From assembly GCA_947561585.1 (NCBI GenBank), contig CANNZV010001179.1, forward strand, positions 124,001 to 188,000: a stretch of DNA of 64,000 bases. The letters run 5' to 3'. Every line of letters starts with the position of its first letter. Within the stretch, counting starts at the first letter, position 1. Positions 1 to 64,000 of the stretch are shown piece by piece. The translations under genes and the position numbers were made by a program. Under the pieces are notes generated by a model. That model saw only the letters and a program-made list of their open reading frames with translations. It had not been told where the DNA came from and did no database searches. Source of the stretch: Caprella mutica (taxonomy: Eukaryota; Arthropoda; Malacostraca; Amphipoda; Caprellidae).

Positions 1-848
1 GAAAAGCGACCTCCGTCAAAGAAACGCGACCTCCGTCAAAGAAAAGCGACCTCCGTCAAAGAAAAGCGACCTCCGTCAAAGAAAAGCGACCTCCGTCAAA
101 GAAAAGCGACCTCCGTCAAAGAAACGCGACCTCCGTATAAGAAGAGCGACCTCCGTATAAGAAGAGCGACCTCCGTCAAAGAAGAGCGACCTCCGTCAAA
201 GAAGAGCGACCTCCGTCAAAGAAGAGCGACCTCCGTCAAAGAAGAGCGACCTCCGTCAAAGAAGAGCGACCTCCGTCAAAGAAGAGCGACCTCCGTCAAA
301 GAAGAGCGACCTCCGTCAAAGAAGAGCGACCTCCGTCAAAGAAGAGCGACCTCCGTCAAAGAAAAGCGACCTCCGTCAAAGAAAAGCAACCTCCGTCAAA
401 GAAAAGCGACCTCCGTCAAAGAAAAGCGACCTCCGTCAAAGAAAAGCGACCTCCGTCAAAGAAAAGCGACCTCCGTCAAAGAAAAGCGACCTCCGTCAAA
501 GAAAAGCGACCTCCGTCAAAGAAAAGCGACCTCCGTCAAAGAAAAGCGACCTCCGTCAAAGAAAAGCGACCTCCGTCAAAGAAAAGCGACCTCCGTCAAA
601 GAAAAGCGACCTCCGTCAAAGAAAAGCGACCTCCGTCAAAGAAAAGCGACCTCCGTCAAAGAAAAGCGACCTCCGTCAAAGAAAAGCGACCTCCGTCAAA
701 GAAAAGCGACCTCCGTCAAAGAAAAGCGACCTCCGTCAAAGAAAAGCGACCTCCGTCAAAGAAAAGCGACCTCCGTCAAAGAAAAGCGACCTCCGTCAAA
801 GAAAAGCGACCTCCGTCAAAGAAAAGCGACCTCCGTCAGTCAAAGAAA
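1..848. repeat. 20-bp GC-rich minisatellite, about 42 copies
   Basis: Tandem array of a 20-bp unit, consensus gaaaagcgacctccgtcaaa, continuing off the left edge. Variants are clustered: about eleven consecutive copies (141-360) carry G at unit position 4 (gaagag), two copies at 121-160 end in tataa, and single copies have gaaacg or gcaac. Such blocks indicate local amplification of subarrays. The last unit ends near 840 and is followed by a partial duplicate. The unit is not a multiple of three, and no reading frame is proposed. Confidence 0.98.
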
Positions 849-1159
849 GGTTTCTAGTGAAAGTAACCTAATTTTACTGCTCCATTTATCTAAATTTTAA
901 AACTAAGTTGACTCTCTAAATATAGCTAGTGCCAAAATGTACATGAGAATAGGTACCTAAATATATTGAAACTGTCAAGATGCATCTTATATAATCTGAA
1001 TAATCTGCATCATGCCATGTTAAAGAGACTGGCAGATTGTTAGCCAATTTCAAGCCAAAATTTAAAGATTCTGAGACATGTCAATTTTGGCTCATTTTTT
1101 TAAAATTTTAGGCCAAATTAACATGGGAACATAGAAATTAAACTAAATCAAAACATTAA
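849..1159. other. AT-rich spacer with an old dispersed-repeat relic
   Basis: No gene seen. Bases about 1020-1155 contain repeated words such as gccaaaatt and ttggctc, and a stretch whose reverse complement (ctatgttcccatgttaattt) also occurs at 8725-8745. It is therefore a relic of the same dispersed repeat. Confidence 0.5.
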
Positions 1160-1652
1160 GTCCAGAGTGTAGGAACTGGTAACCTGTTCTTCAAAAAATC
1201 TTCTGTTTTGGCTTCTGTTCTCAGTGAAATTAATGCAAATATAGGAGAAAACTAAGGACTTTTCAGACTGTTATTACAGAAAATGTTAAAAATGTCCCAT
1301 ATTCTGTAGACTGGCAATGATTAAGCCAATTAGACATATCTGAGTTTTGACCTTTACAAATGTAAATTATTATGTAAGGCTGAGGGTCAATTAATTGGGA
1401 TCAACAGATTAACTGGCATATTTTGTATACAATAATACAGAGATCTCTTTTAATGATCAAAGTAAAATTCAGGTAAATAGATATAGCTTGTATAGGTACT
1501 AGCCAGTCTGCAGAATGCATGACATTTTAACATTTTCTGTGCAAACAATCAATAATTTCCTCCTACATTTACATGTATTTTACTGAGAACAGAAGTCAAA
1601 ATGTAGGATATCTTGAAGAACACTTTACCAGTTCCTGCATTCTGGATAGATC
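1160..1652. mobile_element. Foldback/MITE-like palindrome with ~155-bp arms
   Basis: Bases 1160-1318 and 1498-1652 are imperfect reverse complements. Shared words in the same order include aggaactggta, tgttcttcaa, cttctgttctcagt, cagaaaatgttaaaa and ctg(c/t)agactggc. The loop of about 180 bp is noncoding. No target duplication could be fixed, so the ends are approximate. It is probably a nonautonomous DNA element. Confidence 0.7.
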
Positions 1653-1757
1653 ATAGGTAGGAATGAATTCAAAACTATTGAAGAAAATTCAATATACCTA
1701 GTTGTCAGTCAAGACTCTAGCGACTGCGAATATCTATCTCTCTGACTCAATTAATGT

Positions 1758-2303
1758 CCCAGTCTGTATTTCGTAGTAATTTTTTTTTGCCCTTTGAAAA
1801 TAATATTCTGGCAAAGTCAGTAGATTTTTATAGCCACTTATTCCAATAATCCTATGTTACCATTAATTTTTGGTGGATAAGTTAGAAAAAAGTTGCTGGA
1901 TCAGCCAAATAATAGAAATTTATGGTGGATTTTTTCAACTTTTAAAAAGTCAGTGGAATTTTGTGCCCCAAATACAGACTGGTATAATGCCCAGACAGGC
2001 CAGACTGTATTTCATGGTAAATTCCATCCACTTATCAGTGGAATTTTTCCCCTTCGAAAATAATATTATACTAGTAAAGTCTGTGGATTTTAGCTATTTA
2101 TTCCTATGTTAGTATAACTATAATGTTACCATTATTTTTATTATTTTTGGTGGCTAGGTAAATAAAAAAAACGTTGGTGGCTCATTCAAATAGCTATCTT
2201 AGTATCTATCATGAAATAGGTAGGTAGGTATGTATTTTGCTGATTTTTTTTCAGCTTTTTGGAAAAGTAATTGGAATTTTGTAAACCAAATACAGACTGG
2301 TTG
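1758..2303. mobile_element. Two tandem MITE-like units with ccagtctgtattt ends
   Basis: Two related units (about 1758-1981 and 2001-2303) each begin with cca(g)(t/a)ctgtattt and end with its inverse, aaatacagactgg. They share internal segments such as gaaaataatatt, cctatgttacc, ttttggtgg and gtggaattttgtg. A third partial internal copy follows near 2120-2300. No coding capacity. Confidence 0.6.
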
Positions 2304-5231
2304 TGGATTCACATCATTCAGGTATCATCAGTCATAAATTTGAAACAACAAATATCAAATTCACTACATTTCTACATATAGGTATCATAAATCATCTTTC
2401 AATCTACATATGATCTATCTAATAGAACGTATGGTGGGTGAGCGGTGCGCCGTGATCTGGTGCGTCGCTCATCTTTTAGATACGTATCAATATAGGCTAT
2501 ACTGGCGACTTTGTTCACAGTGCACACTTTGAAACATGGCTAAGGTATATAGGAAGCTATCAGAATGTGTGGACGAGTGGACCATTTAAAAAAAGAAGCA
2601 AACTAATTTGCTTAACTGACATCGGTGCTACTAATAACTTGAGTCGCCTGTTGGCAGTGGGTACATAGATATGTCAAAGTGGGAGTAACTTGGACATAGG
2701 CTACTTATGTAGAGTACAAGTTACAGTGCATTTCCTGATACCTATGTGCTAGTACATTATACATAGCTAGGTGAAAAATCATTTATTGTTAGATAGATAA
2801 CTGGTGTCATCAGTAGGCACCTTACCAAGATAGGTAGTGAATTTCAAAACCCAAAAAAATACAAATTAGCTAGGCTACCTATATATTATATAATATATAG
2901 CCTATAGCATAGCTATTTTTTTTTCAATAGGATACAATAACCACTGAACTCTTAAATATTATACACGTGATAGATACACAATTTCACTTTCACCAATAAA
3001 TTAATAACTTGGAACATTAAATCACCACAGGTGACAGAACCTTATTTTAAACTAGAAACTATTCAAAATACGGCAGGTTCAATGGTTCTCAATAAAAAAA
3101 TCCGATATTTTTCTTTAGAACGTACAAAATAATTGTTCTATATATTTCGTTTTGCAACCCTGTTTTAAATAATTTCAGCATGGAAATGATTTTATCTTTA
3201 AATAATTATTAAGAATGACCGATTTTTTCAATAATGATTTCGTGTTATTTGGTATTCTTGTATTCCAATATACCTACTTATTTAAATGGCGCGGATGAAG
3301 AACAAATACATGATTAATGTTATAATAATATTAGTATATAATTTTAACTGGTTAGTTATTGCAATTATTTCACTTATAATATTGAATCGTTGTTAGATGA
3401 ACCAAATTTATTTTCTGTACTAACTATATATATGCAGTATACTGTATGCATTATATACAATATATACATATTGGAGTAAACTTATTAAACTAAGGCCAAT
3501 GTCAGCTTGTTTATAAGAATGTCATTATATATTCCATATATGATATATTTTATATATTCTCACTTGCCAAAAGTTTAATTCGACAAATAATAACCTACAT
3601 CAGGGTAAATAATTACCTAATATCTTATAAATTGAAAACATGATATGTAATGGTAGTTTAGTATGCTTATAATTTATCTTTATAAATCATTTCATCTATA
3701 ATCAAGCATCAGCACTTTGATATTTATGGAAATTATTTAAGAATGTCTCCTGTAACTACGATTCTCAGTCATATGTACGCATGGAAGTACTATTAGAACC
3801 TACATGATCGATGTGTGAGTCTGATGAGAGCTGTTTCAGTTCATTCAGTGAGAAGATACAGAAAAACTGTATTCTGATAAAGCCTGATATCAACATTGTC
3901 AGACTTCACTATTGCTTTGATCTTCTATAAGTGTTACTTTTATAAAATTTAATGGTTCACTCTGAAAAATGAGAAATATAAAAATGCATACAAATTACTC
4001 AATGATATCCGTGGTTAAATAAATATTAGGTAACAATAGATTTAATATAAAACTGAATGAGCCAAACCATAGCTGAGTACCAAGAACAATAGTGATTAAT
4101 GTTTATTTTATATTAGGTCTATCCACCAATTAATTAACTATAGCTATTATTACCTGTTATTAGCTACACTATCGATAAAGAAGTTGTATTTTTGTTCAAA
4201 TTAATTTGTTGGATTATGATTCATGAGCAATATGTGGTGCTTCAATCTCTGGAGATTTTAGCCAATATTATCGACTATAAACTCTGAAGATTTTCTATGC
4301 TCTGTTCTCCAGAGTTTTCGGCAGATAATAACGCGTCAAACCTCCACAGATTATCTCGTCCTTATACTGCCGTGGCCTCCGTAGTTCGCGGTTAACATTT
4401 GTAGAAAGCAGAGATTATCTGCTGAGCGCTGCTTAGAAATGCTGAGACTGCCATAAACTACAGTAAAACGTCTGCTATACTGCACCGAATTTTAACTGGG
4501 TGTATTTTTAAATAAAAAAGGAGTTATGTAAGATAAATAAGTCGAATCGAGCATACAAAATGTTGGTTTATTGTCTTAAATTAACAATATTTTATCGAAA
4601 ATACAAATACTATACTAAACAATTGACACAAAAAGAATGATACAAAATAACTATTCTTCCAGTGTATCGATGACATTCAAGGGTAGACTCCATAACATTT
4701 TTATATTGTCTCAATATCACTAACAGTATCTCTCTTGCAAGGTGTCGTCTAAGTAAATTTGTCCAGCAATTGCGTTAGGTAACCTTTTGCTGCTCGAGAA
4801 CCTGACACAGTAACAGTATCCGATAATGCTTGAACTGAAAGAAAACCTAAATAGAGCCATCGTTGTGGACGCTGATGGAATTTTCATCAGTAAGTGCTTG
4901 CTAGTAACGAAAACATCAGTGAACATTGTATATTGACATTAGATTTGTATTCTATACTACTTTCGAATTTTTTTTTCGATACATGCTATGGCCCATCCAA
5001 CGACGGTTGGATAAAATAATTGAACGTGACCAAAATATCTTCGATTAAAGATTTGTTCATTCAAGGTTGGTCCACGGAAAATTCTTCCATTCATATTTTT
5101 TTCATCAGGTGCAATACGAAGACGTTAGGAAGTTTTAATAATATTGTCAAAGACATTATGAACTGTTAATAAGATATAATTTTAGTGATATAAAATATGA
5201 CTAGCCGCTAGATGAATACATATGTAGTAAC
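2304..5231. other. AT-rich intergenic DNA, no gene recognised
   Basis: No credible exon, RNA gene or complete element seen. A patch at 4240-4500 is richer in GC than its surroundings and has weak inverted words (gcagataat / attatctgc). It may be an old MITE. Confidence 0.5.
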
Positions 5232-5239
5232 ATATTATG

Positions 5240-5533
5240 GCGAAAACACTTTCAGCGAAAACCCTTTCGCCGAAACACATTCGCTTAAAACACATTCGCC
5301 GAAAACACATTCACCGAAAACACATTTGCCGTAAGACACTCATGCCGAACGACACTCTCGCCGAAAATTTAAAAAACACCATACGTTATAAAGATAAAGA
5401 GATGTTGCCCACCTAAGGCTAGGTTCGATAGTGACAAAATGCTGTTCTTTATTGTAAAATGAGTATACCTTAATTAGGTAAATAATTGTTATTTTTCGGC
5501 GACAGTGTCATTCGGCGAATGGACCTAGAACCC
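5240..5533. mobile_element. Word-armed element E3 with perfect 8-bp TSD
   Basis: A 294-bp insertion flanked by the direct repeat ATATTATG at 5232-5239 and 5534-5541. The left arm (5240-5357) is a run of degenerate phrases of the form cattcgccgaaaacac. The right end (about 5496-5533) carries inverse phrases and terminates ggacctagaaccc. Read inward that terminus is GGGTTCTAGGTCC, resembling the left terminus of the element at 30702 (GGTTCTAGGACAG). No open frame. It is a short nonautonomous member of the word-armed group. Confidence 0.85.
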
Positions 5534-5541
5534 ATATTATG

Positions 5542-7426
5542 TTGTATTAATTTATTTTAAATTTAAAATACTTATCAATAATACAAGATGATTGACCAAA
5601 TTATTTGTGATTATTATAGACTGGTTGGAGTCTTCAATTTGCACATAAAGTCATACACCCAACAGTTATCCCAGTTATGTAAACCATGTAATTGGTTAAG
5701 CTATAACTTAAATGTATCGTATTTTCTAATACATCAATAATCTTAATCTTCAAGACAATAATCCTAATCTTAGTCTTAATCCCTTAATAATCTTAATGGA
5801 GAAAGTTATGAGGAATAAGGAGAAAGTGATGTGGAATTAAAAAAATTGGCGATTGTAGAGAAAATGATGGGGAATTTGGAGAAAGTGAGGGGAACGAGAA
5901 ACGACCCTTGGAACACTTACTAATGTTGAATGTAGTCAAACTAAGTGTATATGGATCATCAAGACGTATCACTGTATATCAGTGTATAAAAATAAATTCG
6001 ATTGCAATCAACAAAATTGGTTTTCAGTACTGTATATGAAATATGAAGATCGCATTTAATAATCGAGTATAACATTGAAAGAAGCTTTTGAATAATAATC
6101 AAATTCAGGGGGGTGATTCAGTTACTAAAAAGGGTTTATAGGGTCCGTTTGTGCGGAGAATAATAGCTGTCATATACTTAACTCACGCTATAACATTTTT
6201 CTGAACTCTTTTCGAGACAAATTAATGACATGGCAGTTTTAAGTTCCTCTCACTTGTCATTGCAGATGAGAACTCTTTGAAAAATAGTAATGTGAAGTTA
6301 GGAGACGAGGGGATTTTTTAAGCACCATTTCGAACAATGTAGCTTCTGATCTGTATAATTTTTTAGGGCTTGGTGAATTAGATTCATTTTTGATTTTATG
6401 TTTTTTTTTGTATTTAATCTCTCACTATAAATTATAAAGGCAAAAAAGCTAAATAAACTATTGATTAGTTTGTGTTTAAAGATTCTGAGTGGTAGATATT
6501 CTTGATTCGAATAAGCATAATAAACAAAATGTTGGATCCCCCAGTTTGCTTATTTATTTATATGTTCAGAGAAAAAATTGACAGTAAGCAATTTACATAG
6601 AAAGAAGGCACTTCTAAGGCTAGAAATTATAAAGTTACCACTATTAAGAATATTTATTCATAAATTTATTTATAAGATATTTTGCCTTTATATATTGAAA
6701 AATAGTCGAGAACTAATTCTTTAATATAATTTAAAAAAATCATAGGATCAAAAACACGCAGCAAGGGCTCGGAAACGTTGATAATACCAAAAAACACTTT
6801 ACCAAGCAGAGAAAATAAACACAGCTATACACAACTAAATGGAAAAGTTACTAAATTGAACAAACTGATTGGAAGAAAATTAATAGTGGCTAAAGACCAC
6901 AAAAGTCTTATACCACGTAGCTGGAGAGCTTACCCTCATATCTATCGTATCAAACTGCAAGTGAGGTTGATAAAAAATAACGTACAAGTTAAAAATAAAA
7001 AAATATACATAATTCATATTACAACAGTTCGGGGTTATATAAAGCTTCAGGGTAGAGCCTCAGGGAGCTATCATTCTATAACGATATAGTAATTGTATTT
7101 TAAATAGTACCTTTTCGTGGCTGCATCAATGTGAATATATAAGGTTTATTTTTCCTGTTCTTTCTCCTTCTATTCGAGTTAATGGGCGTGGACTTCATGT
7201 ACCTAACCTATCACTGTGAATGTGGGAGGAGTTTGACATGGAATTATTAATTATCCCACTGTTTCATAAAGTTGTTAAATTACCCCAATAATCTATCAAA
7301 GTTACTATTTGGTGTTAAGCAAATATATGCAATTTAAAATCTGAAATATAAACTTTATTTTTGTAACTATGTTTTTGTTCAAATTAACAAATTATTGTTA
7401 TTTATTATTTTTATTAATCGCCAATA
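5542..7426. other. AT-rich intergenic DNA, no gene recognised
   Basis: A 103-codon open stretch at 6778-7089 (plus) starts at TTG, resembles nothing I know and has no splice context. It is treated as chance. Nothing else is supported here. Confidence 0.5.
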
Positions 7427-7428
7427 TA

Positions 7429-8046
7429 CAGCAAAACCTCGCATCAGATCAGCGTTTTAGTGGACAAACCTCCTATTAGACCAAGAAATTGTTGAAACTG
7501 TACTGGAAAAAACCTCGTACTAGACAAAACACATTTTTTGTCACCTGGCAGTTATTCTTGTATAAATATTACAAGGAGTAATAACTATAATACTGTTTTA
7601 AAGATAAATCTCTGATTTGAATGATGTATTATATTTATTTATGCGGTTTTTAGGATAAAACATAAGTAAGAATCGGTTTCAGATTTGATGGTAGAGTCTG
7701 TGGTAAAAAAAATTATGTGAAAAGTTATAGAAAACAAGATACAGTGAAGACTATTATAATTTCATAAAATGATAATTTAAATGAAAAAAAAAATATTATA
7801 TTCATTTTAATTGAAGCAAAAAAATTCATACTGTTTCTGAATTTGTTTTCCTTTAAAATTGGTATGTTAGTCACCATTAAATTTGCATTAAAGTTATAAT
7901 AAACAAATAGAGCTATCGAATTATTAAAGTCACCGCTTTACCTATAGAGAAAACGATGTTGGTCTAGTAGGAAACTAATCAAGTGAGTTTCTTACTAGAC
8001 CAAACAAACTTGGAACGTAACTCTGGTCTACTACGAGGTTTTGCTG
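7429..8046. mobile_element. Pogo/Tigger-like nonautonomous element, 618 bp
   Basis: The termini CAGCAAAACCTCG and its inverse form imperfect inverted repeats of about 26 bp. They are flanked by TA at 7427-7428 and 8047-8048, as in Tc1/mariner-superfamily insertions. Subterminal words of the type (c/g)tactagac(c/a)aa recur in both orientations inside each end. The interior is AT-rich without transposase. Assignment to pogo/Tigger rests only on the terminal motif. Confidence 0.75.
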
Positions 8047-8639
8047 TACTAAAAATATCGAAATATTTTCAAAAGTTATGGCGTGAATTAGTTTCAAATA
8101 TTTCTTCTTTTTCATTAACAGTACATTTATCCTTACATTATAAATATTAAGGAGGTGATAAAATAATCTAGGGTGATAAGATAATTTAATTGGGTAATGT
8201 CTTAAAGAAACTAACTAAAATTTTATAAACATTCTACTTTGTATAGTTTTATAAAGTAGATGACCGTTTAAATAGAAATTCCCTTAAATGAAATGATAAA
8301 TTCCTCTCAAATTAACGATATGCATTATCAATAATATGATCTAAAGAAGTTGTATATTTTTCTTTCTATTCACCAAGTCAGTTGATGTTTACAATGGTTT
8401 GCATCATTTAGTTCTCGTGACAACAAACGATAAAGAAGAACATAATCTCCTTGAATGAGGTTCAGAGAACTGAAAATAGATACTTGTAACCAATTAGTTT
8501 GCAGCAGCCCAGTAATTAATCTCAATAGTAATATTTAAGTTGTTTGCATAGCCGTGTGGTTTACATTTTATTTATGATGAATAACGAGTCACTAGTTGAT
8601 AGTCAGTCAACTAGTGTCCGACTAACATCCTTTTATCAT

Positions 8640-8860
8640 CCATCCCATGTTACAGAGTGTGTCAGTTAAAGCCAATTAACTCAGATATGTCTAATTGGCT
8701 TTAAATTTTGAATTAATTCCTATGTTCCCATGTTAATTTTGGCTTGAAATCTTCAAAAAATTAGCCAAATTGGCTTGGCTCTGAATTTTGTGAGATTTTG
8801 GCTCAAAAATTGGCTTATCATTTCCCAGCCTCTGAAATATGGCTGATCCATCCCGACTAT
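8640..8860. mobile_element. Word-repeat MITE relic (ttggct / agccaa words)
   Basis: Contains many copies of the words ttggct and agccaa in both orientations and shares two blocks with 1020-1350 (gccaattagacatatctgag and the cccatgttaattt block). The flanks on both sides contain related phrases (aactagtg, gactatcatc), suggesting insertion into a small inverted repeat. Ends are not precise. Confidence 0.5.
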
Positions 8861-9019
8861 CATCTTATCAACTAGTGATCGACTATCATCCTCTATTTTG
8901 ACCAAAATCTTGGCATATAATCTTAGTGTTGCCTAAGATTAACATGATACTTATTAACCTAACCATCATAACTGCTGCCTTATTATACTTCAGTGCGAAC
9001 TCAACTTACATCGCGAACA

Positions 9020-9210
9020 ATTATTGGGCACCTTTTTACAATGTAGCGAAAAACACTGCGCACCTATTTTCAATTAAGCGCGAAACACTGCACACCTATT
9101 TATAATATTTGTCACCTAATTACAATTAGTGTCAAACGCTGCACATCTTTTTAGAAAGTGTGCTAAACACTACGCACTTATTACAATATAGCACCAAACC
9201 CTGCGTACCA
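9020..9210. repeat. Degenerate ~38-bp tandem repeat
   Basis: About five degenerate units with the recurring phrases aaacactgcgcacct and ttacaat. It lies just downstream of the truncated end of the TRPA-like gene. Confidence 0.6.
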
Positions 9211-9324
9211 TGTTGATATAGAGCCAACCATAAGACTATTAAATTGCATTTATCATCTGCAAAAAGTTCAGAGCATCTATTAATCATTTTAAAATGTCAC
9301 TTATTATTATGAATAAAGGGAAAG

Positions 9325-10989
9325 TTATATAATTATATCCACAATTGCATGAAGAGCAAAAATCAGCCCACTAAAGATTTGCATCAATTTTATTGTTCTG
9401 TTATCCAGAGACAAAATATATCCAACACAACGTGAACAAGGTAGGCAGTTCGAAGAAAGATCGAACCTTTTACAAGCTTCTATGTAAGAATTGTGGCAAT
9501 ACTTTGTACAATTGGACAAACCATCATCGATATTCTTGTAGAAAATATGACTGGCATTTGACTGAATGTGCATTGTATCGAACCCTGTACATACTGCTGC
9601 ATAACTCGTGTTATGGTTATCTCTGAGATGGTGAGTGTTCCTGGAAAAAAATATTTGAAATCTGCTTATTTGAAGTGTACCAGAGTCCTGAAACACTTAT
9701 AAGTTATGTATACTAGTCATGCATTATTATAATATTAATTTTACTAACTATAAGTATTATATTAGAATAAATCAAAATAATTTTTTAAATAAATTTCAAA
9801 GATTTATTATAAATAACTTACCAGAGGAGAGTGACAAAAAATGTGATAAAAATTGCTGTCAGTAGTTCCATGAATATGTAGCATGAAAGGATTTTCCAAA
9901 TATATGTATTATATTTGTAAGTCAACCATGAACTGAAATTAACAAACAGAAATATATTTTAACGTATTATACTATATACTAAATTTAGTTAAAATAATTT
10001 CACTGATAAGAACAATTGTACTTTATAAATCTATTTGAGTACTGATTTGTCTATTATATAATATTTTGCTTGTAATAAAAAATTAGTTTATTGGGTACAA
10101 TAACTATTTAAGACGATAACAAATATATTTCTTACTTGGTTAGATCATGAGTGAGAACACGATTATCCTTAGTTTGAGAAATTTCATAAAGTGGATGATC
10201 ATATCCAAACATAACACCGTTCAACTCTTTTGATGTTTCCTTCAGTTTATCGTCTTTGTCAAAAGGCGGAAAATGTTCACCATCCTCTGGTTAAAGTAAA
10301 ACATTTTCCATATTAGATTATAATTGTTCAGCTATAAGATAACCAAATCTCTTTTAGTAAAATTTAAACCACAAAGAAATCACCAAACTCTAGGAATTTG
10401 GTGATTTTTCTCAGAGCTATGAATTTGCTTTCGGTTTCTACAAATACTAATACAATATTTTTGCTCATGATTTCTTTAAAATGAGATACTAACTGGATAT
10501 ATTGTAGTTGATATACTCAAAAGGGGCATAATGATACACTAATTCTTTGTCCTCTGAAACTGAAATCATTCTATCCATAAATCTGCAGGACAAATCTGGA
10601 CTCAAATATGATAATGTTTTGAAAGTCAGGCATTTTTTTGTTTTTTCAACTTCTCCCCTGACATCGGCACAGTAGAAACTATCACAAATAACTTTGAACC
10701 ATGGGCTATTAATTGCTGCTTCGACCACTTGTCTGCAAAAGAAATTTGCTTTGTTGCTTTGGATCAAATTTAAATATCGCTTATTTGAACTAAAACTATC
10801 ATTTACTCACAGGTTATTATCCTTCAACCCATCTTCACAATATTTGTGAAGTCTGTAGCTGAAACCTTTGTGTTTAGGGTCAAATTCCATGATGCTCAAA
10901 AGATATCTGAAAGTTTCGAATTTTCCAGAATTGTAAGCTTTTTCCACAGGAAACTCACCACCTGAATCTGCTATGGCAAGTTTCTTCAT
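9325..10989 (-). CDS. Partial TRPA-type channel gene, five phase-matched exons
   Basis: Minus-strand exons are inferred at 10811-10989, 10494-10732, 10136-10286, 9822-9932 and 9325-9640. All introns are GT-AG (donors GTGAGT, GTTAGT, GTAAGA, GTAAGT) and phases match at every junction, giving 331 codons plus stop. Exons 1-3 resemble the ankyrin-to-membrane linker of insect TRPA proteins (NNLQVVEAAINSPW, SPDLSCRFMDR, NGVMFGYDHPLYEIS, VLTHDLTNSWL). Exon 4 holds a hydrophobic S1-like segment after YKYNTYIWKIL. Exon 5 encodes an ~84-residue loop with seven cysteines and four N-glycosylation sequons, matching an extracellular S1-S2 loop, then a final S2-like helix ending at a stop. TRPA channels are nonselective cation channels of sensory cells. 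Ankyrin repeats and S3-S6 with the pore are absent, so this is a truncated gene, a pseudogene or an incomplete model. Family assignment is inference from motif resemblance. Confidence 0.6.
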
Positions 10990-11144
10990 CTGAAATTTAT
11001 AAAAATAGATGGAGCAATTAGTTAGCTAATAACTTCGTTATACAAGATTTCATTCATCTATATGAAGTGAAAAATGATTAATCTTAAACACCCATACATA
11101 ACTTTCTGGATAATAATGTGTAATGAAATCGAAAAAGCCCTTAC

Positions 11145-11225
11145 TTGATCGCTGTCTGATTGAATGGTTGCTTGGCAACAACAACAATTAGGGGTACATT
11201 CTCTTCCTTTGCACGATTCTTAGGT
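11145..11225 (-). other. Candidate upstream exon of the TRPA-like gene
   Basis: A minus-strand segment ends at a good donor (GTAAGG, intron from 11144). One frame is open to the donor in phase 0 and would join the ATG-beginning exon at 10989, whose acceptor is aaatttcag. A different frame starts with ATG at 11236 and would run out of phase. The acceptor of this exon is weak. It could equally be a 5' UTR exon with a short upstream frame. Confidence 0.3.
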
Positions 11226-11239
11226 GATTTCTCCATTTC

Positions 11240-11933
11240 GAAGTTATTTCTTAAGCAGCTGTAAATATGAACACCTTCATTGTAGAAGTTAAGCTTAGAA
11301 GTAAATGATAAGAAATCTTTATGGTGCGTTACCGCAATAGGTGTTAACAGATAACAAATTTAATAAAGTGTTCAGACTTGTATTCAATAGATCTATATTG
11401 TATCATAAAATGTAATGAATTAACTGATAAGAAATTTGTGAATATAAATAGCCATACAAATGTTACCAATTTGATTGAGGTTTTTATTATCTTCCTTAAA
11501 TTTACTTTATGATTTCAAAGTATTCACCCGTCATCAGTTTCCATAAAGGGAAATGAGATTATATCTTTGAATACTAAATTATATCTCATGTTTGTTTCTT
11601 AAATCCACGATTTTTCATATTTCCTTACCTGTTTATTTTCATTACAATTGTAATTCAAGCTAGAGACACTATTCAAATAAATAATTAAATATTATTACTT
11701 TTTGTTATATGATCTATATTGATACTCTCATAATATAATTAAAATTGTTGCATTTATCTTATTTACTTAACGTTACATAATCTCTTCCCGAATGGTTATA
11801 ATATAATATACAGAAACTACAACATGTATCTTTGTGCAACCAAGTTTCTTAATGCGATTAAGCCACTTATAGTGTGAATTGTTTTCCGATAGTTACATAT
11901 AAATTTTTAATTTCATTCATTAATTTCATTCAT
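11240..11933. other. AT-rich spacer, nothing recognised
   Basis: No exon, RNA gene or repeat could be supported. Confidence 0.5.
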
Positions 11934-12025
11934 TTGGTCGAAGGGATATTTGGCCGAAAAATATTTGGTCGAAGGGACATTTGGCCGAAAGATATTTGGT
12001 CGAAGGGACATTTGGCCGAAATAGT
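11934..12025. repeat. 31-bp word repeat, three copies
   Basis: Three units spaced 31 bp apart, each containing ttggtcgaagggacat then ttggccgaaa. The phrase style matches the arms of the word-armed elements elsewhere in the window, so this may be one surviving arm. No partner arm or target duplication was found. Confidence 0.7.
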
Positions 12026-12481
12026 TTTATTTTAAAAGAAAAAACGGAGAAGTAATATTATTTAATTAACCCTTTCCCTTCTGAAACTAGAATTTTTGGT
12101 TTTTATTAATTTCTTTTAAATGCATCTTATTAGTTTCAAAGCACATTTTATAAATAACTTTTAATAAATACATTCAGTATACCATTCGCAGGCATCGAGC
12201 AGAAATTTCTTGTGGTACTGATCTGGGCCGCAACGTAAGCTACCTATTTCAATTGATTAATTAAGATTCAATTATGATTGTCTTTTGATTCAAATGACTA
12301 TTTATTTACTTCTCCATCATTTCCAGATTTCTGTTATTTATTTCCAAATAATTATTCTTTAATTATATAATTTCTCTCAATTCAATGCCTACATAAGTTA
12401 AAGATGGATACTAGCAATGGACTAAATACTAATTTATTCATTACTGCTTATTATTAATTGATAGGCTAATAGGACGATAAC
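12026..12481. other. AT-rich spacer, nothing recognised
   Basis: No gene or repeat supported. Confidence 0.5.
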
Positions 12482-12485
12482 TTAT

Positions 12486-12705
12486 CCCTTTACCGACCAG
12501 GTGGACACTCGTGTCTCCTTTCATATAGAAGTCCCATGGGACCAACTGGCCATATGTGTCCTCTTCAATTTTTTTTTATAAATTAAAAAAAATTCTCAAC
12601 AAATGATTTTTATACATATCCTCACTGATTTCTAAACTCAAAAAAAGTTATCAAATAATTTATTCAAAGTCAGAGAAACAAAAAAAAATGTGGCTCGCTA
12701 AAGGA
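12486..12705. mobile_element. piggyBac-like MITE, 220 bp
   Basis: The left terminus CCCTTTACCGACCAGG matches the inverse of the right terminus (TCCTTTAGCGAGCCA) at most positions. The right flank is TTAA (12706-12709) and the left flank TTAT (12482-12485), consistent with a decayed TTAA duplication. Subterminal ggacactcgtgtc and ggccatatgtgtcc form further inverted words. CCCTTT-type ends with TTAA targets are typical of piggyBac-superfamily elements. No transposase. Confidence 0.6.
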
Positions 12706-12934
12706 TTAAATGACAGTAAATTTTGTGTAGATGTAAAGAGTAATACTTCTTCTATTAATAATATGAATGGGACTGCCTTAGTGTCAGTTACTTCTTCGTA
12801 TTGGTTCTCCTTTCATGTAAATGATATTCATGTATTTTCAAACAGGCTTAATTCTATCCATTTTATTGTTGATAGCACTATATATTAATGTCTGATATTT
12901 GGTTAGACTTTAGAGGATCTATGTCGGGAAGTTA

Positions 12935-14215
12935 CAGGGTGATCAGACCAGGTGTAGACAAAAATTTATTGAAATATCTCCTTATAAATAACAGAGAAAA
13001 GAAAACTAACTTAACAGAAAAAATCAATATACATCTAAGAAATAAATTCCATAGTTAGTTTACAATATATCCTCCCTTAGCCTTCACCAAACGCCTCAAC
13101 CTGTCAGGAACTTGACTACACGCGGCACGGATGGTTTCTTCTGGAATTTCGTCCCAACATGTCGTAAATTTTTGCTTCAGAGAGTTCACATTTGAGTAAT
13201 TATACTCCAAATGGAAAAGTCCATAGGGTTCAGATCAGGAGAGGAAGGAGGCCATAACTCCTTCGAACAGAACCCAGCCATATTCTTCTTGCACTATTTT
13301 TGAACTCGATTAGCCGTGTGGGACGTGGCTCCGTCCTGCTGGAGGATAACACCTGTTTTACCGAACGTTGTGTTCACCCAAGGCACCAACTGATCCTCCA
13401 ACAACTTCAAATAAACGTGCTGGTTCACCTTTACACCCTTTTCAATGAAGAAAAGAGGATTCTTCTTTCCAGATGAGGTTACCCCTGCCCAGACCATGAC
13501 AGAAGCTGGTTTTTGTCTCCTAAACATCAGCCTGTCGTTCAGAGGAATATCGCGCTTATTCACTGCATAAATCCGGTCGTTCTGATGATTGTGGACGGCT
13601 TGGACCGTGAATAACTTCTCATCAGTCCACAAGACCTAAGGTTGCGTTCCGTCTCTCAGCTTTTCCAGAAGAAGCTTTGCTCTTTGCAGCCGTTTGGTTT
13701 TTGTGGCCTCTGACAGTAGCTGAGCTTTTGTCTTTTTAAATAGGGAAAGATTCAGATCACTTGTGATCACTTTCTGCATTGTTCCATAGCTCACACCAGA
13801 TGCTGATGCCAATTTCCTGACGTTTCATTCAGGATTCCTCCTGATTTTCTCCCGGGTGTTTTTGATGAGCTTAGAGGTCCTAACCTTGCGATCTGGAGTG
13901 CTCCTAACCTTTAGGACGGTCGAACATGTCTCTCTGAAACGATTCAGAGCCTTGTAAACACCAGATCTACTCGCACGACCCTTCAAAAGTTTGCATATTT
14001 GACCCGGGGACTGTCCTGATTCAAACAGTTCCTGAATTGTCGACGCTACAGAGCTCATAACTAAATTAATATTTAGAAATACCTCTGAAAGTAAAATATA
14101 ACAGTTAGTGCATAAAATGAGCTATCCAATAGTGTAAATAGATGGATAATTTTCACGTTTTAAAGGTTTTAAAATTAAACATTAAAATTTGTCTACACCT
14201 GGTCTGATCACCCTG
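12935..14215 (-). mobile_element. DD37D mariner-like transposon, 1281 bp, inactivated
   Basis: Perfect 28-bp terminal inverted repeats start CAGGGTGATCAGACCAGG. They are flanked by TA at 12933-12934 and 14216-14217. The length fits full-size mariner elements. The perfect termini suggest the insertion is not ancient, although the transposase frame is already broken. Confidence 0.95.
13170..14058 (-). pseudogene. Mariner DD37D transposase pseudogene
   Basis: ATG at 14058. The N-terminal helix-turn-helix region (TIQELFESGQSPGQICKLL) leads to a catalytic core with D in LWTDEK, D in LQQDGATSHTA and a third D in the PDLNPMDFS motif. There are 37 residues between the second and third D, so this is a DD37D (maT-like) mariner. 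One frame runs through but is interrupted by TGA at 13825-13827, TAG at 13636-13638 and TAG at 13294-13296. A frameshift follows near 13200, after the SIW motif. The enzyme would cut and paste the element at TA sites. This copy cannot make intact protein. Confidence 0.9.
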
Positions 14216-14217
14216 TA

Positions 14218-17200
14218 GATTTGAGCTATCTAAGGTTAGATTGTGTGGATTGAAAGCTAATATACAACTGTCATTGAACGTTGAAAAACCTCATCCATTT
14301 TATTCACTTTTCGACTGTGTTATTTTTGCTTTGATATAATAAATGAGAAGTTGGGAAGATAATGTAATAGTTCCCATTGGTTGATAGTAAAATTGGGACA
14401 ACCCATGGATGGTCTGAAGACAAAAGATTAATGCGTTAGCGTGTGCATTATATCAAATGTATAATTAATTGTATAAATACCCATTTGAATGGCCGCTTGT
14501 AATTGAATAATTGCAATTCTACTAAGGATAAGTGGAATAAATTAAATCAGTGAGATATTTTTGAATAATTTCATTGAGATAAGAATGTAAAAAGAAGAGA
14601 ATAAAATACAACTGGTCTCAAATGGATTGTACGACACCTAGAAAAAAATGTGCTTTAGTGTTATGGGATGAATTAGATTTTGATCTCTTTGAATATAGGT
14701 ACCAAAATGAAACTCAATTAATATTCAACACAAACCATAGTATGAGTAACGTTCATAAATTGTCCAGGTAGACTTCACAACTGAAGAGATTGAAAAGTTT
14801 CAATTAATAACTCGAATCTTAATTATTAAAGGTAAACATGAATACATAATATATTCAAGATGGTTTAATTCACCATTCAGGGAGAGGTTTCAGCTATCGA
14901 CCAAAAAATGATCCGAGTTTATAGCTTTAGTTAGCTTAGGAATGGTTTGAACGTAAATGATTTTTTCATAAATTGTCAAAGGTAATTGACAGATTTCAAT
15001 TCTATTGAGAACTTATTGTAAGAAAGTTATTGTCGAAGAAAGTTATTTGTGAGATAAATCCTCTTATTGTCGAAGAGGATTTATCGCACAAAAAAAAATC
15101 ATTCTAATGACTTAATGGAAGTTGATATAATATTAAGTTACTTAATTATTCTATTTTTATTTTTCGTGTGATTTTATTCTTCGTAAACAGTATGTTTTAT
15201 AATATTAGGTTTTTATATAATAGTATGTTGTACTCATATACTTTCTAATATTATATTATTACGCTAAGCATTCATGTATTTCGCTGTAGTATTCCCATAC
15301 ATTGTTCCTATTTATTCATTATTGATCAGTCTTATATTTTTGTGCTTATTTTATTTTGTCTATTAAATTGTATTCATAATTACAGATAACTTTATACTCA
15401 TTTATTTATTTACACAAAGTACCCTTACAAAACTGTGACAAAGCTGAGAATCTTTGTCACAAAACATGATAATAATGGGAATTTTTATTCCCATTGAAAC
15501 TATACAGAATCCCAATTACTAGCTAAAGGGAATACTGACTGATTGAAAATTCTAATTATTGCCTTTATATACATAATATCCCCACCCCAATGAAATTAAC
15601 CACCAAAGTTTAGTCAGAGATATCATCAAAGGTATATGGGATGCTGTATTAATCTTCAAACTTAGGTTCAAATAATATTTTATCAACAGGAATACATCAA
15701 ATATTTTCCTACAGATTCAATATTAAATATTCGAGTAAACGAAAAGAACAATAGAAAACATATCATAAAAACTTTGATTTACTTAGACATTTTAACAGAC
15801 ATTTGTACGTAACTTTAACTTAGGCCGAACAACAAATTTTGTTTTGGAAATCAAAACAATGTCTAATCTCTTTCTTTATTGTCAAATTAGTATTTCGTAC
15901 TATTGTTACAAACAGATCATCGAAAACTTTGAAAGGTTATACAAAAACTGAATGTAATTTGATGTGCATTTCAGATTGATCATTCAAAACTTTAGTTCTA
16001 CAATATAATGTAATAAATTCATAATTCCCTGGAACCTTGAGGAAGCCTTCAAACTGATAGTCTATGCTTTATTATCTATTGTGTGATCAAGTTTCTCGTC
16101 TTTTAGACATTCATTCTATCAATAAATACTTTTAATTTATTTCAACACACATATGTAGTATGTACATTGTACACTGTACATTACAGACATTCGAAAACTT
16201 TTATTTACTTTGAACAGAGATGAAAATGTCACTTTTCTCTGTAGTTGAATTCCTAACACTCACTTCAAAGAAATTCTCCGCCACGAAGCACAAAAACTGG
16301 AAAGAAAGCATCGCTTAGTATCATTTACTACTCCACAACAATGAAAAGAGGATGTTTCTTCCCTCTTCTTTTGTCTGAACACGTAAACTCTAGTCTGAAT
16401 AACGCCGTATGGAAGGGTTTGTTTTGTTTTGCGTATATTTTACGAGAACGGTTTTTACCGAAACTGGAGATGTTGTTATAGAGATAACTGTTCGATATTA
16501 AAGTGTATGCAACCATTGAGCCTTTCTTATTCTGAACAATGAAACTTCAAACATATTTTTTGTTGGTTATGACAATTAATGTTTTCGGTGGAACTAATAA
16601 GGTTTCAATTAAGATCTTCCGAGAATGTTTCGGAATACGTGTGAGAGTCTTATGTCGGCTATTCAGTAACCATAACTTGATTTTTTTGACCAAACTTTTT
16701 AACCGTAACTTTGTGATTGCAATCAATTGATCAATAATGACAATTGCAATTTTGAAGTTATTTGAAGATGAAGTTTGAAGAAAATTAAAATCTTACTTAG
16801 GACAGCAATCAATGACTACCATTATCATGAATAAAAATAATAGAATTTATGATTCTTTCATTATAAAATCTGCCAAAACTTATAGACGTAATGCATCGGA
16901 ATCTTTATTGAAAAATTACAAACAATTGGAAGTGTAGTTAGACAAGCTCAGTTTAGTTCATATATGAAAGACATTCCAATTTGCAAGTTTGGCAATCATA
17001 TGGAGGGTTTTTTAACAAATATCTCTCATCTAAATCATTTCATTCGTTTGAATAAGGTTAATAATTTTAGTGATTGATGACAATGGTGAGCCTTTTTGAA
17101 ATTTTGATTTGAATGTGATAGCAATATTGTACTTGCTCTAAAATTTGTATCATTTCAGGGCTATTTTTTTTGTGCATTAGCAACTGGTTTTCTCAGCGTA

Positions 17201-18158
17201 TGATAATTCGTTCACGTTACATTCATAAAAAACTATTATAGCACTAAGGCTCATCAAGCAATTCAGGTGCTGTTGTTAATTTCCCTGGAGTGTTTTGATT
17301 CCTAATTTCCTCTCCTTTTACTTCTCTAACTCGACAAAAAGTTTGCATAATCAGAAAATTCTGAGCTCACTTTAATATTTATGGTGGTGGCACAGGCTTT
17401 AAAATCTACCTATGTAAAATGTTTATCATGGTATGAGATGTTAAGCTTTGGAATAATCTGAGAAATAATAAACTAAAAATAATTATTCTAGATATTTAGA
17501 ATTTTAAATATATTAAATGATAAGAAATTAGAGATCTTTTGTGATGGTAATATCATCACATTGAATCGATCTTTACTCTATTTATGGTTTACTTAAAGTA
17601 CATGTAGGAAAAGCTCTATTGATACAAAAGGAATTAATTTATATATACAATGTGAGGATTTGTGAAAAGAGATAATCATATAATTTTGATCAATACTTGT
17701 TTTTTATATATATCATGATATTGATAACATAGATAATTAAATTAGTTAGAACCAAATTACTTTTCACTTAATAAATAAGATTTTTTTAAATCATACTTCT
17801 TGTAGTTGATGGATAAATATAGATTTAAAAATAAACATTATGATTCATTTATTTGTTATTAGGCATTGTTTGATTAAAATGTGAGTAACGAAACAAGTTT
17901 GATTATAGTTTTTCAAAAGTCATCGAGTTCAGGCAGAATGCTGATATATGTCCGTGGTATTTTATTTTATAACAGTATACGCACATTTTCTATGCCATTT
18001 CTGTATTTTTTCAATGAATATTTTTTCCGTAGTTTAATATCTCACTGCTTCATCGCCTCAGAGGCTTATGAGAGCAACTAAAATGCTAAAAATTGTTACG
18101 GTTTTATTTTGTCAGTTCCAATGGTAGATGACAGCCGCTAAGTGGCACAGTGGCACGA
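14218..18158. other. AT-rich intergenic DNA with one perfect hairpin
   Basis: No gene recognised over almost 4 kb. Bases 15053-15065 (gataaatcctctt) and 15073-15085 are perfect 13-bp inverse copies around a 7-base loop. Open stretches near 16328, 16539 and 17881 are short and unlike known proteins. Confidence 0.5.
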
Positions 18159-19797
18159 CCCAGGCAGCATAACTTTCTTGGGACAAGGTTGTGTCATAGG
18201 GACATGCTTGGGTACTTGGGAGAAAATGTTGTCCCAACAAAGGGACATCACAGTTAAACCAATATTGTTTTCCAGTCATGTCCCAATGGTATCCCGATAT
18301 TTTCTCCAATTCTTGTTCAAATTCAAACGCCCCTCAATATACATATTTTTTATGCTATATCAGATATAAACTGTAAAAATTGTACCTTCACAGACCCCTA
18401 CCAAAATCAGCCTACCGGAAAATTAATACCGAAAACTAAGAATTTCAACAACAAATGGTATTCTTGAAAAACGTCATAAAATTACAACTTTTACCTATAT
18501 GAGTTAAAATATTGAAATCGGTGGCGCACCTAAAGCACAAATTTACCCCTAGCTAGGGTCAAGCAGATAAATTACGGCACACTCTAACAACAGAAACATC
18601 ATAGCTTCAGAACACACGTTAAAAATTTTAATTTGAACAATTATAGCATGCACTGCGCATCTTTTGATAACTATGCAACATTTCAATGTAATTTCGGTTC
18701 ACAATGTTTTAGAGACTCACTTGAAAGGGCCGCAATTAAAAATTAAAGAGCCGCAATTTACTTATGTGACCCTACTCTGCTCAGGTGGATCTATCACTGA
18801 GGTTACAGAAAAGGCCTGCATCTCTCCAGTTTCTTTGGACTCTGGATTTTATGAATTATTCCTGCGTTTGAATTATAAGTATGTATTCTTTTATTCGGAA
18901 GATTATTTTGAGAAGTGTCAGTTATTTTGATCAAGATAGCTGTTATAATAGTTGTTAACTTGTATACAATACTACTATGAATGAATCAAATTTTGAGCAA
19001 CTGTTTGTTTTACTAATTTTAATTTTTAAACCTTCAATAACTCTATATGAAGAACCGACTGTCTGTAAATATGAGAGAGCATCGGTCTTAACAAGAAAGT
19101 ATTTCCTCTGATTTTATAGCTAGTTCTAAACACAGAGTGACACTTCTTTCCATTTAGTAATTGCAGAATAGCTTATAATTGATTTTTTTTTCAAACAATT
19201 AACATAATAATGTCTTTTGCAAGATGAATTATTAAGAAATTAAGCAGTTTAATTATTAGGGAAATGACTCCATTCACGGAATGTCTAATCTGCATTCATG
19301 AACAATATCACTGACGGTGCATTGTAGTAAACTCTTTTCTAGGAGCCACTTTCCTGTCTGATATCTTCTTTTAGTCCCTTGTCTACATTTTCCTTTTGAC
19401 GTCAGCTATGTAGCCTTTAGTTCACTGGGTATGGTCAAGAGCCCAACCTTGACCGGAGGGGCTCTTGACCTACACCCTTAGTTAGAGGCAGAGGTTAAGC
19501 TCCTATTAAAAAATAAATGATTTTTTTAGGACAACCTTGTGATTAGTATTAGTATTACTCATCATTAGGACATCATTGTCCTAATGTTGTCCCAACAATA
19601 GTGGGTTTGGGATAATATTGGGACAGTAATGTAAATATGTTCCAACATTGGGAACTTTTCTTGTACTAATCTTGGGTCCCAACATTGGCACAACAATTAA
19701 AAAAAACAAGGTTGTCCCAATCATGCGTCCCAATGTAGTCCCAACTATGTCTTGTAGTCAAGTCCCAATGTTGTCCCAAGGAAATTTGCTGCCTGGG
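18159..19797. mobile_element. Word-armed element E5, ~1.64 kb
   Basis: The termini CCCAGGCAGC and its inverse enclose arms rich in the words ttgggacaa and tcccaat: left arm about 18159-18310, right arm about 19510-19797. The interior at about 19240-19440, read on the minus strand, aligns with the core of the elements at 30702 and 48841 (ctgacgtcaaaagg, then caaggga, then aagtggctc). No open frame survives and no clear target duplication was found. Four of the five word-armed elements share this core, although their arm words differ. Confidence 0.7.
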
Positions 19798-20515
19798 AAG
19801 TACTCCACCGCCTCACTGATTTAGTGGGATATAAACCTTGTGTGAACGAGTCGTTACTGGTCAGGCCGGAGTCACCTTGCTGGGAATAGGTTTGAAGGGT
19901 GGGATTTATTACATATGGGCCCACGTGATAGCACTCTGAACAGAGTGATCTCTCCTTCAGAGCGTCCCATATATATAATTATAAGAAAAATGATAACATA
20001 ACTGACAAAACAAGTAAGATGTTATGAAATGAAAATTCACACTTATTCATTTGTTTAAAGATTGAGTAATGGGTATAGGAATTTTTTTGTTCGATGTTTT
20101 CAATATTGTTGGTTTACGTTCTAAACCTATTCTTTTAAATAAGAACGAATATCTCTTTTATAGTAAATCTCTTATGAGTAAATCTTTTAACTAATAGAAG
20201 ATCACATGGTCTTTCTTGTTTATTAGCAAAAGTACATTAAATAATGTTAAAACAGCTAATTATCAGAGGGTTGTACGTTAGAGAGATTGATCGCGACTTG
20301 CCGTGTATTAATTATTCAGAGATGTTAGCACCGAGTGCCCCCTGGAGGCGAGGCTTGATATCATTCAAATTACTCCCCTGAGTTTATAATGTAGTTTGCT
20401 CTGTACTGCACTTAATGCATTGCAGCTAATTCGGTAATTGTATTTGCAGGTATTAGTGAGAAGAATGCGTGCTATCTTCAGGGATGAGAGTCAAGAGAAA
20501 TATTATGCCTTATAA
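19798..20515. other. Spacer, nothing recognised
   Basis: Slightly higher GC than average. No exon, RNA gene or repeat unit supported. Confidence 0.45.
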
Positions 20516-20665
20516 TGATGATAATGATAATATTTATTGAGAAAAAAAAAGTATACAAATATACATTTAACTCTAACCCCTACATAAGAAAAAAAAACCT
20601 TTTTGGCAAAATACATTAAAAACATGATAAAACATTAAAAACATAATTATAGTATAGATCTATAT

Positions 20666-21028
20666 TTATAAAACAAAGAGATATAAAATACAATCATGCT
20701 TACAAAGACACAGGAACAAACAAGAATGCAAAATTAAATGCACCTGTAATCCTCTACATAGAATTTCCTCAGATCCCCTTATACAACGAAAGTGTATCTG
20801 CAGATTTAATATAATCAGGCAAGTTGTTAAATTAAAGTATACCAGCACAATGAGGCGAACGCCTTGTCAGTTGCAGTCTCCTCCTTGAAGGCACAAAATC
20901 AGATTTATGTCTGGTATCATACATAAGTATGCTTACTAGTGGATAATGTGCATTTCTTTTTGAAAATTAATATATTTAAAAGATAATCGTGGATATCATG
21001 AATTTTAAGATTATTACTCAGTATGAAT
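20666..21028 (-). pseudogene. LINE2 C-terminal coding tail, displaced 9.1 kb
   Basis: Minus-strand translation starting at the target duplication continues NPLFI with LSNNLKIHDIHDYLLNILIF. Later come YDTRHKSDFV-, RRSPHCAGIL- and LPDYIKSADTLS-like stretches in shifting frames, the usual tail of these LINE proteins. This shows that the segments left of 21029 and right of 30137 were once contiguous. Confidence 0.8.
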
Positions 21029-21601
21029 CAGGGGCGTATCTAGGATTCGGTCAAGGGGGAGGGGGGGGGGGGGCACTTTAGACATTTTTGAATGTGTCTG
21101 AAAAAAGTCTACGGATTCTCAGACTTGAAGAAAAGTCAGTTATTTGAATATTTTAATTGTTTTGAATATGCTTACACTCTGACTATGTTCCATCAGAAGC
21201 GTCATTTTTATATTGCGAATTGGGAGAACTGAAAACGATTCAAGTTGTATTATGTATACGTCATTTTGTTAATAAAGAATGGATTTTAGCATCCCATTAA
21301 TATTAGCATTGATCTTCAACCTTAAAAATGTTTCTGAATTTGAGAAGAAATGGATCGTCCTGTACTCTGTAGCTTGCCAAACACGTTCTCCTTCAACAAT
21401 ACACCGAAAATTTATTCTTCGTTCCTAGAAAAATGGAAGGGCGGCTAAATCCTAAAACCTGAAAAAGTTTACAAGAGTTCGTGTTCTTCTCAATAAGACT
21501 GCTTCCATAATCTATCCTCAAGAAAAAGCAAATGAAAATAAAACTTAAATGAGCAGAAACAGTGATTCAGGAGGCGAACAGTTTCTTGGAAGAAACCCTT
21601 A

Positions 21602-23681
21602 GGCCCTTTCACACGAGTAGTTTTCTCATACCGCTGTAAAACAAAAGCTGCATGATGAAAACACCCTAGCTTTCACACACAGCGTTTATTTCTAGTCAGA
21701 TCAGAGCCTGTGCGACTGTTGGCAAGTTATAACATGGAAAGTGCGTGACGTTTCATTAATTCTTACTACATCTCGCTATTGTATTACTTCTAATGTTATT
21801 ATTATGTATTTTTTATGATATCTTCTAATGTAAAAATTATATTTTTATGGAGGTAAATATTCATACTAACGTATTGTTTCAAAATACTACTATATAACCC
21901 CATACAAGTCATTTTTATATATTTGGATATGTTCAGATCATGGCGGTCTGTTGAATATTAATTACTCAAGAAAAACAATTCATTTATCTTATAGAACTAA
22001 GCATATTACTATAAACTATTTCAATTAATAACAACAGGGTGTCCCAAAGAAACCGATACCCAAATTTCAAAGGCTGTAATTCAAAAACTATTGAACTTAC
22101 AAAAAAATGGAAAATCACATTTTGTTTCTCAATATTTTTTCTTTCTCTCTACAAAAAAATCAGATGAATCTAAATATTTAACCGTTTTCTTGTAGCTGTA
22201 TTTTTAGTGACCGATACCAAAAACCTGCTTTCAGTGAAACACTTATTTCACAGTTCGAATTGTTAAAGAAGCAGTTACAGAAAATTTGCAAATTACTGCA
22301 ATAAAAAGTGGATTAGACGTTACTAAATCTACATTCAACAGATTTGTAACCTTAGTTTTGAAGTGACATCCTTACAAGATGTACGAACGAAAATAAACAC
22401 CTTGATATCGTTCTTCCTCGGCAGCTGAATTTTGCTCATTGTTTTTAGCAAAGAAATGTCCGGTTTGTGGACGATAATGTGGTTGGTGATGAGACCACTT
22501 TTCATTTGAATGGTAAAATAAATTGTCATAACGTTAACACATTTGCACCGAAGAACCAACCTCCTTCTTTCAATTTTGACGTAAGAATTTCGTGAGAGAA
22601 AGTCTGTGTATGGATTGGACTAGGTAGCAATGGCCGAATTGGCCGTATCGTCTGTCCTTATATTTACAAAAATAATTTAAATGGAGATAGATACCTTGAT
22701 CTAATAAATGATAGAATCGTTCCAAGAATTAGATAAATACATGGAAACAGAATCAATCGAGCCTGGTTGGTTCAAGACGGATTAAGAACTGTTGCTGGAA
22801 AGAAACACTAAATTAGCTATTTGGCTATAGCCCACCAGATCGCCTGAAACGATGAATAGGAGGAACAGTTTCATTTTTTTTTTCGGTTGCATATTAATAA
22901 AGCCCTTTTAATGTTATAATACCATTTTTTAATAAATTTTTTTAACAAACTGTTGAAGGTTATTAAAATAATGGTTCTAATAACATAATATTTGAAGTTA
23001 AACCAAAAGTGCGCAAACAGGTTTTTGATATCGATCACTAAAAATACTGTGTAGATAAAACGGTTGAATATATTTATCTAAAATTTTGTAACGATATGGA
23101 ATAAATGTTGATAAACAAAATGAGATATTCAAATTTTTTGTAAGTTCAATAGTTTTTGAAATAAAGCCATTGAAATTTGGGTATCGTTTTTTTTTGGGGG
23201 AAACTCTGTATCTTTTTCAAATATAAGCTAGGTAAATTCTTTTACCAGATAACAAATATTCAAATTTGAATATAAGTAAGAGAGATAAATATACCTAACG
23301 TCGAAAAGTGAGTGATTTATTCAAATTATAAAATAACCATCTAAATTAATCATTCAGTGGATTATATCTATCTTTCTCTAGACTTCTCAAATCCATGTGA
23401 AATTGGAAAGTTTACATTATTTGTCTGTGTTAATCTAGTTAGCGGCATGATGTTATATGTCTAGTTTGAAAGACTACATTGAACTAAAACATCGGCATGG
23501 AGTTTATACTGAGTTTTTAGAAATCACACGCTGGACATCAGGTATAAAATTTATACCCTGCTTCAGAAATGCCACGTGTGAATAGAAGTATTTGTTTTGT
23601 ATGTCCACTAAAATTTGATGTATTCTTCATGCAGCTTTTGTTTAATAGTGGAATGAGAAAACTATTCGTGTGAAAGGGGCC
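21602..23681. mobile_element. PIF/Harbinger-like element, 2080 bp, TSD TTA
   Basis: The ends GGCCC(C)TTTCACACGA(G/A)TAG form inverted repeats of more than 50 bp (shared inner words gttttctcat and aacaaaagctgcatga). TTA lies at 21599-21601 and 23682-23684. The paralogous mariner copy B reads continuously through the equivalent site (cccctcagttg), giving an independent empty-site comparison. No transposase is seen. The interior is largely taken up by another mariner (22034-23208). Three-base TWA targets are typical of PIF/Harbinger. Confidence 0.8.
22034..23208 (+). mobile_element. Mariner-like copy D nested in the PIF element
   Basis: Inverted ends of ~65 bp begin cagggtgtcccaaag on the left and cagagtttccc on the right; both contain cgatacccaaatttcaa and aaaaactattgaacttac. 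TA follows the right end; the left base pair is AA. The transposase relic on the plus strand (about 22486-22790) shows DETTFHLNG, VWIGLGSNGRIG and LVQDG. These resemble the mariner catalytic region, but the frame is riddled with stops. Confidence 0.7.
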
Positions 23682-23689
23682 TTAGTTGT

Positions 23690-24312
23690 TCTCTCAGAAA
23701 AGATTCTCAGCAGATTTCACCCACTAAAGCTTCGTTGTACGGGATCGTCAGACAGGATCCTCGTGTCTGTTTTTATCACTACAATTCATTTCAACCGTTA
23801 AATAATTTGCACGAAACACAGAAAAGTCAGTTTTGTCAGTGGATTCTGCAGCAACCATCCAACGAGAGTTTCCTTTACCTACATCAAAAAAACATATCAA
23901 AAATCAATGGAGTGTAGACTAATGAAAATCCTTGAAATACCAATGGAAAAAATGATAGGTATGATGCTAAAATAATATCATTGTTGCCATCATTAATGGA
24001 TTGGTTCTGACCTTTCATGCAATCCTTGACGATGATGGCAACTTGTCATTGGTTAATGGTGTTTCATATCTCAGATTGCTTCAGGTCATTATTTGGCACA
24101 GACTGAACCATTCTGAAACCCATTCTTCACTTTAGTGGATGCAAGACAGAGCTCAACCACATTGCACAAATACAGCTCTAGAATTTCTCAATGAAAAGTT
24201 TCGATGTCGATTCATTGGCAGAAGAACGGAAAATCTCTGGACAGCAAACAGTCAATATTTCAACCCTTTGAATTTTTACTTCTTGGCTGCTGCACAAACT
24301 CGAGCTTATATA
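23690..24312 (+). pseudogene. Mariner copy A transposase relic
   Basis: The plus-strand fragment is clearest at 24139-24312: QDRAQPHCTNTALEFLNEKF, then GRR, then FNPLNFYF and AAAQTRAY. These correspond to the second and third catalytic regions of mariner transposases. The third-D motif is altered to FNPLNF (N for D). The equivalent region of copy B keeps SPDINPLDFHIW. The frame then runs into LINE1 sequence. Confidence 0.75.
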
Positions 24313-24666
24313 TTTTCACTTCTAAAGTATAGAATAGCGACTTTGTTCCAGAATAGCGACTTAAAAAATGACATCATACAAGCAGCAAGAAAGGTAAAAC
24401 CAAGTGGTCTATATTTCAACGATCATCTTATTCCTGTTCGATCAACTATACTTTACGCACTTAGAAAGATGAATAAACTGTACCCAGCAAAATTTGATAA
24501 GTGTGGATCTACTAATGGACGGGTCTTTGTATGGCTTCAACCTAATGATAACGGAGGGAGAAATATTAAAAGGTTCGTTAACTCAATGGCTCAATTGGAT
24601 GATATTCTGAGCAAAACTGTTGGAGTTCTATCTGAGGAGATAATCACGCAGACTCGAAACAACTGA
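24313..24666 (+). pseudogene. LINE1 ORF1 C-terminal fragment
   Basis: An open frame shared by chance with the upstream mariner relic. Residues such as LKNDIIQAARKVKPSGLYF, HLIPVRSTILYALRKMNK and NGRVFVWLQPNDNGG followed by FVNSMAQLDDI resemble the C-terminal RNA-binding region of insect LINE ORF1 proteins (baculovirus FP25-like domain). It would coat the LINE RNA. It is truncated at its N-terminus by the 5' end of the LINE. Confidence 0.6.
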
Positions 24667-24852
24667 CTAATTGGCTTCTCTACCGTAATGGTTTGCTCTA
24701 CCCTAATAACGTGCTACTCGCTGATGCTTTGTTCTGTGCTGTGTGTTATAAACTATTTACTTTTTTTGTCGTGTTGTCTTTGATACAATTATTGTTATCT
24801 AAACTACTATCTAATTACAAATTTACATGTAGGATCATATATTGAACAATAT

Positions 24853-25437
24853 ATGATGACCTGCATTAGTTTATGTGCGGTGACTAGGCTTAGGTATACT
24901 TTGATATACCTATTGACTTGGTTATTCTCACACTCTGTTCTACTCTTTTACTTTTTTTATATGCGATTAAAATGCTTCTTCTATTTGCTATTGAACACCA
25001 CTATGGTATTACTGAATAACTCATGTAAATTGGCTTCCATGAAAAATGTTAATTGTGTGGTGACTAGCGGAAATATTATTACTATTGGATCTGCCCTAGA
25101 TGTTTTTGGCGTTGTAAATCCTAACGTAAGTGTTTCTAGTATAAAACTCACCTTATTGACTAGCTATTGCTGCCATAAAGACTACTTTGGCTGTTCCATT
25201 TTTGAACCTGCCTTGAATGTTGCTGTTTCACAAATTACTTTAGCTGCTGCTCTTCTTAAAAAATTTTACTTTTGCTGCAGTGAAAACTTTTTTAACTGTA
25301 TTGCTATTGTGGCGAATTTATTAACGGTTAATGAAGTCAAAGTTACCTTAACTAGTATTGTTATGAAAACTACTTTAATTATTGTTGTGTTTGATATAAC
25401 ATATTTATATCTGGTGACTTTAATTGTGATTTATTAA
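24853..25437 (+). other. Unexplained 194-codon hydrophobic frame before LINE1 endonuclease
   Basis: An open frame from ATG 24853 where the N-terminal half of the LINE endonuclease should lie. It is rich in Leu, Val, Ile, Thr and Cys (for example LTSYCCHKDYFGC, AAALLKKFYFCC) and has several hydrophobic runs. It resembles no known protein to me and is out of frame with the endonuclease remnant that follows (ISGDFN near 25407). Chance openness in diverged LINE sequence is the simplest reading. Confidence 0.3.
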
Positions 25438-27825
25438 ACTTAATGAATGACAGTAATTGTTTGAATTTTGCAAATACAATGTTTTTAAATTATTATACAC
25501 CACTTATTACAAAGCCAACGAGAGTTACTGATGACAGTTTCACGCTTATTGATCATTTATTTTCAAATACTCTTCATAATCATACCTCTGGAATCATCCC
25601 CCGTGCCCTATCTGATCATTATCTGGTTTTTGCTGTGTATAGAGACCTGTTTAAGAATGTAGTCGGCTCATCTGGCCAAATTAGGTTTAGAGTACATAAC
25701 AAAGCATCTCTACGGAACCTTTACAATAGTTTAAATACTTTTGATTTCACATCTGTTGTACAGAGTGAGGATGTTGATCAAGGTATAGAAATGTTAGACC
25801 GGATTATAATGACTCAATACAATGATCACTGTCCTATTCTTAAAAAAACTGTATCATACAAAAACTCGATAAAGCCTTGGATTGATGTTGAGCTTAGGAG
25901 TAAAATTAAGAAGCGTCATAACTATTTATTGTTGTTAAGATGTGGTAAGATGGACAGACAGGCTTTTTAATAGGTATAGAAATATGGTTACGGGAGAAAT
26001 CAGAAGGAAGAAGTTTAACTATTATGAGGTATTGCTTACTAGTTTTGGTGGGGATATGAAGAAAACGTGGTCCTTGGTCAATGATATCCTCGGGCGGAAT
26101 AGAGTGCTGGACCAGGCTAAAGGTATAAGACTGCGAGATGAAAATATGTTAATTACTGATAGCCTGTCGGTTGCTAATGAATTTAACAAGTTTTTTCGTT
26201 CCATTGGTGAACAAATTAATAATTCCTTTCAACCTAGTGATAGCGTTTATCCTATCACAACTTCAAATTTTGTTAACTCTTTTTTCTTCTCACCCGTGAA
26301 TTATAATGATGTCTACATAACAATCATGTCAATGAAATATAAATCTTGTTGTACTGATAAACTTCCTACGTTTGTGCTTAAATATTTAGGAAATCTGTTG
26401 TCACCATTACTTTCTCAACTAATAAATAAATCTTTATCTCATGGTATTTTTCCAAAGGCATTGAGGAGGGCTCAAGTTGTTCCTATTTATAAGGGAGGGA
26501 ATGCTGAAGTAGCTGGTAATTACAGGCCTATTTCTATTCTGTCCGACTTTTCTAAGATTTATGAAAAATTAGTTCATCGACAGTTGGTCAAATACTTAGA
26601 TTTGCATGATATTCTGTATGCTGACCAGTTTGGTTTCCGTAAAAATCGCAGCACATCTCAGGCAGTTCTCTCTTTTTTGCAAGGTGTGTACGATGCTCTG
26701 GACAAAGGTGATTTGTATTTTTCAATGTTTTTGGATTTCCGTAAGGCCTTTGTTTCAGTTTCGCACACTATCCTATTAAATAAACTCAACTCTTATGGTA
26801 TAAGGGGCATTCCTCAGTCATGGTTTCGCTCCTACTTGTCCTCTCGAAGTCAATGTGTTGTTGTAAATAATGTATCCTCAGGGGAGCGACAGGTGAACTG
26901 CGGAGTGCCCCAAGGGAGTATCCTTGGCCCACTTTTATTTTTAATATTCATCAATGATTTTCCATTATGTTCCAGGTTTTTTAAATTCACACTTTTTGCA
27001 GACGACTCCACCATTTCATGTAACATTCCTAGGGACCAATTACTAAATTTTCACGGTATAATTAATGCAGAACTTAGTATTGTTAATGATTGGCTCGAAA
27101 ATAATAAAATTATGTTAAACACTGATAAAACCAAATATGTAGTATTTTCCTACAGAAAGTCTTATAGATTGTCCTTTGTCAAAATATGTGATAATGAGAT
27201 TGAGTGTGTTAAATCTGTTAAATTTTTGGGGCTTGTTTTAGATAATAATCTTAGATTTGAGGTACATATAAACTGTACTACAGTTGAAATTTCTAAATCA
27301 GTAGGTATTCTCTCAAAAATTAGTTCATTCTTACCACGTAATATTTTAATTATGTTATATTATGCTCTTGTCCACCCTCATTTCTTATATCTCATAGAAG
27401 TATGGTTCAATTCTCCGGTTAATGTTAGGAATAGAATGGTCACACTGCACAAAAAGACTGTTAGAATCCTTACTTGTAGCCATTATCTAGCTCATTCTTC
27501 GCCTCTTTACAGAAATCTTGGTCTACTTGATCTATTAAATCTTTTTAAATTTAGAATTTGTGTATATATGTACAAATCATTAACTATTCCAGATTATAGT
27601 CCTTTTTTAATAGATTTTTTTAATACTCATACAAATCAGCATGTACATTTGACAAGAAATAGTTCCAATATAACCTTACCGAGATATAACAAATCCAAAT
27701 CGCAATCTTGTATAATTTATGTAGCATCTAGTCACTGGAATAGCATCAACACTGTTTTTAAGAATCTCAATTCCTTGAATAAATTTAAGTTTCAATATAA
27801 AAAACATTTACTAAATTCCCAATAG
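25395..27825 (+). pseudogene. LINE1 ORF2: endonuclease C-terminus plus reverse transcriptase
   Basis: The first frame (about 25395-25970) carries ISGDFNCDLLN, PLITKPTRVTDDS, LIDHLFSN and SDHYLVF, the C-terminal half of an APE endonuclease. A frameshift near 25945-25970 moves the frame to 25942-27825 (627 codons). That frame holds the fingers (AQVVPIYKGG, NYRPISILSDFSKIYEK), DQFGFRKNRSTSQA, motif [30 protein letters not shown], the FADDST box and a long C-terminal domain. The second conserved Asp after FRKAF is replaced by Val. The reverse transcriptase frame is otherwise open, so this copy is younger than LINE2. Confidence 0.9.
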
Positions 27826-28517
27826 CTTCAAAAAACTACAGAACCAAATCAGTACCATTCATTTGTTGTCTGCCCTACCTTGCTATTATTAACTGAGTAT
27901 TTTTTGTTTTTAAATTTTTTTAGGATGCCCTCGAATCTTTTAGCTTTTCCGGGCCATATAGCGTCTTTTTTGTGAACTTTAATATGTAAAATATAAAAAT
28001 GAAAGACCCTGGGAGGCCCCGGCCCTTGGTTAATGTAAAGGGTGCTATATGTCAATAAATAAATAAATAAATAAATATGAAAAAAGAATAAGATTCTATT
28101 GAGTCTCTTATACAATGTGTTCAAAGTTCTGCTGAAAGATATAACTAGGAGACCCCAAGAAATTTTGCAGGAATGTTTTGAAGATAGCTTCGTTCTGTCT
28201 TCCGGCTGGAGAAGGTCATTATCAAAAACTTTTGTAGGGTCTCAGAAGATGTGCCTCATACGATATAGGACCATAATTTTTTAATAATAATACTTTCTTT
28301 TCCATCAACGTGGTGTATCCATGATGACAATTGATGCATTAGAAGTGCTTCTAATTCGCTATTTAAATATGTCGATTCTGATGGAACACAGTGTATGTAT
28401 TTTATAGTCTATATGCTGTATTTGAAGTCTAATAGACTGTTAGTCAATAACTTAATCATTATATTCAATCATTGGCTGCAGCTAAAATCATCAAAACCAT
28501 ATTATTCATTATACATA

Positions 28518-29988
28518 CCATGTGTTCCATCAGATACGTCATTTATTAAATTGCAAATTAGAGGCAATTGAAATAAGTTAAATATCATTATATAGAAAAA
28601 TCACTTCGATGGAAAAGAAAGGATTTTTATTATTATTAAACATTTATTCTCTTATATCATATGAGACACATTTCCTGGGGTCCTACAAAAGTTGTTGAAA
28701 ATGACCCCCTCCAGTCTGAAGACAGAACGACGTACACTTCAGAACATTCTTGCATACTTTCTTGAGTCTTCTTGTTATATATTTGAGCGAAGCTTTGAAT
28801 ACATTGTATAAGAGACTCAATGGAATCTGTTTTATTTTATATAAACTCGAGTTTGTGCAGCAGCCCATATGTGAAAGTCCAAAGGGTTGATATCTGGACT
28901 GTGTGATGAACAGAAATTCATTTTCGTACTTCTGCAAATTACTCTACCTCGAAACTCTTCCTTGGAAATTCTAGACCTGCATTTGTGCAATGTGCAGTTG
29001 CATCCACCAAAGTGAAGAAGTTGCAGGCTGGGCCTTATAATGTGCTGGAGCAATCATAGTTTTGAAACACCATTAACCGATGACAAGTTGCCAAATTCAT
29101 CAAGGAATGCATGAACAGTTTAATAATTGCAACGAAGATCAATACCCTAGCATCATATCTATTATTTGTTTTTCAGATATTTCGATGACTTTCATTCGTA
29201 TTTTTTCGATTTGTTTTTGATGGAGGCAAAAGAACTTCTCATCTGTCCAAACGATTTAATTAGCAATGTTGGATGATTGCTTCAGAATCTACTGACAGAA
29301 CTGCTATTTCTGTTTTTCGTTGATGGTTGAACTGAAGTGTAATGATTAAAAGTTAATGAGTGAGGTTCCTCTACCACGTGGTTTTGGTGAGTGAAATCTT
29401 TTGAAAAGCTTTTCTGAGAGAGCAACTGAGGGGTTCTTCAAAGAAACTCTTCAACCCCTAAATCACTGTTTCTATTCTTTTTTTTAGAACCAGTCTCTTT
29501 CAGGTGACAAGATTTTGCTGCCCTTTCACTTATCTTGAATTGTAGCTTGCATTCTCGGCGTACTGTTGAAGAAGAAGGTGTTTTGGAAAACTGCAGGACA
29601 ATCCATTTCTTATCAAATTCAGAAACTTTTTAAGGTTGAAGATCAATGCTAATATCAAGTGGTGAGTCAGTGGTCAAAATAATATCGCGTCTTGCGGGAC
29701 GCTAAAATCCTCATTTTTAGGTCATATGACTGGCAATCTAGCGTCAGTTTAATGAGAAATATATAACTGAAACAAAATAAGGTTTTACACCGTTTTCCTT
29801 AGCGTCCTGCAAACGCTGCAACACTTCCTCTCTCTAGAGTAGTTCATCATAACTCTATGGCTAATATTAATAGGGGGATAAAAATCCATTCTTCATAAAC
29901 AAAATGGCGTATACATAATACGACTTGAAGCATTAAATACATAATACAAATCGTAATTTAAAAATGATGCTTCTGAAATATCACATTG
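28518..29988 (-). mobile_element. Mariner-like copy B, inverted relative to copy A
   Basis: A 1471-bp copy uninterrupted by other elements. Ends: tgttccatcag (28523-28533) and ttctgaaatatcacattg (to 29988), with TA at 28516-28517. On the minus strand it carries HSPDINPLDFHIWAAAQTRV, then a C-terminal segment ITRRLKKVCKNVLK, followed by GGGHFQQLL. These are typical of a mariner/Tc transposase tail, but frames are broken. It forms the right arm of the 9.1-kb palindrome. Confidence 0.8.
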
Positions 29989-30145
29989 TTAAAGCATGTT
30001 CAGAGCAATAAAAAATACTCAAATAATTGACATTTCTTAAATTTTGAGGATTAATCCGTATATTTTTATTAAAACATCAGACCTCAAGGGGGGGGGGCAT
30101 CTGCCCCCAAATGCCCCCCTCCTTGTATACGCGCCTGGTATGAAT

Positions 30146-30693
30146 AGGGGATTGGTATGTGATAAATGATCGGTATTATAAATGACTCTAAGTAGCTTCT
30201 TCTGGAGCAAAAGCAAGGGTCGCAAATGACAAGGATTCGTTCCACCCCAAATTAAGTTACAATAAAGCAAATATGGAAGAGCAAAGCTATTATACAACTT
30301 GGTCAAACAATTTAAAGGAACACAGTCTTTTATCTTCCTAATTATACCTACAGATTTTGAAATTTTATTACATATATTTGAAATATGGTTATCGAATTTG
30401 AGCTCAACATCTAAATGAACACCCACAATTTTACAATTAGATATAATATTAATATTGGAATCGTTAAGAAATAGACTATTAATATTATCTGGTATACTCC
30501 TGTTTGTAAAGATATTGGCATTGGTTTTGATGGCATTAACAGATAACCTATTACACGCAGCCCACTCACCAAACGCCGCCAATTCTGTATTGGCTGTTGC
30601 AATGTGTTGATGTGGACACGAATTGTTGAATAACAAAGTTGTATCATCAGCAAACATCACACACGAAAACATTTCAGAAATACCAGGCATGTT
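30146..30693 (-). pseudogene. LINE2 reverse transcriptase catalytic box and C-terminus
   Basis: Begins with NMPGISEM, directly continuing the frame interrupted by the element at 30702. It carries the FADDTTLLF catalytic box (near 30643-30655), the VGVHLD and HISNICNKISK segments, and the LLQKKLLRVIYN block. It stops at NPLFI at the target duplication of the 9.1-kb element. The last residues of the apparent open frame (GAYTRRGAFGG onward) belong to that element, not to the LINE. Confidence 0.9.
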
Positions 30694-30701
30694 ATTTATA
30701 T

Positions 30702-31759
30702 GGTTCTAGGACAGTTCGCCGCCGGACAATTCGCCGCCGGACAATTCACCGTGAGGACAATTCACCGTGAGGACAATTCACCGTGAGGACAATTCGCCGT
30801 GAGGACAACTCGCTGCTTGGACAACTCGACGCCAGGACAACTCGCCGCGTGATTTATGTTTTGCCAGCGTATACATCATTTACATATATTTATAAATGTT
30901 TTAAATTTGAACAATGATTTGTTTCTATACGCTCAAGACTGACGTAAAACAGTAGTTGACAAATTTCATTACTTCAATTAATTAGTTTCTTTTGATATAT
31001 CAGTTAGAATATTTCAAGCAGCTAAAAATATTTGAACTATTAATATAAATTTAGAAGCATTTAATGTCTGCTTCGAAACGAAAGGCTTTTTAGTTGACGT
31101 CAAAAGGTAATAAAATACAAGGGACAGGAAGAAGAAGTCAGAAAGTAAAGTGACTCTTTGAACAAAGGCACCAACCACCAGTCTGTGACAATGCTCATGG
31201 ATGCAGAAAAGCTTCTTAGTGGATGCAATCACTTACCATGGAATGATATGAAAATGAACACAAGTACAGGTGACTGCACTCATGAATAGAAGAGGAAAAT
31301 GAAGAAGTGATAGTAAATATAACTTATTAGCCTACATAGAGACAAAAATCTAAGACTTCGTAGTTAAAGAACCCTCTATTTGCACTGGTATTCTAGTTTT
31401 AAACAAAAGTATTTTTTTTAAATCATTAAACGTTTTAAGAAGACACCCGAACTTGTTTTTATTTCCAATAACAAATTAATTTTAGCAAAATACTTTCAAA
31501 TAGAACGAAGTAAATTTTATTGTTAATTTAGAGCACACATTATGTTTAAACGAGAGTTATAAAAACATTATATTTACCTTTTGAAATGGAAAAGAAAATA
31601 TTTTCAAATACTTTAATAACAATAATAATTAATTTACAATACGCAGCTTATATTTAAATTATTTATTATATATAAATAGTGTATACCGCGGTAAAACATA
31701 TATCACACGGCGAGTTGTTTTGGCGGCGAATTGTCCGGCGGCGAGTTGTCCGGTCACCC
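30702..31759. mobile_element. Word-armed element E1, 1058 bp, TSD ATTTATAT
   Basis: Inserted in LINE2 with the perfect 8-bp duplication ATTTATAT (30694-30701, 31760-31767). Left end GGTTCTAGGACAG, right end (read inward) GGGTGACCGGACAACTCG. The left arm has about ten phrases of the form ggacaattcgccg(cc/tga); the right arm has three inverse phrases. The core at about 31090-31340 aligns with the elements at 36118, 48841 (inverse) and 18159 (inverse). A decayed plus-strand frame is recognisable in the core (SDSLNKGTNHQS, MDAEKLLSGCNH), preceded by an in-frame TAA. Product unknown. Confidence 0.9.
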
Positions 31760-31767
31760 ATTTATAT

Positions 31768-32101
31768 ACATAATAAAAAGTGAAGGACCCAGGATAGATC
31801 CTTGGGGAACACCAATGTTGCTGACACTAATCTGACTATTTTGGTTTCCAATGGCAACATATTGGCGTCTATCCCTGAGATAGCTAGCTATCCACTCCTA
31901 ACATCTTCCCCTTATACCATACCTAAATAACTTGCCCAGCATAACATCATGACAGTGTCAAACGCTTTCCTAAAGTCAACAAAGACACTCAGACAATATT
32001 CCCTAGCATCCAAGCCATTATATACCTTTTCAATAAAATTAAGAATAGCATCTTGAGTTGACTTTTTCTTTCTAAACCCATATTGAGATTCAGGTATCAA
32101 G
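31768..32101 (-). pseudogene. LINE2 reverse transcriptase palm, first half
   Basis: Contains ESQYGFRKKKSTQDA and motif A (VFVDFRKAFDTV) in one frame (31912-32100). After a frame break the B motif [10 protein letters not shown] is readable near 31789-31815. The segment ends at LFIMYI, where the 1058-bp word-armed element is inserted. Confidence 0.85.
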
Positions 32102-32104
32102 TTA

Positions 32105-33026
32105 AGCCCCGTTTACATTGAGGCTCTTTTGCACACTCTGAGTGTTGAAACAAGGGGCAAACGCGCCTTTGAGGGGCAAAACAGCGGGCAACTTGAGGCT
32201 CACTTAAACATTCACCCTGGCCATTCTTTTCGACACTCTGAGTGACACTCACTGTGGCTCAGTCAGTCCACCAGGGGGAGGTTGTAAACATCGAAGCTAC
32301 TGCAAAATGACTGACAACGAGTAGAGCTACTGTTGAACAGCTAATTGAATTATATAGGACTCACGAATTCCTTATTATTATTAACATTTATTATTATCCC
32401 TCCTTATAATGAAAAGCATTGTGTTTTTATATATGTATAAATCCATCACGCTCAAGAATTTTATTGTATAAAACTCCTGATTTCTTTCAATTTTTCTCCA
32501 TTTAGTCAGATTTTCAGATTTTCGGTGTTTTGCAGCCTTTTTGGTTCCTCTTCATGTTAAATTTTTCTGAAAAAATAAAATATTCCGAAAATTCATTAAA
32601 TTAAAATTCAATTTCCATTAAAACCCCGTTTTTTTAACGGGATAGTACAATAGTTATTAATATCAGGAAGAGATGGAGAAGAAGTAAAAAATGAAATTGA
32701 AACTATACGGAACCAGCACCGCAGGGAGCGCAATAAAGTCAACGAATCGAAAAAATCTGATATAATCTATGAAACAAATGAAATTTATGTATCATCGCTT
32801 TGGTGCTATAATTGCTTCATTTCAAAATGTTACACTTAAGCTCTGTTCCAAGTTTAACAGCACTTCTCGCCATCGAATCTGAATACCAACTAAGAACTCT
32901 CGCACCGTGTCAATTTGCCCGCCAAACGCTTTTCAAATGTGAACAGCCAAGACTCTTTTTGAGCTTGCACTTGCCTGTTGCTCGTGGATGTGAGCTTCCA
33001 ATGTGAGTGTCAATGTAAATGGGGCT
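32105..33026. mobile_element. PIF/Harbinger-like element with MADF remains, 922 bp, TSD TTA
   Basis: Ends AGCCCCGTTTACATTGA and inverse (AGCCCCATTTACATTGA), with TTA at 32102-32104 and 33027-33029. Removing the element and one TTA restores the LINE2 codons ...FERSNLIPESQ.... Subterminal words gaggctc, cactctgagtg and gtgagtgtcaatg recur near both ends. The interior holds pieces of a MADF-domain gene; PIF/Harbinger elements commonly encode such a DNA-binding second protein. Confidence 0.85.
32307..32850 (+). pseudogene. MADF-domain (Myb/SANT-like) gene remnant inside the PIF element
   Basis: Two pieces are recognisable on the plus strand. ATVEQLIELYRTHEFL (about 32326-32373) resembles the first helix of a MADF domain. 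After a likely intron (acceptor aatatcag at about 32657-32664) comes DGEEVKNEIETIRNQHRRER, then NKVNESKKS and the VSSLWCYNCF end (32672-32820), resembling the later helices and terminal LWY motif. An ATG at 32307 is out of frame and soon meets a stop. The domain would bind DNA and assist the transposase. This copy is broken. Confidence 0.65.
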
Positions 33027-33029
33027 TTA

Positions 33030-33605
33030 GACCTCTCAAAGAAATTTATTAGTCTGTCAAACATGCAGCGTTCATACAACTTATTCATATCTGGCAGTAA
33101 TGAAATTGGTCTATAATTATCCACATGTAGATGAGAACCTCCTTTGTGGATTGGTACAATTCTAGCACATTTCAAAGATTCAGGGAAAATACTAACATTG
33201 AATGATTCGTTAATCAAGGAAGAAATTGGTAAGGAGAAAATGTGTTTTGCTAACTTAAGCAACTTAACTGGGACAGAATCAATACCCACTGAACAACTCT
33301 TCAAGCCACCCATAGCACCCATAATCTCATTCTCAGTTACAAGCGACAAAAATATAGAGTCTAAGTTTCTGGTTCGAATAAAATCATAAGGAGATCTACC
33401 AGAAATGGCGGATTTGATAGTCTAAGTAACTGGCAATATTTGAAAAATATTGATTAAATTCTTCAGCAATTAATGAAGTATTAGTTGTTTCAACATTATT
33501 AACAATTATTCTCCTAATAGACTCCCCCCTCGCATGGCCCATCAGATTTCTGATCAATGACCATGTCTTTCTCAAATTAAGTCTGTTTACCTCAAAAGAA
33601 TTCAA
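33030..33605 (-). pseudogene. LINE2 linker and N-terminal reverse transcriptase
   Basis: Minus-strand pieces 33396-33605 (linker with RKTWSLIRNLMG) and 33030-33349 (fingers: SLINESFNVSIFPESLK, ARIVPIHKGG, NYRPISLLPDMNKLYER). They are separated by a frame break. The frame reaches FFERS, exactly where the PIF-like element at 32105-33026 is inserted, and resumes as LIPESQYGF on its other side. Confidence 0.85.
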
Positions 33606-33890
33606 GTAATAGTTACGCTTGGCTTGTCTAATTAAATTTGTAAGTCTATTTTTAAATTTCTTGTTTTGATCAGAGCTAATTCTGCCTTACTTATACATTT
33701 AAAAAAAAAAGCTTTTGTTTTGATTAGTTTCAATAAACCTGTAGTTAGCCAAGGTTTAGATAGTCTTTTATAAGATAAGTATTTAGTTATAAGGGGAAAA
33801 GTATAACAATAAACATTATTTACAATATCGATGAACATATCGACTTTCCCCCAGGGTCACTCACCAAAATACTGTCAAAGTCAATATCAG

Positions 33891-34681
33891 TCAATTTACC
33901 AGAAAAATAATATTACGCTCATCAGAATGTTGTCTGAAAGTGATCTTCTTTTTGCCAGAGATTTCCCGTGTATTCAAGATTATGTGTGTGAAGGTGGGAC
34001 GCTGGTTAGTCAGATCAAACGAGAGAATACCACTAGAGAGACAACACGAAGAATTTATCCATATATGATCAAGTAAACTAGGTAAAATATCGGAAGATTC
34101 ACCAAGAGAAAATCTAGTAGGTTTCAATATTAATGGTAAGTATGAAATAGATTGCATTTCAGTAACAAAATTGTTGACAGATTGAGACCCATTGTTTAGC
34201 AAGTTAATGTTAAAGTCACCATCTAATATAACACGGCCATCAAGGACCCGCTACATATTCATTAACACATCCGTAAAATTATCAACACTGTCAAAATGGG
34301 TTCGGTATAAAGCAATTATTGTATAAGAGATATCTTTAATTTTAACAACAACTCAACAAGTTTCAATTGTCTTATCCGACTAACATAAATTGTTTATCTT
34401 GACGAGTAAATACAATCCCTAACAAAAATACTGACGCCACCGCCATGTGTAGGTCTAACTGTATGATGGCCTGTATATCCATGGATGGAAGCATAATCAA
34501 CAGTTTCATCTGTAAACCACGTTTCTGTGATTTTTGAAACTTCAGGACTCTTCGATAATGCGCATAGCATGGATACTAGTTGATCACCATTTGCTCTAAA
34601 ACTTCTAACATTCGAGTTACAGACAGTCAAGCACTCGGAAGTAAGGAAATTCATCATGAAATTCACTGTTATATCTTTCAA
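33891..34681 (-). pseudogene. LINE2 endonuclease domain remains
   Basis: Minus-strand fragments show the endonuclease order: CNSNVRSFRANGDQL, then KITETWFTDETVD, GGGVSIFVRD, then a frame near 34230 with DGDFNINLL, then the PLILKPTRF and LLDHIW blocks. The final SDH-type motif is degenerate. Stops and frameshifts separate 34394-34681 from 33891-34250. The domain would nick target DNA for target-primed reverse transcription. Confidence 0.8.
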
Positions 34682-34805
34682 TCGAATAATACTGAGATTT
34701 GTCTGGATCAGTCAGTGATGGAAAAAATCCATTGATAAAATTATCATCAGGAGGACAATCAGCATTATCTAAGTTGATCACTGAATCAGCGCGAAGAAGT
34801 TAAAA

Positions 34806-35335
34806 AACGACCTCAGAGCAAAGGACTTCAGAGTAGAGGACATCAGAGTAAGTAGAGGACATTAAAGTTGAGGACATCAGAGTTCAGGACTTCAGAGTAG
34901 AGGACATTAAAGTAGAGGACATCAGAGTTCAGGACTTCAGAGTAAAGGACATTAAAATAGAGGACATCAGAGTAGAGGACATTAAAGTAGAGGACATTAA
35001 AGTAGAGGACATTAAAGTAGAGGACATTAAAGTAGAGGACATTAAAGTAGAGGACATTAAAGTAGAGGACATCAGAGTAGAGGACATCAGAGTAGAGGAC
35101 ATCAGAGTAGAGGGCATCATGGTAGAGGATTTCAGAGTAGAGGACATTAAAGCAGAGGACATCAAGGTAGAGGACATCAGAGTAGAGGACTTCAGAGTAG
35201 AGAACAACAGAGTAGAGAACATCAGTGTAGAGGACATCAGAGTAGAGGACATCAGAGTAGAGGACATCAGATTAGAGGACTTCAGAGTAGAGAACCTCAG
35301 AGTAGAGGACACCAGTGTAGGGTACATAAAGTTAG
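34806..35335. repeat. 15-bp minisatellite (agtagaggacatcag / agtagaggacattaa)
   Basis: About 35 units alternating between endings atcag, attaa and ttcag, with occasional variants (gaacaacag, ggcatcatg). Because 15 is a multiple of three, both strands are open in some frames (for example 34929-35327 minus, a SSTLM repeat). This is an artefact. The array borders the truncated 5' end of LINE2. Confidence 0.97.
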
Positions 35336-35340
35336 GGTAT

Positions 35341-36117
35341 ATACATCATAGTAGGACAGAGAGGTGTAGAGACGAAGCATAGGCAATGCATCCAAATATG
35401 TTAAAAAGATTTACAGTGAAAGTCCTGTCGTGAATCGCAGCAAAGCTTATTGTGTACCTCAGTATACATAAGATTACTGCGAGTTTTGCCAATTCGAAAC
35501 ATGTGCAAAACACGATACATTTTTCAATATATGTGATATAACTTTCTCTTATTCCATGCAATTTCTTATATTGATTAAATTTTATAATTGCGGGAAAAAT
35601 TCCTGTTTTTAATTTGCTGCAAACCTCATGAAAGTAAATGTTGGTTTAAGAATGCTCCTTATTATTCCTAATTTGTATTCATATAATATACTCTTACATA
35701 ATATTTTTAGGTTTTTGAATGAGGGAAACTTATAGTAAAAGAAAGATATTCATTTCTGATATTAATTCTAAGCAAAAATTTAAATTTCAAATATCTCTCT
35801 ACCACTTCGATCATGGACTGACTTCGTGGTGGAACGACTTCGCAGCGTTGGAGTTACTCTTAAAATCCTCGTTTTATATTTAAAAACTCGTTTTCCATTT
35901 AAAAAACTCGTTCTCTATTTAAAAACTCGTTTTCTATTGTCTGTAGCCCTATTTTATCATGAAGAAAAACATTTTATTTTGTCCTTTTCTACTATATTTC
36001 AAATAGGTTATAGCCCATCCCTTTAAAACACATATACACTACAGAAGTATTCCCATTTAAAAAGAAACTCTTAGATTAATGTTCTCAGTTTTGTAGCAAA
36101 AAGTATTCAAATCAGGT
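35341..36117. other. AT-rich spacer with a small 22-bp repeat
   Basis: Bases about 35868-35940 carry four degenerate copies of aaaactcgttttctattta. Nothing else recognised. Confidence 0.6.
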
Positions 36118-36676
36118 GGCTCTAGTATAACTTGCCGCCTGGAAATTTGCCGCCAGACAATTGACCGTACGGACAACTCGCCGCCAGGACATATTGCCAT
36201 CATGAGAACTCGTCCCGTTATTTAAATATGTTTTACCGGCGTATACACTATTTACATAAACTATATTTTAATAAATTTAAACAAGGATTTATTTCTATAG
36301 GCCTAAAACTGACGTAAAACAGTAGTTGACCGATTTCTTCATTCAATATATTTGTTTCTTTGGTTGTCATTTTTTCTGTTAGAATATTTCAGGTCGCAAA
36401 AATAGTAATTAAATACAAGTTAAATGGTAATTAAATAAAAGTTACTGGATGAAGCAGTCAGAAAGGAAAGTGACTCCTTGAACAAATGCAAGCTCGAGGA
36501 AGCAGAAAAGCTATTCAGTGAATGCCGTTACTCAATAACAAAGGAACTATACGAAGATAGTAATTAACACCGGTGGCTTTATCCACGATTAAAAGAGAAA
36601 AATGAAGAGGTGATAGTAAATGTAACCTATTATTTTGCACTGACGTACTAGTCTTAAACTAAAATATTTTTTAAAA
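36118..36676. mobile_element. Word-armed element E2, truncated, abutting the 32-bp array
   Basis: Starts ggctctagtataacttgccgcc, a decayed version of the E1 terminus, with four or five phrases of the form cgccgccaggacaa. The core (36230-36650) aligns with E1 over its length (ctgacgtaaaacagtagttgac, tgactccttgaacaaa, gaagaggtgatagtaaatg). A plus-strand stretch reads EAVRKESDSLNKCKLEEAEK, then LFSECRYS and later EKNEEVIVNVT. It loses its right arm at the start of the 32-bp minisatellite. Confidence 0.75.
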
Positions 36677-36947
36677 AGTCACTGTGATGATGTACTATCA
36701 GAGAAAAGAGTCACTGTGATGATGTACTATCAGAGGAAAGAGTCACTGTGATGATGTACTATCAGAGAAAAGAGTCACTGTGATGATGTAATATCTGAGA
36801 AAAGAGTCACTGTGATTATGTACTATCAGAGAAAAGAGTCACTGTGATGATGTACTATCAGAGAGAAGAGTCACTGTGATGATGTATTATCAGAGAAAAG
36901 AGTCACTGTGATGATGTAATATCTGAGAAAAGAGTCACTGTGATGAT

Positions 36948-37126
36948 CAGGGTTGGGACAATATGCTCTAAAAACTATATATCCCAAAAATATTATAGAC
37001 GTAGAGAATTAAAGAGTATTGAATGGTTCTACACCAGCGGTATATAGTATTCGATACCATTTCATTTCGTTCCGTCTATGATAATTTCGGGATCTATAGT
37101 TCTTAGAGCATATTGTCTCAGCCCTA
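36948..37126. mobile_element. hAT-like MITE, 179 bp, TSD GTGATGAT
   Basis: Flanked by GTGATGAT at 36940-36947 and 37127-37134. Terminal inverted repeats of ~54 bp begin CAGGGTTGGGACAATATGCT on the left and TAGGGCTGAGACAATATGCT on the right. Noncoding. The CAGGG end and 8-bp target fit hAT; because the target lies in a tandem array, the duplication is formally ambiguous with array sequence. Confidence 0.85.
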
Positions 37127-37235
37127 GTGATGATGTACTATCAGAGAAAAGTGTCACTGTGATGATGTAATATTTGAGAAAAGAGTCACTGTGATGATGT
37201 ACTATCAGAGAAAAGAGTCACTGTAATGATGTACT

Positions 37236-37570
37236 TGTTGAAATTTTAGTTTAATTGTATTACACACTCTTTATATGTTTAATGTCAACTTCCTGTGAGA
37301 CTAGCTCAGCTATATTAATTACCTATTGTTTAACAAACAATGTATTACTTTTATGAGAAACGGACTTAAGGTAAGTCCATTACAATTTCCGGTGAGTGTT
37401 AAATATCACCACAGGTCAATTCTTTAGCCAGTCGGTTCTTTACATTACTCAGTGAGAGATGTGTTCCACTCATCTCTCCAATAGACTTCTATATGTATAA
37501 CATATTACTCTTTAAATAAACTCTATGTCTTAACGTTGTTAACCCACTGTAATTTAACCTAATTCTAACA
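37236..37570 (+). repeat. Copia 5' LTR
   Basis: Starts TGTTGAAATTTTAG and ends CTAACA, giving TG...CA ends. Contains the tctttaaataaactctatg stretch that could serve as promoter or polyadenylation region. Compared with the 3' LTR it lacks three bases near 37372 (aaggtaagtcc versus aaggtttaaagtcc). Confidence 0.95.
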
Positions 37571-37585
37571 GGTTATGGGCCCAGT
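37571..37585 (+). promoter_or_regulatory. Primer binding site for a half initiator-Met tRNA
   Basis: GGTTATGGGCCCAG directly follows the 5' LTR. It is the exact complement of the metazoan initiator Met tRNA anticodon arm (CTGGGCCCATAACC, approximately positions 27-40), not of its 3' CCA end. Drosophila copia is known to prime from a 5' half-tRNA cut in this arm, so the same mechanism is inferred here. Confidence 0.85.
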
Positions 37586-38069
37586 GAACGATAAGAGTTT
37601 ATAAATCAAATTATGTTTAAACAATTTAGAAGTTTATTATAGTAATCAATAAAAACGAATTGCAGTGAAAAAATGTTAAACTAAATTAAACATATACGCA
37701 CGAACGTTTGTGTAAGCATATCATGTTAACGAGCTATTGAGGTCGATTATACTGACTGCTCTAGCGAAATGTACTTGTTTTTATAGTATAATTATTTATT
37801 ATTTGTGCGGAAGAAGTGTCAAGAGAGGTCACAAATTACCTTTAAATCTGTGACCTTATCCTTTGGTAAACAGTCTTTCAACAAAAGGTTCTTGCGAACT
37901 AAGACTTGTGTTGCTGTTCCAATTGAATATTAATAATTATATTCAGTGAAGTTATTCTTATGAATTAGAATAATTTTAAAACATCTATTCAGTTAAACAG
38001 TAAATCAATTTAACTGCTTTGTTTGTTTATGTTTGTTAAGTATTGAATGATAATAAATACTTTGAAAAC

Positions 38070-38729
38070 ATGTCTTCAAATAAGTTACCGGGGATTGTTC
38101 CCATAGACGGAAATAATTACCCCACATGGAGGGTACAAATGAAGATGTATCTCTTAAGAGAGAAACTGATGGATTTTGCTGATGGATCTAAATCAGTTCC
38201 AATAGATTCCGCTTCAACTGAGGTTAAAGCTGCCTATGCTAATAACAAGAATAAAGCTCTGGCAGATATAGTACTATCTATTTCACCGGATCAATTGTAC
38301 TTAGTTGGACAACCCACGGATCCACACGCTGTCTGGACCACCCTTCAAGAAACGTTTCAGAAAAACACGTGGGCGAACAAATTTCGTCTGAAGAAGAAGC
38401 TTTACAACTTAAAATTGAAGTCTCCCGAACTACTCAACTCCCATTTGAAAGAACTAACTGAAGTTTTTCAAGAGCTTGCCTTGTTAAATCAAGTGAACAG
38501 TGAAGAGGATAAAGTTATTTGTCTCCTATCATCACTACCAGAGCCGTTTGAAGTGCTTGTTACCGCACTTGAAGCACAGACAGACATCCCTATCTGGATT
38601 ACCTTAGCTGACACACTCCGGAGAGAAGCTGAAAAGTTGAGTATTAAATCCAATGATGCTTTGGCATTATCAAATACTCAGATTGTTGCTGCAGTAAATA
38701 AACAGTCAATCAAGTGCCACTTTTGTTAA
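38070..38729 (+). pseudogene. Copia gag, ending in a stop inside the zinc knuckle
   Basis: The ATG at 38070 begins MSSNKLPGIVPIDGNN; the frame is open upstream to 38043 without an ATG. The sequence shows the usual Copia Gag features: YPTWRVQMKMYL, VWTTLQETFQ, KLYNLKLKS and LLSSLPEPFEVLV (UBN2/Gag-copia domain). Gag would form the capsid. The C-terminal CCHC knuckle begins CHFC and is then cut by TAA at 38727-38729, with KLGHVKKDC following in the same frame, so the finger is split exactly between its second Cys and its His. Confidence 0.9.
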
Positions 38730-40388
38730 AAATTGGGACACGTGAAGAAAGACTGCTTTAAATTTAAACGGTATTCTCAAACTAACAGAACTCAAAACCA
38801 GCCAAATGGTGTAAATGTAAGTCATATAGAACTTAATCACACAATGTATGCTAATGATATCGCTCTTTGTAACAAATATGCCGACAGTAATATTTGGATA
38901 ATAGATTCAGGCTCTTCATCACACATGAGTGGTGATAAAAATTTATGTAAAGATTTTGCAAATATTAGCAAACCTATCAATGTTAAAGTAGGTAATGGAG
39001 ATGTTTTGCAAGCTATTTCACTAGGAAATGTTTCTGTTATTGTGAATATACCAGGTGGTGGAAGTAGAAAATGTACAATAAATGATGTACTTTATGTGCC
39101 GAATCTAGCTTTTAATCTACTAACAGTGTCAAAAATGACAAGTAATAATAAATCTATTATTTTTGAAAATGATAAATGTAAAATATTGAACGAAAATAAA
39201 GAGTTAATTGCTGAGGCTCACTGTGTTGGTCAACTCTATTATCTAAATACTTTAGTAAATAAAGCTGCAGTAACTGTTGATCAAAATAAAGTAAACCTTC
39301 TATGGCATAGAAGGCTCGGTCATATAGGTAATGATAACTTGACTAAAATGATCCGAACTAAATCAGTAAATGGTCTGGATAGTAAATTAAAAGCTATAGA
39401 AGGTCTGTGTGAACACTGCTGTAATGGGAAAATGCATAAAATACCTTTTTCTACAAGCATTAAGAAAAATTGTAAACCTCTTGATTTAATCCACACAGAT
39501 GTCTGTGGGAAAATTACTCCCACTTCCAGGGGTAATAATTCATATTTTCTGACCTTTATTGATCATGCTACTAGATACTCCTGGATATATGTTATTGCCC
39601 ATAAGAGTGATGTGTTTCAGAAGTTTTTGGAATGGAAAGCTATGGTTGAAAATATTTACGAAAGGAAAATTAAAACCTTGCAGTCAGATAATGGAGGAGA
39701 ATATACCTCAAATAAGTTTGAATTATATTTACGAAATGAAGGTATAATTCACCAGAAATCTATTCCTAAAACTCCTGAACAAAATGGGTTAGCTGAAAGA
39801 TTTAATAGAACTATTATGGAAAAAGTTAGATGTATGTTATCTGATTCAGGAATTGATAAGGAATTCTGGGGTGAAGCACTATATACTGCAAATTATCTAA
39901 ATAATAGATGCATTAATTCATTTTTAGTAAATAAAACTCCATATGAAGCTTTAAATCTTAGAAAACCTAAAGTTAGTCATGTAAAAGTTTTTGGATGCAC
40001 TGGGTATGCGCATATTTCTCGAGATGAACGATCAAAATTAGAAAATAAAGCTACCAAATGTCTGTTTCTTGGCTATGGCACAGTTACTAAAGGGTATAAG
40101 ATGTATGATGTTGAATCTAAAAGAATCTTCTTTTCCAGGAATGTAACCTTTGATGAATCAGTTTCATCTAAGATTGAGAACCCTCAACTGATTGAGACTC
40201 CTACCTCTCCACTGGTGTTCCCTTCAGAAGATTCAGAACCTGCTGGGCCTGAGAACCAAACTCCTGACAATAATCCTCAAATAATCCTCCCTGATGCGCA
40301 ACCTGTACAAGCTATCAGTCCTGATGAGGATCTTAGACGATCGTCTAGAATTCGTCGAGCTCCTATTAGATACGGTAGTTGGGATTAA
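38730..40388 (+). pseudogene. Copia protease and integrase section of the polyprotein
   Basis: In the same frame as gag, with no own ATG at the start. Protease: IIDSGSSSHMSG (about 38899-38934) with the aspartic DSG triad. Integrase: zinc-binding HHCC region (LLWHRRLGHIGNDN ... CEHCCNGK), then the catalytic core with D in LIHTDVCGK, D in LQSDNGGEY and E in GLAERFNRT, all present. A GKTP-like GAG_pre/integrase tail and a Ser/Pro-rich linker (PTSPLVFPSEDSE) follow. The linker leads to RRSSRIRRAP, the usual junction before reverse transcriptase. Stops at 40386 and 40404 interrupt here. Confidence 0.93.
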
Positions 40389-40406
40389 AGCCATGATCAA
40401 TTTTAG

Positions 40407-41951
40407 GTGGAGGGTTTATTAGTAAATGGGAATATCAATATCGAGCCTAGGTCGGTATCTGAGGCTCTTAATAGCGGTTCTGAATCCTCTAAATGGAAAC
40501 ATGCCATGGAGAGGGAATTAAATGCTTTTGAGAAACATAAAGTTTTTGAACTCGTAAAACCTACCTCAGACTTAAACATAATTAAATCTAAATTGGTGTT
40601 TAAAAGGAAAAAGGGATCTGATGGTAGAGTGGTTTCATATAAAGCTAGATTAGTCGCTCAGGGTTTTTTACAGAGACCTGGAATCGACTATGATGAAATT
40701 TTTGCTCCTGTAGTGAGATTTGAATCGGTGCGAACCATGTTATCTTTAGCAGCTAAACAAAAATTATTCGTACATCACTTGGATGTCAATTCTGTTTTTT
40801 TGAATGGGGATCTTAAAGAAAATGTTTATATTAGACAGCCTCCTGGCTATGCTATTCCAGGAGAAGAAGATTTAAAACAATCACCCAAATGTTGGAATGA
40901 TGCTTTGGATGCATATCTTAAATCCTTTGGATTTATTCAGTCCTCTTGTGACTCATGTATATATGTTAAAGTAATCAATAACTCTCCATGCTTCATTTCT
41001 GTGTATGTAGATGATATTATTGTAGCATGTAAGAACTATGATGACCTGACTAAAATCAAGACTGATTTAAGTGCTAAATTTGAGATGAAAGACTTAGGAA
41101 AATTATCCTATTCCTTAGGCATAAAAGTCGTACAAGACGAAAATAAAATAGCATTAAATCAATCTTCATTTGTCAACGAGTTATTAGATAGATTTGAATT
41201 CAATAATTGTAAACCAGTATTAACTCCTGCTGATGTTAATTCTCATTTGGAACCAACTACTGATGATTGTGAACTAGTAGATAAAACTAAATATCAGTCA
41301 GCTGTAGGTGCCTTACTGTATCTATCTACGAAAACTAGACCGGACATAACTTATGCAGTTGGAAATGTCTCTAAATTTTGTTCCAATCCAAACACTAAGC
41401 ACTGGTCTGCAATTAAGAGAATATTTAGATACCTAAAGGGCACACCTGATCTTGGCATTACATATGGTAATGAAGATTCTGAGTTGATAGGTTATTCTGA
41501 TGCCGACTGGGCAGGTAACAGAGTTGATAGGAAAAGTACTTCTGGCCAATGCTTTATGTTAAATAATTCCATTATTTCTTGGCGCTCTGTGAAACAGTCA
41601 TGTGTTGCTTTATCAACGGCTGAAGCTGAATATGTTTCCCTCTCTGGTGCCTCCCAAGAAGCTGTATTTCTAAATAAATTACTATTAGATCTTAAAGTAC
41701 CTAATAAGAATCCTATAGTTTTGTTTGAGGATAATCAGTCAGCTATTTGTATTGCTAAAAATGCTAAAAATCATCCTAGATCGAAACACATTGATATTAA
41801 ATTTCATTACATTAGAGATCTTGTTGCTTCAAACACAATTAAACTTGTGTATTGCCCCAGTGAAACTATGCTTGCTGACATATTCACTAAACCGTTGCCT
41901 ACTGATAGATTTACCAAATTAGTTGAATTATTAGGCATGAAAAATATATAA
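40407..41951 (+). pseudogene. Copia reverse transcriptase and RNase H section
   Basis: In frame with the preceding part after two stops. Reverse transcriptase: FKRKKGSDGRVVSYKARLVA, PVVRFESVRTML, motif A HHLDVNSVFLNGDL, then YIRQPPGYAI. The conserved segment normally lying between the GEED- and LKQSPK-like blocks (about ten residues containing the KSLYG-type motif) is absent near 40870-40880, an in-frame deletion. YVDD is at 41004-41015. RNase H: YSDADWAG, RKSTSGQCFML, STAEAEYVSLS, EDNQSAICIAKN and RSKHIDIKFHYIR. The frame ends at TAA 41949-41951, just before the polypurine tract. Confidence 0.95.
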
Positions 41952-41959
41952 TGTCGTGT

Positions 41960-41968
41960 GAGGAGGAG
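41960..41968 (+). promoter_or_regulatory. Copia polypurine tract
   Basis: GAGGAGGAG immediately precedes the 3' LTR. This is the expected position for the plus-strand DNA primer. Confidence 0.8.
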
Positions 41969-42306
41969 TGATGAAATTTTAGTTTAATTGTATTACACAC
42001 TCTTTATATGTTTAATGTCAACTTCATGTGAGACTAGCTCTGCTATATTAATTACCTATTGTTTAACAAACAATGTATTACTTTTATGAGAAACGGACTT
42101 AAGGTTTAAAGTCCATTACAATTTCCGGTGAGTGTTGAATATCACCACAGGTCAATTCTTTAGCCAGTCAGTTCTTTACATTACTCAGTGAGAGATGTGT
42201 TCCACTCATATCTCCAATAGACTTCTATATGTATAACATATTACTCTTTAAATAAACTCTATGTCTTAACGTTGTTAACCCACTGTAATTTAACCTAATT
42301 CTAACA
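41969..42306 (+). repeat. Copia 3' LTR
   Basis: Starts TGATGAAATTTTAG and ends CTAACA, followed by the target duplication GTACT at 42307-42311. It is 98% identical to the 5' LTR by eye. Confidence 0.95.
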
Positions 42307-43312
42307 GTACTATCAGAGGAAAGAGTCACTGTTATGATGTACTATCAGAGAAAAGAGCCACTGTTATGATGTTCTATCAGAGTAAAGAGTCACTGTGACA
42401 AATGTACTATCAGAGAAAAGAGCCACTGTTATGATGTACTATCAGAGAAAAGAGTCGCTGTGATGATGTACTATCAGACAAAAGAGTCACAGTGATGATG
42501 TACTATCAGAGAAAAGACTCACTGTGATGATGTACTATCAGAGAAAAGAGTCACTGTGATGATGTGCTATCAGAGAAAAAAATCACTGTGATGATGTACT
42601 ATCAGAGGGAAGAGTCACTGTGATGATGTAATATCTGAGAAAAGAGTCACAGTGATGATGTACTATCAGAGAAAAGACTCACTGTGATGTTGTACTATCA
42701 GAGGAAAGAGTCACTGTGATGATGTACTATCAGAGAAAAGAGTCACTGTGATGATGTGCTATCAGAGAAAAGAATCACTGTGATGATGTACTATCAGAGG
42801 GAAGAGTCACTGTGATGATGTAATATCTGAGAAAAGAGTCACTGTGATGATGTACTATCAGAGAAAAGAGCCACTGTTATGATGTACTATCAGAGAAAAG
42901 AGTCGCTGTGATGATGTACTATCAGACAAAAGAGTCATTGTGATGATGTACTATCAGAAAAAAGAGTCACTGTGATGATGTACTATCAGAAAAAAGAGTC
43001 ACTGTGATGATGTACTATCAGAGAAAAGAGTCACTGTGATGATGTACTATCAGAGAAAAGAGTCACTGAGATGATGTACTATCAGAGAAAAGAGTCACTG
43101 TGATGATGTACTATCAGAGAAAAGAGTCACTGTGATGATGTACTATCAGAGAAAAGAGTCACTGTGATGATGTACTATCAGAGAAAAGAGTCACTGTGAT
43201 GATTTACTATCAGAGAAAAGAGTCACTGTGATGATGCCACTAATTTCACAAATAACGGGTTTTCAAATTTTTTATCATCAAATCTTATAATGTTGTCATC
43301 GTAAACCTTGAC

Positions 43313-43612
43313 CAGGAGTGGGGAAAGACAGAAATCAGTGCTCTTTTGGCACTGAGAGTAGCACTCGTGAACAGGATAAAAACGTTTTTTTTTCTTTCAA
43401 AGAATATTTAGAATTTTCAGCCATCACGGCTTTATAAATTACAAGAATAATTTATGCACAAGACGATGTTAAATCTGATACCAATATTTTGTGCAAAATA
43501 TGTACCATTGTACGTAACTCAATAAAATCTACCACCTCAATTTAATTACACAGTATCCCATGGAATTTGAAAAAAAAAGAAAAAAAATCGTCACTGCAAA
43601 ATACCACTCCTG
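43313..43612. mobile_element. hAT-like nonautonomous element, 300 bp
   Basis: Termini CAGGAGTGGGGAA and inverse (CAGGAGTGGTATT). Eight-base flanks ACCTTGAC (43305-43312) and ATCTTGAC (43613-43620) differ at one base. CAG-GTGG ends and 8-bp targets fit hAT. The segment at about 43340-43450, on the minus strand, is homologous to 45660-45790. Confidence 0.75.
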
Positions 43613-43620
43613 ATCTTGAC

Positions 43621-46600
43621 CATTACTTAAATATTTACAAGCATAATAATAATATAGTTTATTGAAGATATTTACCAGTTCGATGACGAAGATATATACA
43701 TTTTTAAATTGAAACCAATATATACATACAACTAATACTAACAAGCCCATTATAGTAGCTAGAAGCTATTCAATTAGTAAAGTTTCATTGTGGAAAAAAT
43801 CATTGCAGATACACATTGCTTTTACTGGACCTTTATAATTCAGAGTTCATATATAGTTATATACGTAGGTTGAATCAGTTGAACGTAGGTAGTTAGGTTG
43901 AAAATGTTTAAACCAACATTTCCAATTGTTTTATATATAAACTGTATAGATTTATCCCAAGTTTGGGGTATTAGCGACTGCATTTTTTAGCTTCGAACTT
44001 GGCTGTCTGTTACACGAATCTCTTGAATACTTCTTCATTGGAAGTGATGACTTGAAATTCAGATATTTCAAATTTTTCTTAAAATATCAGTCGTCTCATT
44101 TCACCAAACTAAATAAAGTTAGATATAAAATGGATAGAAGTTTCGCCTGCCAGTAACAGATATAGAAATTTTGCTCCTTTTCAATGGAATAATGAGCCCG
44201 AGCTTCATCAACAATTTTAATCAAAAGTTTTGGAAACAAGCGGTTGTTAAAAACGGTTGAAAGATAAATAAAGCGAGCTAACTTAGACTTCGTAATTTGA
44301 ATATTTTTTCGTCTATTTGTGATGCCTTATAATAATGTGGCGGGAATTTATTTAAATAAATCCAGTAAAAATGAAATGAACGAATAATATTTTAGCAATG
44401 GTTATCACTGTAACTTCAAATCAAATTAAACGAAATAATTGAATTTTGACGGTGGGTGTTTTAAGAATTTCTAAAATAATGAAACTCGTGATTTCAAGAA
44501 AATGATTTTAATAATTACCACGAGGCATCGCGACTATTGTGAAGGTTTGATTCCTTGAATTTATGTGAGTTTGTTGAAAATTTACATTGATCATAATAAA
44601 GAAATACATTACTTTTTTTAAATTTCGTATATTGTATTACAAACATAATATATATAAAAAAATATTTTTTTTGTGGTAATTTAACCTATTGTATAAATGT
44701 CGTATTATATAATATTTATATGTTGTAACTATTAACAATATCATTATATATCAATAAATTATATATCAATATATAATTGCAGATAAGCAATGAATTCTAA
44801 TTTCAATAACTGGGTAGCTATTAATATATTTTTTTATAAATACCTTATGCAAATATGGGTTGAAATTTGACTGGCAGAATTTGACTTTCGGACACACTGT
44901 AATTGAATGATTGATATTATATTTAATATCCATTTACATGGTATAATATAATGTTTATATAATCCGATTTATTTTTCTCAAGCTGGTTAATATACTTTTA
45001 ATAAAATATGATCATTGAATTAGTGAATATATTTCATAATATGCAATTTTATCAATACGGCTAGCCGTATGTAATGTGTATCTCCTATAGTATTGAAAAT
45101 GATTGGAATGTACCAAAAAAAAGCTCATTGTTACATTGATTGGTTATAATATCTAAATTCATAATTCTCTAAATTCATATTTCTTTGAATTTTTTTCACT
45201 CTAGATATATATTTCTTTAAATTTATATCAGGGAATTATATTGTAATATATACAAATACTTCAATATTTCAAAGGTGGAAAATTATGTTCAGTTCTTGAA
45301 ATTTATAAATAATAATCAATATTTATCTTCTATTTCAATTGTTATCCAGGTTCAGGTATCATGATACAAATTAGAATAGAAATTAAATAATATATATTTT
45401 CTTATGTGACTTAATATTTTGATCCAATCAATAACTTTGAACATATGCCCAACTGCAAATAACAGAAGAAACAAACATTACTGTTTTACAATGTAAAACA
45501 ATTTTATAAATCACAAAATAGCTATTGATTACCTATACTGAGTGAGAGATAAGCATTTGCGATTGAATTAAAAATGTTCAATTAATTCACTATTTTTATC
45601 TTTAATGACGAAGCATGAACTAATTCTGGCAACAAACATTAGAATACTGTATAAAAGGGGTTTGTGCGAAGGCAGCAAGAGTAGCACTGGTGCCGAGGAG
45701 TGAATCGGTGCTTTATTTTCTTTCAAAGGAAATGTAGAATGCATATCTATGACTGCTTTATAAATTCCAATGACAATATAGAAGGGAATGGTCAAGGAAT
45801 TGAAGATAAGTGTAGTTGTCATGTCCATGATAATCAATTTTTTTAAAGCTAATTATTGTTCATTAGGTAGGGAATCTTCTTACTGTAATTCCGCTGCAGT
45901 TCCGGTACAGTCAATTTATGCTTTAAATCATTTTATTGAGTGTGTTGGTTGGACTTTATTCATGTTTTCAAGTGTGTTAAAGCAACTATGACGTGGTGTG
46001 TCACCAAACATTAGTTAATTCTATACATTTTATGAATTGATTGAACTAACAATGAGAATTAAAAGTTACTTTTTAATTAATGTTGCCGTTGTCAAATATG
46101 TCTACGTCCAGTGTTATTTTCATATTAGAGGAGTATCACGTTACGGCACACATACCACGTGAAGACAAGTTTCTTTTTGCAATGTAGCAACCGCCCTACA
46201 AATATCTTATAAAGATCAAAATCAGGGGAAAAAAAGTACAGCAGTTACTTTTTTCAAACTCTAATGTATAATATTTTACCTACGCCAATTTAACCAAATA
46301 ATAATATTATAATTCAAAATTGAATGGAAACTTTAACTTATAATCAGAATGATTACTTCCATAGGAAAAATAAATTTTGATACTAAATATATGAATTACC
46401 TAGCGGCCAGGATCATTTTCATGAATGAAATATACGAAGTTTGGGTATTTGGTTTGATTAATATTGGGATTAATATCGTTTACACTTACTCTCTCTGATT
46501 GCCTGTCGATAACTATCAAATAGAACTAGTAGACCAGTACAATAAATGTAATGATAAATCGAAAAATCACTCGATTGGTTAACCAATGTTTTCCTTCTTT

Positions 46601-47174
46601 GGACCAGAGTTGTTGTTGGCAACCTTTGGAACAATGTCGTTTTCAACTACTGTTATTCCAGTGTCGCTTACTTAACATTGACCCAGTGTATAATAAAACA
46701 GGCCTGCCAATGCCCGATCGTGCCTTTACTTTGCTAACGTCTACTGACGTTGGGCCATTAGTGCAATGTTATCAGAATGAGTCATGATTTGATAATAAAA
46801 CGGGGCCTGTCTATATTGTAGTATTGGATAATTTACTGAACACTTATAGGGTATTAGACAATTTGATATTAAATGAAAATGAAAATAATTTTACTAACTT
46901 ATCATAAATTAATTCTGACTATTGAAATCTAAAAACTCATTAACTAATGGGAATATCAAACAAAATATTTATAATATATTTTCTTTCGGGGAAATTGTCA
47001 AATATTAATTGGCTGCTTGACCCACTTAATGATGACCAAATTTTATTTACTATATCCAATTTATAGGTTATGAAATGCAATTAATGAGCATATAGAATTT
47101 ATTTAATTTTCTTTATAACATATGCTAAAAATAACCTCCAAACATTCAAGAGAAAATTGCAATCGCCGACTTAC
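43621..47174. other. AT-rich intergenic DNA with a duplicated segment
   Basis: No gene established. On the minus strand, 45640-45800 matches about 100 bases of the hAT-like element at 43313 (aatttataaagc(c/a)gt, ctttgaaagaaaa, (c/a)gtgctactct). It is probably another copy or the source of that segment. The 89-codon minus frame at 45568-45837 lies across it. The plus frame at 46551-46787 has no recognisable features. Confidence 0.5.
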
Positions 47175-47404
47175 ATTATTAACTGCTCTTCGGACGATTT
47201 CAGCTGGACTGATGTTGAATGCGTCTTTCTTAATTACATAGAATTCCTGCATATTTTCTGGTTGCTGCTTCCAGATATATTGCATGACGTGTACACCTTT
47301 TGTCAGAATATCATTAATTTTACCATATAATTTTTGCCGCCACAAACAGAATTTCCTCCACTGTTCATTTGTGATAGGGTCTGAAATTTGTGCATTCGAT
47401 ATGG
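47175..47404 (-). other. Candidate internal coding exon, product unknown
   Basis: On the minus strand an open segment runs from a possible acceptor (aaattcaag, exon from 47404) to a strong donor AAT|GTAAGT (intron from 47174), ending in phase 0. The peptide is ordinary globular protein with good codon diversity: EQWRKFCLWRQKLYGKINDI, then HVMQYIWKQQPENMQEFYVI, then AFNISPAEIVRRAVNN. I do not recognise it. It could be a host-gene exon whose partners lie outside or are decayed, or a piece of a transposon protein. Confidence 0.4.
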
Positions 47405-48389
47405 CTTGAATTTAAGCTTGTATGTTTTTGTTAAATCACTTGGTTCCAAGCCTCCCATATTGTAGATGCATAATGATTCTATTCAAAAATGTCTTTGACA
47501 ACATGCACATTATCATCGGTGGTAACAGTCTAGTGAGTTGTGCCAAGCTAATACCGCTAAAGGTCCCATGTCTTGCAAACTGATCGCTCTATCGTATAAA
47601 ATTTATTCACATAGAGTTGATGTTTCTTATAATAATATCATAGGAAATTTTTTAACGATGAATGAATAGTTCTGAGTTATTTCATAGCTCAGAACTATTC
47701 ATTTACTTTTCTCTTCGTTCAACAGTACATTGAATTTGATTTAAATTCGACCATATCGCTTTGCAATGAATGTGAAGCGTTTGAGCACGTCATCCATTTG
47801 GCAGTTTCCCCGAAAGACCATGTAAATGCGAATTATGCAATCCGATATATACGTCATTGAAAATTCAGTAAGTTTTTCAAAATAAATATTACAAAATTCA
47901 TTAAAAACCAAGGGGGCTTCATTTTAAACTTAAAGTGGTCACACAATTAGGACATCTTCTACCGGTAAGGTTGAAATCGTGATATTACATAATTATGGAC
48001 GCCCCAGCGTTAATAAAGTAATCATGCAGTTTAAATTGACAGAAATTGTCAATCAAATTATTCTATTATAACTCATTTATTTTCTTACAAACGTTTCGTA
48101 GTGTTGTATGTTTCAAAAATAAAGATTATTTATGTATTCAAGGTACCAGTAGCCTCGTGGTTTTGGTGGAGTGAAGAGTTAGTGTGTCTGTTTTTTTCTC
48201 CGGTAACTTAACACCGAGAGAAGAAGAAAATATCCTCTCGCAAATAAATGAATAAACATTAAAATGCTATTAACTTACTAAACAATAAACTGTATTCCCA
48301 GAAGTACAACGCAATTCTTATCAAAGCTAGCGTGCTCTCCTGTTGACAATTTGACGATAAGCTCAATCTCTACTACTATAATTCATTTG
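47405..48389. other. Spacer containing a perfect 16-bp hairpin
   Basis: Bases 47661-47676 (aatgaatagttctgag) are the exact inverse of 47688-47703, with an 11-base loop. Otherwise nothing is recognised. A degraded frame upstream of the candidate exon (47410-47600, minus) gives only short protein-like stretches. Confidence 0.6.
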
Positions 48390-48705
48390 CGAAACAGAAA
48401 AAGAGAGACAACGTAGGTGAAAGAGAGCGAAAGAAATTAAAGATAGACGATGATTATAAAAGAGACACGATGTACGTGAAAGAGAGATGATGTAGCAAAA
48501 AGGAGACGATGCAAGTGAAAGAGAGACGATGTAAGTGAAAGAGAGACGATGGAAATGAATGTAAGACGATGGAAGTGAAAGAGACACGATGTAATTTAAT
48601 GAGATACAATGTAAGTTAAAGAGAGGCAATAACAAGTGAAAGAGAGAATATGGAAGAAAAAATGCATGAGACAATGGAAGTGAAAGAGAGATGAAGTGAA
48701 TGAAA
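48390..48705. repeat. Degenerate ~20-bp repeat (gtgaaagagagacgatgtaa)
   Basis: About 15 diverged units of a purine-rich 20-bp phrase, with changes such as gagacacgatg and gagatacaatg. The Ser/Leu-rich minus-strand open frame at 48363-48716 is a by-product. Confidence 0.85.
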
Positions 48706-48840
48706 AAATAAGTCACTTGTATCAGAATGCAAGTAAACAGACACCCTTAGAAATAGGCAACAATTGCCCGTTATTATGCCGGACATGCAGCTCTCTACAA
48801 CAGCCTCTTCAACTTATATCAGTTATATGTCTGATATAGA

Positions 48841-49857
48841 AGCCCAGAAGAAAAATGGCTACAAGGAAAAATGCCCACAAAGAAAAAAGCCCACAGGTAC
48901 AATACCTACAGGAAAAAAGCCCACAACTACATAATTTGAAATACAGAAAAAAATGAAGGTAATTTAATTAATGACATAAGTTTACAAAGGCACGAATATT
49001 CAATTAATTTTCCATGTATTGCACATTTTCTCTTATTTTGAAAGTATTCATCGCTAAGATTAATTTTATACTTGTTGAAATTAAATTTTATAGTATATAA
49101 ATTTGAAAATCATCTGTAGTTTTCATTTTACCATTTCAATTATATTTTGTTCTCAGCTGCTCTATCCTGAAGCTGTTTGAGATGAATGTTAGAGTAGGTG
49201 GTAGCGTCCCTAATTGTGGTCCGAACTGTTGTAATTTAGATTATGTCTTATCTTCTTTCATATTTACCATATTTATAATTTTTAACGCCACTTAGAGTTT
49301 TTGAGGATAGCGCTAGGTTTATGATCTTTAACTACGAGGTCTTCAATTTTGGTTTTAGGTAGGCTCGCTAAACTTCATTTACTATCACCTCTTCATTTTT
49401 CTCTTCCATCCGTAAGTGCAACCACTGGTGCTTGTGCCCCTTTTCGTCAGATTCCTTGTTAAATGACTGCATTCACGGAGTAGTTTTTCTGCATCCATTG
49501 GCTTTTCATCGACGGTGGTTGGTGACTTTGTTCATGGAGCTACTTTTCTTTCTGACTAATTCTTCCAGTCCTTTTTTTAAATATATTTTTGTTAATAAAT
49601 ATAGTCAAAATGGATGAAAACTGATGTTAAACCCTATACTAAATTAAATTAAAAAATATCTGTATTTTAGAATATTTGCCGTTAACTTATGCCCGTATTT
49701 GAAGCACTTTTATGTTTTCCTGTATTATAAATATTAGGTAGTTGTGTTTTTTTCCTGTGGGCTTTATTCCTTGTGGGCATTTTCCCCTGTTGGCGTTTAA
49801 TATTTGTGGGCAATTTTCTTTTTTGAGCATTTTTCCTGTTGGCGTTTTTCCTGTTAC
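48841..49857. mobile_element. Word-armed element E4, ~1.02 kb
   Basis: The left arm (48841-48945) repeats aggaaaaatgcccaca-type phrases; the right arm (about 49745-49857) carries the inverse phrases (ttcctgtgggc, ttttcctgttggcg). The core at about 49330-49600, read on the minus strand, aligns closely with E1 and E2 (agtcagaaag, ccaaccacc, atggatgcagaaaa, gaagaggtgatagtaaatg). The arm words are unrelated to those of E1. No clear target duplication; ends approximate to a few bases. Confidence 0.8.
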
Positions 49858-50309
49858 TAATAATCTGAAATTATTTACCTTTAATAACGTTTCTTTGAAA
49901 TGCTGTTAAAGAAAACTTATAAAGTTTAAATCCTAACTGATGTAAAAGCTAAGTCCGCCGTTACGTCCATTGCTCGGCATAGCGGACACTTTTCTGATTC
50001 TTATACTGTCCGTTGTACGAGCTTTACCTGTACAAGATTTTTTCAATAATTGGAATAAATAATCAATATAAAATATAAAAACAAATGTAAAATATAAATA
50101 TATAAAACTCTCTTGAGAAAATATGAATATCTATAATGTCTACTTCCAATCAAATTAGTTTGATAAATTTTCTACATACTTTCCAACAATAGAATAGAGT
50201 AAAGCACTTTTAAAGCAAGGGAACTTATTCTGTTTTTAAACCTCGAGAATGTATATTTACGAGGAAGAAATTAAAATCTTTTAAATTGGTCACTTTTGCC
50301 GCCAAAAAT
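49858..50309. other. Spacer, nothing recognised
   Basis: No gene or repeat supported. Confidence 0.5.
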
Positions 50310-50513
50310 GAGTGGCTCTGTTATTGATGCAAACAGTTCTGTGAAACGGGTGTGAGTGGCTCTGTCATTGGTGCAAACAGTTCTGTCAAACGGGCGTGAG
50401 TGGCTCTGTCATTGGTGCAAACAGTTCTGTCAAACGGGTGTGAGTGGCTCTGTCATTGGTGCAAACAGTTCTGTCAAACGGGTGTGAGTGGCTCTGTCAT
50501 CGGTGCAAACAGA
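50310..50513. repeat. 44-bp tandem repeat, 4.6 copies
   Basis: Units start at 50310, 50354, 50398, 50442 and 50486. Each contains gagtggctctgtcattggtg then caaacagttctgtcaaacgg. Copies are nearly identical apart from the first and last. Confidence 0.97.
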
Positions 50514-50769
50514 GTTCATGTTGTTTTATCATTTGATTATTTTCCATTGAAAATTTTTCACAGCTAAGATAATTATATTGATAAACACGATTTTCTAATT
50601 AATTGATATTCAAAATATACCAACTCTATTAACATGTTATAATGTCCTAATAGTTATTCCTCCAATTCATTCAAAGCAGTTCAATTCAGTTAAACTATAA
50701 GAGCAGCAAGCTGCCAGATCATCCCAATAGTTATTTGAAGTTACTGAAGTTACTCAAATCATTCTAAAG

Positions 50770-50830
50770 ATGAAGATATTCTGGAGAAACATTCGGTATC
50801 CTACGGTTCTGTTGAATTACATTCATTTAT
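50770..50830 (+). other. Candidate first coding exon (weak)
   Basis: ATG at 50770 opens 20 codons plus one base (MKIFWRNIRYPTVLLNYIHL) up to a strong donor GTAAGT at 50831. Upstream, ttcagttaaact at about 50685 resembles an arthropod initiator (TCAGT). The peptide is basic then hydrophobic, as in a short signal sequence. No following exon was identified, so this may be chance. Confidence 0.2.
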
Positions 50831-50836
50831 GTAAGT

Positions 50837-51342
50837 AATATGAATTATCTTTTCTTCGATTTGAAAAAATAGTCATTTATAAATATTATTTTGAAAATGC
50901 ATGCAAGGAACACTGAGCCATGCGACAAGTTATACTAAGAACATCTGTTTCCTAATTCGTTGTACGATATTTTATGATGCAATAACTCCAGACAAATCGA
51001 AAACTGTCATGGACTGTTTTATCACTAAGTAATAATTATTGTGATAAGGTAATTTTTCACCTAAATGAAAATTATATTATATAATCTATTAAATATATTA
51101 AAATAGATTTGCCTATTTTATAGTTATTGGATCGTTTTGAGGTATAGTTACAAAGAGTGTATATGTGATGTTTTTTTCACAGTTTACTAATTTCCAAATT
51201 TATAAAAGAAAACTTTAATATGGGTAATGCTTGAAAATATTTCAAAATATTTCTTGGTACACGATGACACATTTGTAAGATTTGAAAACAATTAGAAATT
51301 AAGAAAATTAAAATTTTGATTAGAGAAATAAGCCAATTTGGT
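50837..51342. other. AT-rich spacer, nothing recognised
   Basis: No gene or repeat supported. Confidence 0.5.
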
Positions 51343-52496
51343 GACTCTTTCCTTTGATAGTTTATCATCACAGTGACTCTTTCCTTTGATAGTACATCAT
51401 CACAGTGACTCTTTTCTCTGATTGTACATCATCANCTCTGATAGTACATCATCACAGCTAGTGACTCTTTTCTCTGGTAGTACATCATTACAGTGACTCT
51501 TTACTCTGATAGTACATGATCACAGTGACTCTTTTCTCTGATAGTACATCATCACAGTGACTCTTTTCTCTGATAGTACATCATCACAGTGACTCTTTTC
51601 TCTGATAGTACATCATCACAGTGACTCTTTTCTCTGATAGTACATCATCACAGTGACTCTTTTCTCTGATAGTACATCATCACAGCTAGTGACTCTTTTC
51701 TCTGGTAGTACATCATTACAGTGACTCTTTACTCTGATAGTACATGATCACAGTGACTCTTTTCTCTGATAGTACATCATCACAGTGACTCTTTTCTCTG
51801 ATAGTACGTCATCACAGTGACTCTTTCCTCTGATAGTACTCATCACAGTGACTCTTTTCTCTGATAGTACATCATCACAGTGACTCTTTTCTCTGATAGT
51901 ACATCATCACAGTGAGTCTTTACTCTGATAGTACATCATCACAGTGACTCTTTTCTCTGATAGTACATCATCACAGTGAGTCTTTTCTCTGATAGTACAT
52001 CATCACAGTGACTCTTTTCTCTGATAGTACATCATCACAGTGACTCTTTTCTCTGATAGTACATCATCACAGTGACTCTTTTCTCTGATAGTACATCATC
52101 ACAGTGACTCTTTTCTCTGATAGTACATCATCACAGTGACTCTTTTCTCTGATAGTACATCATCACAGTGACTCTTTTCTCTGATAGTACATCATCACAG
52201 TGACTCTTTTCTCTGATAGTACATCATCACAGTGACTCTTTTCTTTGATAGTACATCATCACAGTGACTCTTTTCTCTGATAGTACATCATCACAGTGAC
52301 TCTATTCTCTGATAGTACATCATCACAGTGACTCTTTTCTCTAATAGTACATCATCACAGTGACTCTTTTCTCTGACAGTACATCATCACAGTGACTCTT
52401 TTCTCTTATAGTACATCATCACAGTGACTCTTTTCTCTGACAGTACATCATCACAGTGACTCTTTTCTCTGACAGTACATCATCACAGTGACTTTT
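51343..52496 (-). repeat. 32-bp minisatellite in inverted orientation
   Basis: About 36 units of the reverse complement of the array at 36677-43236 (contains cagtgactcttttctctgat then agtacatcatca). A 228-bp higher-order duplication is visible: the variant cacagctagtgactc followed by the ggtag and catgatc variants occurs at 51453 and again at 51681 (seven units plus a 4-base insertion). One undetermined base (n) lies at 51435, so array length may be misassembled. Confidence 0.97.
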
Positions 52497-52680
52497 CTCT
52501 TATAATTATTATACTGTTTATCTGATATGTCCGAATATGTGAAACGACCGGTAATTCGTAACTTACCCCACACTGTGGGTTTTTCAAGTTTATCACATAA
52601 GCTTTAACACAAAAACGTGAAACTTAAGTGAATCAACTATAATTCAGATAAATTTATATATTCTAAAAGTTTGAAAATGT
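52497..52680. other. Short spacer
   Basis: Nothing recognised. Confidence 0.5.
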
Positions 52681-52800
52681 TTCAGTGCGATGCACTTTAG
52701 AGTCTCAAGTTATACTTTGTTAATTAAAATAGTGGGAGTAATCACCGTAGACTTATTATGGATACTGAAATACACAGACCCTGAAGTGCATCGCAATGAA
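52681..52800. mobile_element. Possible 120-bp MITE with gcgatgcactt ends
   Basis: ttcagtgcgatgcacttta (52681-52699) is an imperfect inverse of gaagtgcatcgcaatgaa (52783-52800), and the arms extend inward about 8 more bases. Related words (tgatgcactt) recur at 52849 and 52969. No clear target duplication. Confidence 0.45.
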
Positions 52801-53355
52801 ATACTTTCTACCTTTTGAAACACATATGTATATCATATTTATAGTTGATGCACTTAAGTGTCTCTTTTGTGTCTAAGATTATATGGTAAGTGGTGTTTTT
52901 TATTAGTGTACCATTGAGACCCTTTATTCAAAAAATATTAGATAGAGTCTTTACCCTATTTGATGCACTTTGATGATAAATAAGAAATGCGGAGTGAAAT
53001 GGGTAAATGATGTTTCAAATTACAAACGGTCAAACTGTTAGAAAATGCTTATTAAAAAAAACGCAGTATAAAAAATCATTCTCAGTAGACCATGATATTT
53101 ACATTGACTTAGCAGACTTGTTTTTAATATCTGTGTACCTATGTATCTATAAAATATTAACAGTGTAAGTGATTGCGTCTCTAAAAAGTATATTCTTTAT
53201 TACCCAATCTTGACATGGTACTAGACTGCAGGACAATCAGATGTTTAACATTTCCTTATTTAAAGATCAGTATTTCGTAACATAGTTTTATAAATCAATG
53301 CACTAAATAATTTAATACGGATCCTCTATCATTAAATTTAAAGTGACTCTAATTA

Positions 53356-53530
53356 GGCCCCTTTCACACGAGGCAACTGGTGACGGTCACTAGTTACCCG
53401 ACGCGTCACTGCCAAATGCAGTTGCGCAACCGGGCAACCGAAGAGACTTCGCATGAAAGGCTATGTCACTTTTGCGGGTATATGCATAATAAATGATGGC
53501 AGGTAACTAGTGACTCGTGTGGAAGGGGCC
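53356..53530. mobile_element. PIF/Harbinger-like MITE, 175 bp
   Basis: Termini GGCCCCTTTCACACGAG and inverse (GGCCCCTTCCACACGAG), followed inside by ggtgacggtcactagttacc and its near inverse. Flanks are TTA on the left and TAA on the right. The terminal 16 bases match the 2080-bp element at 21602-23681, so both were probably moved by the same enzyme family. Confidence 0.8.
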
Positions 53531-54138
53531 TAATAGAATCAATTGATAACCACTCCCTAGCTCTGATTGTGAAACTTTTACCATTTTCATTCGATGATTT
53601 GAAATTTTGTGAAATAATTCTTATCCCTTCAAAAGAAAATATGCAATAAAAATATTTATTGATAACCAATAATGACCTCCAGATGTATTATTTATATGAC
53701 CTCATTTTAAGCAAGCATGTGTAGTTCTGTGTGTATACATCGCACGTCAATACGTGTTTATATATTGATGTATATTTGAGTATGTTTATGTGAATCATCT
53801 TCTGCCAGATTAGCTATTCTGTATATTTTCTTTATTTAGTGTTCTTATTAGCTATCATTATAGTCTTGAAATAGTAAAGATGGAAAAATATAATCAATGG
53901 GTAATGTCTATTTAGATTGTGGTCAATATTTTTCTTTGCTTTGAATTGGTTGTACTTGTAATTTTCTTTTCTTTTCAATAAATATTATTAATTTATTTAT
54001 TATCAAACTTTATAAAATTATCTTCTTAACAAACTTGTAATTGAATTATTTATTTCATTCTGTAATTTCTTAAGTTGTTCTCTAATTGAAATATCTACTT
54101 TCTGAATTTATAATAGTATCTAATTTACAATAGTATCT
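53531..54138. other. AT-rich spacer, nothing recognised
   Basis: No gene or repeat supported. Confidence 0.5.
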
Positions 54139-54140
54139 TA

Positions 54141-55705
54141 CCACTCTGTGCTCCATCAGAAACGTCATCTTTAAATTGAGAATTGGAAGTCCATAATATG
54201 CGGCAAATGCTATTATAAATACATCACTTTAAAGGAAAAGAATGGATTTTTATGACTATTAAACATTTTCTGTCGTATGTCGTATGAAGCACATTTTCTG
54301 CGACCCTACAAAAGTTGTTGAAAATGACCTCATCCAGCCTGAAGACAGAACGACGCACGCTTCAGAACAATCTTGTAAGCTTTCTTGAGAGTCTCCTGGT
54401 TATATTTTTCAACGAAGCTTTGAACACAAGGTATAAGACACTCAATTGAAATGGAATCTGGGTTTTCACTTTAAATTTTAGTTTGTGCAGTAGCCCAGAA
54501 GTGAAATTCCAAAGGGTTGAGATCTGGACTGTATTCTTGGCAGGGATTTCCCGTTCTTCAGCTAATGATCCGACCCCAAATCTTTTCATTGAAGAATTCT
54601 AAAGCAGTATTTCTACAATGTGGTGGAGTGCTGTCTTGCATCCACCAAAGTGAAGAACGAGTTGCAGAATAGCGCATCCTGGGCCACGTATTTTCCTTAA
54701 AGCAAGCTGAGATACGAAACACGTTATTAATCCTTTATGCCATAAATTAATTTGAGCGTGAAAAAAAATCTTTATTATAATCTTGGAATATGAGGGTAAA
54801 GGAAGCATATTCAACAATTTAATTTTGTTTAAAAAAAAAAAATCACGAATATACTACTACTAATGTGAATATAAAACCCCAACAAAGTACATCACTTGAA
54901 AAAGCACGTATATGTTGCCTTAATTAGGGCATAAATGGTTAACCGATACGAGTTGCCAACATCGTCATGAAATGCACGAACGATTGAATCCATTACTTTT
55001 TAATGACAACGAAGATCATTACATCAACATAACAGCTATCATTTGTTTCGCAGATATTTCAAGGATTTTCATTTGTCCACACTCCGTTTTTTTTTTGATG
55101 GAGGCAAAAGAACTTCTAATCAGCCCAAACGATTCATCGACAATGTTGGATGATTGCTGCAGAATCCATTCACAAAATTACTTTCTCTGTGCTTTGGGGA
55201 CATAAGTTAAAGGTTGAACTGAAGTATAATGATAAAAACAGTAACAAACTTCAGGTCTAACGATCCTCCACAACGTGGTTTAGGGTGAAATATTCTGAGA
55301 AGCTTTTCTGAGAGATCAACTGGAGGTTTCTTCAAAGAATCTCTTCACCTTCTGAACCACTGCTTCTGTTTTTTTTGGTTTGCTTTTTCTTATGGAATGA
55401 ACCCGTCTCATTGAAAAGATCTTGAACTGTTGTGAACTTTTCAGGTGGTAAGAGTTAGTCACCCTTCCGCTAATCTTGAAGTGAAGAATTAATTCTCGGC
55501 GTACTGTTGAAGGAGAAGGTGTTTTTGGTATGCTGCGGGACGATCTATAGAAAACATTTTCCAGGTTGATGATCAATAAGAGTTTTTATAGAGTGATAAA
55601 AATCCACTCTTTATGAAACAAATAGCGTATACAAAATACGACTTGAAGCATCTTAAGCTTTCCCAATTCGCAATTTAAACATAACGCTTCTGAAGAAACA
55701 CAGTG
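54141..55705 (-). mobile_element. Mariner-like copy C, 1565 bp
   Basis: Same family as copies A and B. Ends ctgtgctccatcagaaacgtc (left) and cgcttctgaagaaacacagtg (right), with TA at 54139-54140 and 55706-55707. The minus-strand transposase relic includes WNFTSGLLHKLKF and FKASLKNITRRLSRK (54362-54589), and an N-terminal stretch near 55316-55576 (LILHFKISGR, FSMRRVHSI). All are decayed. It is uninterrupted and gives a full-length reference for the split copy A. Confidence 0.8.
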
Positions 55706-55707
55706 TA

Positions 55708-56631
55708 GTACGCTTTTCTCATACCAACAGTTTTCTAGTACGCTTTTACAATTCAAATTTTAGATAGATTAATACATCATATATCCATCAAACTATACAA
55801 GCTACACCAAGCTTCCTTTCAACTAGGATTAGAAATTAAAAGGAAGAGCCATTGAAATTTCATTGAAACCTCTCATAATAATAAAAAAAAAAAATTCAGA
55901 ATGAAAGAACATGATAGAAAATTTCAAGTAACCAAAAGATATTCATTTAAAAAATTAGCTATTTTAAAACATACAAAAATATATTTTTTTATAGCATATC
56001 GCACCTACCTTATTTATGATGTGATTAACAAAATCTTCTCTGGCCCCACCATGACTTTCTCCCTGGGTAGAGTTTATTGCTGAGAAATAAAGTGTCAAAG
56101 TTTTCACAGAGAGAAAGGTTTGCATTTGGTGAAGCAGTCTCAGAGGAAGCACTTTAGCTCCACTGGGGTCTAATTTGACTGCGATTTAGTCACCACCAAT
56201 TCAATTGGACAGGAGTTAGTGCCTCTGAAAGGCCTGTAGCTACATGAATAGTCAAAGGATTAGCAGCTAGCTTTGCGTTTGTCAGCCAAATGAATAAATA
56301 CATCACTATTTACCATGCCTCAGTTACTGTGACGAATGTTGTTATACTACACATGCTTAATTTTGTACACATTTCTCATGTTTCATTCAGTGGAAATTGT
56401 GTTGGAGAAATGAATTCATTAGTTTCATGAAATTCTTGAGAAAATACACCTGCCTTTTTAAAATAAGTAAATATTATTTAAATGTAAATTATCCTGCATT
56501 TAGCAAATGGAATATCATATTATTTCGAACCATGAAATATAGTTATTAATTATATGAGATGAGTGTAAATATCATTGTTATTCCACTGATTTAACAAAGT
56601 AACTACATGTATTACATTTGTTGACAGAATG
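55708..56631. other. AT-rich spacer, nothing recognised
   Basis: No gene or repeat supported. The 60-codon frame at 55901 is Lys/Phe-rich and unlike known proteins. Confidence 0.5.
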
Positions 56632-56698
56632 TCCTGTCGACGAAATGTCTTTCAACAAAATGTCTTTCAACAAAATGTCTTTCAACGAAATGTCTGCA
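56632..56698. repeat. Word repeat, four copies of (c)aa(a/c)(g/a)aaatgtctttc
   Basis: Runs of caacaaaatgtctttcaac with diverged edges (gacagaatgtcctgtcgac). The phrase style again matches the arms of the word-armed elements. No opposing arm was seen. Confidence 0.7.
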
Positions 56699-56925
56699 CA
56701 CCACAACATCAGTAAAAATAACTAACTCTCATTAATTATTCAATCCATCGAATTTTATACCCAAAAGGAATATTTCTCCGCAAACCTTCTTTCATCCTGT
56801 GATTTCATTCGAATTCCAAGACCCAAAAAGGAAGATCTAGCAGATTGAATTTTGTTGAGGACTGCAGATATGCACCATATCGCCAATCTGCTGATAATTG
56901 CCAACTCGAGCGATCGAATGTCTTT

Positions 56926-57408
56926 GAAAGTAAACTAATATCTAGTGACATTGAGTGTGGAACATGGATAAACTAATATCTAGTGGCAGTGAATGTGGAA
57001 CATGGATAAACTAATATCTAGTGGCAGTGAATGTGGAACATGGATAAACTAATATCTAGTGAATGTGGAACATGGATAAACTAATATCTAGTGGCAGTGA
57101 ATGTGGAACATGGATAAACTAATATCTAGTGGCAGTGAATGTGGAACATGGATAAACTAATATCTAGTGAATGTGGAACATGGATAAACTAATATCTAGT
57201 GGCAGTGAATGTGGAACATGGATAAACTAATATCTAGTGAATGTGGAACATGGATAAACTAATATCTAGTGGCAGTGAATGTGGAACATGGATAATCTAA
57301 TATCTAGTGAATGTGGAACATGGATAAACTAATATCTAGTGGCAGTGAATGTGGAACATGGATAATCTAATATCTAGTGAATGTGGAACATGGATAATCT
57401 AATATCTA
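56926..57408. repeat. 38/32-bp minisatellite with alternating long and short units
   Basis: Units of 38 bp (actaatatctagtggcagtg then aatgtggaacatggataa) alternate with 32-bp units lacking the six bases gcagtg. The order is roughly long, long, short twice, then long-short pairs, i.e. a higher-order structure. The last units carry taatctaa for taaactaa. Confidence 0.95.
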
Positions 57409-57611
57409 TAAAGCAGTATTGCACTAATTGCAGTTAGGCACAGAGCATTGCAACTAGGCATAGAACATTTTAGCACTAGCATCTCTATTCCTAGTACATG
57501 AAGGTTAATATGACAATCATTGTAAATATCCTATCTGCAATCTATTTGCCGATGTCATCATCGTAACAATCCAAATTGAGGTTATTAATTGTATATAGCT
57601 ATTTTTATTAC

Positions 57612-58062
57612 AAGTCCTATATAATGAAGTCCTATATAATGAAGTCCTATATTATGAAGTCCTATATAATGAAGTCCTATATAATGAAGTCCTATATTAT
57701 GAAGTCCTATATTATGAAGTCCTATATAATGAAGTCCTATATAGTGAAGTCCTATATAATGAAGTCCTATATAGTGAAGTCCTATATAGTGAAGTCCTAT
57801 ATAATGAAGTCCTATATAGTGAAGTCCTATATAATGAAGTCCTATATAATGAAGTCCTATATAATGAAGTCCTATATAATGAAGTCCTATATAATGAAGT
57901 CCTATATAGTGAAGTCCTATATAATGAAGTACTATATAATGAAGTCCTATATAATGAAGTCCTATAAAGTGAAATCCTATATAATGAAGTCCTATATAAT
58001 GAAGTCCTATATAATGAAGTCCTATATAATGAAGTCCTATATAATGAAGTCCTATATAATGA
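57612..58062. repeat. 15-bp minisatellite (cctatataatgaagt)
   Basis: About 30 units; variants have atagtg or atattatg. Because 15 is a multiple of three, long open frames appear on both strands (SYIMK and LHYIG repeats). These are artefacts. Confidence 0.97.
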
Positions 58063-58204
58063 ACATATTTTGTATAATGAACATATTTTGTATAATGAAC
58101 ATATTTCGTAAAATGAACATATTTTGTATAATGAACATATTTTGTATAATGAACATATTTCGTAAAATGAACATATTTTGTATAATGAACATATTTCGTA
58201 TAAT
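58063..58204. repeat. 18-bp minisatellite (tataatgaacatattttg)
   Basis: Eight units directly continue the 15-bp array and share its ataatgaa core. Variants are tttcg and taaaatg. Confidence 0.95.
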
Positions 58205-58753
58205 GAACATATGGAGGAATAATGAACATATGGAGGAATAATGAACATATGGAGGAATATTGAACATATGGAGGAATATTGAACATATGGAGGAATAATG
58301 AACATATGGAGGAATATTGAACATATGGAGGAATATTGAACATATGGAGGAATATTGAACATATGGAGGAATAATGAACATATGGAGGAATATTGAACAT
58401 ATGGAGGAATATTGAACATATGGAGGAATATTGAACATATGGAGGAATAATGAACATATGGAGGAATAATGAACATATGGAGGAATAATGAACATATGGA
58501 GGAATAATGAACATATGGAGGAATATTGAACATATGGAGGAATAATGAACATATGGAGGAATAGTGAACATATGGAGGAATAATGAACATTTGGAGGAAT
58601 AATGAACATATGGAGGAATAATGAACATATGGAGGAATAATGAACATATGGAGGAATATTGAACATATGGAGGAATATTGAACATATGGAGGAATATTGA
58701 ACATATGGAGGAATATTGAACATATGGAGGAATAATGAACATATGGAGGAATA
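58205..58753. repeat. 19-bp minisatellite (gaacatatggaggaataat)
   Basis: About 29 units continue directly from the 18-bp array. Variants end in atatt or atagt. No stop occurs on the minus strand in any phase, which creates open frames of up to 403 codons that are not genes. Confidence 0.97.
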
Positions 58754-58801
58754 GTAGAGTGAATTGCATTCTCACAAAAAAAACTGGAAATATCAATTAT
58801 G

Positions 58802-61800
58802 CGCATAATTAATTACTAATTATGCGTTTTTTCCCTAAGAAAGTTCATAGCGTGTAACTCCCGAACCACAGGTGTTCCATCAGTGTAAAACTTTGTAAAT
58901 TTAAAGAAGACTAGTAAAAAAATTTCCATATAGCTCGAAATTATGAATAACAATATGAAATTTACTATTATGATTGAATTCCATTCAAGAATTATACTTT
59001 AGACAAAATTCTATTATTAAAGAACATTTTTGAACGAACACTATGAAATGTTAGGCATGAATTGTACTCTTTGGAAAGAAAACATTTTGAGAAAATATGC
59101 GATAAAAATAATAGGCCTATTCTAAATTATTATAACAATTAAAACAAATAATTAGATTCATGGAAATCGTTTAAACACAAGTAAACATCAACCTCTTTGT
59201 CATTTATTTTGTTCGCATACTTTTTCTTTTTTCTTCTACCTTTTCCTAGCTGTTTTAGTCCCCTTGTAAGAAGAGGTCAGTTTCAACTGGTCGTAAATTT
59301 TTTATCATCCGTCTGTGTCAGAAAAGCTTTTTATGCATACTTTTATTTATTGAAACATAAGTCCCTTACACGAAGCAAAATGAGTCGGGAGAACCCTTTC
59401 ACTGTACATAACTTTATCAAGGTAACGACTTAGGACCTGATAGCGGCTATAGTTTTTAGAACTTCAAAACGGATTTAGCGATGATCCATTTTTATACCTA
59501 ATACAATTTCAAAAAACGTTTGGTCTATGACCACTTGCTGCAGCTTTGGAAAAAGGCTTTGATGCTATAAAATTGTTAGGTCGTTATTTCTTACAATTGC
59601 CCATATCAATTGAAATTCTTTTTACCTGTGAATTGCTTTGACATTTGAAGTTAAAACGAATAGCTAAATCGTTACACAATTTATATTGTATAAATTGTGA
59701 TAGGACATTTTTATTTTGTTATGTCACATTTGAATGTGACTTTTTATGTGATTCTCAATATCGGTTCATTGGCTGGTTATATGATTAAATATGTAGTTAT
59801 TTATTCTTACTTATCTAAGTTCTATTAAATATAGAGGTAGAACATTAATCCTGATAACTCTGCCACTGAAAAGAAGAAACTTTAGAGCTGTGGGCCACTA
59901 GTCTAGCAAAGTATTTCTTTGGCTAACATTTTCTATTTAAAAGCATCGCAAGGTTCTTATAGCCAAGTTATTTCGGACTCACTGGAACATTTCATTAATC
60001 TTCTTTCTTATACTTTTATAGATCAGATAAATATAAACTTGTGTGAAGTTCAAATTTTGTAAAAAGTTAAACAATTTTATATTTTTCTTCGAATTTTATA
60101 AAATTTTGTAAATTGTAAGAATCTAAGAAATAGTTTTTGTAAAAAGTTAAAATTTTGATTTTGTAAAAAATGTGTAAATTTAATATATATTCTAGCGGTC
60201 TGAATATATATATATATTTATTTATTTCATTTTTCCTTTATGTGACAAGTTATTTCTAGTAGAAGGTAATTAAAGAGTGTTTCTTCGACATTTCCTCTTA
60301 AGAATTCTGTCGAGAAGTTTTCTCATTAAAAATTACTTCACAGTCCACTAGAAATAATTCATTGTTTGTGGTGAAGTTTTAATTATTTGATTTGATTTGA
60401 TGATTTTACCTATTTATTATATCCAAATTAATATTTGTTATCATTAAATCTCCTAGATACTTAATGAAAGAATGAATAATTTTAACATATTTATTATATT
60501 TTCATTCACACCATTTTTATTTTTGTTACACATATAGGAATATTCCTAGAAAACTTATTTTTGAAAAAAAAATGACAGTTTGTCACAAAATTTCTCCGTT
60601 TTCTATACACAAGCTGAAATGTTAAGGAGAGACTAAATTATTTTACCGTTTAGATGGTATCTGGAACTAAATACCCAATTTAAATAAATATAGTGATTCA
60701 CACAACTACTGCGAACATTCAATTACCCAATGTAAATTCTTTGTTCATGCCGAGAAAAATAGAAACTGAGCAATATTGCTAAAGAAGATTATAATTTATG
60801 TAAATAACTAAAAAAATGGCGGGCAAGGAGACCACTCTTATGCCCAAAAATTACCCGTGTTGCCCACTCCTGGTCTCGTTGGACATTGGCTAATTTTTCT
60901 TATATGAAAAAGAAATTATTTTTCGACCAAAACCATTTAAATTAATTAGGTCTTCATAAATTGAAAAGAAATTAAGGTGTAAAAAAGATGTAGGTACACA
61001 AAAAAGTTTGAAGTGCACAGGAGGACTTTAACCATCCTGTGCAGATACGCACAGGACTTCTATTCGCTTAGTTTTGTCTCAAGTTGATAATCTGTATCGA
61101 CAATTGGAGCACACGTATACAGGCCCTAATTATTCAGTGTTGCTGCCAATCAATAGAATAGATGTGTGATACAAACTCAGTAGTTATTAGGTAATATCCC
61201 TAATGGACTAATGTGTTGTCAGTAGAACTCTTGACTCAAATAACTTAGTGGAATTAACTCGTGAACACGAAGCTGTAAAATATTAAATTATGTAAAAAAG
61301 AGTTAGTTGGAAAAAGAAATGGAAAAGGAATATAAAAAGACTACTTTTATTAAGAGATGAAATAACGACTATACACATATCAAATAAAGATTACATATTC
61401 TGAAATTAGAATTTCGTTTCATTGCTGAATTGGATAATCGTATAGAAAATTCAAAACATCCAAGAAAAGCTTAAGTGGAACATCATAGTTGCGAGTAGTT
61501 CTGATGGATAGCAGCGATTCACTGAAGATAAATGACAGAAGAAATGATGGAGATTTCACCTGATGTTCCAGAGATTTGCATCAACGAGAGTTTCGTCTGC
61601 CTTGAAGCTCCCAGGAGAACTTAGGTATTTTACATCTGCTTCCGTTGCTTCTCCACGGTATCTCCGTTTAGATATTCTTACAGTCCGTCTCCTGAATAAG
61701 AAATGTACATTGCTTGGCAATGACCTCTCCGACCTCAATAATATTTGGTGCCGTGTAAGCCTTGCATGTTCTTTTCTTTTGCAGATGGCAAGGGGTTGAT

Positions 61801-61979
61801 TAAAGGGGACATTCCTGTTGCTACATTTAATCTAACGGCGACATTTATTTCTTGGTGTTCTTTCGTCAGGTTCATACATATCCTCTACAACTGTACCGTC
61901 AGTTTGATACATATTTTCTATATTACCTATGTTAGATAGTGAGATATACTAGAAGTTAATGAATAGGCTTCATAAACTG
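58802..61979. other. AT-rich spacer with a small perfect hairpin
   Basis: Bases 58802-58811 (cgcataatta) and 58817-58826 are perfect inverse copies with a 5-base loop. At about 60872-60884 the word ttgcccactcctg is the inverse of a hAT-type terminus, possibly a solo end. A plus-strand frame from 61563 begins MFQRFASTRVSSALKLPGE, Arg/Ser-rich like a mitochondrial presequence, but has no convincing splice sites. Nothing else recognised. Confidence 0.45.
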
Positions 61980-61981
61980 TG

Positions 61982-62233
61982 CACTGAAAAACAAAAAACG
62001 AGCCAAAGTGACTCAAAATTTGAGTTTTCAGTTTGTCCCAAAACCAGCTCAAAAATGTGAGTAAATTTGTCTCATTCTAATATTTTACTCACAAACAAGA
62101 GTCATATTGACTCCTAATTCAGAGTCAGATTGACTCAGGTAGAGCCAATCAAGAAAAAGACTACAACATTGGATTTTTGCCAGCCTTGACCCAAATGATG
62201 AGTCTGGTTGACTCGCAACTTTTTCTCCGTGTG
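61982..62233. mobile_element. Word-type MITE with gagtca / tgactc palindromes
   Basis: The ends (left cactgaaaaac ... cgagccaaagtgactc; right gagtctggttgactcgcaac ... ctccgtg) are imperfect inverses. The interior contains gagtcatattgactc and gagtcagattgactc, so the same short palindromic word recurs five or six times. No coding capacity; target duplication not resolved. Confidence 0.5.
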
Positions 62234-63159
62234 ATATACAGGTTAGAAATCCATTACAAAAAGCAAGTTTATAAATATTCCGATACAGAGATTTACACAA
62301 ATGCTCATTATTGGAATACCATGTCTTGGGAATAGAATTATTTCACTGGAGTATTTCTAAGAAAACAATCTTCCACTCTTGAATTTCCGGGAACATTTCT
62401 TCCGTCAAGACTAACGAATACATCTCCCCTCCCCCATTAATTACAAGAGTTTGTTTATTCAATTCACGTATCTCGAACACTTCTCTTTCTCTGCGTGTGA
62501 CATGCCGCCATGTGAAGCGGAAATAAAGAACTCATCTGATAATTTTATCTGGAATGACTAAGGGATATTATTGTCAGTTTCAACAACAAGTTATATAATA
62601 ATATATAATGATACTTACTTAATAGAAATGAGAACTCTGTAGATGATGTAGGTGGTTTCTGATATTTGTTAAGATGAAATGTTTATTCGTAATGATTTTT
62701 TAGGTAATTTACTTAGATAGGTTATTAGATATATTCAGCGGAATTATCATGTAATTGGGCCTATCTTATCATTTAATGAGTTCGGTTTTATCATTAGAAA
62801 TAGTGTGACATCGATTGTTTATTTTTATAAAGCTACCGATGACTATTAGTAATATTTTATTATCAACTGAGATCGTAAACTTAGTTAAGATATTTTTTAT
62901 CCGCTCGGGTACAGCAAAATATATCTCCTGATTTATTGGAACTGATGAAAAGTGAAGTGAATTAATTTATGTTAAGTATTATCCGTTATCGAGATTAAAA
63001 CGTTCTTTGCAAGGTTTTTAAAGGGACTATTCACAGTAGAATATTCAGATATAAAAAGTTTTTCACTGTGATCATGGTTGAGTTCAGACCTCTTTGATAG
63101 AACTAATATCATCGGTATTTTTAGTCATGTAAAGGAACTATTTTACAAACCAGATTTCT
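62234..63159. other. AT-rich spacer, possibly very decayed LINE sequence
   Basis: Near 62780 a plus-strand stretch reads FNEFGFIIRNSVTSIV, reminiscent of the QFGFRKNRST block of a LINE reverse transcriptase, in line with the fragment at 63160. Too decayed to bound. Confidence 0.35.
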
Positions 63160-63345
63160 AATCTGAGCTCTCAATATATGGCATTGAGAGTTTCACATCA
63201 AGGTTCTGCCTCATAACTTTTTGAGATTGGTATCACCATGTAAATATAGAGACGGTTAAAATTGGAAGCGGAACCTATTGTGAATGGAGTGCCTCAAGGT
63301 TCAATCTTGGGATCAATTTTATTCATTGTTTTCATTTAATCTGCA
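63160..63345 (+). pseudogene. LINE reverse transcriptase relic
   Basis: Plus-strand fragments in shifting frames read LSIYGIESFTSRF, DWYHHVNIETVKIGSG and then [17 protein letters not shown] (63279-63335), the motif B region of a LINE reverse transcriptase. No catalytic FADD box follows. It is too short and broken to classify further. Confidence 0.75.
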
Positions 63346-64000
63346 TATTATTTTCAATGTGTTTACTCTTGATATTGGTGACAGAAAGTTGGATGTTCAT
63401 TCATTAGTCAAATACCACGCTGGTTCTATTACTGACATCATTAATTATAGAGCCATGCAAAAGTTTACCCCTGGCCTCGAGTAAACAAGATATTGATGGA
63501 AATGTTCAAATATAAATAATTTTCGAAAACCTATACTATTAGTGCAGCTTTAATTATATCATAGATTGTAAAGTCTTTACTTTCCATAAATACAGAATTG
63601 CGTAAATATAGGGACTTTTTATTGAATTTTGAAAATATATTAAAAAAAATAAAGATTAAAATTTTTCGACAATTTTGAGTCATCTTCAGGATCTAGAATA
63701 TTATAGCTATATTATTGTTCTATTTACTTCTTCTTTACCAGTGCAGAGTCCATTGTAGAGTTTCTGTGAGTTTATACTGGAATAAGGGGAGCATTTTTAG
63801 TAGTACTTTTGTGGCAAAAACTCAAAATTCATTGGTGTACCCGCAATAAAGTTAAATATTTCTATCGGTGTTACACGCTGTCTATGCGGTTAATCCAAAG
63901 GGGTATAACAGTGTCAACTAGATACAAAATCGTAATCGTTACTTTTTATAGTATATATAGTAGTATAATTGTATAATTGGGGGTTACCCTGGAGGGTATT
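63346..64000. other. AT-rich spacer, nothing recognised
   Basis: No gene or repeat supported to the right edge. Confidence 0.5.

Follow-up and report, generated by a model that had tools for sequence, protein, structure and literature searches.

A 64,000-nucleotide stretch of DNA from the amphipod Caprella mutica (the window, which is the scope of the whole interpretation) contains a group of elements with arms of short repeated words and partly homologous interiors. The question raised by this locus is how one internal segment came to lie between three unrelated kinds of ends; since it does so, parts seem to be mixed and matched. The elements are labelled here by their starts in an earlier, sequence-only reading of the DNA as E1 (18159), E2 (30702), E3 (36118), E4 (48841) and S (5240); the 'E1 and E2' to which that reading assigned the word ggacaattcgccgcc are evidently E2 and E3. 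We favour, at a probability of roughly one half (0.52), an explanation in which E1-E4 and S are decayed, non-autonomous foldback DNA transposons, the core was traded or captured between families of such elements, and E2, E3 and S were moved by a Mutator-like (MULE) transposase acting in trans.

Elements of the window and their ends

E2 (30702..31759, plus strand) is a complete non-autonomous foldback element of 1058 bp, delimited by terminal inverted repeats (TIRs) and a target duplication and nested in a minus-strand LINE. Nine GGACAATTCGCCGCC/GTGA units, 15-16 bp each, follow the end motif GGTTCTA in its left array (30709..30849, plus strand), while in its right arm (31707..31759, minus strand) three units follow another end motif (GGGTGACC in the inward direction). 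The ends are, thus, unequal (GGTTCTA-GGA and TCC-GGTCACCC). The core of E2 is at 31104..31371 (plus strand). An exact 8-bp target duplication, ATTTATAT, flanks the element (left copy 30694..30701, right copy 31760-31767), and the flanks joined through one copy of it form a continuous reading frame of 43 residues, which restores the empty site. The motifs of this frame read as those of a probable LINE reverse transcriptase; the flanking ORF pieces (30040-30705 and 32936-33421) have no Pfam match.

E3 (36117..36672, plus strand) shares the arm class of E2 and has the core at 36424..36644 (plus strand). The right part is missing, cut by a 32-bp satellite that begins at 36672, where the match to E2 ends (blastn and tandem-repeat listing). 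Beyond the satellite, the right arm of E2 is not matched (the 12 matches all lie in E2 or in the left arm of E3), and no right half of E3 was seen by eye after 43236. Minisatellites are abundant in the window (41 rows). E4 (48841..49857, minus strand) is a foldback element of uncertain ends with AGGAAAAATGCCCACA-type arms, TIRs that are 72.8% alike (48848-49001 and 49670-49820) and the core at 49323..49587 (minus strand). E1 (18159..19797, minus strand) has CCCAGGCAGCA ends, scattered TTGGGACAA words and the first part of the core only (19259..19422, minus strand). Inverted arms flank both sides of E2 and of E4, and in the predicted DNA fold of E2 the arms pair with each other (-146 kcal/mol, a value without a shuffle control at that length).

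S (5240..5533, minus strand) is a 294-bp element with a left array of AAACACATTCGCCGA and the right end motif GGGTTCTAGG found in E2. Its target duplication, ATATTATG (5232-5239 and 5534-5541), is an exact 8 bp, or nine bases with the neighbouring C. The two perfect duplications claimed from the sequence are, thus, correct and occur in two of the five elements; random end pairs in the window carry an exact 8-mer in 12/20000 cases, or in 149/20000 with three bases of play per end. By contrast, E1 has no target duplication within 25 bp, E4 has no convincing one (an 8-mer with one mismatch is at about chance level by our arithmetic) and E3 is without a right end. The likeness of the S terminus to that of E2 was also claimed, and the case for a common GGTTCTAGGAC motif rests on its position exactly at the ends of both; by itself, the motif is no more frequent in the window than chance would give (5 matches, 8.06 expected). 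Transposons of the hAT superfamily leave 8-bp duplications of the form nTnnnnAn and have CAG-like ends. This assignment is not supported: ATTTATAT fits the form while ATATTATG does not, and the ends (GGTTCTA/GGGTTCTA) are not CAG-like.

Repeated words of the arms and the common core

The arms of E1-E4 fall into three classes, and only E2 and E3 have arms in common. Arrays of 15-16-bp units are present at E2, S, 11932-12021, 56624-56695 and E4, in keeping with the sequence-only description of arms made of different repeated words; that description is inexact for E1, in the arms of which irregular TTGGGACAA-like words occur on either strand and form no clean array. The lone word clusters reported near 11934 and 56632 are likewise true arrays, of GGGACATTTGGCCGAA/GGTCGAA (11932..12021, plus strand) and AGACATTTCGTTGAA (56624..56695, minus strand). 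Both are of the word family of E2 and S, have no visible second arm or target duplication, and probably belong with the E2, E3 and S kind.

Moderate evidence indicates that E2, S, 11932 and 56624 have arrays built on a common GGACATTTCGCCGAA-like word. Word comparison gives p<0.05 in four of the six pairs among these arrays versus 2/49 other pairs, and 14 of the 15 window matches of a pooled word (2.95 expected), picked after the four arrays had been seen, lie inside them. Neither the E4 words nor the E1 words are related to the rest (E2-E4 p=0.58, E2-E1 p=0.90). Unit numbers are unequal at the two ends of E2 (nine left, three right) and also of S. Three adjacent identical variant units, GGACAATTCACCGTGA, occur in the left arm of E2 only, and in S the innermost units are alike on the two sides (GACACTCTC/GACACTGTCGCCGAA), whereas the outer units on the left belong to a different variant that is homogenised. 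Word turnover does, thus, occur, on a local scale (E2 versus S): the proposed turnover of arms by repeat replacement is supported between E2/E3 and S, and probably for 11932 and 56624, whereas nothing ties the arms of E1 and E4 to those of E2.

Exact-pattern scans found no E2-type arm, core or pooled word in viral contigs and no pooled word in a genome-contig collection, both of which hold few or no animal sequences. Arm words searched as literal strings in paper texts gave, among the matches listed, only short end strings, none about transposons, and a second set matched no paper text; the search covered text rather than figure sequences, so the words are possibly published.

Homology of the core, over about 160-270 bp, is found in all four of E1-E4, as the sequence-only reading had proposed. 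By blastn, the core of E2 (31119-31370) matches that of E4 (49574-49325, minus strand) at 77.1% over 253 bp (E=1.5e-47), E2 matches E3 over arm and core together (E=2e-39), and the core of E1 (19289-19422, minus strand) matches that of E2 at 71.9% over 135 bp (E=4e-13) and that of E4 at 69% over 127 bp (E=5e-5). For each of the six core pairs, all 200 dinucleotide shuffles score below the real alignment (lowest z 5.9, E1-E3). Similarly, leave-one-out nhmmer profiles recover the left-out core in 4/4 cases, with E from 5e-14 (E1) to 1e-46 (E2).

Described families with similar arms

The closest described anatomy is that of Tm1, a Mutator/foldback family of root-knot nematodes (Meloidogyne), which in the available text has the motifs A1 (CGGTTAA), B (GGA) and A2 (CCTACCC), 1-9 units of 13-15 bp and 8-10 bp duplications (PMC3169594). 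Like Tm1, E2 has two differing 7-bp end motifs that lie outside the inverted repeat and are followed by GGA, and unit numbers that differ at the two ends within the 1-9 of Tm1, in units of 15-16 bp versus 13-15 bp. The 8-bp duplications of E2 and S lie within the Tm1 range (PMC3169594). Copies of Tm1 are described there as mostly MITE-like and non-coding, as are the elements here, and some are without one end motif, as is S, which carries a Tm1-like end on the right and not on the left (PMC3169594). The ends of E2 (GGTTCTA-GGA/TCC-GGTCACCC) are similar, not identical, to those of Tm1 (CGGTTAA-GGA/TCC-CCTACCC), with 5/20000 random position pairs as good in a test made after the match was seen and against that one family. 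The unit sequence differs (Tm1 consensus CGATTCAGTATCCGC, E2 CAATTCGCCGCCGGA), and the purine-rich (GA-rich) motif D at the inner TIR end of Tm1 is not visible after the E2 array (30850-30906); Tm1-ML copies are also described without motif D (PMC3169594). One core across several arm classes is not described for Tm1 in the available text of that source, and E1 and E4 are without Tm1-like ends.

The arms of E2 also resemble those of Muta1 and Muta5, MULEs of Aedes described as type 2 foldback with 8-9 bp duplications; they are likened by described anatomy, not unit sequence (PMC5225508). In the text available, the Muta1 TIR has an 8-10-bp end motif and nine 12-bp units set apart by 3-4-bp spacers, the Muta5 unit is 15 bp, and 14 families occur in one Aedes genome with non-autonomous copies of heterogeneous interiors (PMC5225508). 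Aedes MULEs, thus, combine one arm class with many interiors, whereas here one interior is combined with several arm classes. As E2 has the anatomy of Tm1 and resembles Muta1 and Muta5, the arms do match published descriptions, and the earlier remark that no matching description was known fails for them, so far as the available parts of these sources go.

Galileo leaves 7-bp duplications. The TU elements of the sea urchin, reportedly described by Hoffman-Liebermann et al. in 1985, are said to have foldback arms whose outer part consists of repeats of about 15 bp, to leave 8-bp duplications and to carry modular middle segments that are also present elsewhere in the genome. In the sources as available, Galileo is a foldback element of the P superfamily in Drosophila that, like the elements here, has long TIRs in which tandem repeats expand in one arm independently of the other, and its chimeric copies are explained by conversion between subfamilies (PMC3573991, PMC3688188, PMC4168063). 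Its THAP domain is shown to bind the repeats of the long arms (PMC3688188). It differs by its much larger size, by the homology of its subfamily arms and by a THAP transposase. Tetris, a foldback element of Drosophila virilis, shares outer tandem repeats in the TIRs, a variable middle and 8-10 bp duplications, likewise has no autonomous copy found, and has a repeat unit of 220 bp unlike the 15-16 bp here; the TU elements are cited in the paper on it (PMC4079207).

Pfam gave no MULE transposase in 14 of the 25 window ORFs of at least 110 aa (the other 11, satellite or simple-repeat frames, were left out). No transposase of any kind was found in the window ORFs scanned, including 10 out of 49 listed E1, E2 and E4 ORFs that are at least 35 aa long; none of these 10 has a Pfam match. 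Since no transposase was found, arm anatomy and duplication length are the sole pointers to a MULE.

Origin of the core

In the favoured explanation, E2, E3 and S, probably with the lone arrays, would be one kind of element, with a 7-8 bp end motif followed by a run of 15-16-bp units. Movement would most likely be by cut-and-paste through a MULE transposase supplied in trans, which may recognise the repeated word as a putative binding site and leave 8-bp target duplications. Within an arm, the run of units would lengthen, shorten and become homogenised, and the word would drift from one subfamily to another as a result. The core of E1-E4 would be a separate module, now between three unrelated arm pairs, that was captured or exchanged between elements, e.g., by interrupted gap repair after excision. 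A stronger form, in which foldback families that have unrelated arms, and possibly different transposases, pass a non-coding internal cassette among themselves, and in which end, word and interior are three independent modules with words drifting by rapid array turnover, is doubtful. Against the separation of core and arms in the favoured explanation, the informative core sites weakly favour E2+E3 (six, versus two and one for the other groupings), which leaves the core with some dependence on arm class.

A possible account, and the one that survives best beside the favoured explanation, takes E1, E2/E3 and E4 as deletion derivatives of related autonomous transposons, with the core a leftover conserved (coding) patch and arms that diverged beyond recognition before the copies arose. 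Codon-phase substitution counts are uneven in three of the six core pairs (E2-E3 8/18/22, E3-E4 7/14/21, E1-E4 19/6/11; chi-square p about 0.03-0.04 each by our arithmetic, uncorrected), and the core may, thus, have an old coding origin. In the E3 pairs, one phase changes least, yet the surplus of changes does not fall on third codon positions in the most open frame of E3; the E2-E4 substitutions are even over codon phase (19/20/20). The four-copy consensus also has no open frame, its longest open stretch being 43 codons (equalled or exceeded in 455/500 shuffles), and three translated core pieces have no Pfam match. The core shows no sign of coding, and a transposase or accessory protein, for which the sequence-only reading suggested a search, gains no support from Pfam.

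The idea put forward from the sequence, a single lineage that retains its core while its arms turn over through replacement of repeat words, is unlikely. The words of E2, S, 11932 and 56624 do follow one scheme, with local unit amplification in E2 and S; however, the words and ends of E1 and E4 are unrelated, and S has no match to any core by blastn. Outside the core, no homology is detected between E2 and E4: their non-repeat inner arms do not match (left z -0.1, 100/200 shuffles as good; right z 1.0, 29/200), which word replacement leaves unexplained. Pairs that involve E1 give a less clear picture (E2-E1 left z 2.8, 4/200 shuffles; E4-E1 right z 2.4, 5/200) and may, thus, retain a remnant of wider homology. 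Timing bears on the same point and is part of the case for the favoured explanation. The K2P distance of the core is 0.343 for E2-E4 (268 sites) and a similar 0.331 for E2-E3, which have common arms, while arm-arm distances within elements are 0.223 in E2 (58 sites) and 0.333 in E4 (79 sites). Half of each arm distance adds up to 0.278 by our arithmetic, an estimate from few sites that takes the arms as nearly identical at insertion. As this covers most of the core difference, the E2 and E4 cores seem to have been nearly alike when inserted with unrelated arms. Nearly equal cores with entire arms, their non-repeat inner parts among them, already unrecognisable are not easily produced by slow turnover in a single lineage.

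It is quite improbable that the core entered unrelated elements by itself, as a dispersed repeat in its own right (a SINE-like or other small element). Such a repeat would yield one segment with sharp edges in unrelated hosts, but the edges vary between pairs: in E2 coordinates, the homology starts at 31077 with E1 and at about 31104 with E4, and it stops near 31235 with E1 and runs to 31371 with E4. In addition, Rfam has no match to the window at the gathering score or to 31060-31420 at E 0.1, and no copy of the core lies outside E1-E4 in the window except for a weak, A-rich match at 55366-55295 (E=0.098; 0.006 and 0.013 in two of the four leave-one-out profiles). Chance minisatellites adjoining an ancient common repeat, with no transposons, would suit a minisatellite-rich window and the lack of duplications at E1 and E4, and are possible for E1 and the lone arrays, but this reading is very unlikely as a whole and mostly refuted for E2 and S by the inverted arms of E2 and E4, the exact duplications and the restored empty site.

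In MULE and foldback elements, fixed arms around changing interiors are a familiar finding. One interior in several arm classes, the reverse case, is to our knowledge less often documented and, if true here, would show that families of non-autonomous elements exchange their interiors. For their part, the words of E2, S, 11932 and 56624 form a series that would be a small natural experiment in which a putative transposase-binding array changes while the end motif stays.

A common core and its coding potential

Within the window, blastn connects the foldback-like elements E1 (18159-19797), E2 (30702-31759), E3 (36117-36672) and E4 (48841-49857) through a single segment. Identities of this core are 77.1% over 253 bp between E2 and E4 (E=1.5e-47), 71.9% over 135 bp between E1 and E2 (E=4e-13) and 68.4% over 212 bp between E3 and E4 (E=8e-16); all six core pairs score above every one of 200 shuffles, and leave-one-out profiles recover the left-out core each time (E 5e-14 to 1e-46). 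The core homology is real, and the core proposed by the sequence-only reading survives proper alignment. Core orientation is reversed in E1 and E4, and the edges vary among element pairs.

No long frame is open in the core consensus: the longest, 43 codons, is matched or exceeded in 455 of 500 shuffles. A Pfam search of three core pieces and of 10 of the 49 listed ORFs of at least 35 aa in E1, E2 and E4 returned nothing. Substitutions by codon phase are even between the E2 and E4 cores (19/20/20) but uneven in E2-E3, E3-E4 and E1-E4, so the core may once have been coding. A weak A-rich core-profile match at 55295-55366 (E=0.098; 0.006 and 0.013 in two of the four leave-one-out profiles), in a stretch that contains a pair of inverted repeats (54139-54257 and 55592-55710), is probably due to chance. 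E1 has a hairpin, GGTCAAGAGCCC ... GGGCTCTTGACC (19433-19472), between core and right arm.

Arms, ends and timing

Exact target duplications, claimed earlier for two members, are confirmed in E2 (8 bp) and in S, a further foldback-like element (5240-5533). The E2 flanks plus one duplication copy form an uninterrupted reverse transcriptase-like frame (assigned from motifs by eye). E2 has GGTTCTA and then nine GGACA units at its left end, and GGGTGACC and then three units at its right; S has GGGTTCTAGG at its right end, with unit phase as in E2, and starts on the left within the array. Taken alone, the end string is no more frequent in the window than chance predicts (5 occurrences versus 8.06 expected), so the case for an end common to E2 and S depends on where the string lies.

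The pooled word GACATTTCGCCGAA, derived from the arrays of E2, S and two lone arrays starting at 11932 and 56624, matches the window 15 times at up to 3 mismatches (2.95 expected), 14 of them inside those four arrays, where units of one array are not independent. In a word-by-word shuffle test, p<0.05 was obtained for 4/6 pairs of these arrays versus 2/49 other pairs; a relationship among their words is moderately supported. In the same test, the words of E4 and E1 fall outside this family. Three neighbouring units of E2, in the left arm only, are one identical variant; in S, the left and right arms have matching innermost units, and the outer left units are a homogenised run of another variant. 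Such patterns are as expected from local amplification within an arm, described for the Drosophila foldback Galileo (PMC3573991). The proposed turnover of arm words is supported in part, locally in E2 and S; nothing in the words of E4 and E1 links them to it.

Inner arms are common to E2 and E3 (z 24, shuffle test), whereas those of E2 and E4 are unmatched on the left (z -0.1; 100/200 shuffles equally good) and right (z 1.0; 29/200). The homology boundary is less clean in pairs with E1: z is 2.8 left (4/200 shuffles equal) and -0.4 right (132/200) for E2, and 1.4 left (24/200) and 2.4 right (5/200) for E4, with two cross controls at 0.3 and 1.1. Six informative core sites unite E2 and E3, versus 2 and 1 for the alternative groupings, which counts against a core independent of the arms.

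K2P between E2 and E3 is 0.331 for the cores and 0.260 for the inner arms. Between an element's own two arms it is 0.223 in E2 (58 sites) and 0.333 in E4 (79 sites), taken as divergence since insertion, which presumes near-identical arms at insertion and uses few sites. Half these values sum to 0.278, compared to 0.343 for the E2 and E4 cores (268 sites); on that assumption and those few sites, the E2 and E4 arms were already unrelated at insertion and little of the core difference is older. Both ages may be somewhat too high, as the two TIRs of one Tm1 element are 93% alike on average, not identical (PMC3169594).

Genomic setting

The window is eukaryotic in content, with Copia gag and pol (38040-41951) and a LINE reverse transcriptase (25942-27822) detected by Pfam, and minisatellites are abundant (41 rows). 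The E2 homology in E3 breaks off at 36672 and a 32-bp satellite begins at 36673; because the match ends exactly there, the left edge of the satellite is the interior of a foldback element. The satellite, which would otherwise span 36673-43236, is interrupted by a Copia element (37236-42306; LTRs about 37236-37571 and 41971-42306; TSD GTACT). Its unit recurs on the opposite strand at 51341-52504, where within-window comparison found no adjoining core or E-type arm. Also inside the satellite is a 179-bp inverted-repeat element (36948-37126; CAGGGTTGGGACAATATGCTC...GAGCATATTGTCTCAGCCCTA) with an exact 8-bp duplication, GTGATGAT (36940-36947 and 37127-37134), which resembles a hAT-type MITE. Nested inverted-repeat pairs at 21604-23678 and 22034-23209 (88% over 60 bp, 79% over 200 bp) are a transposon within another transposon. 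Perfect 30-bp inverted repeats at 12933-14217 enclose a transposase-like frame (13294-13635) with no Pfam match.

Comparison with MULE foldbacks

Tm1, a Mutator-type (MULE) foldback transposon of Meloidogyne, has unequal 7-bp ends (CGGTTAA / CCTACCC, GGA), 1-9 units, mostly of 14 bp, and duplications of 8-10 bp (PMC3169594). The E2 version is GGTTCTA-GGA / TCC-GGTCACCC, with 9 + 3 units and an 8-bp duplication; 5/20000 random position pairs match the Tm1 ends as well as E2, in a test devised after the likeness had been noticed. Muta1 and Muta5 of Aedes are built like E2, with duplications of 8-9 bp, and 10 of the 12 long-TIR families in that study have subterminal repeats of 9-15 bp (PMC5225508). 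Based on these likenesses, the most likely mode of action of E2, E3 and S is that of MULE foldbacks, of which they are putative members. No transposase was found in the 14 scanned of 25 window ORFs of at least 110 aa, the other 11 being repeat frames. The kind of transposon is already known; less usual, and a putative feature seen in a single window, is the sharing of one interior by three classes of arms (E1; E2/E3; E4).
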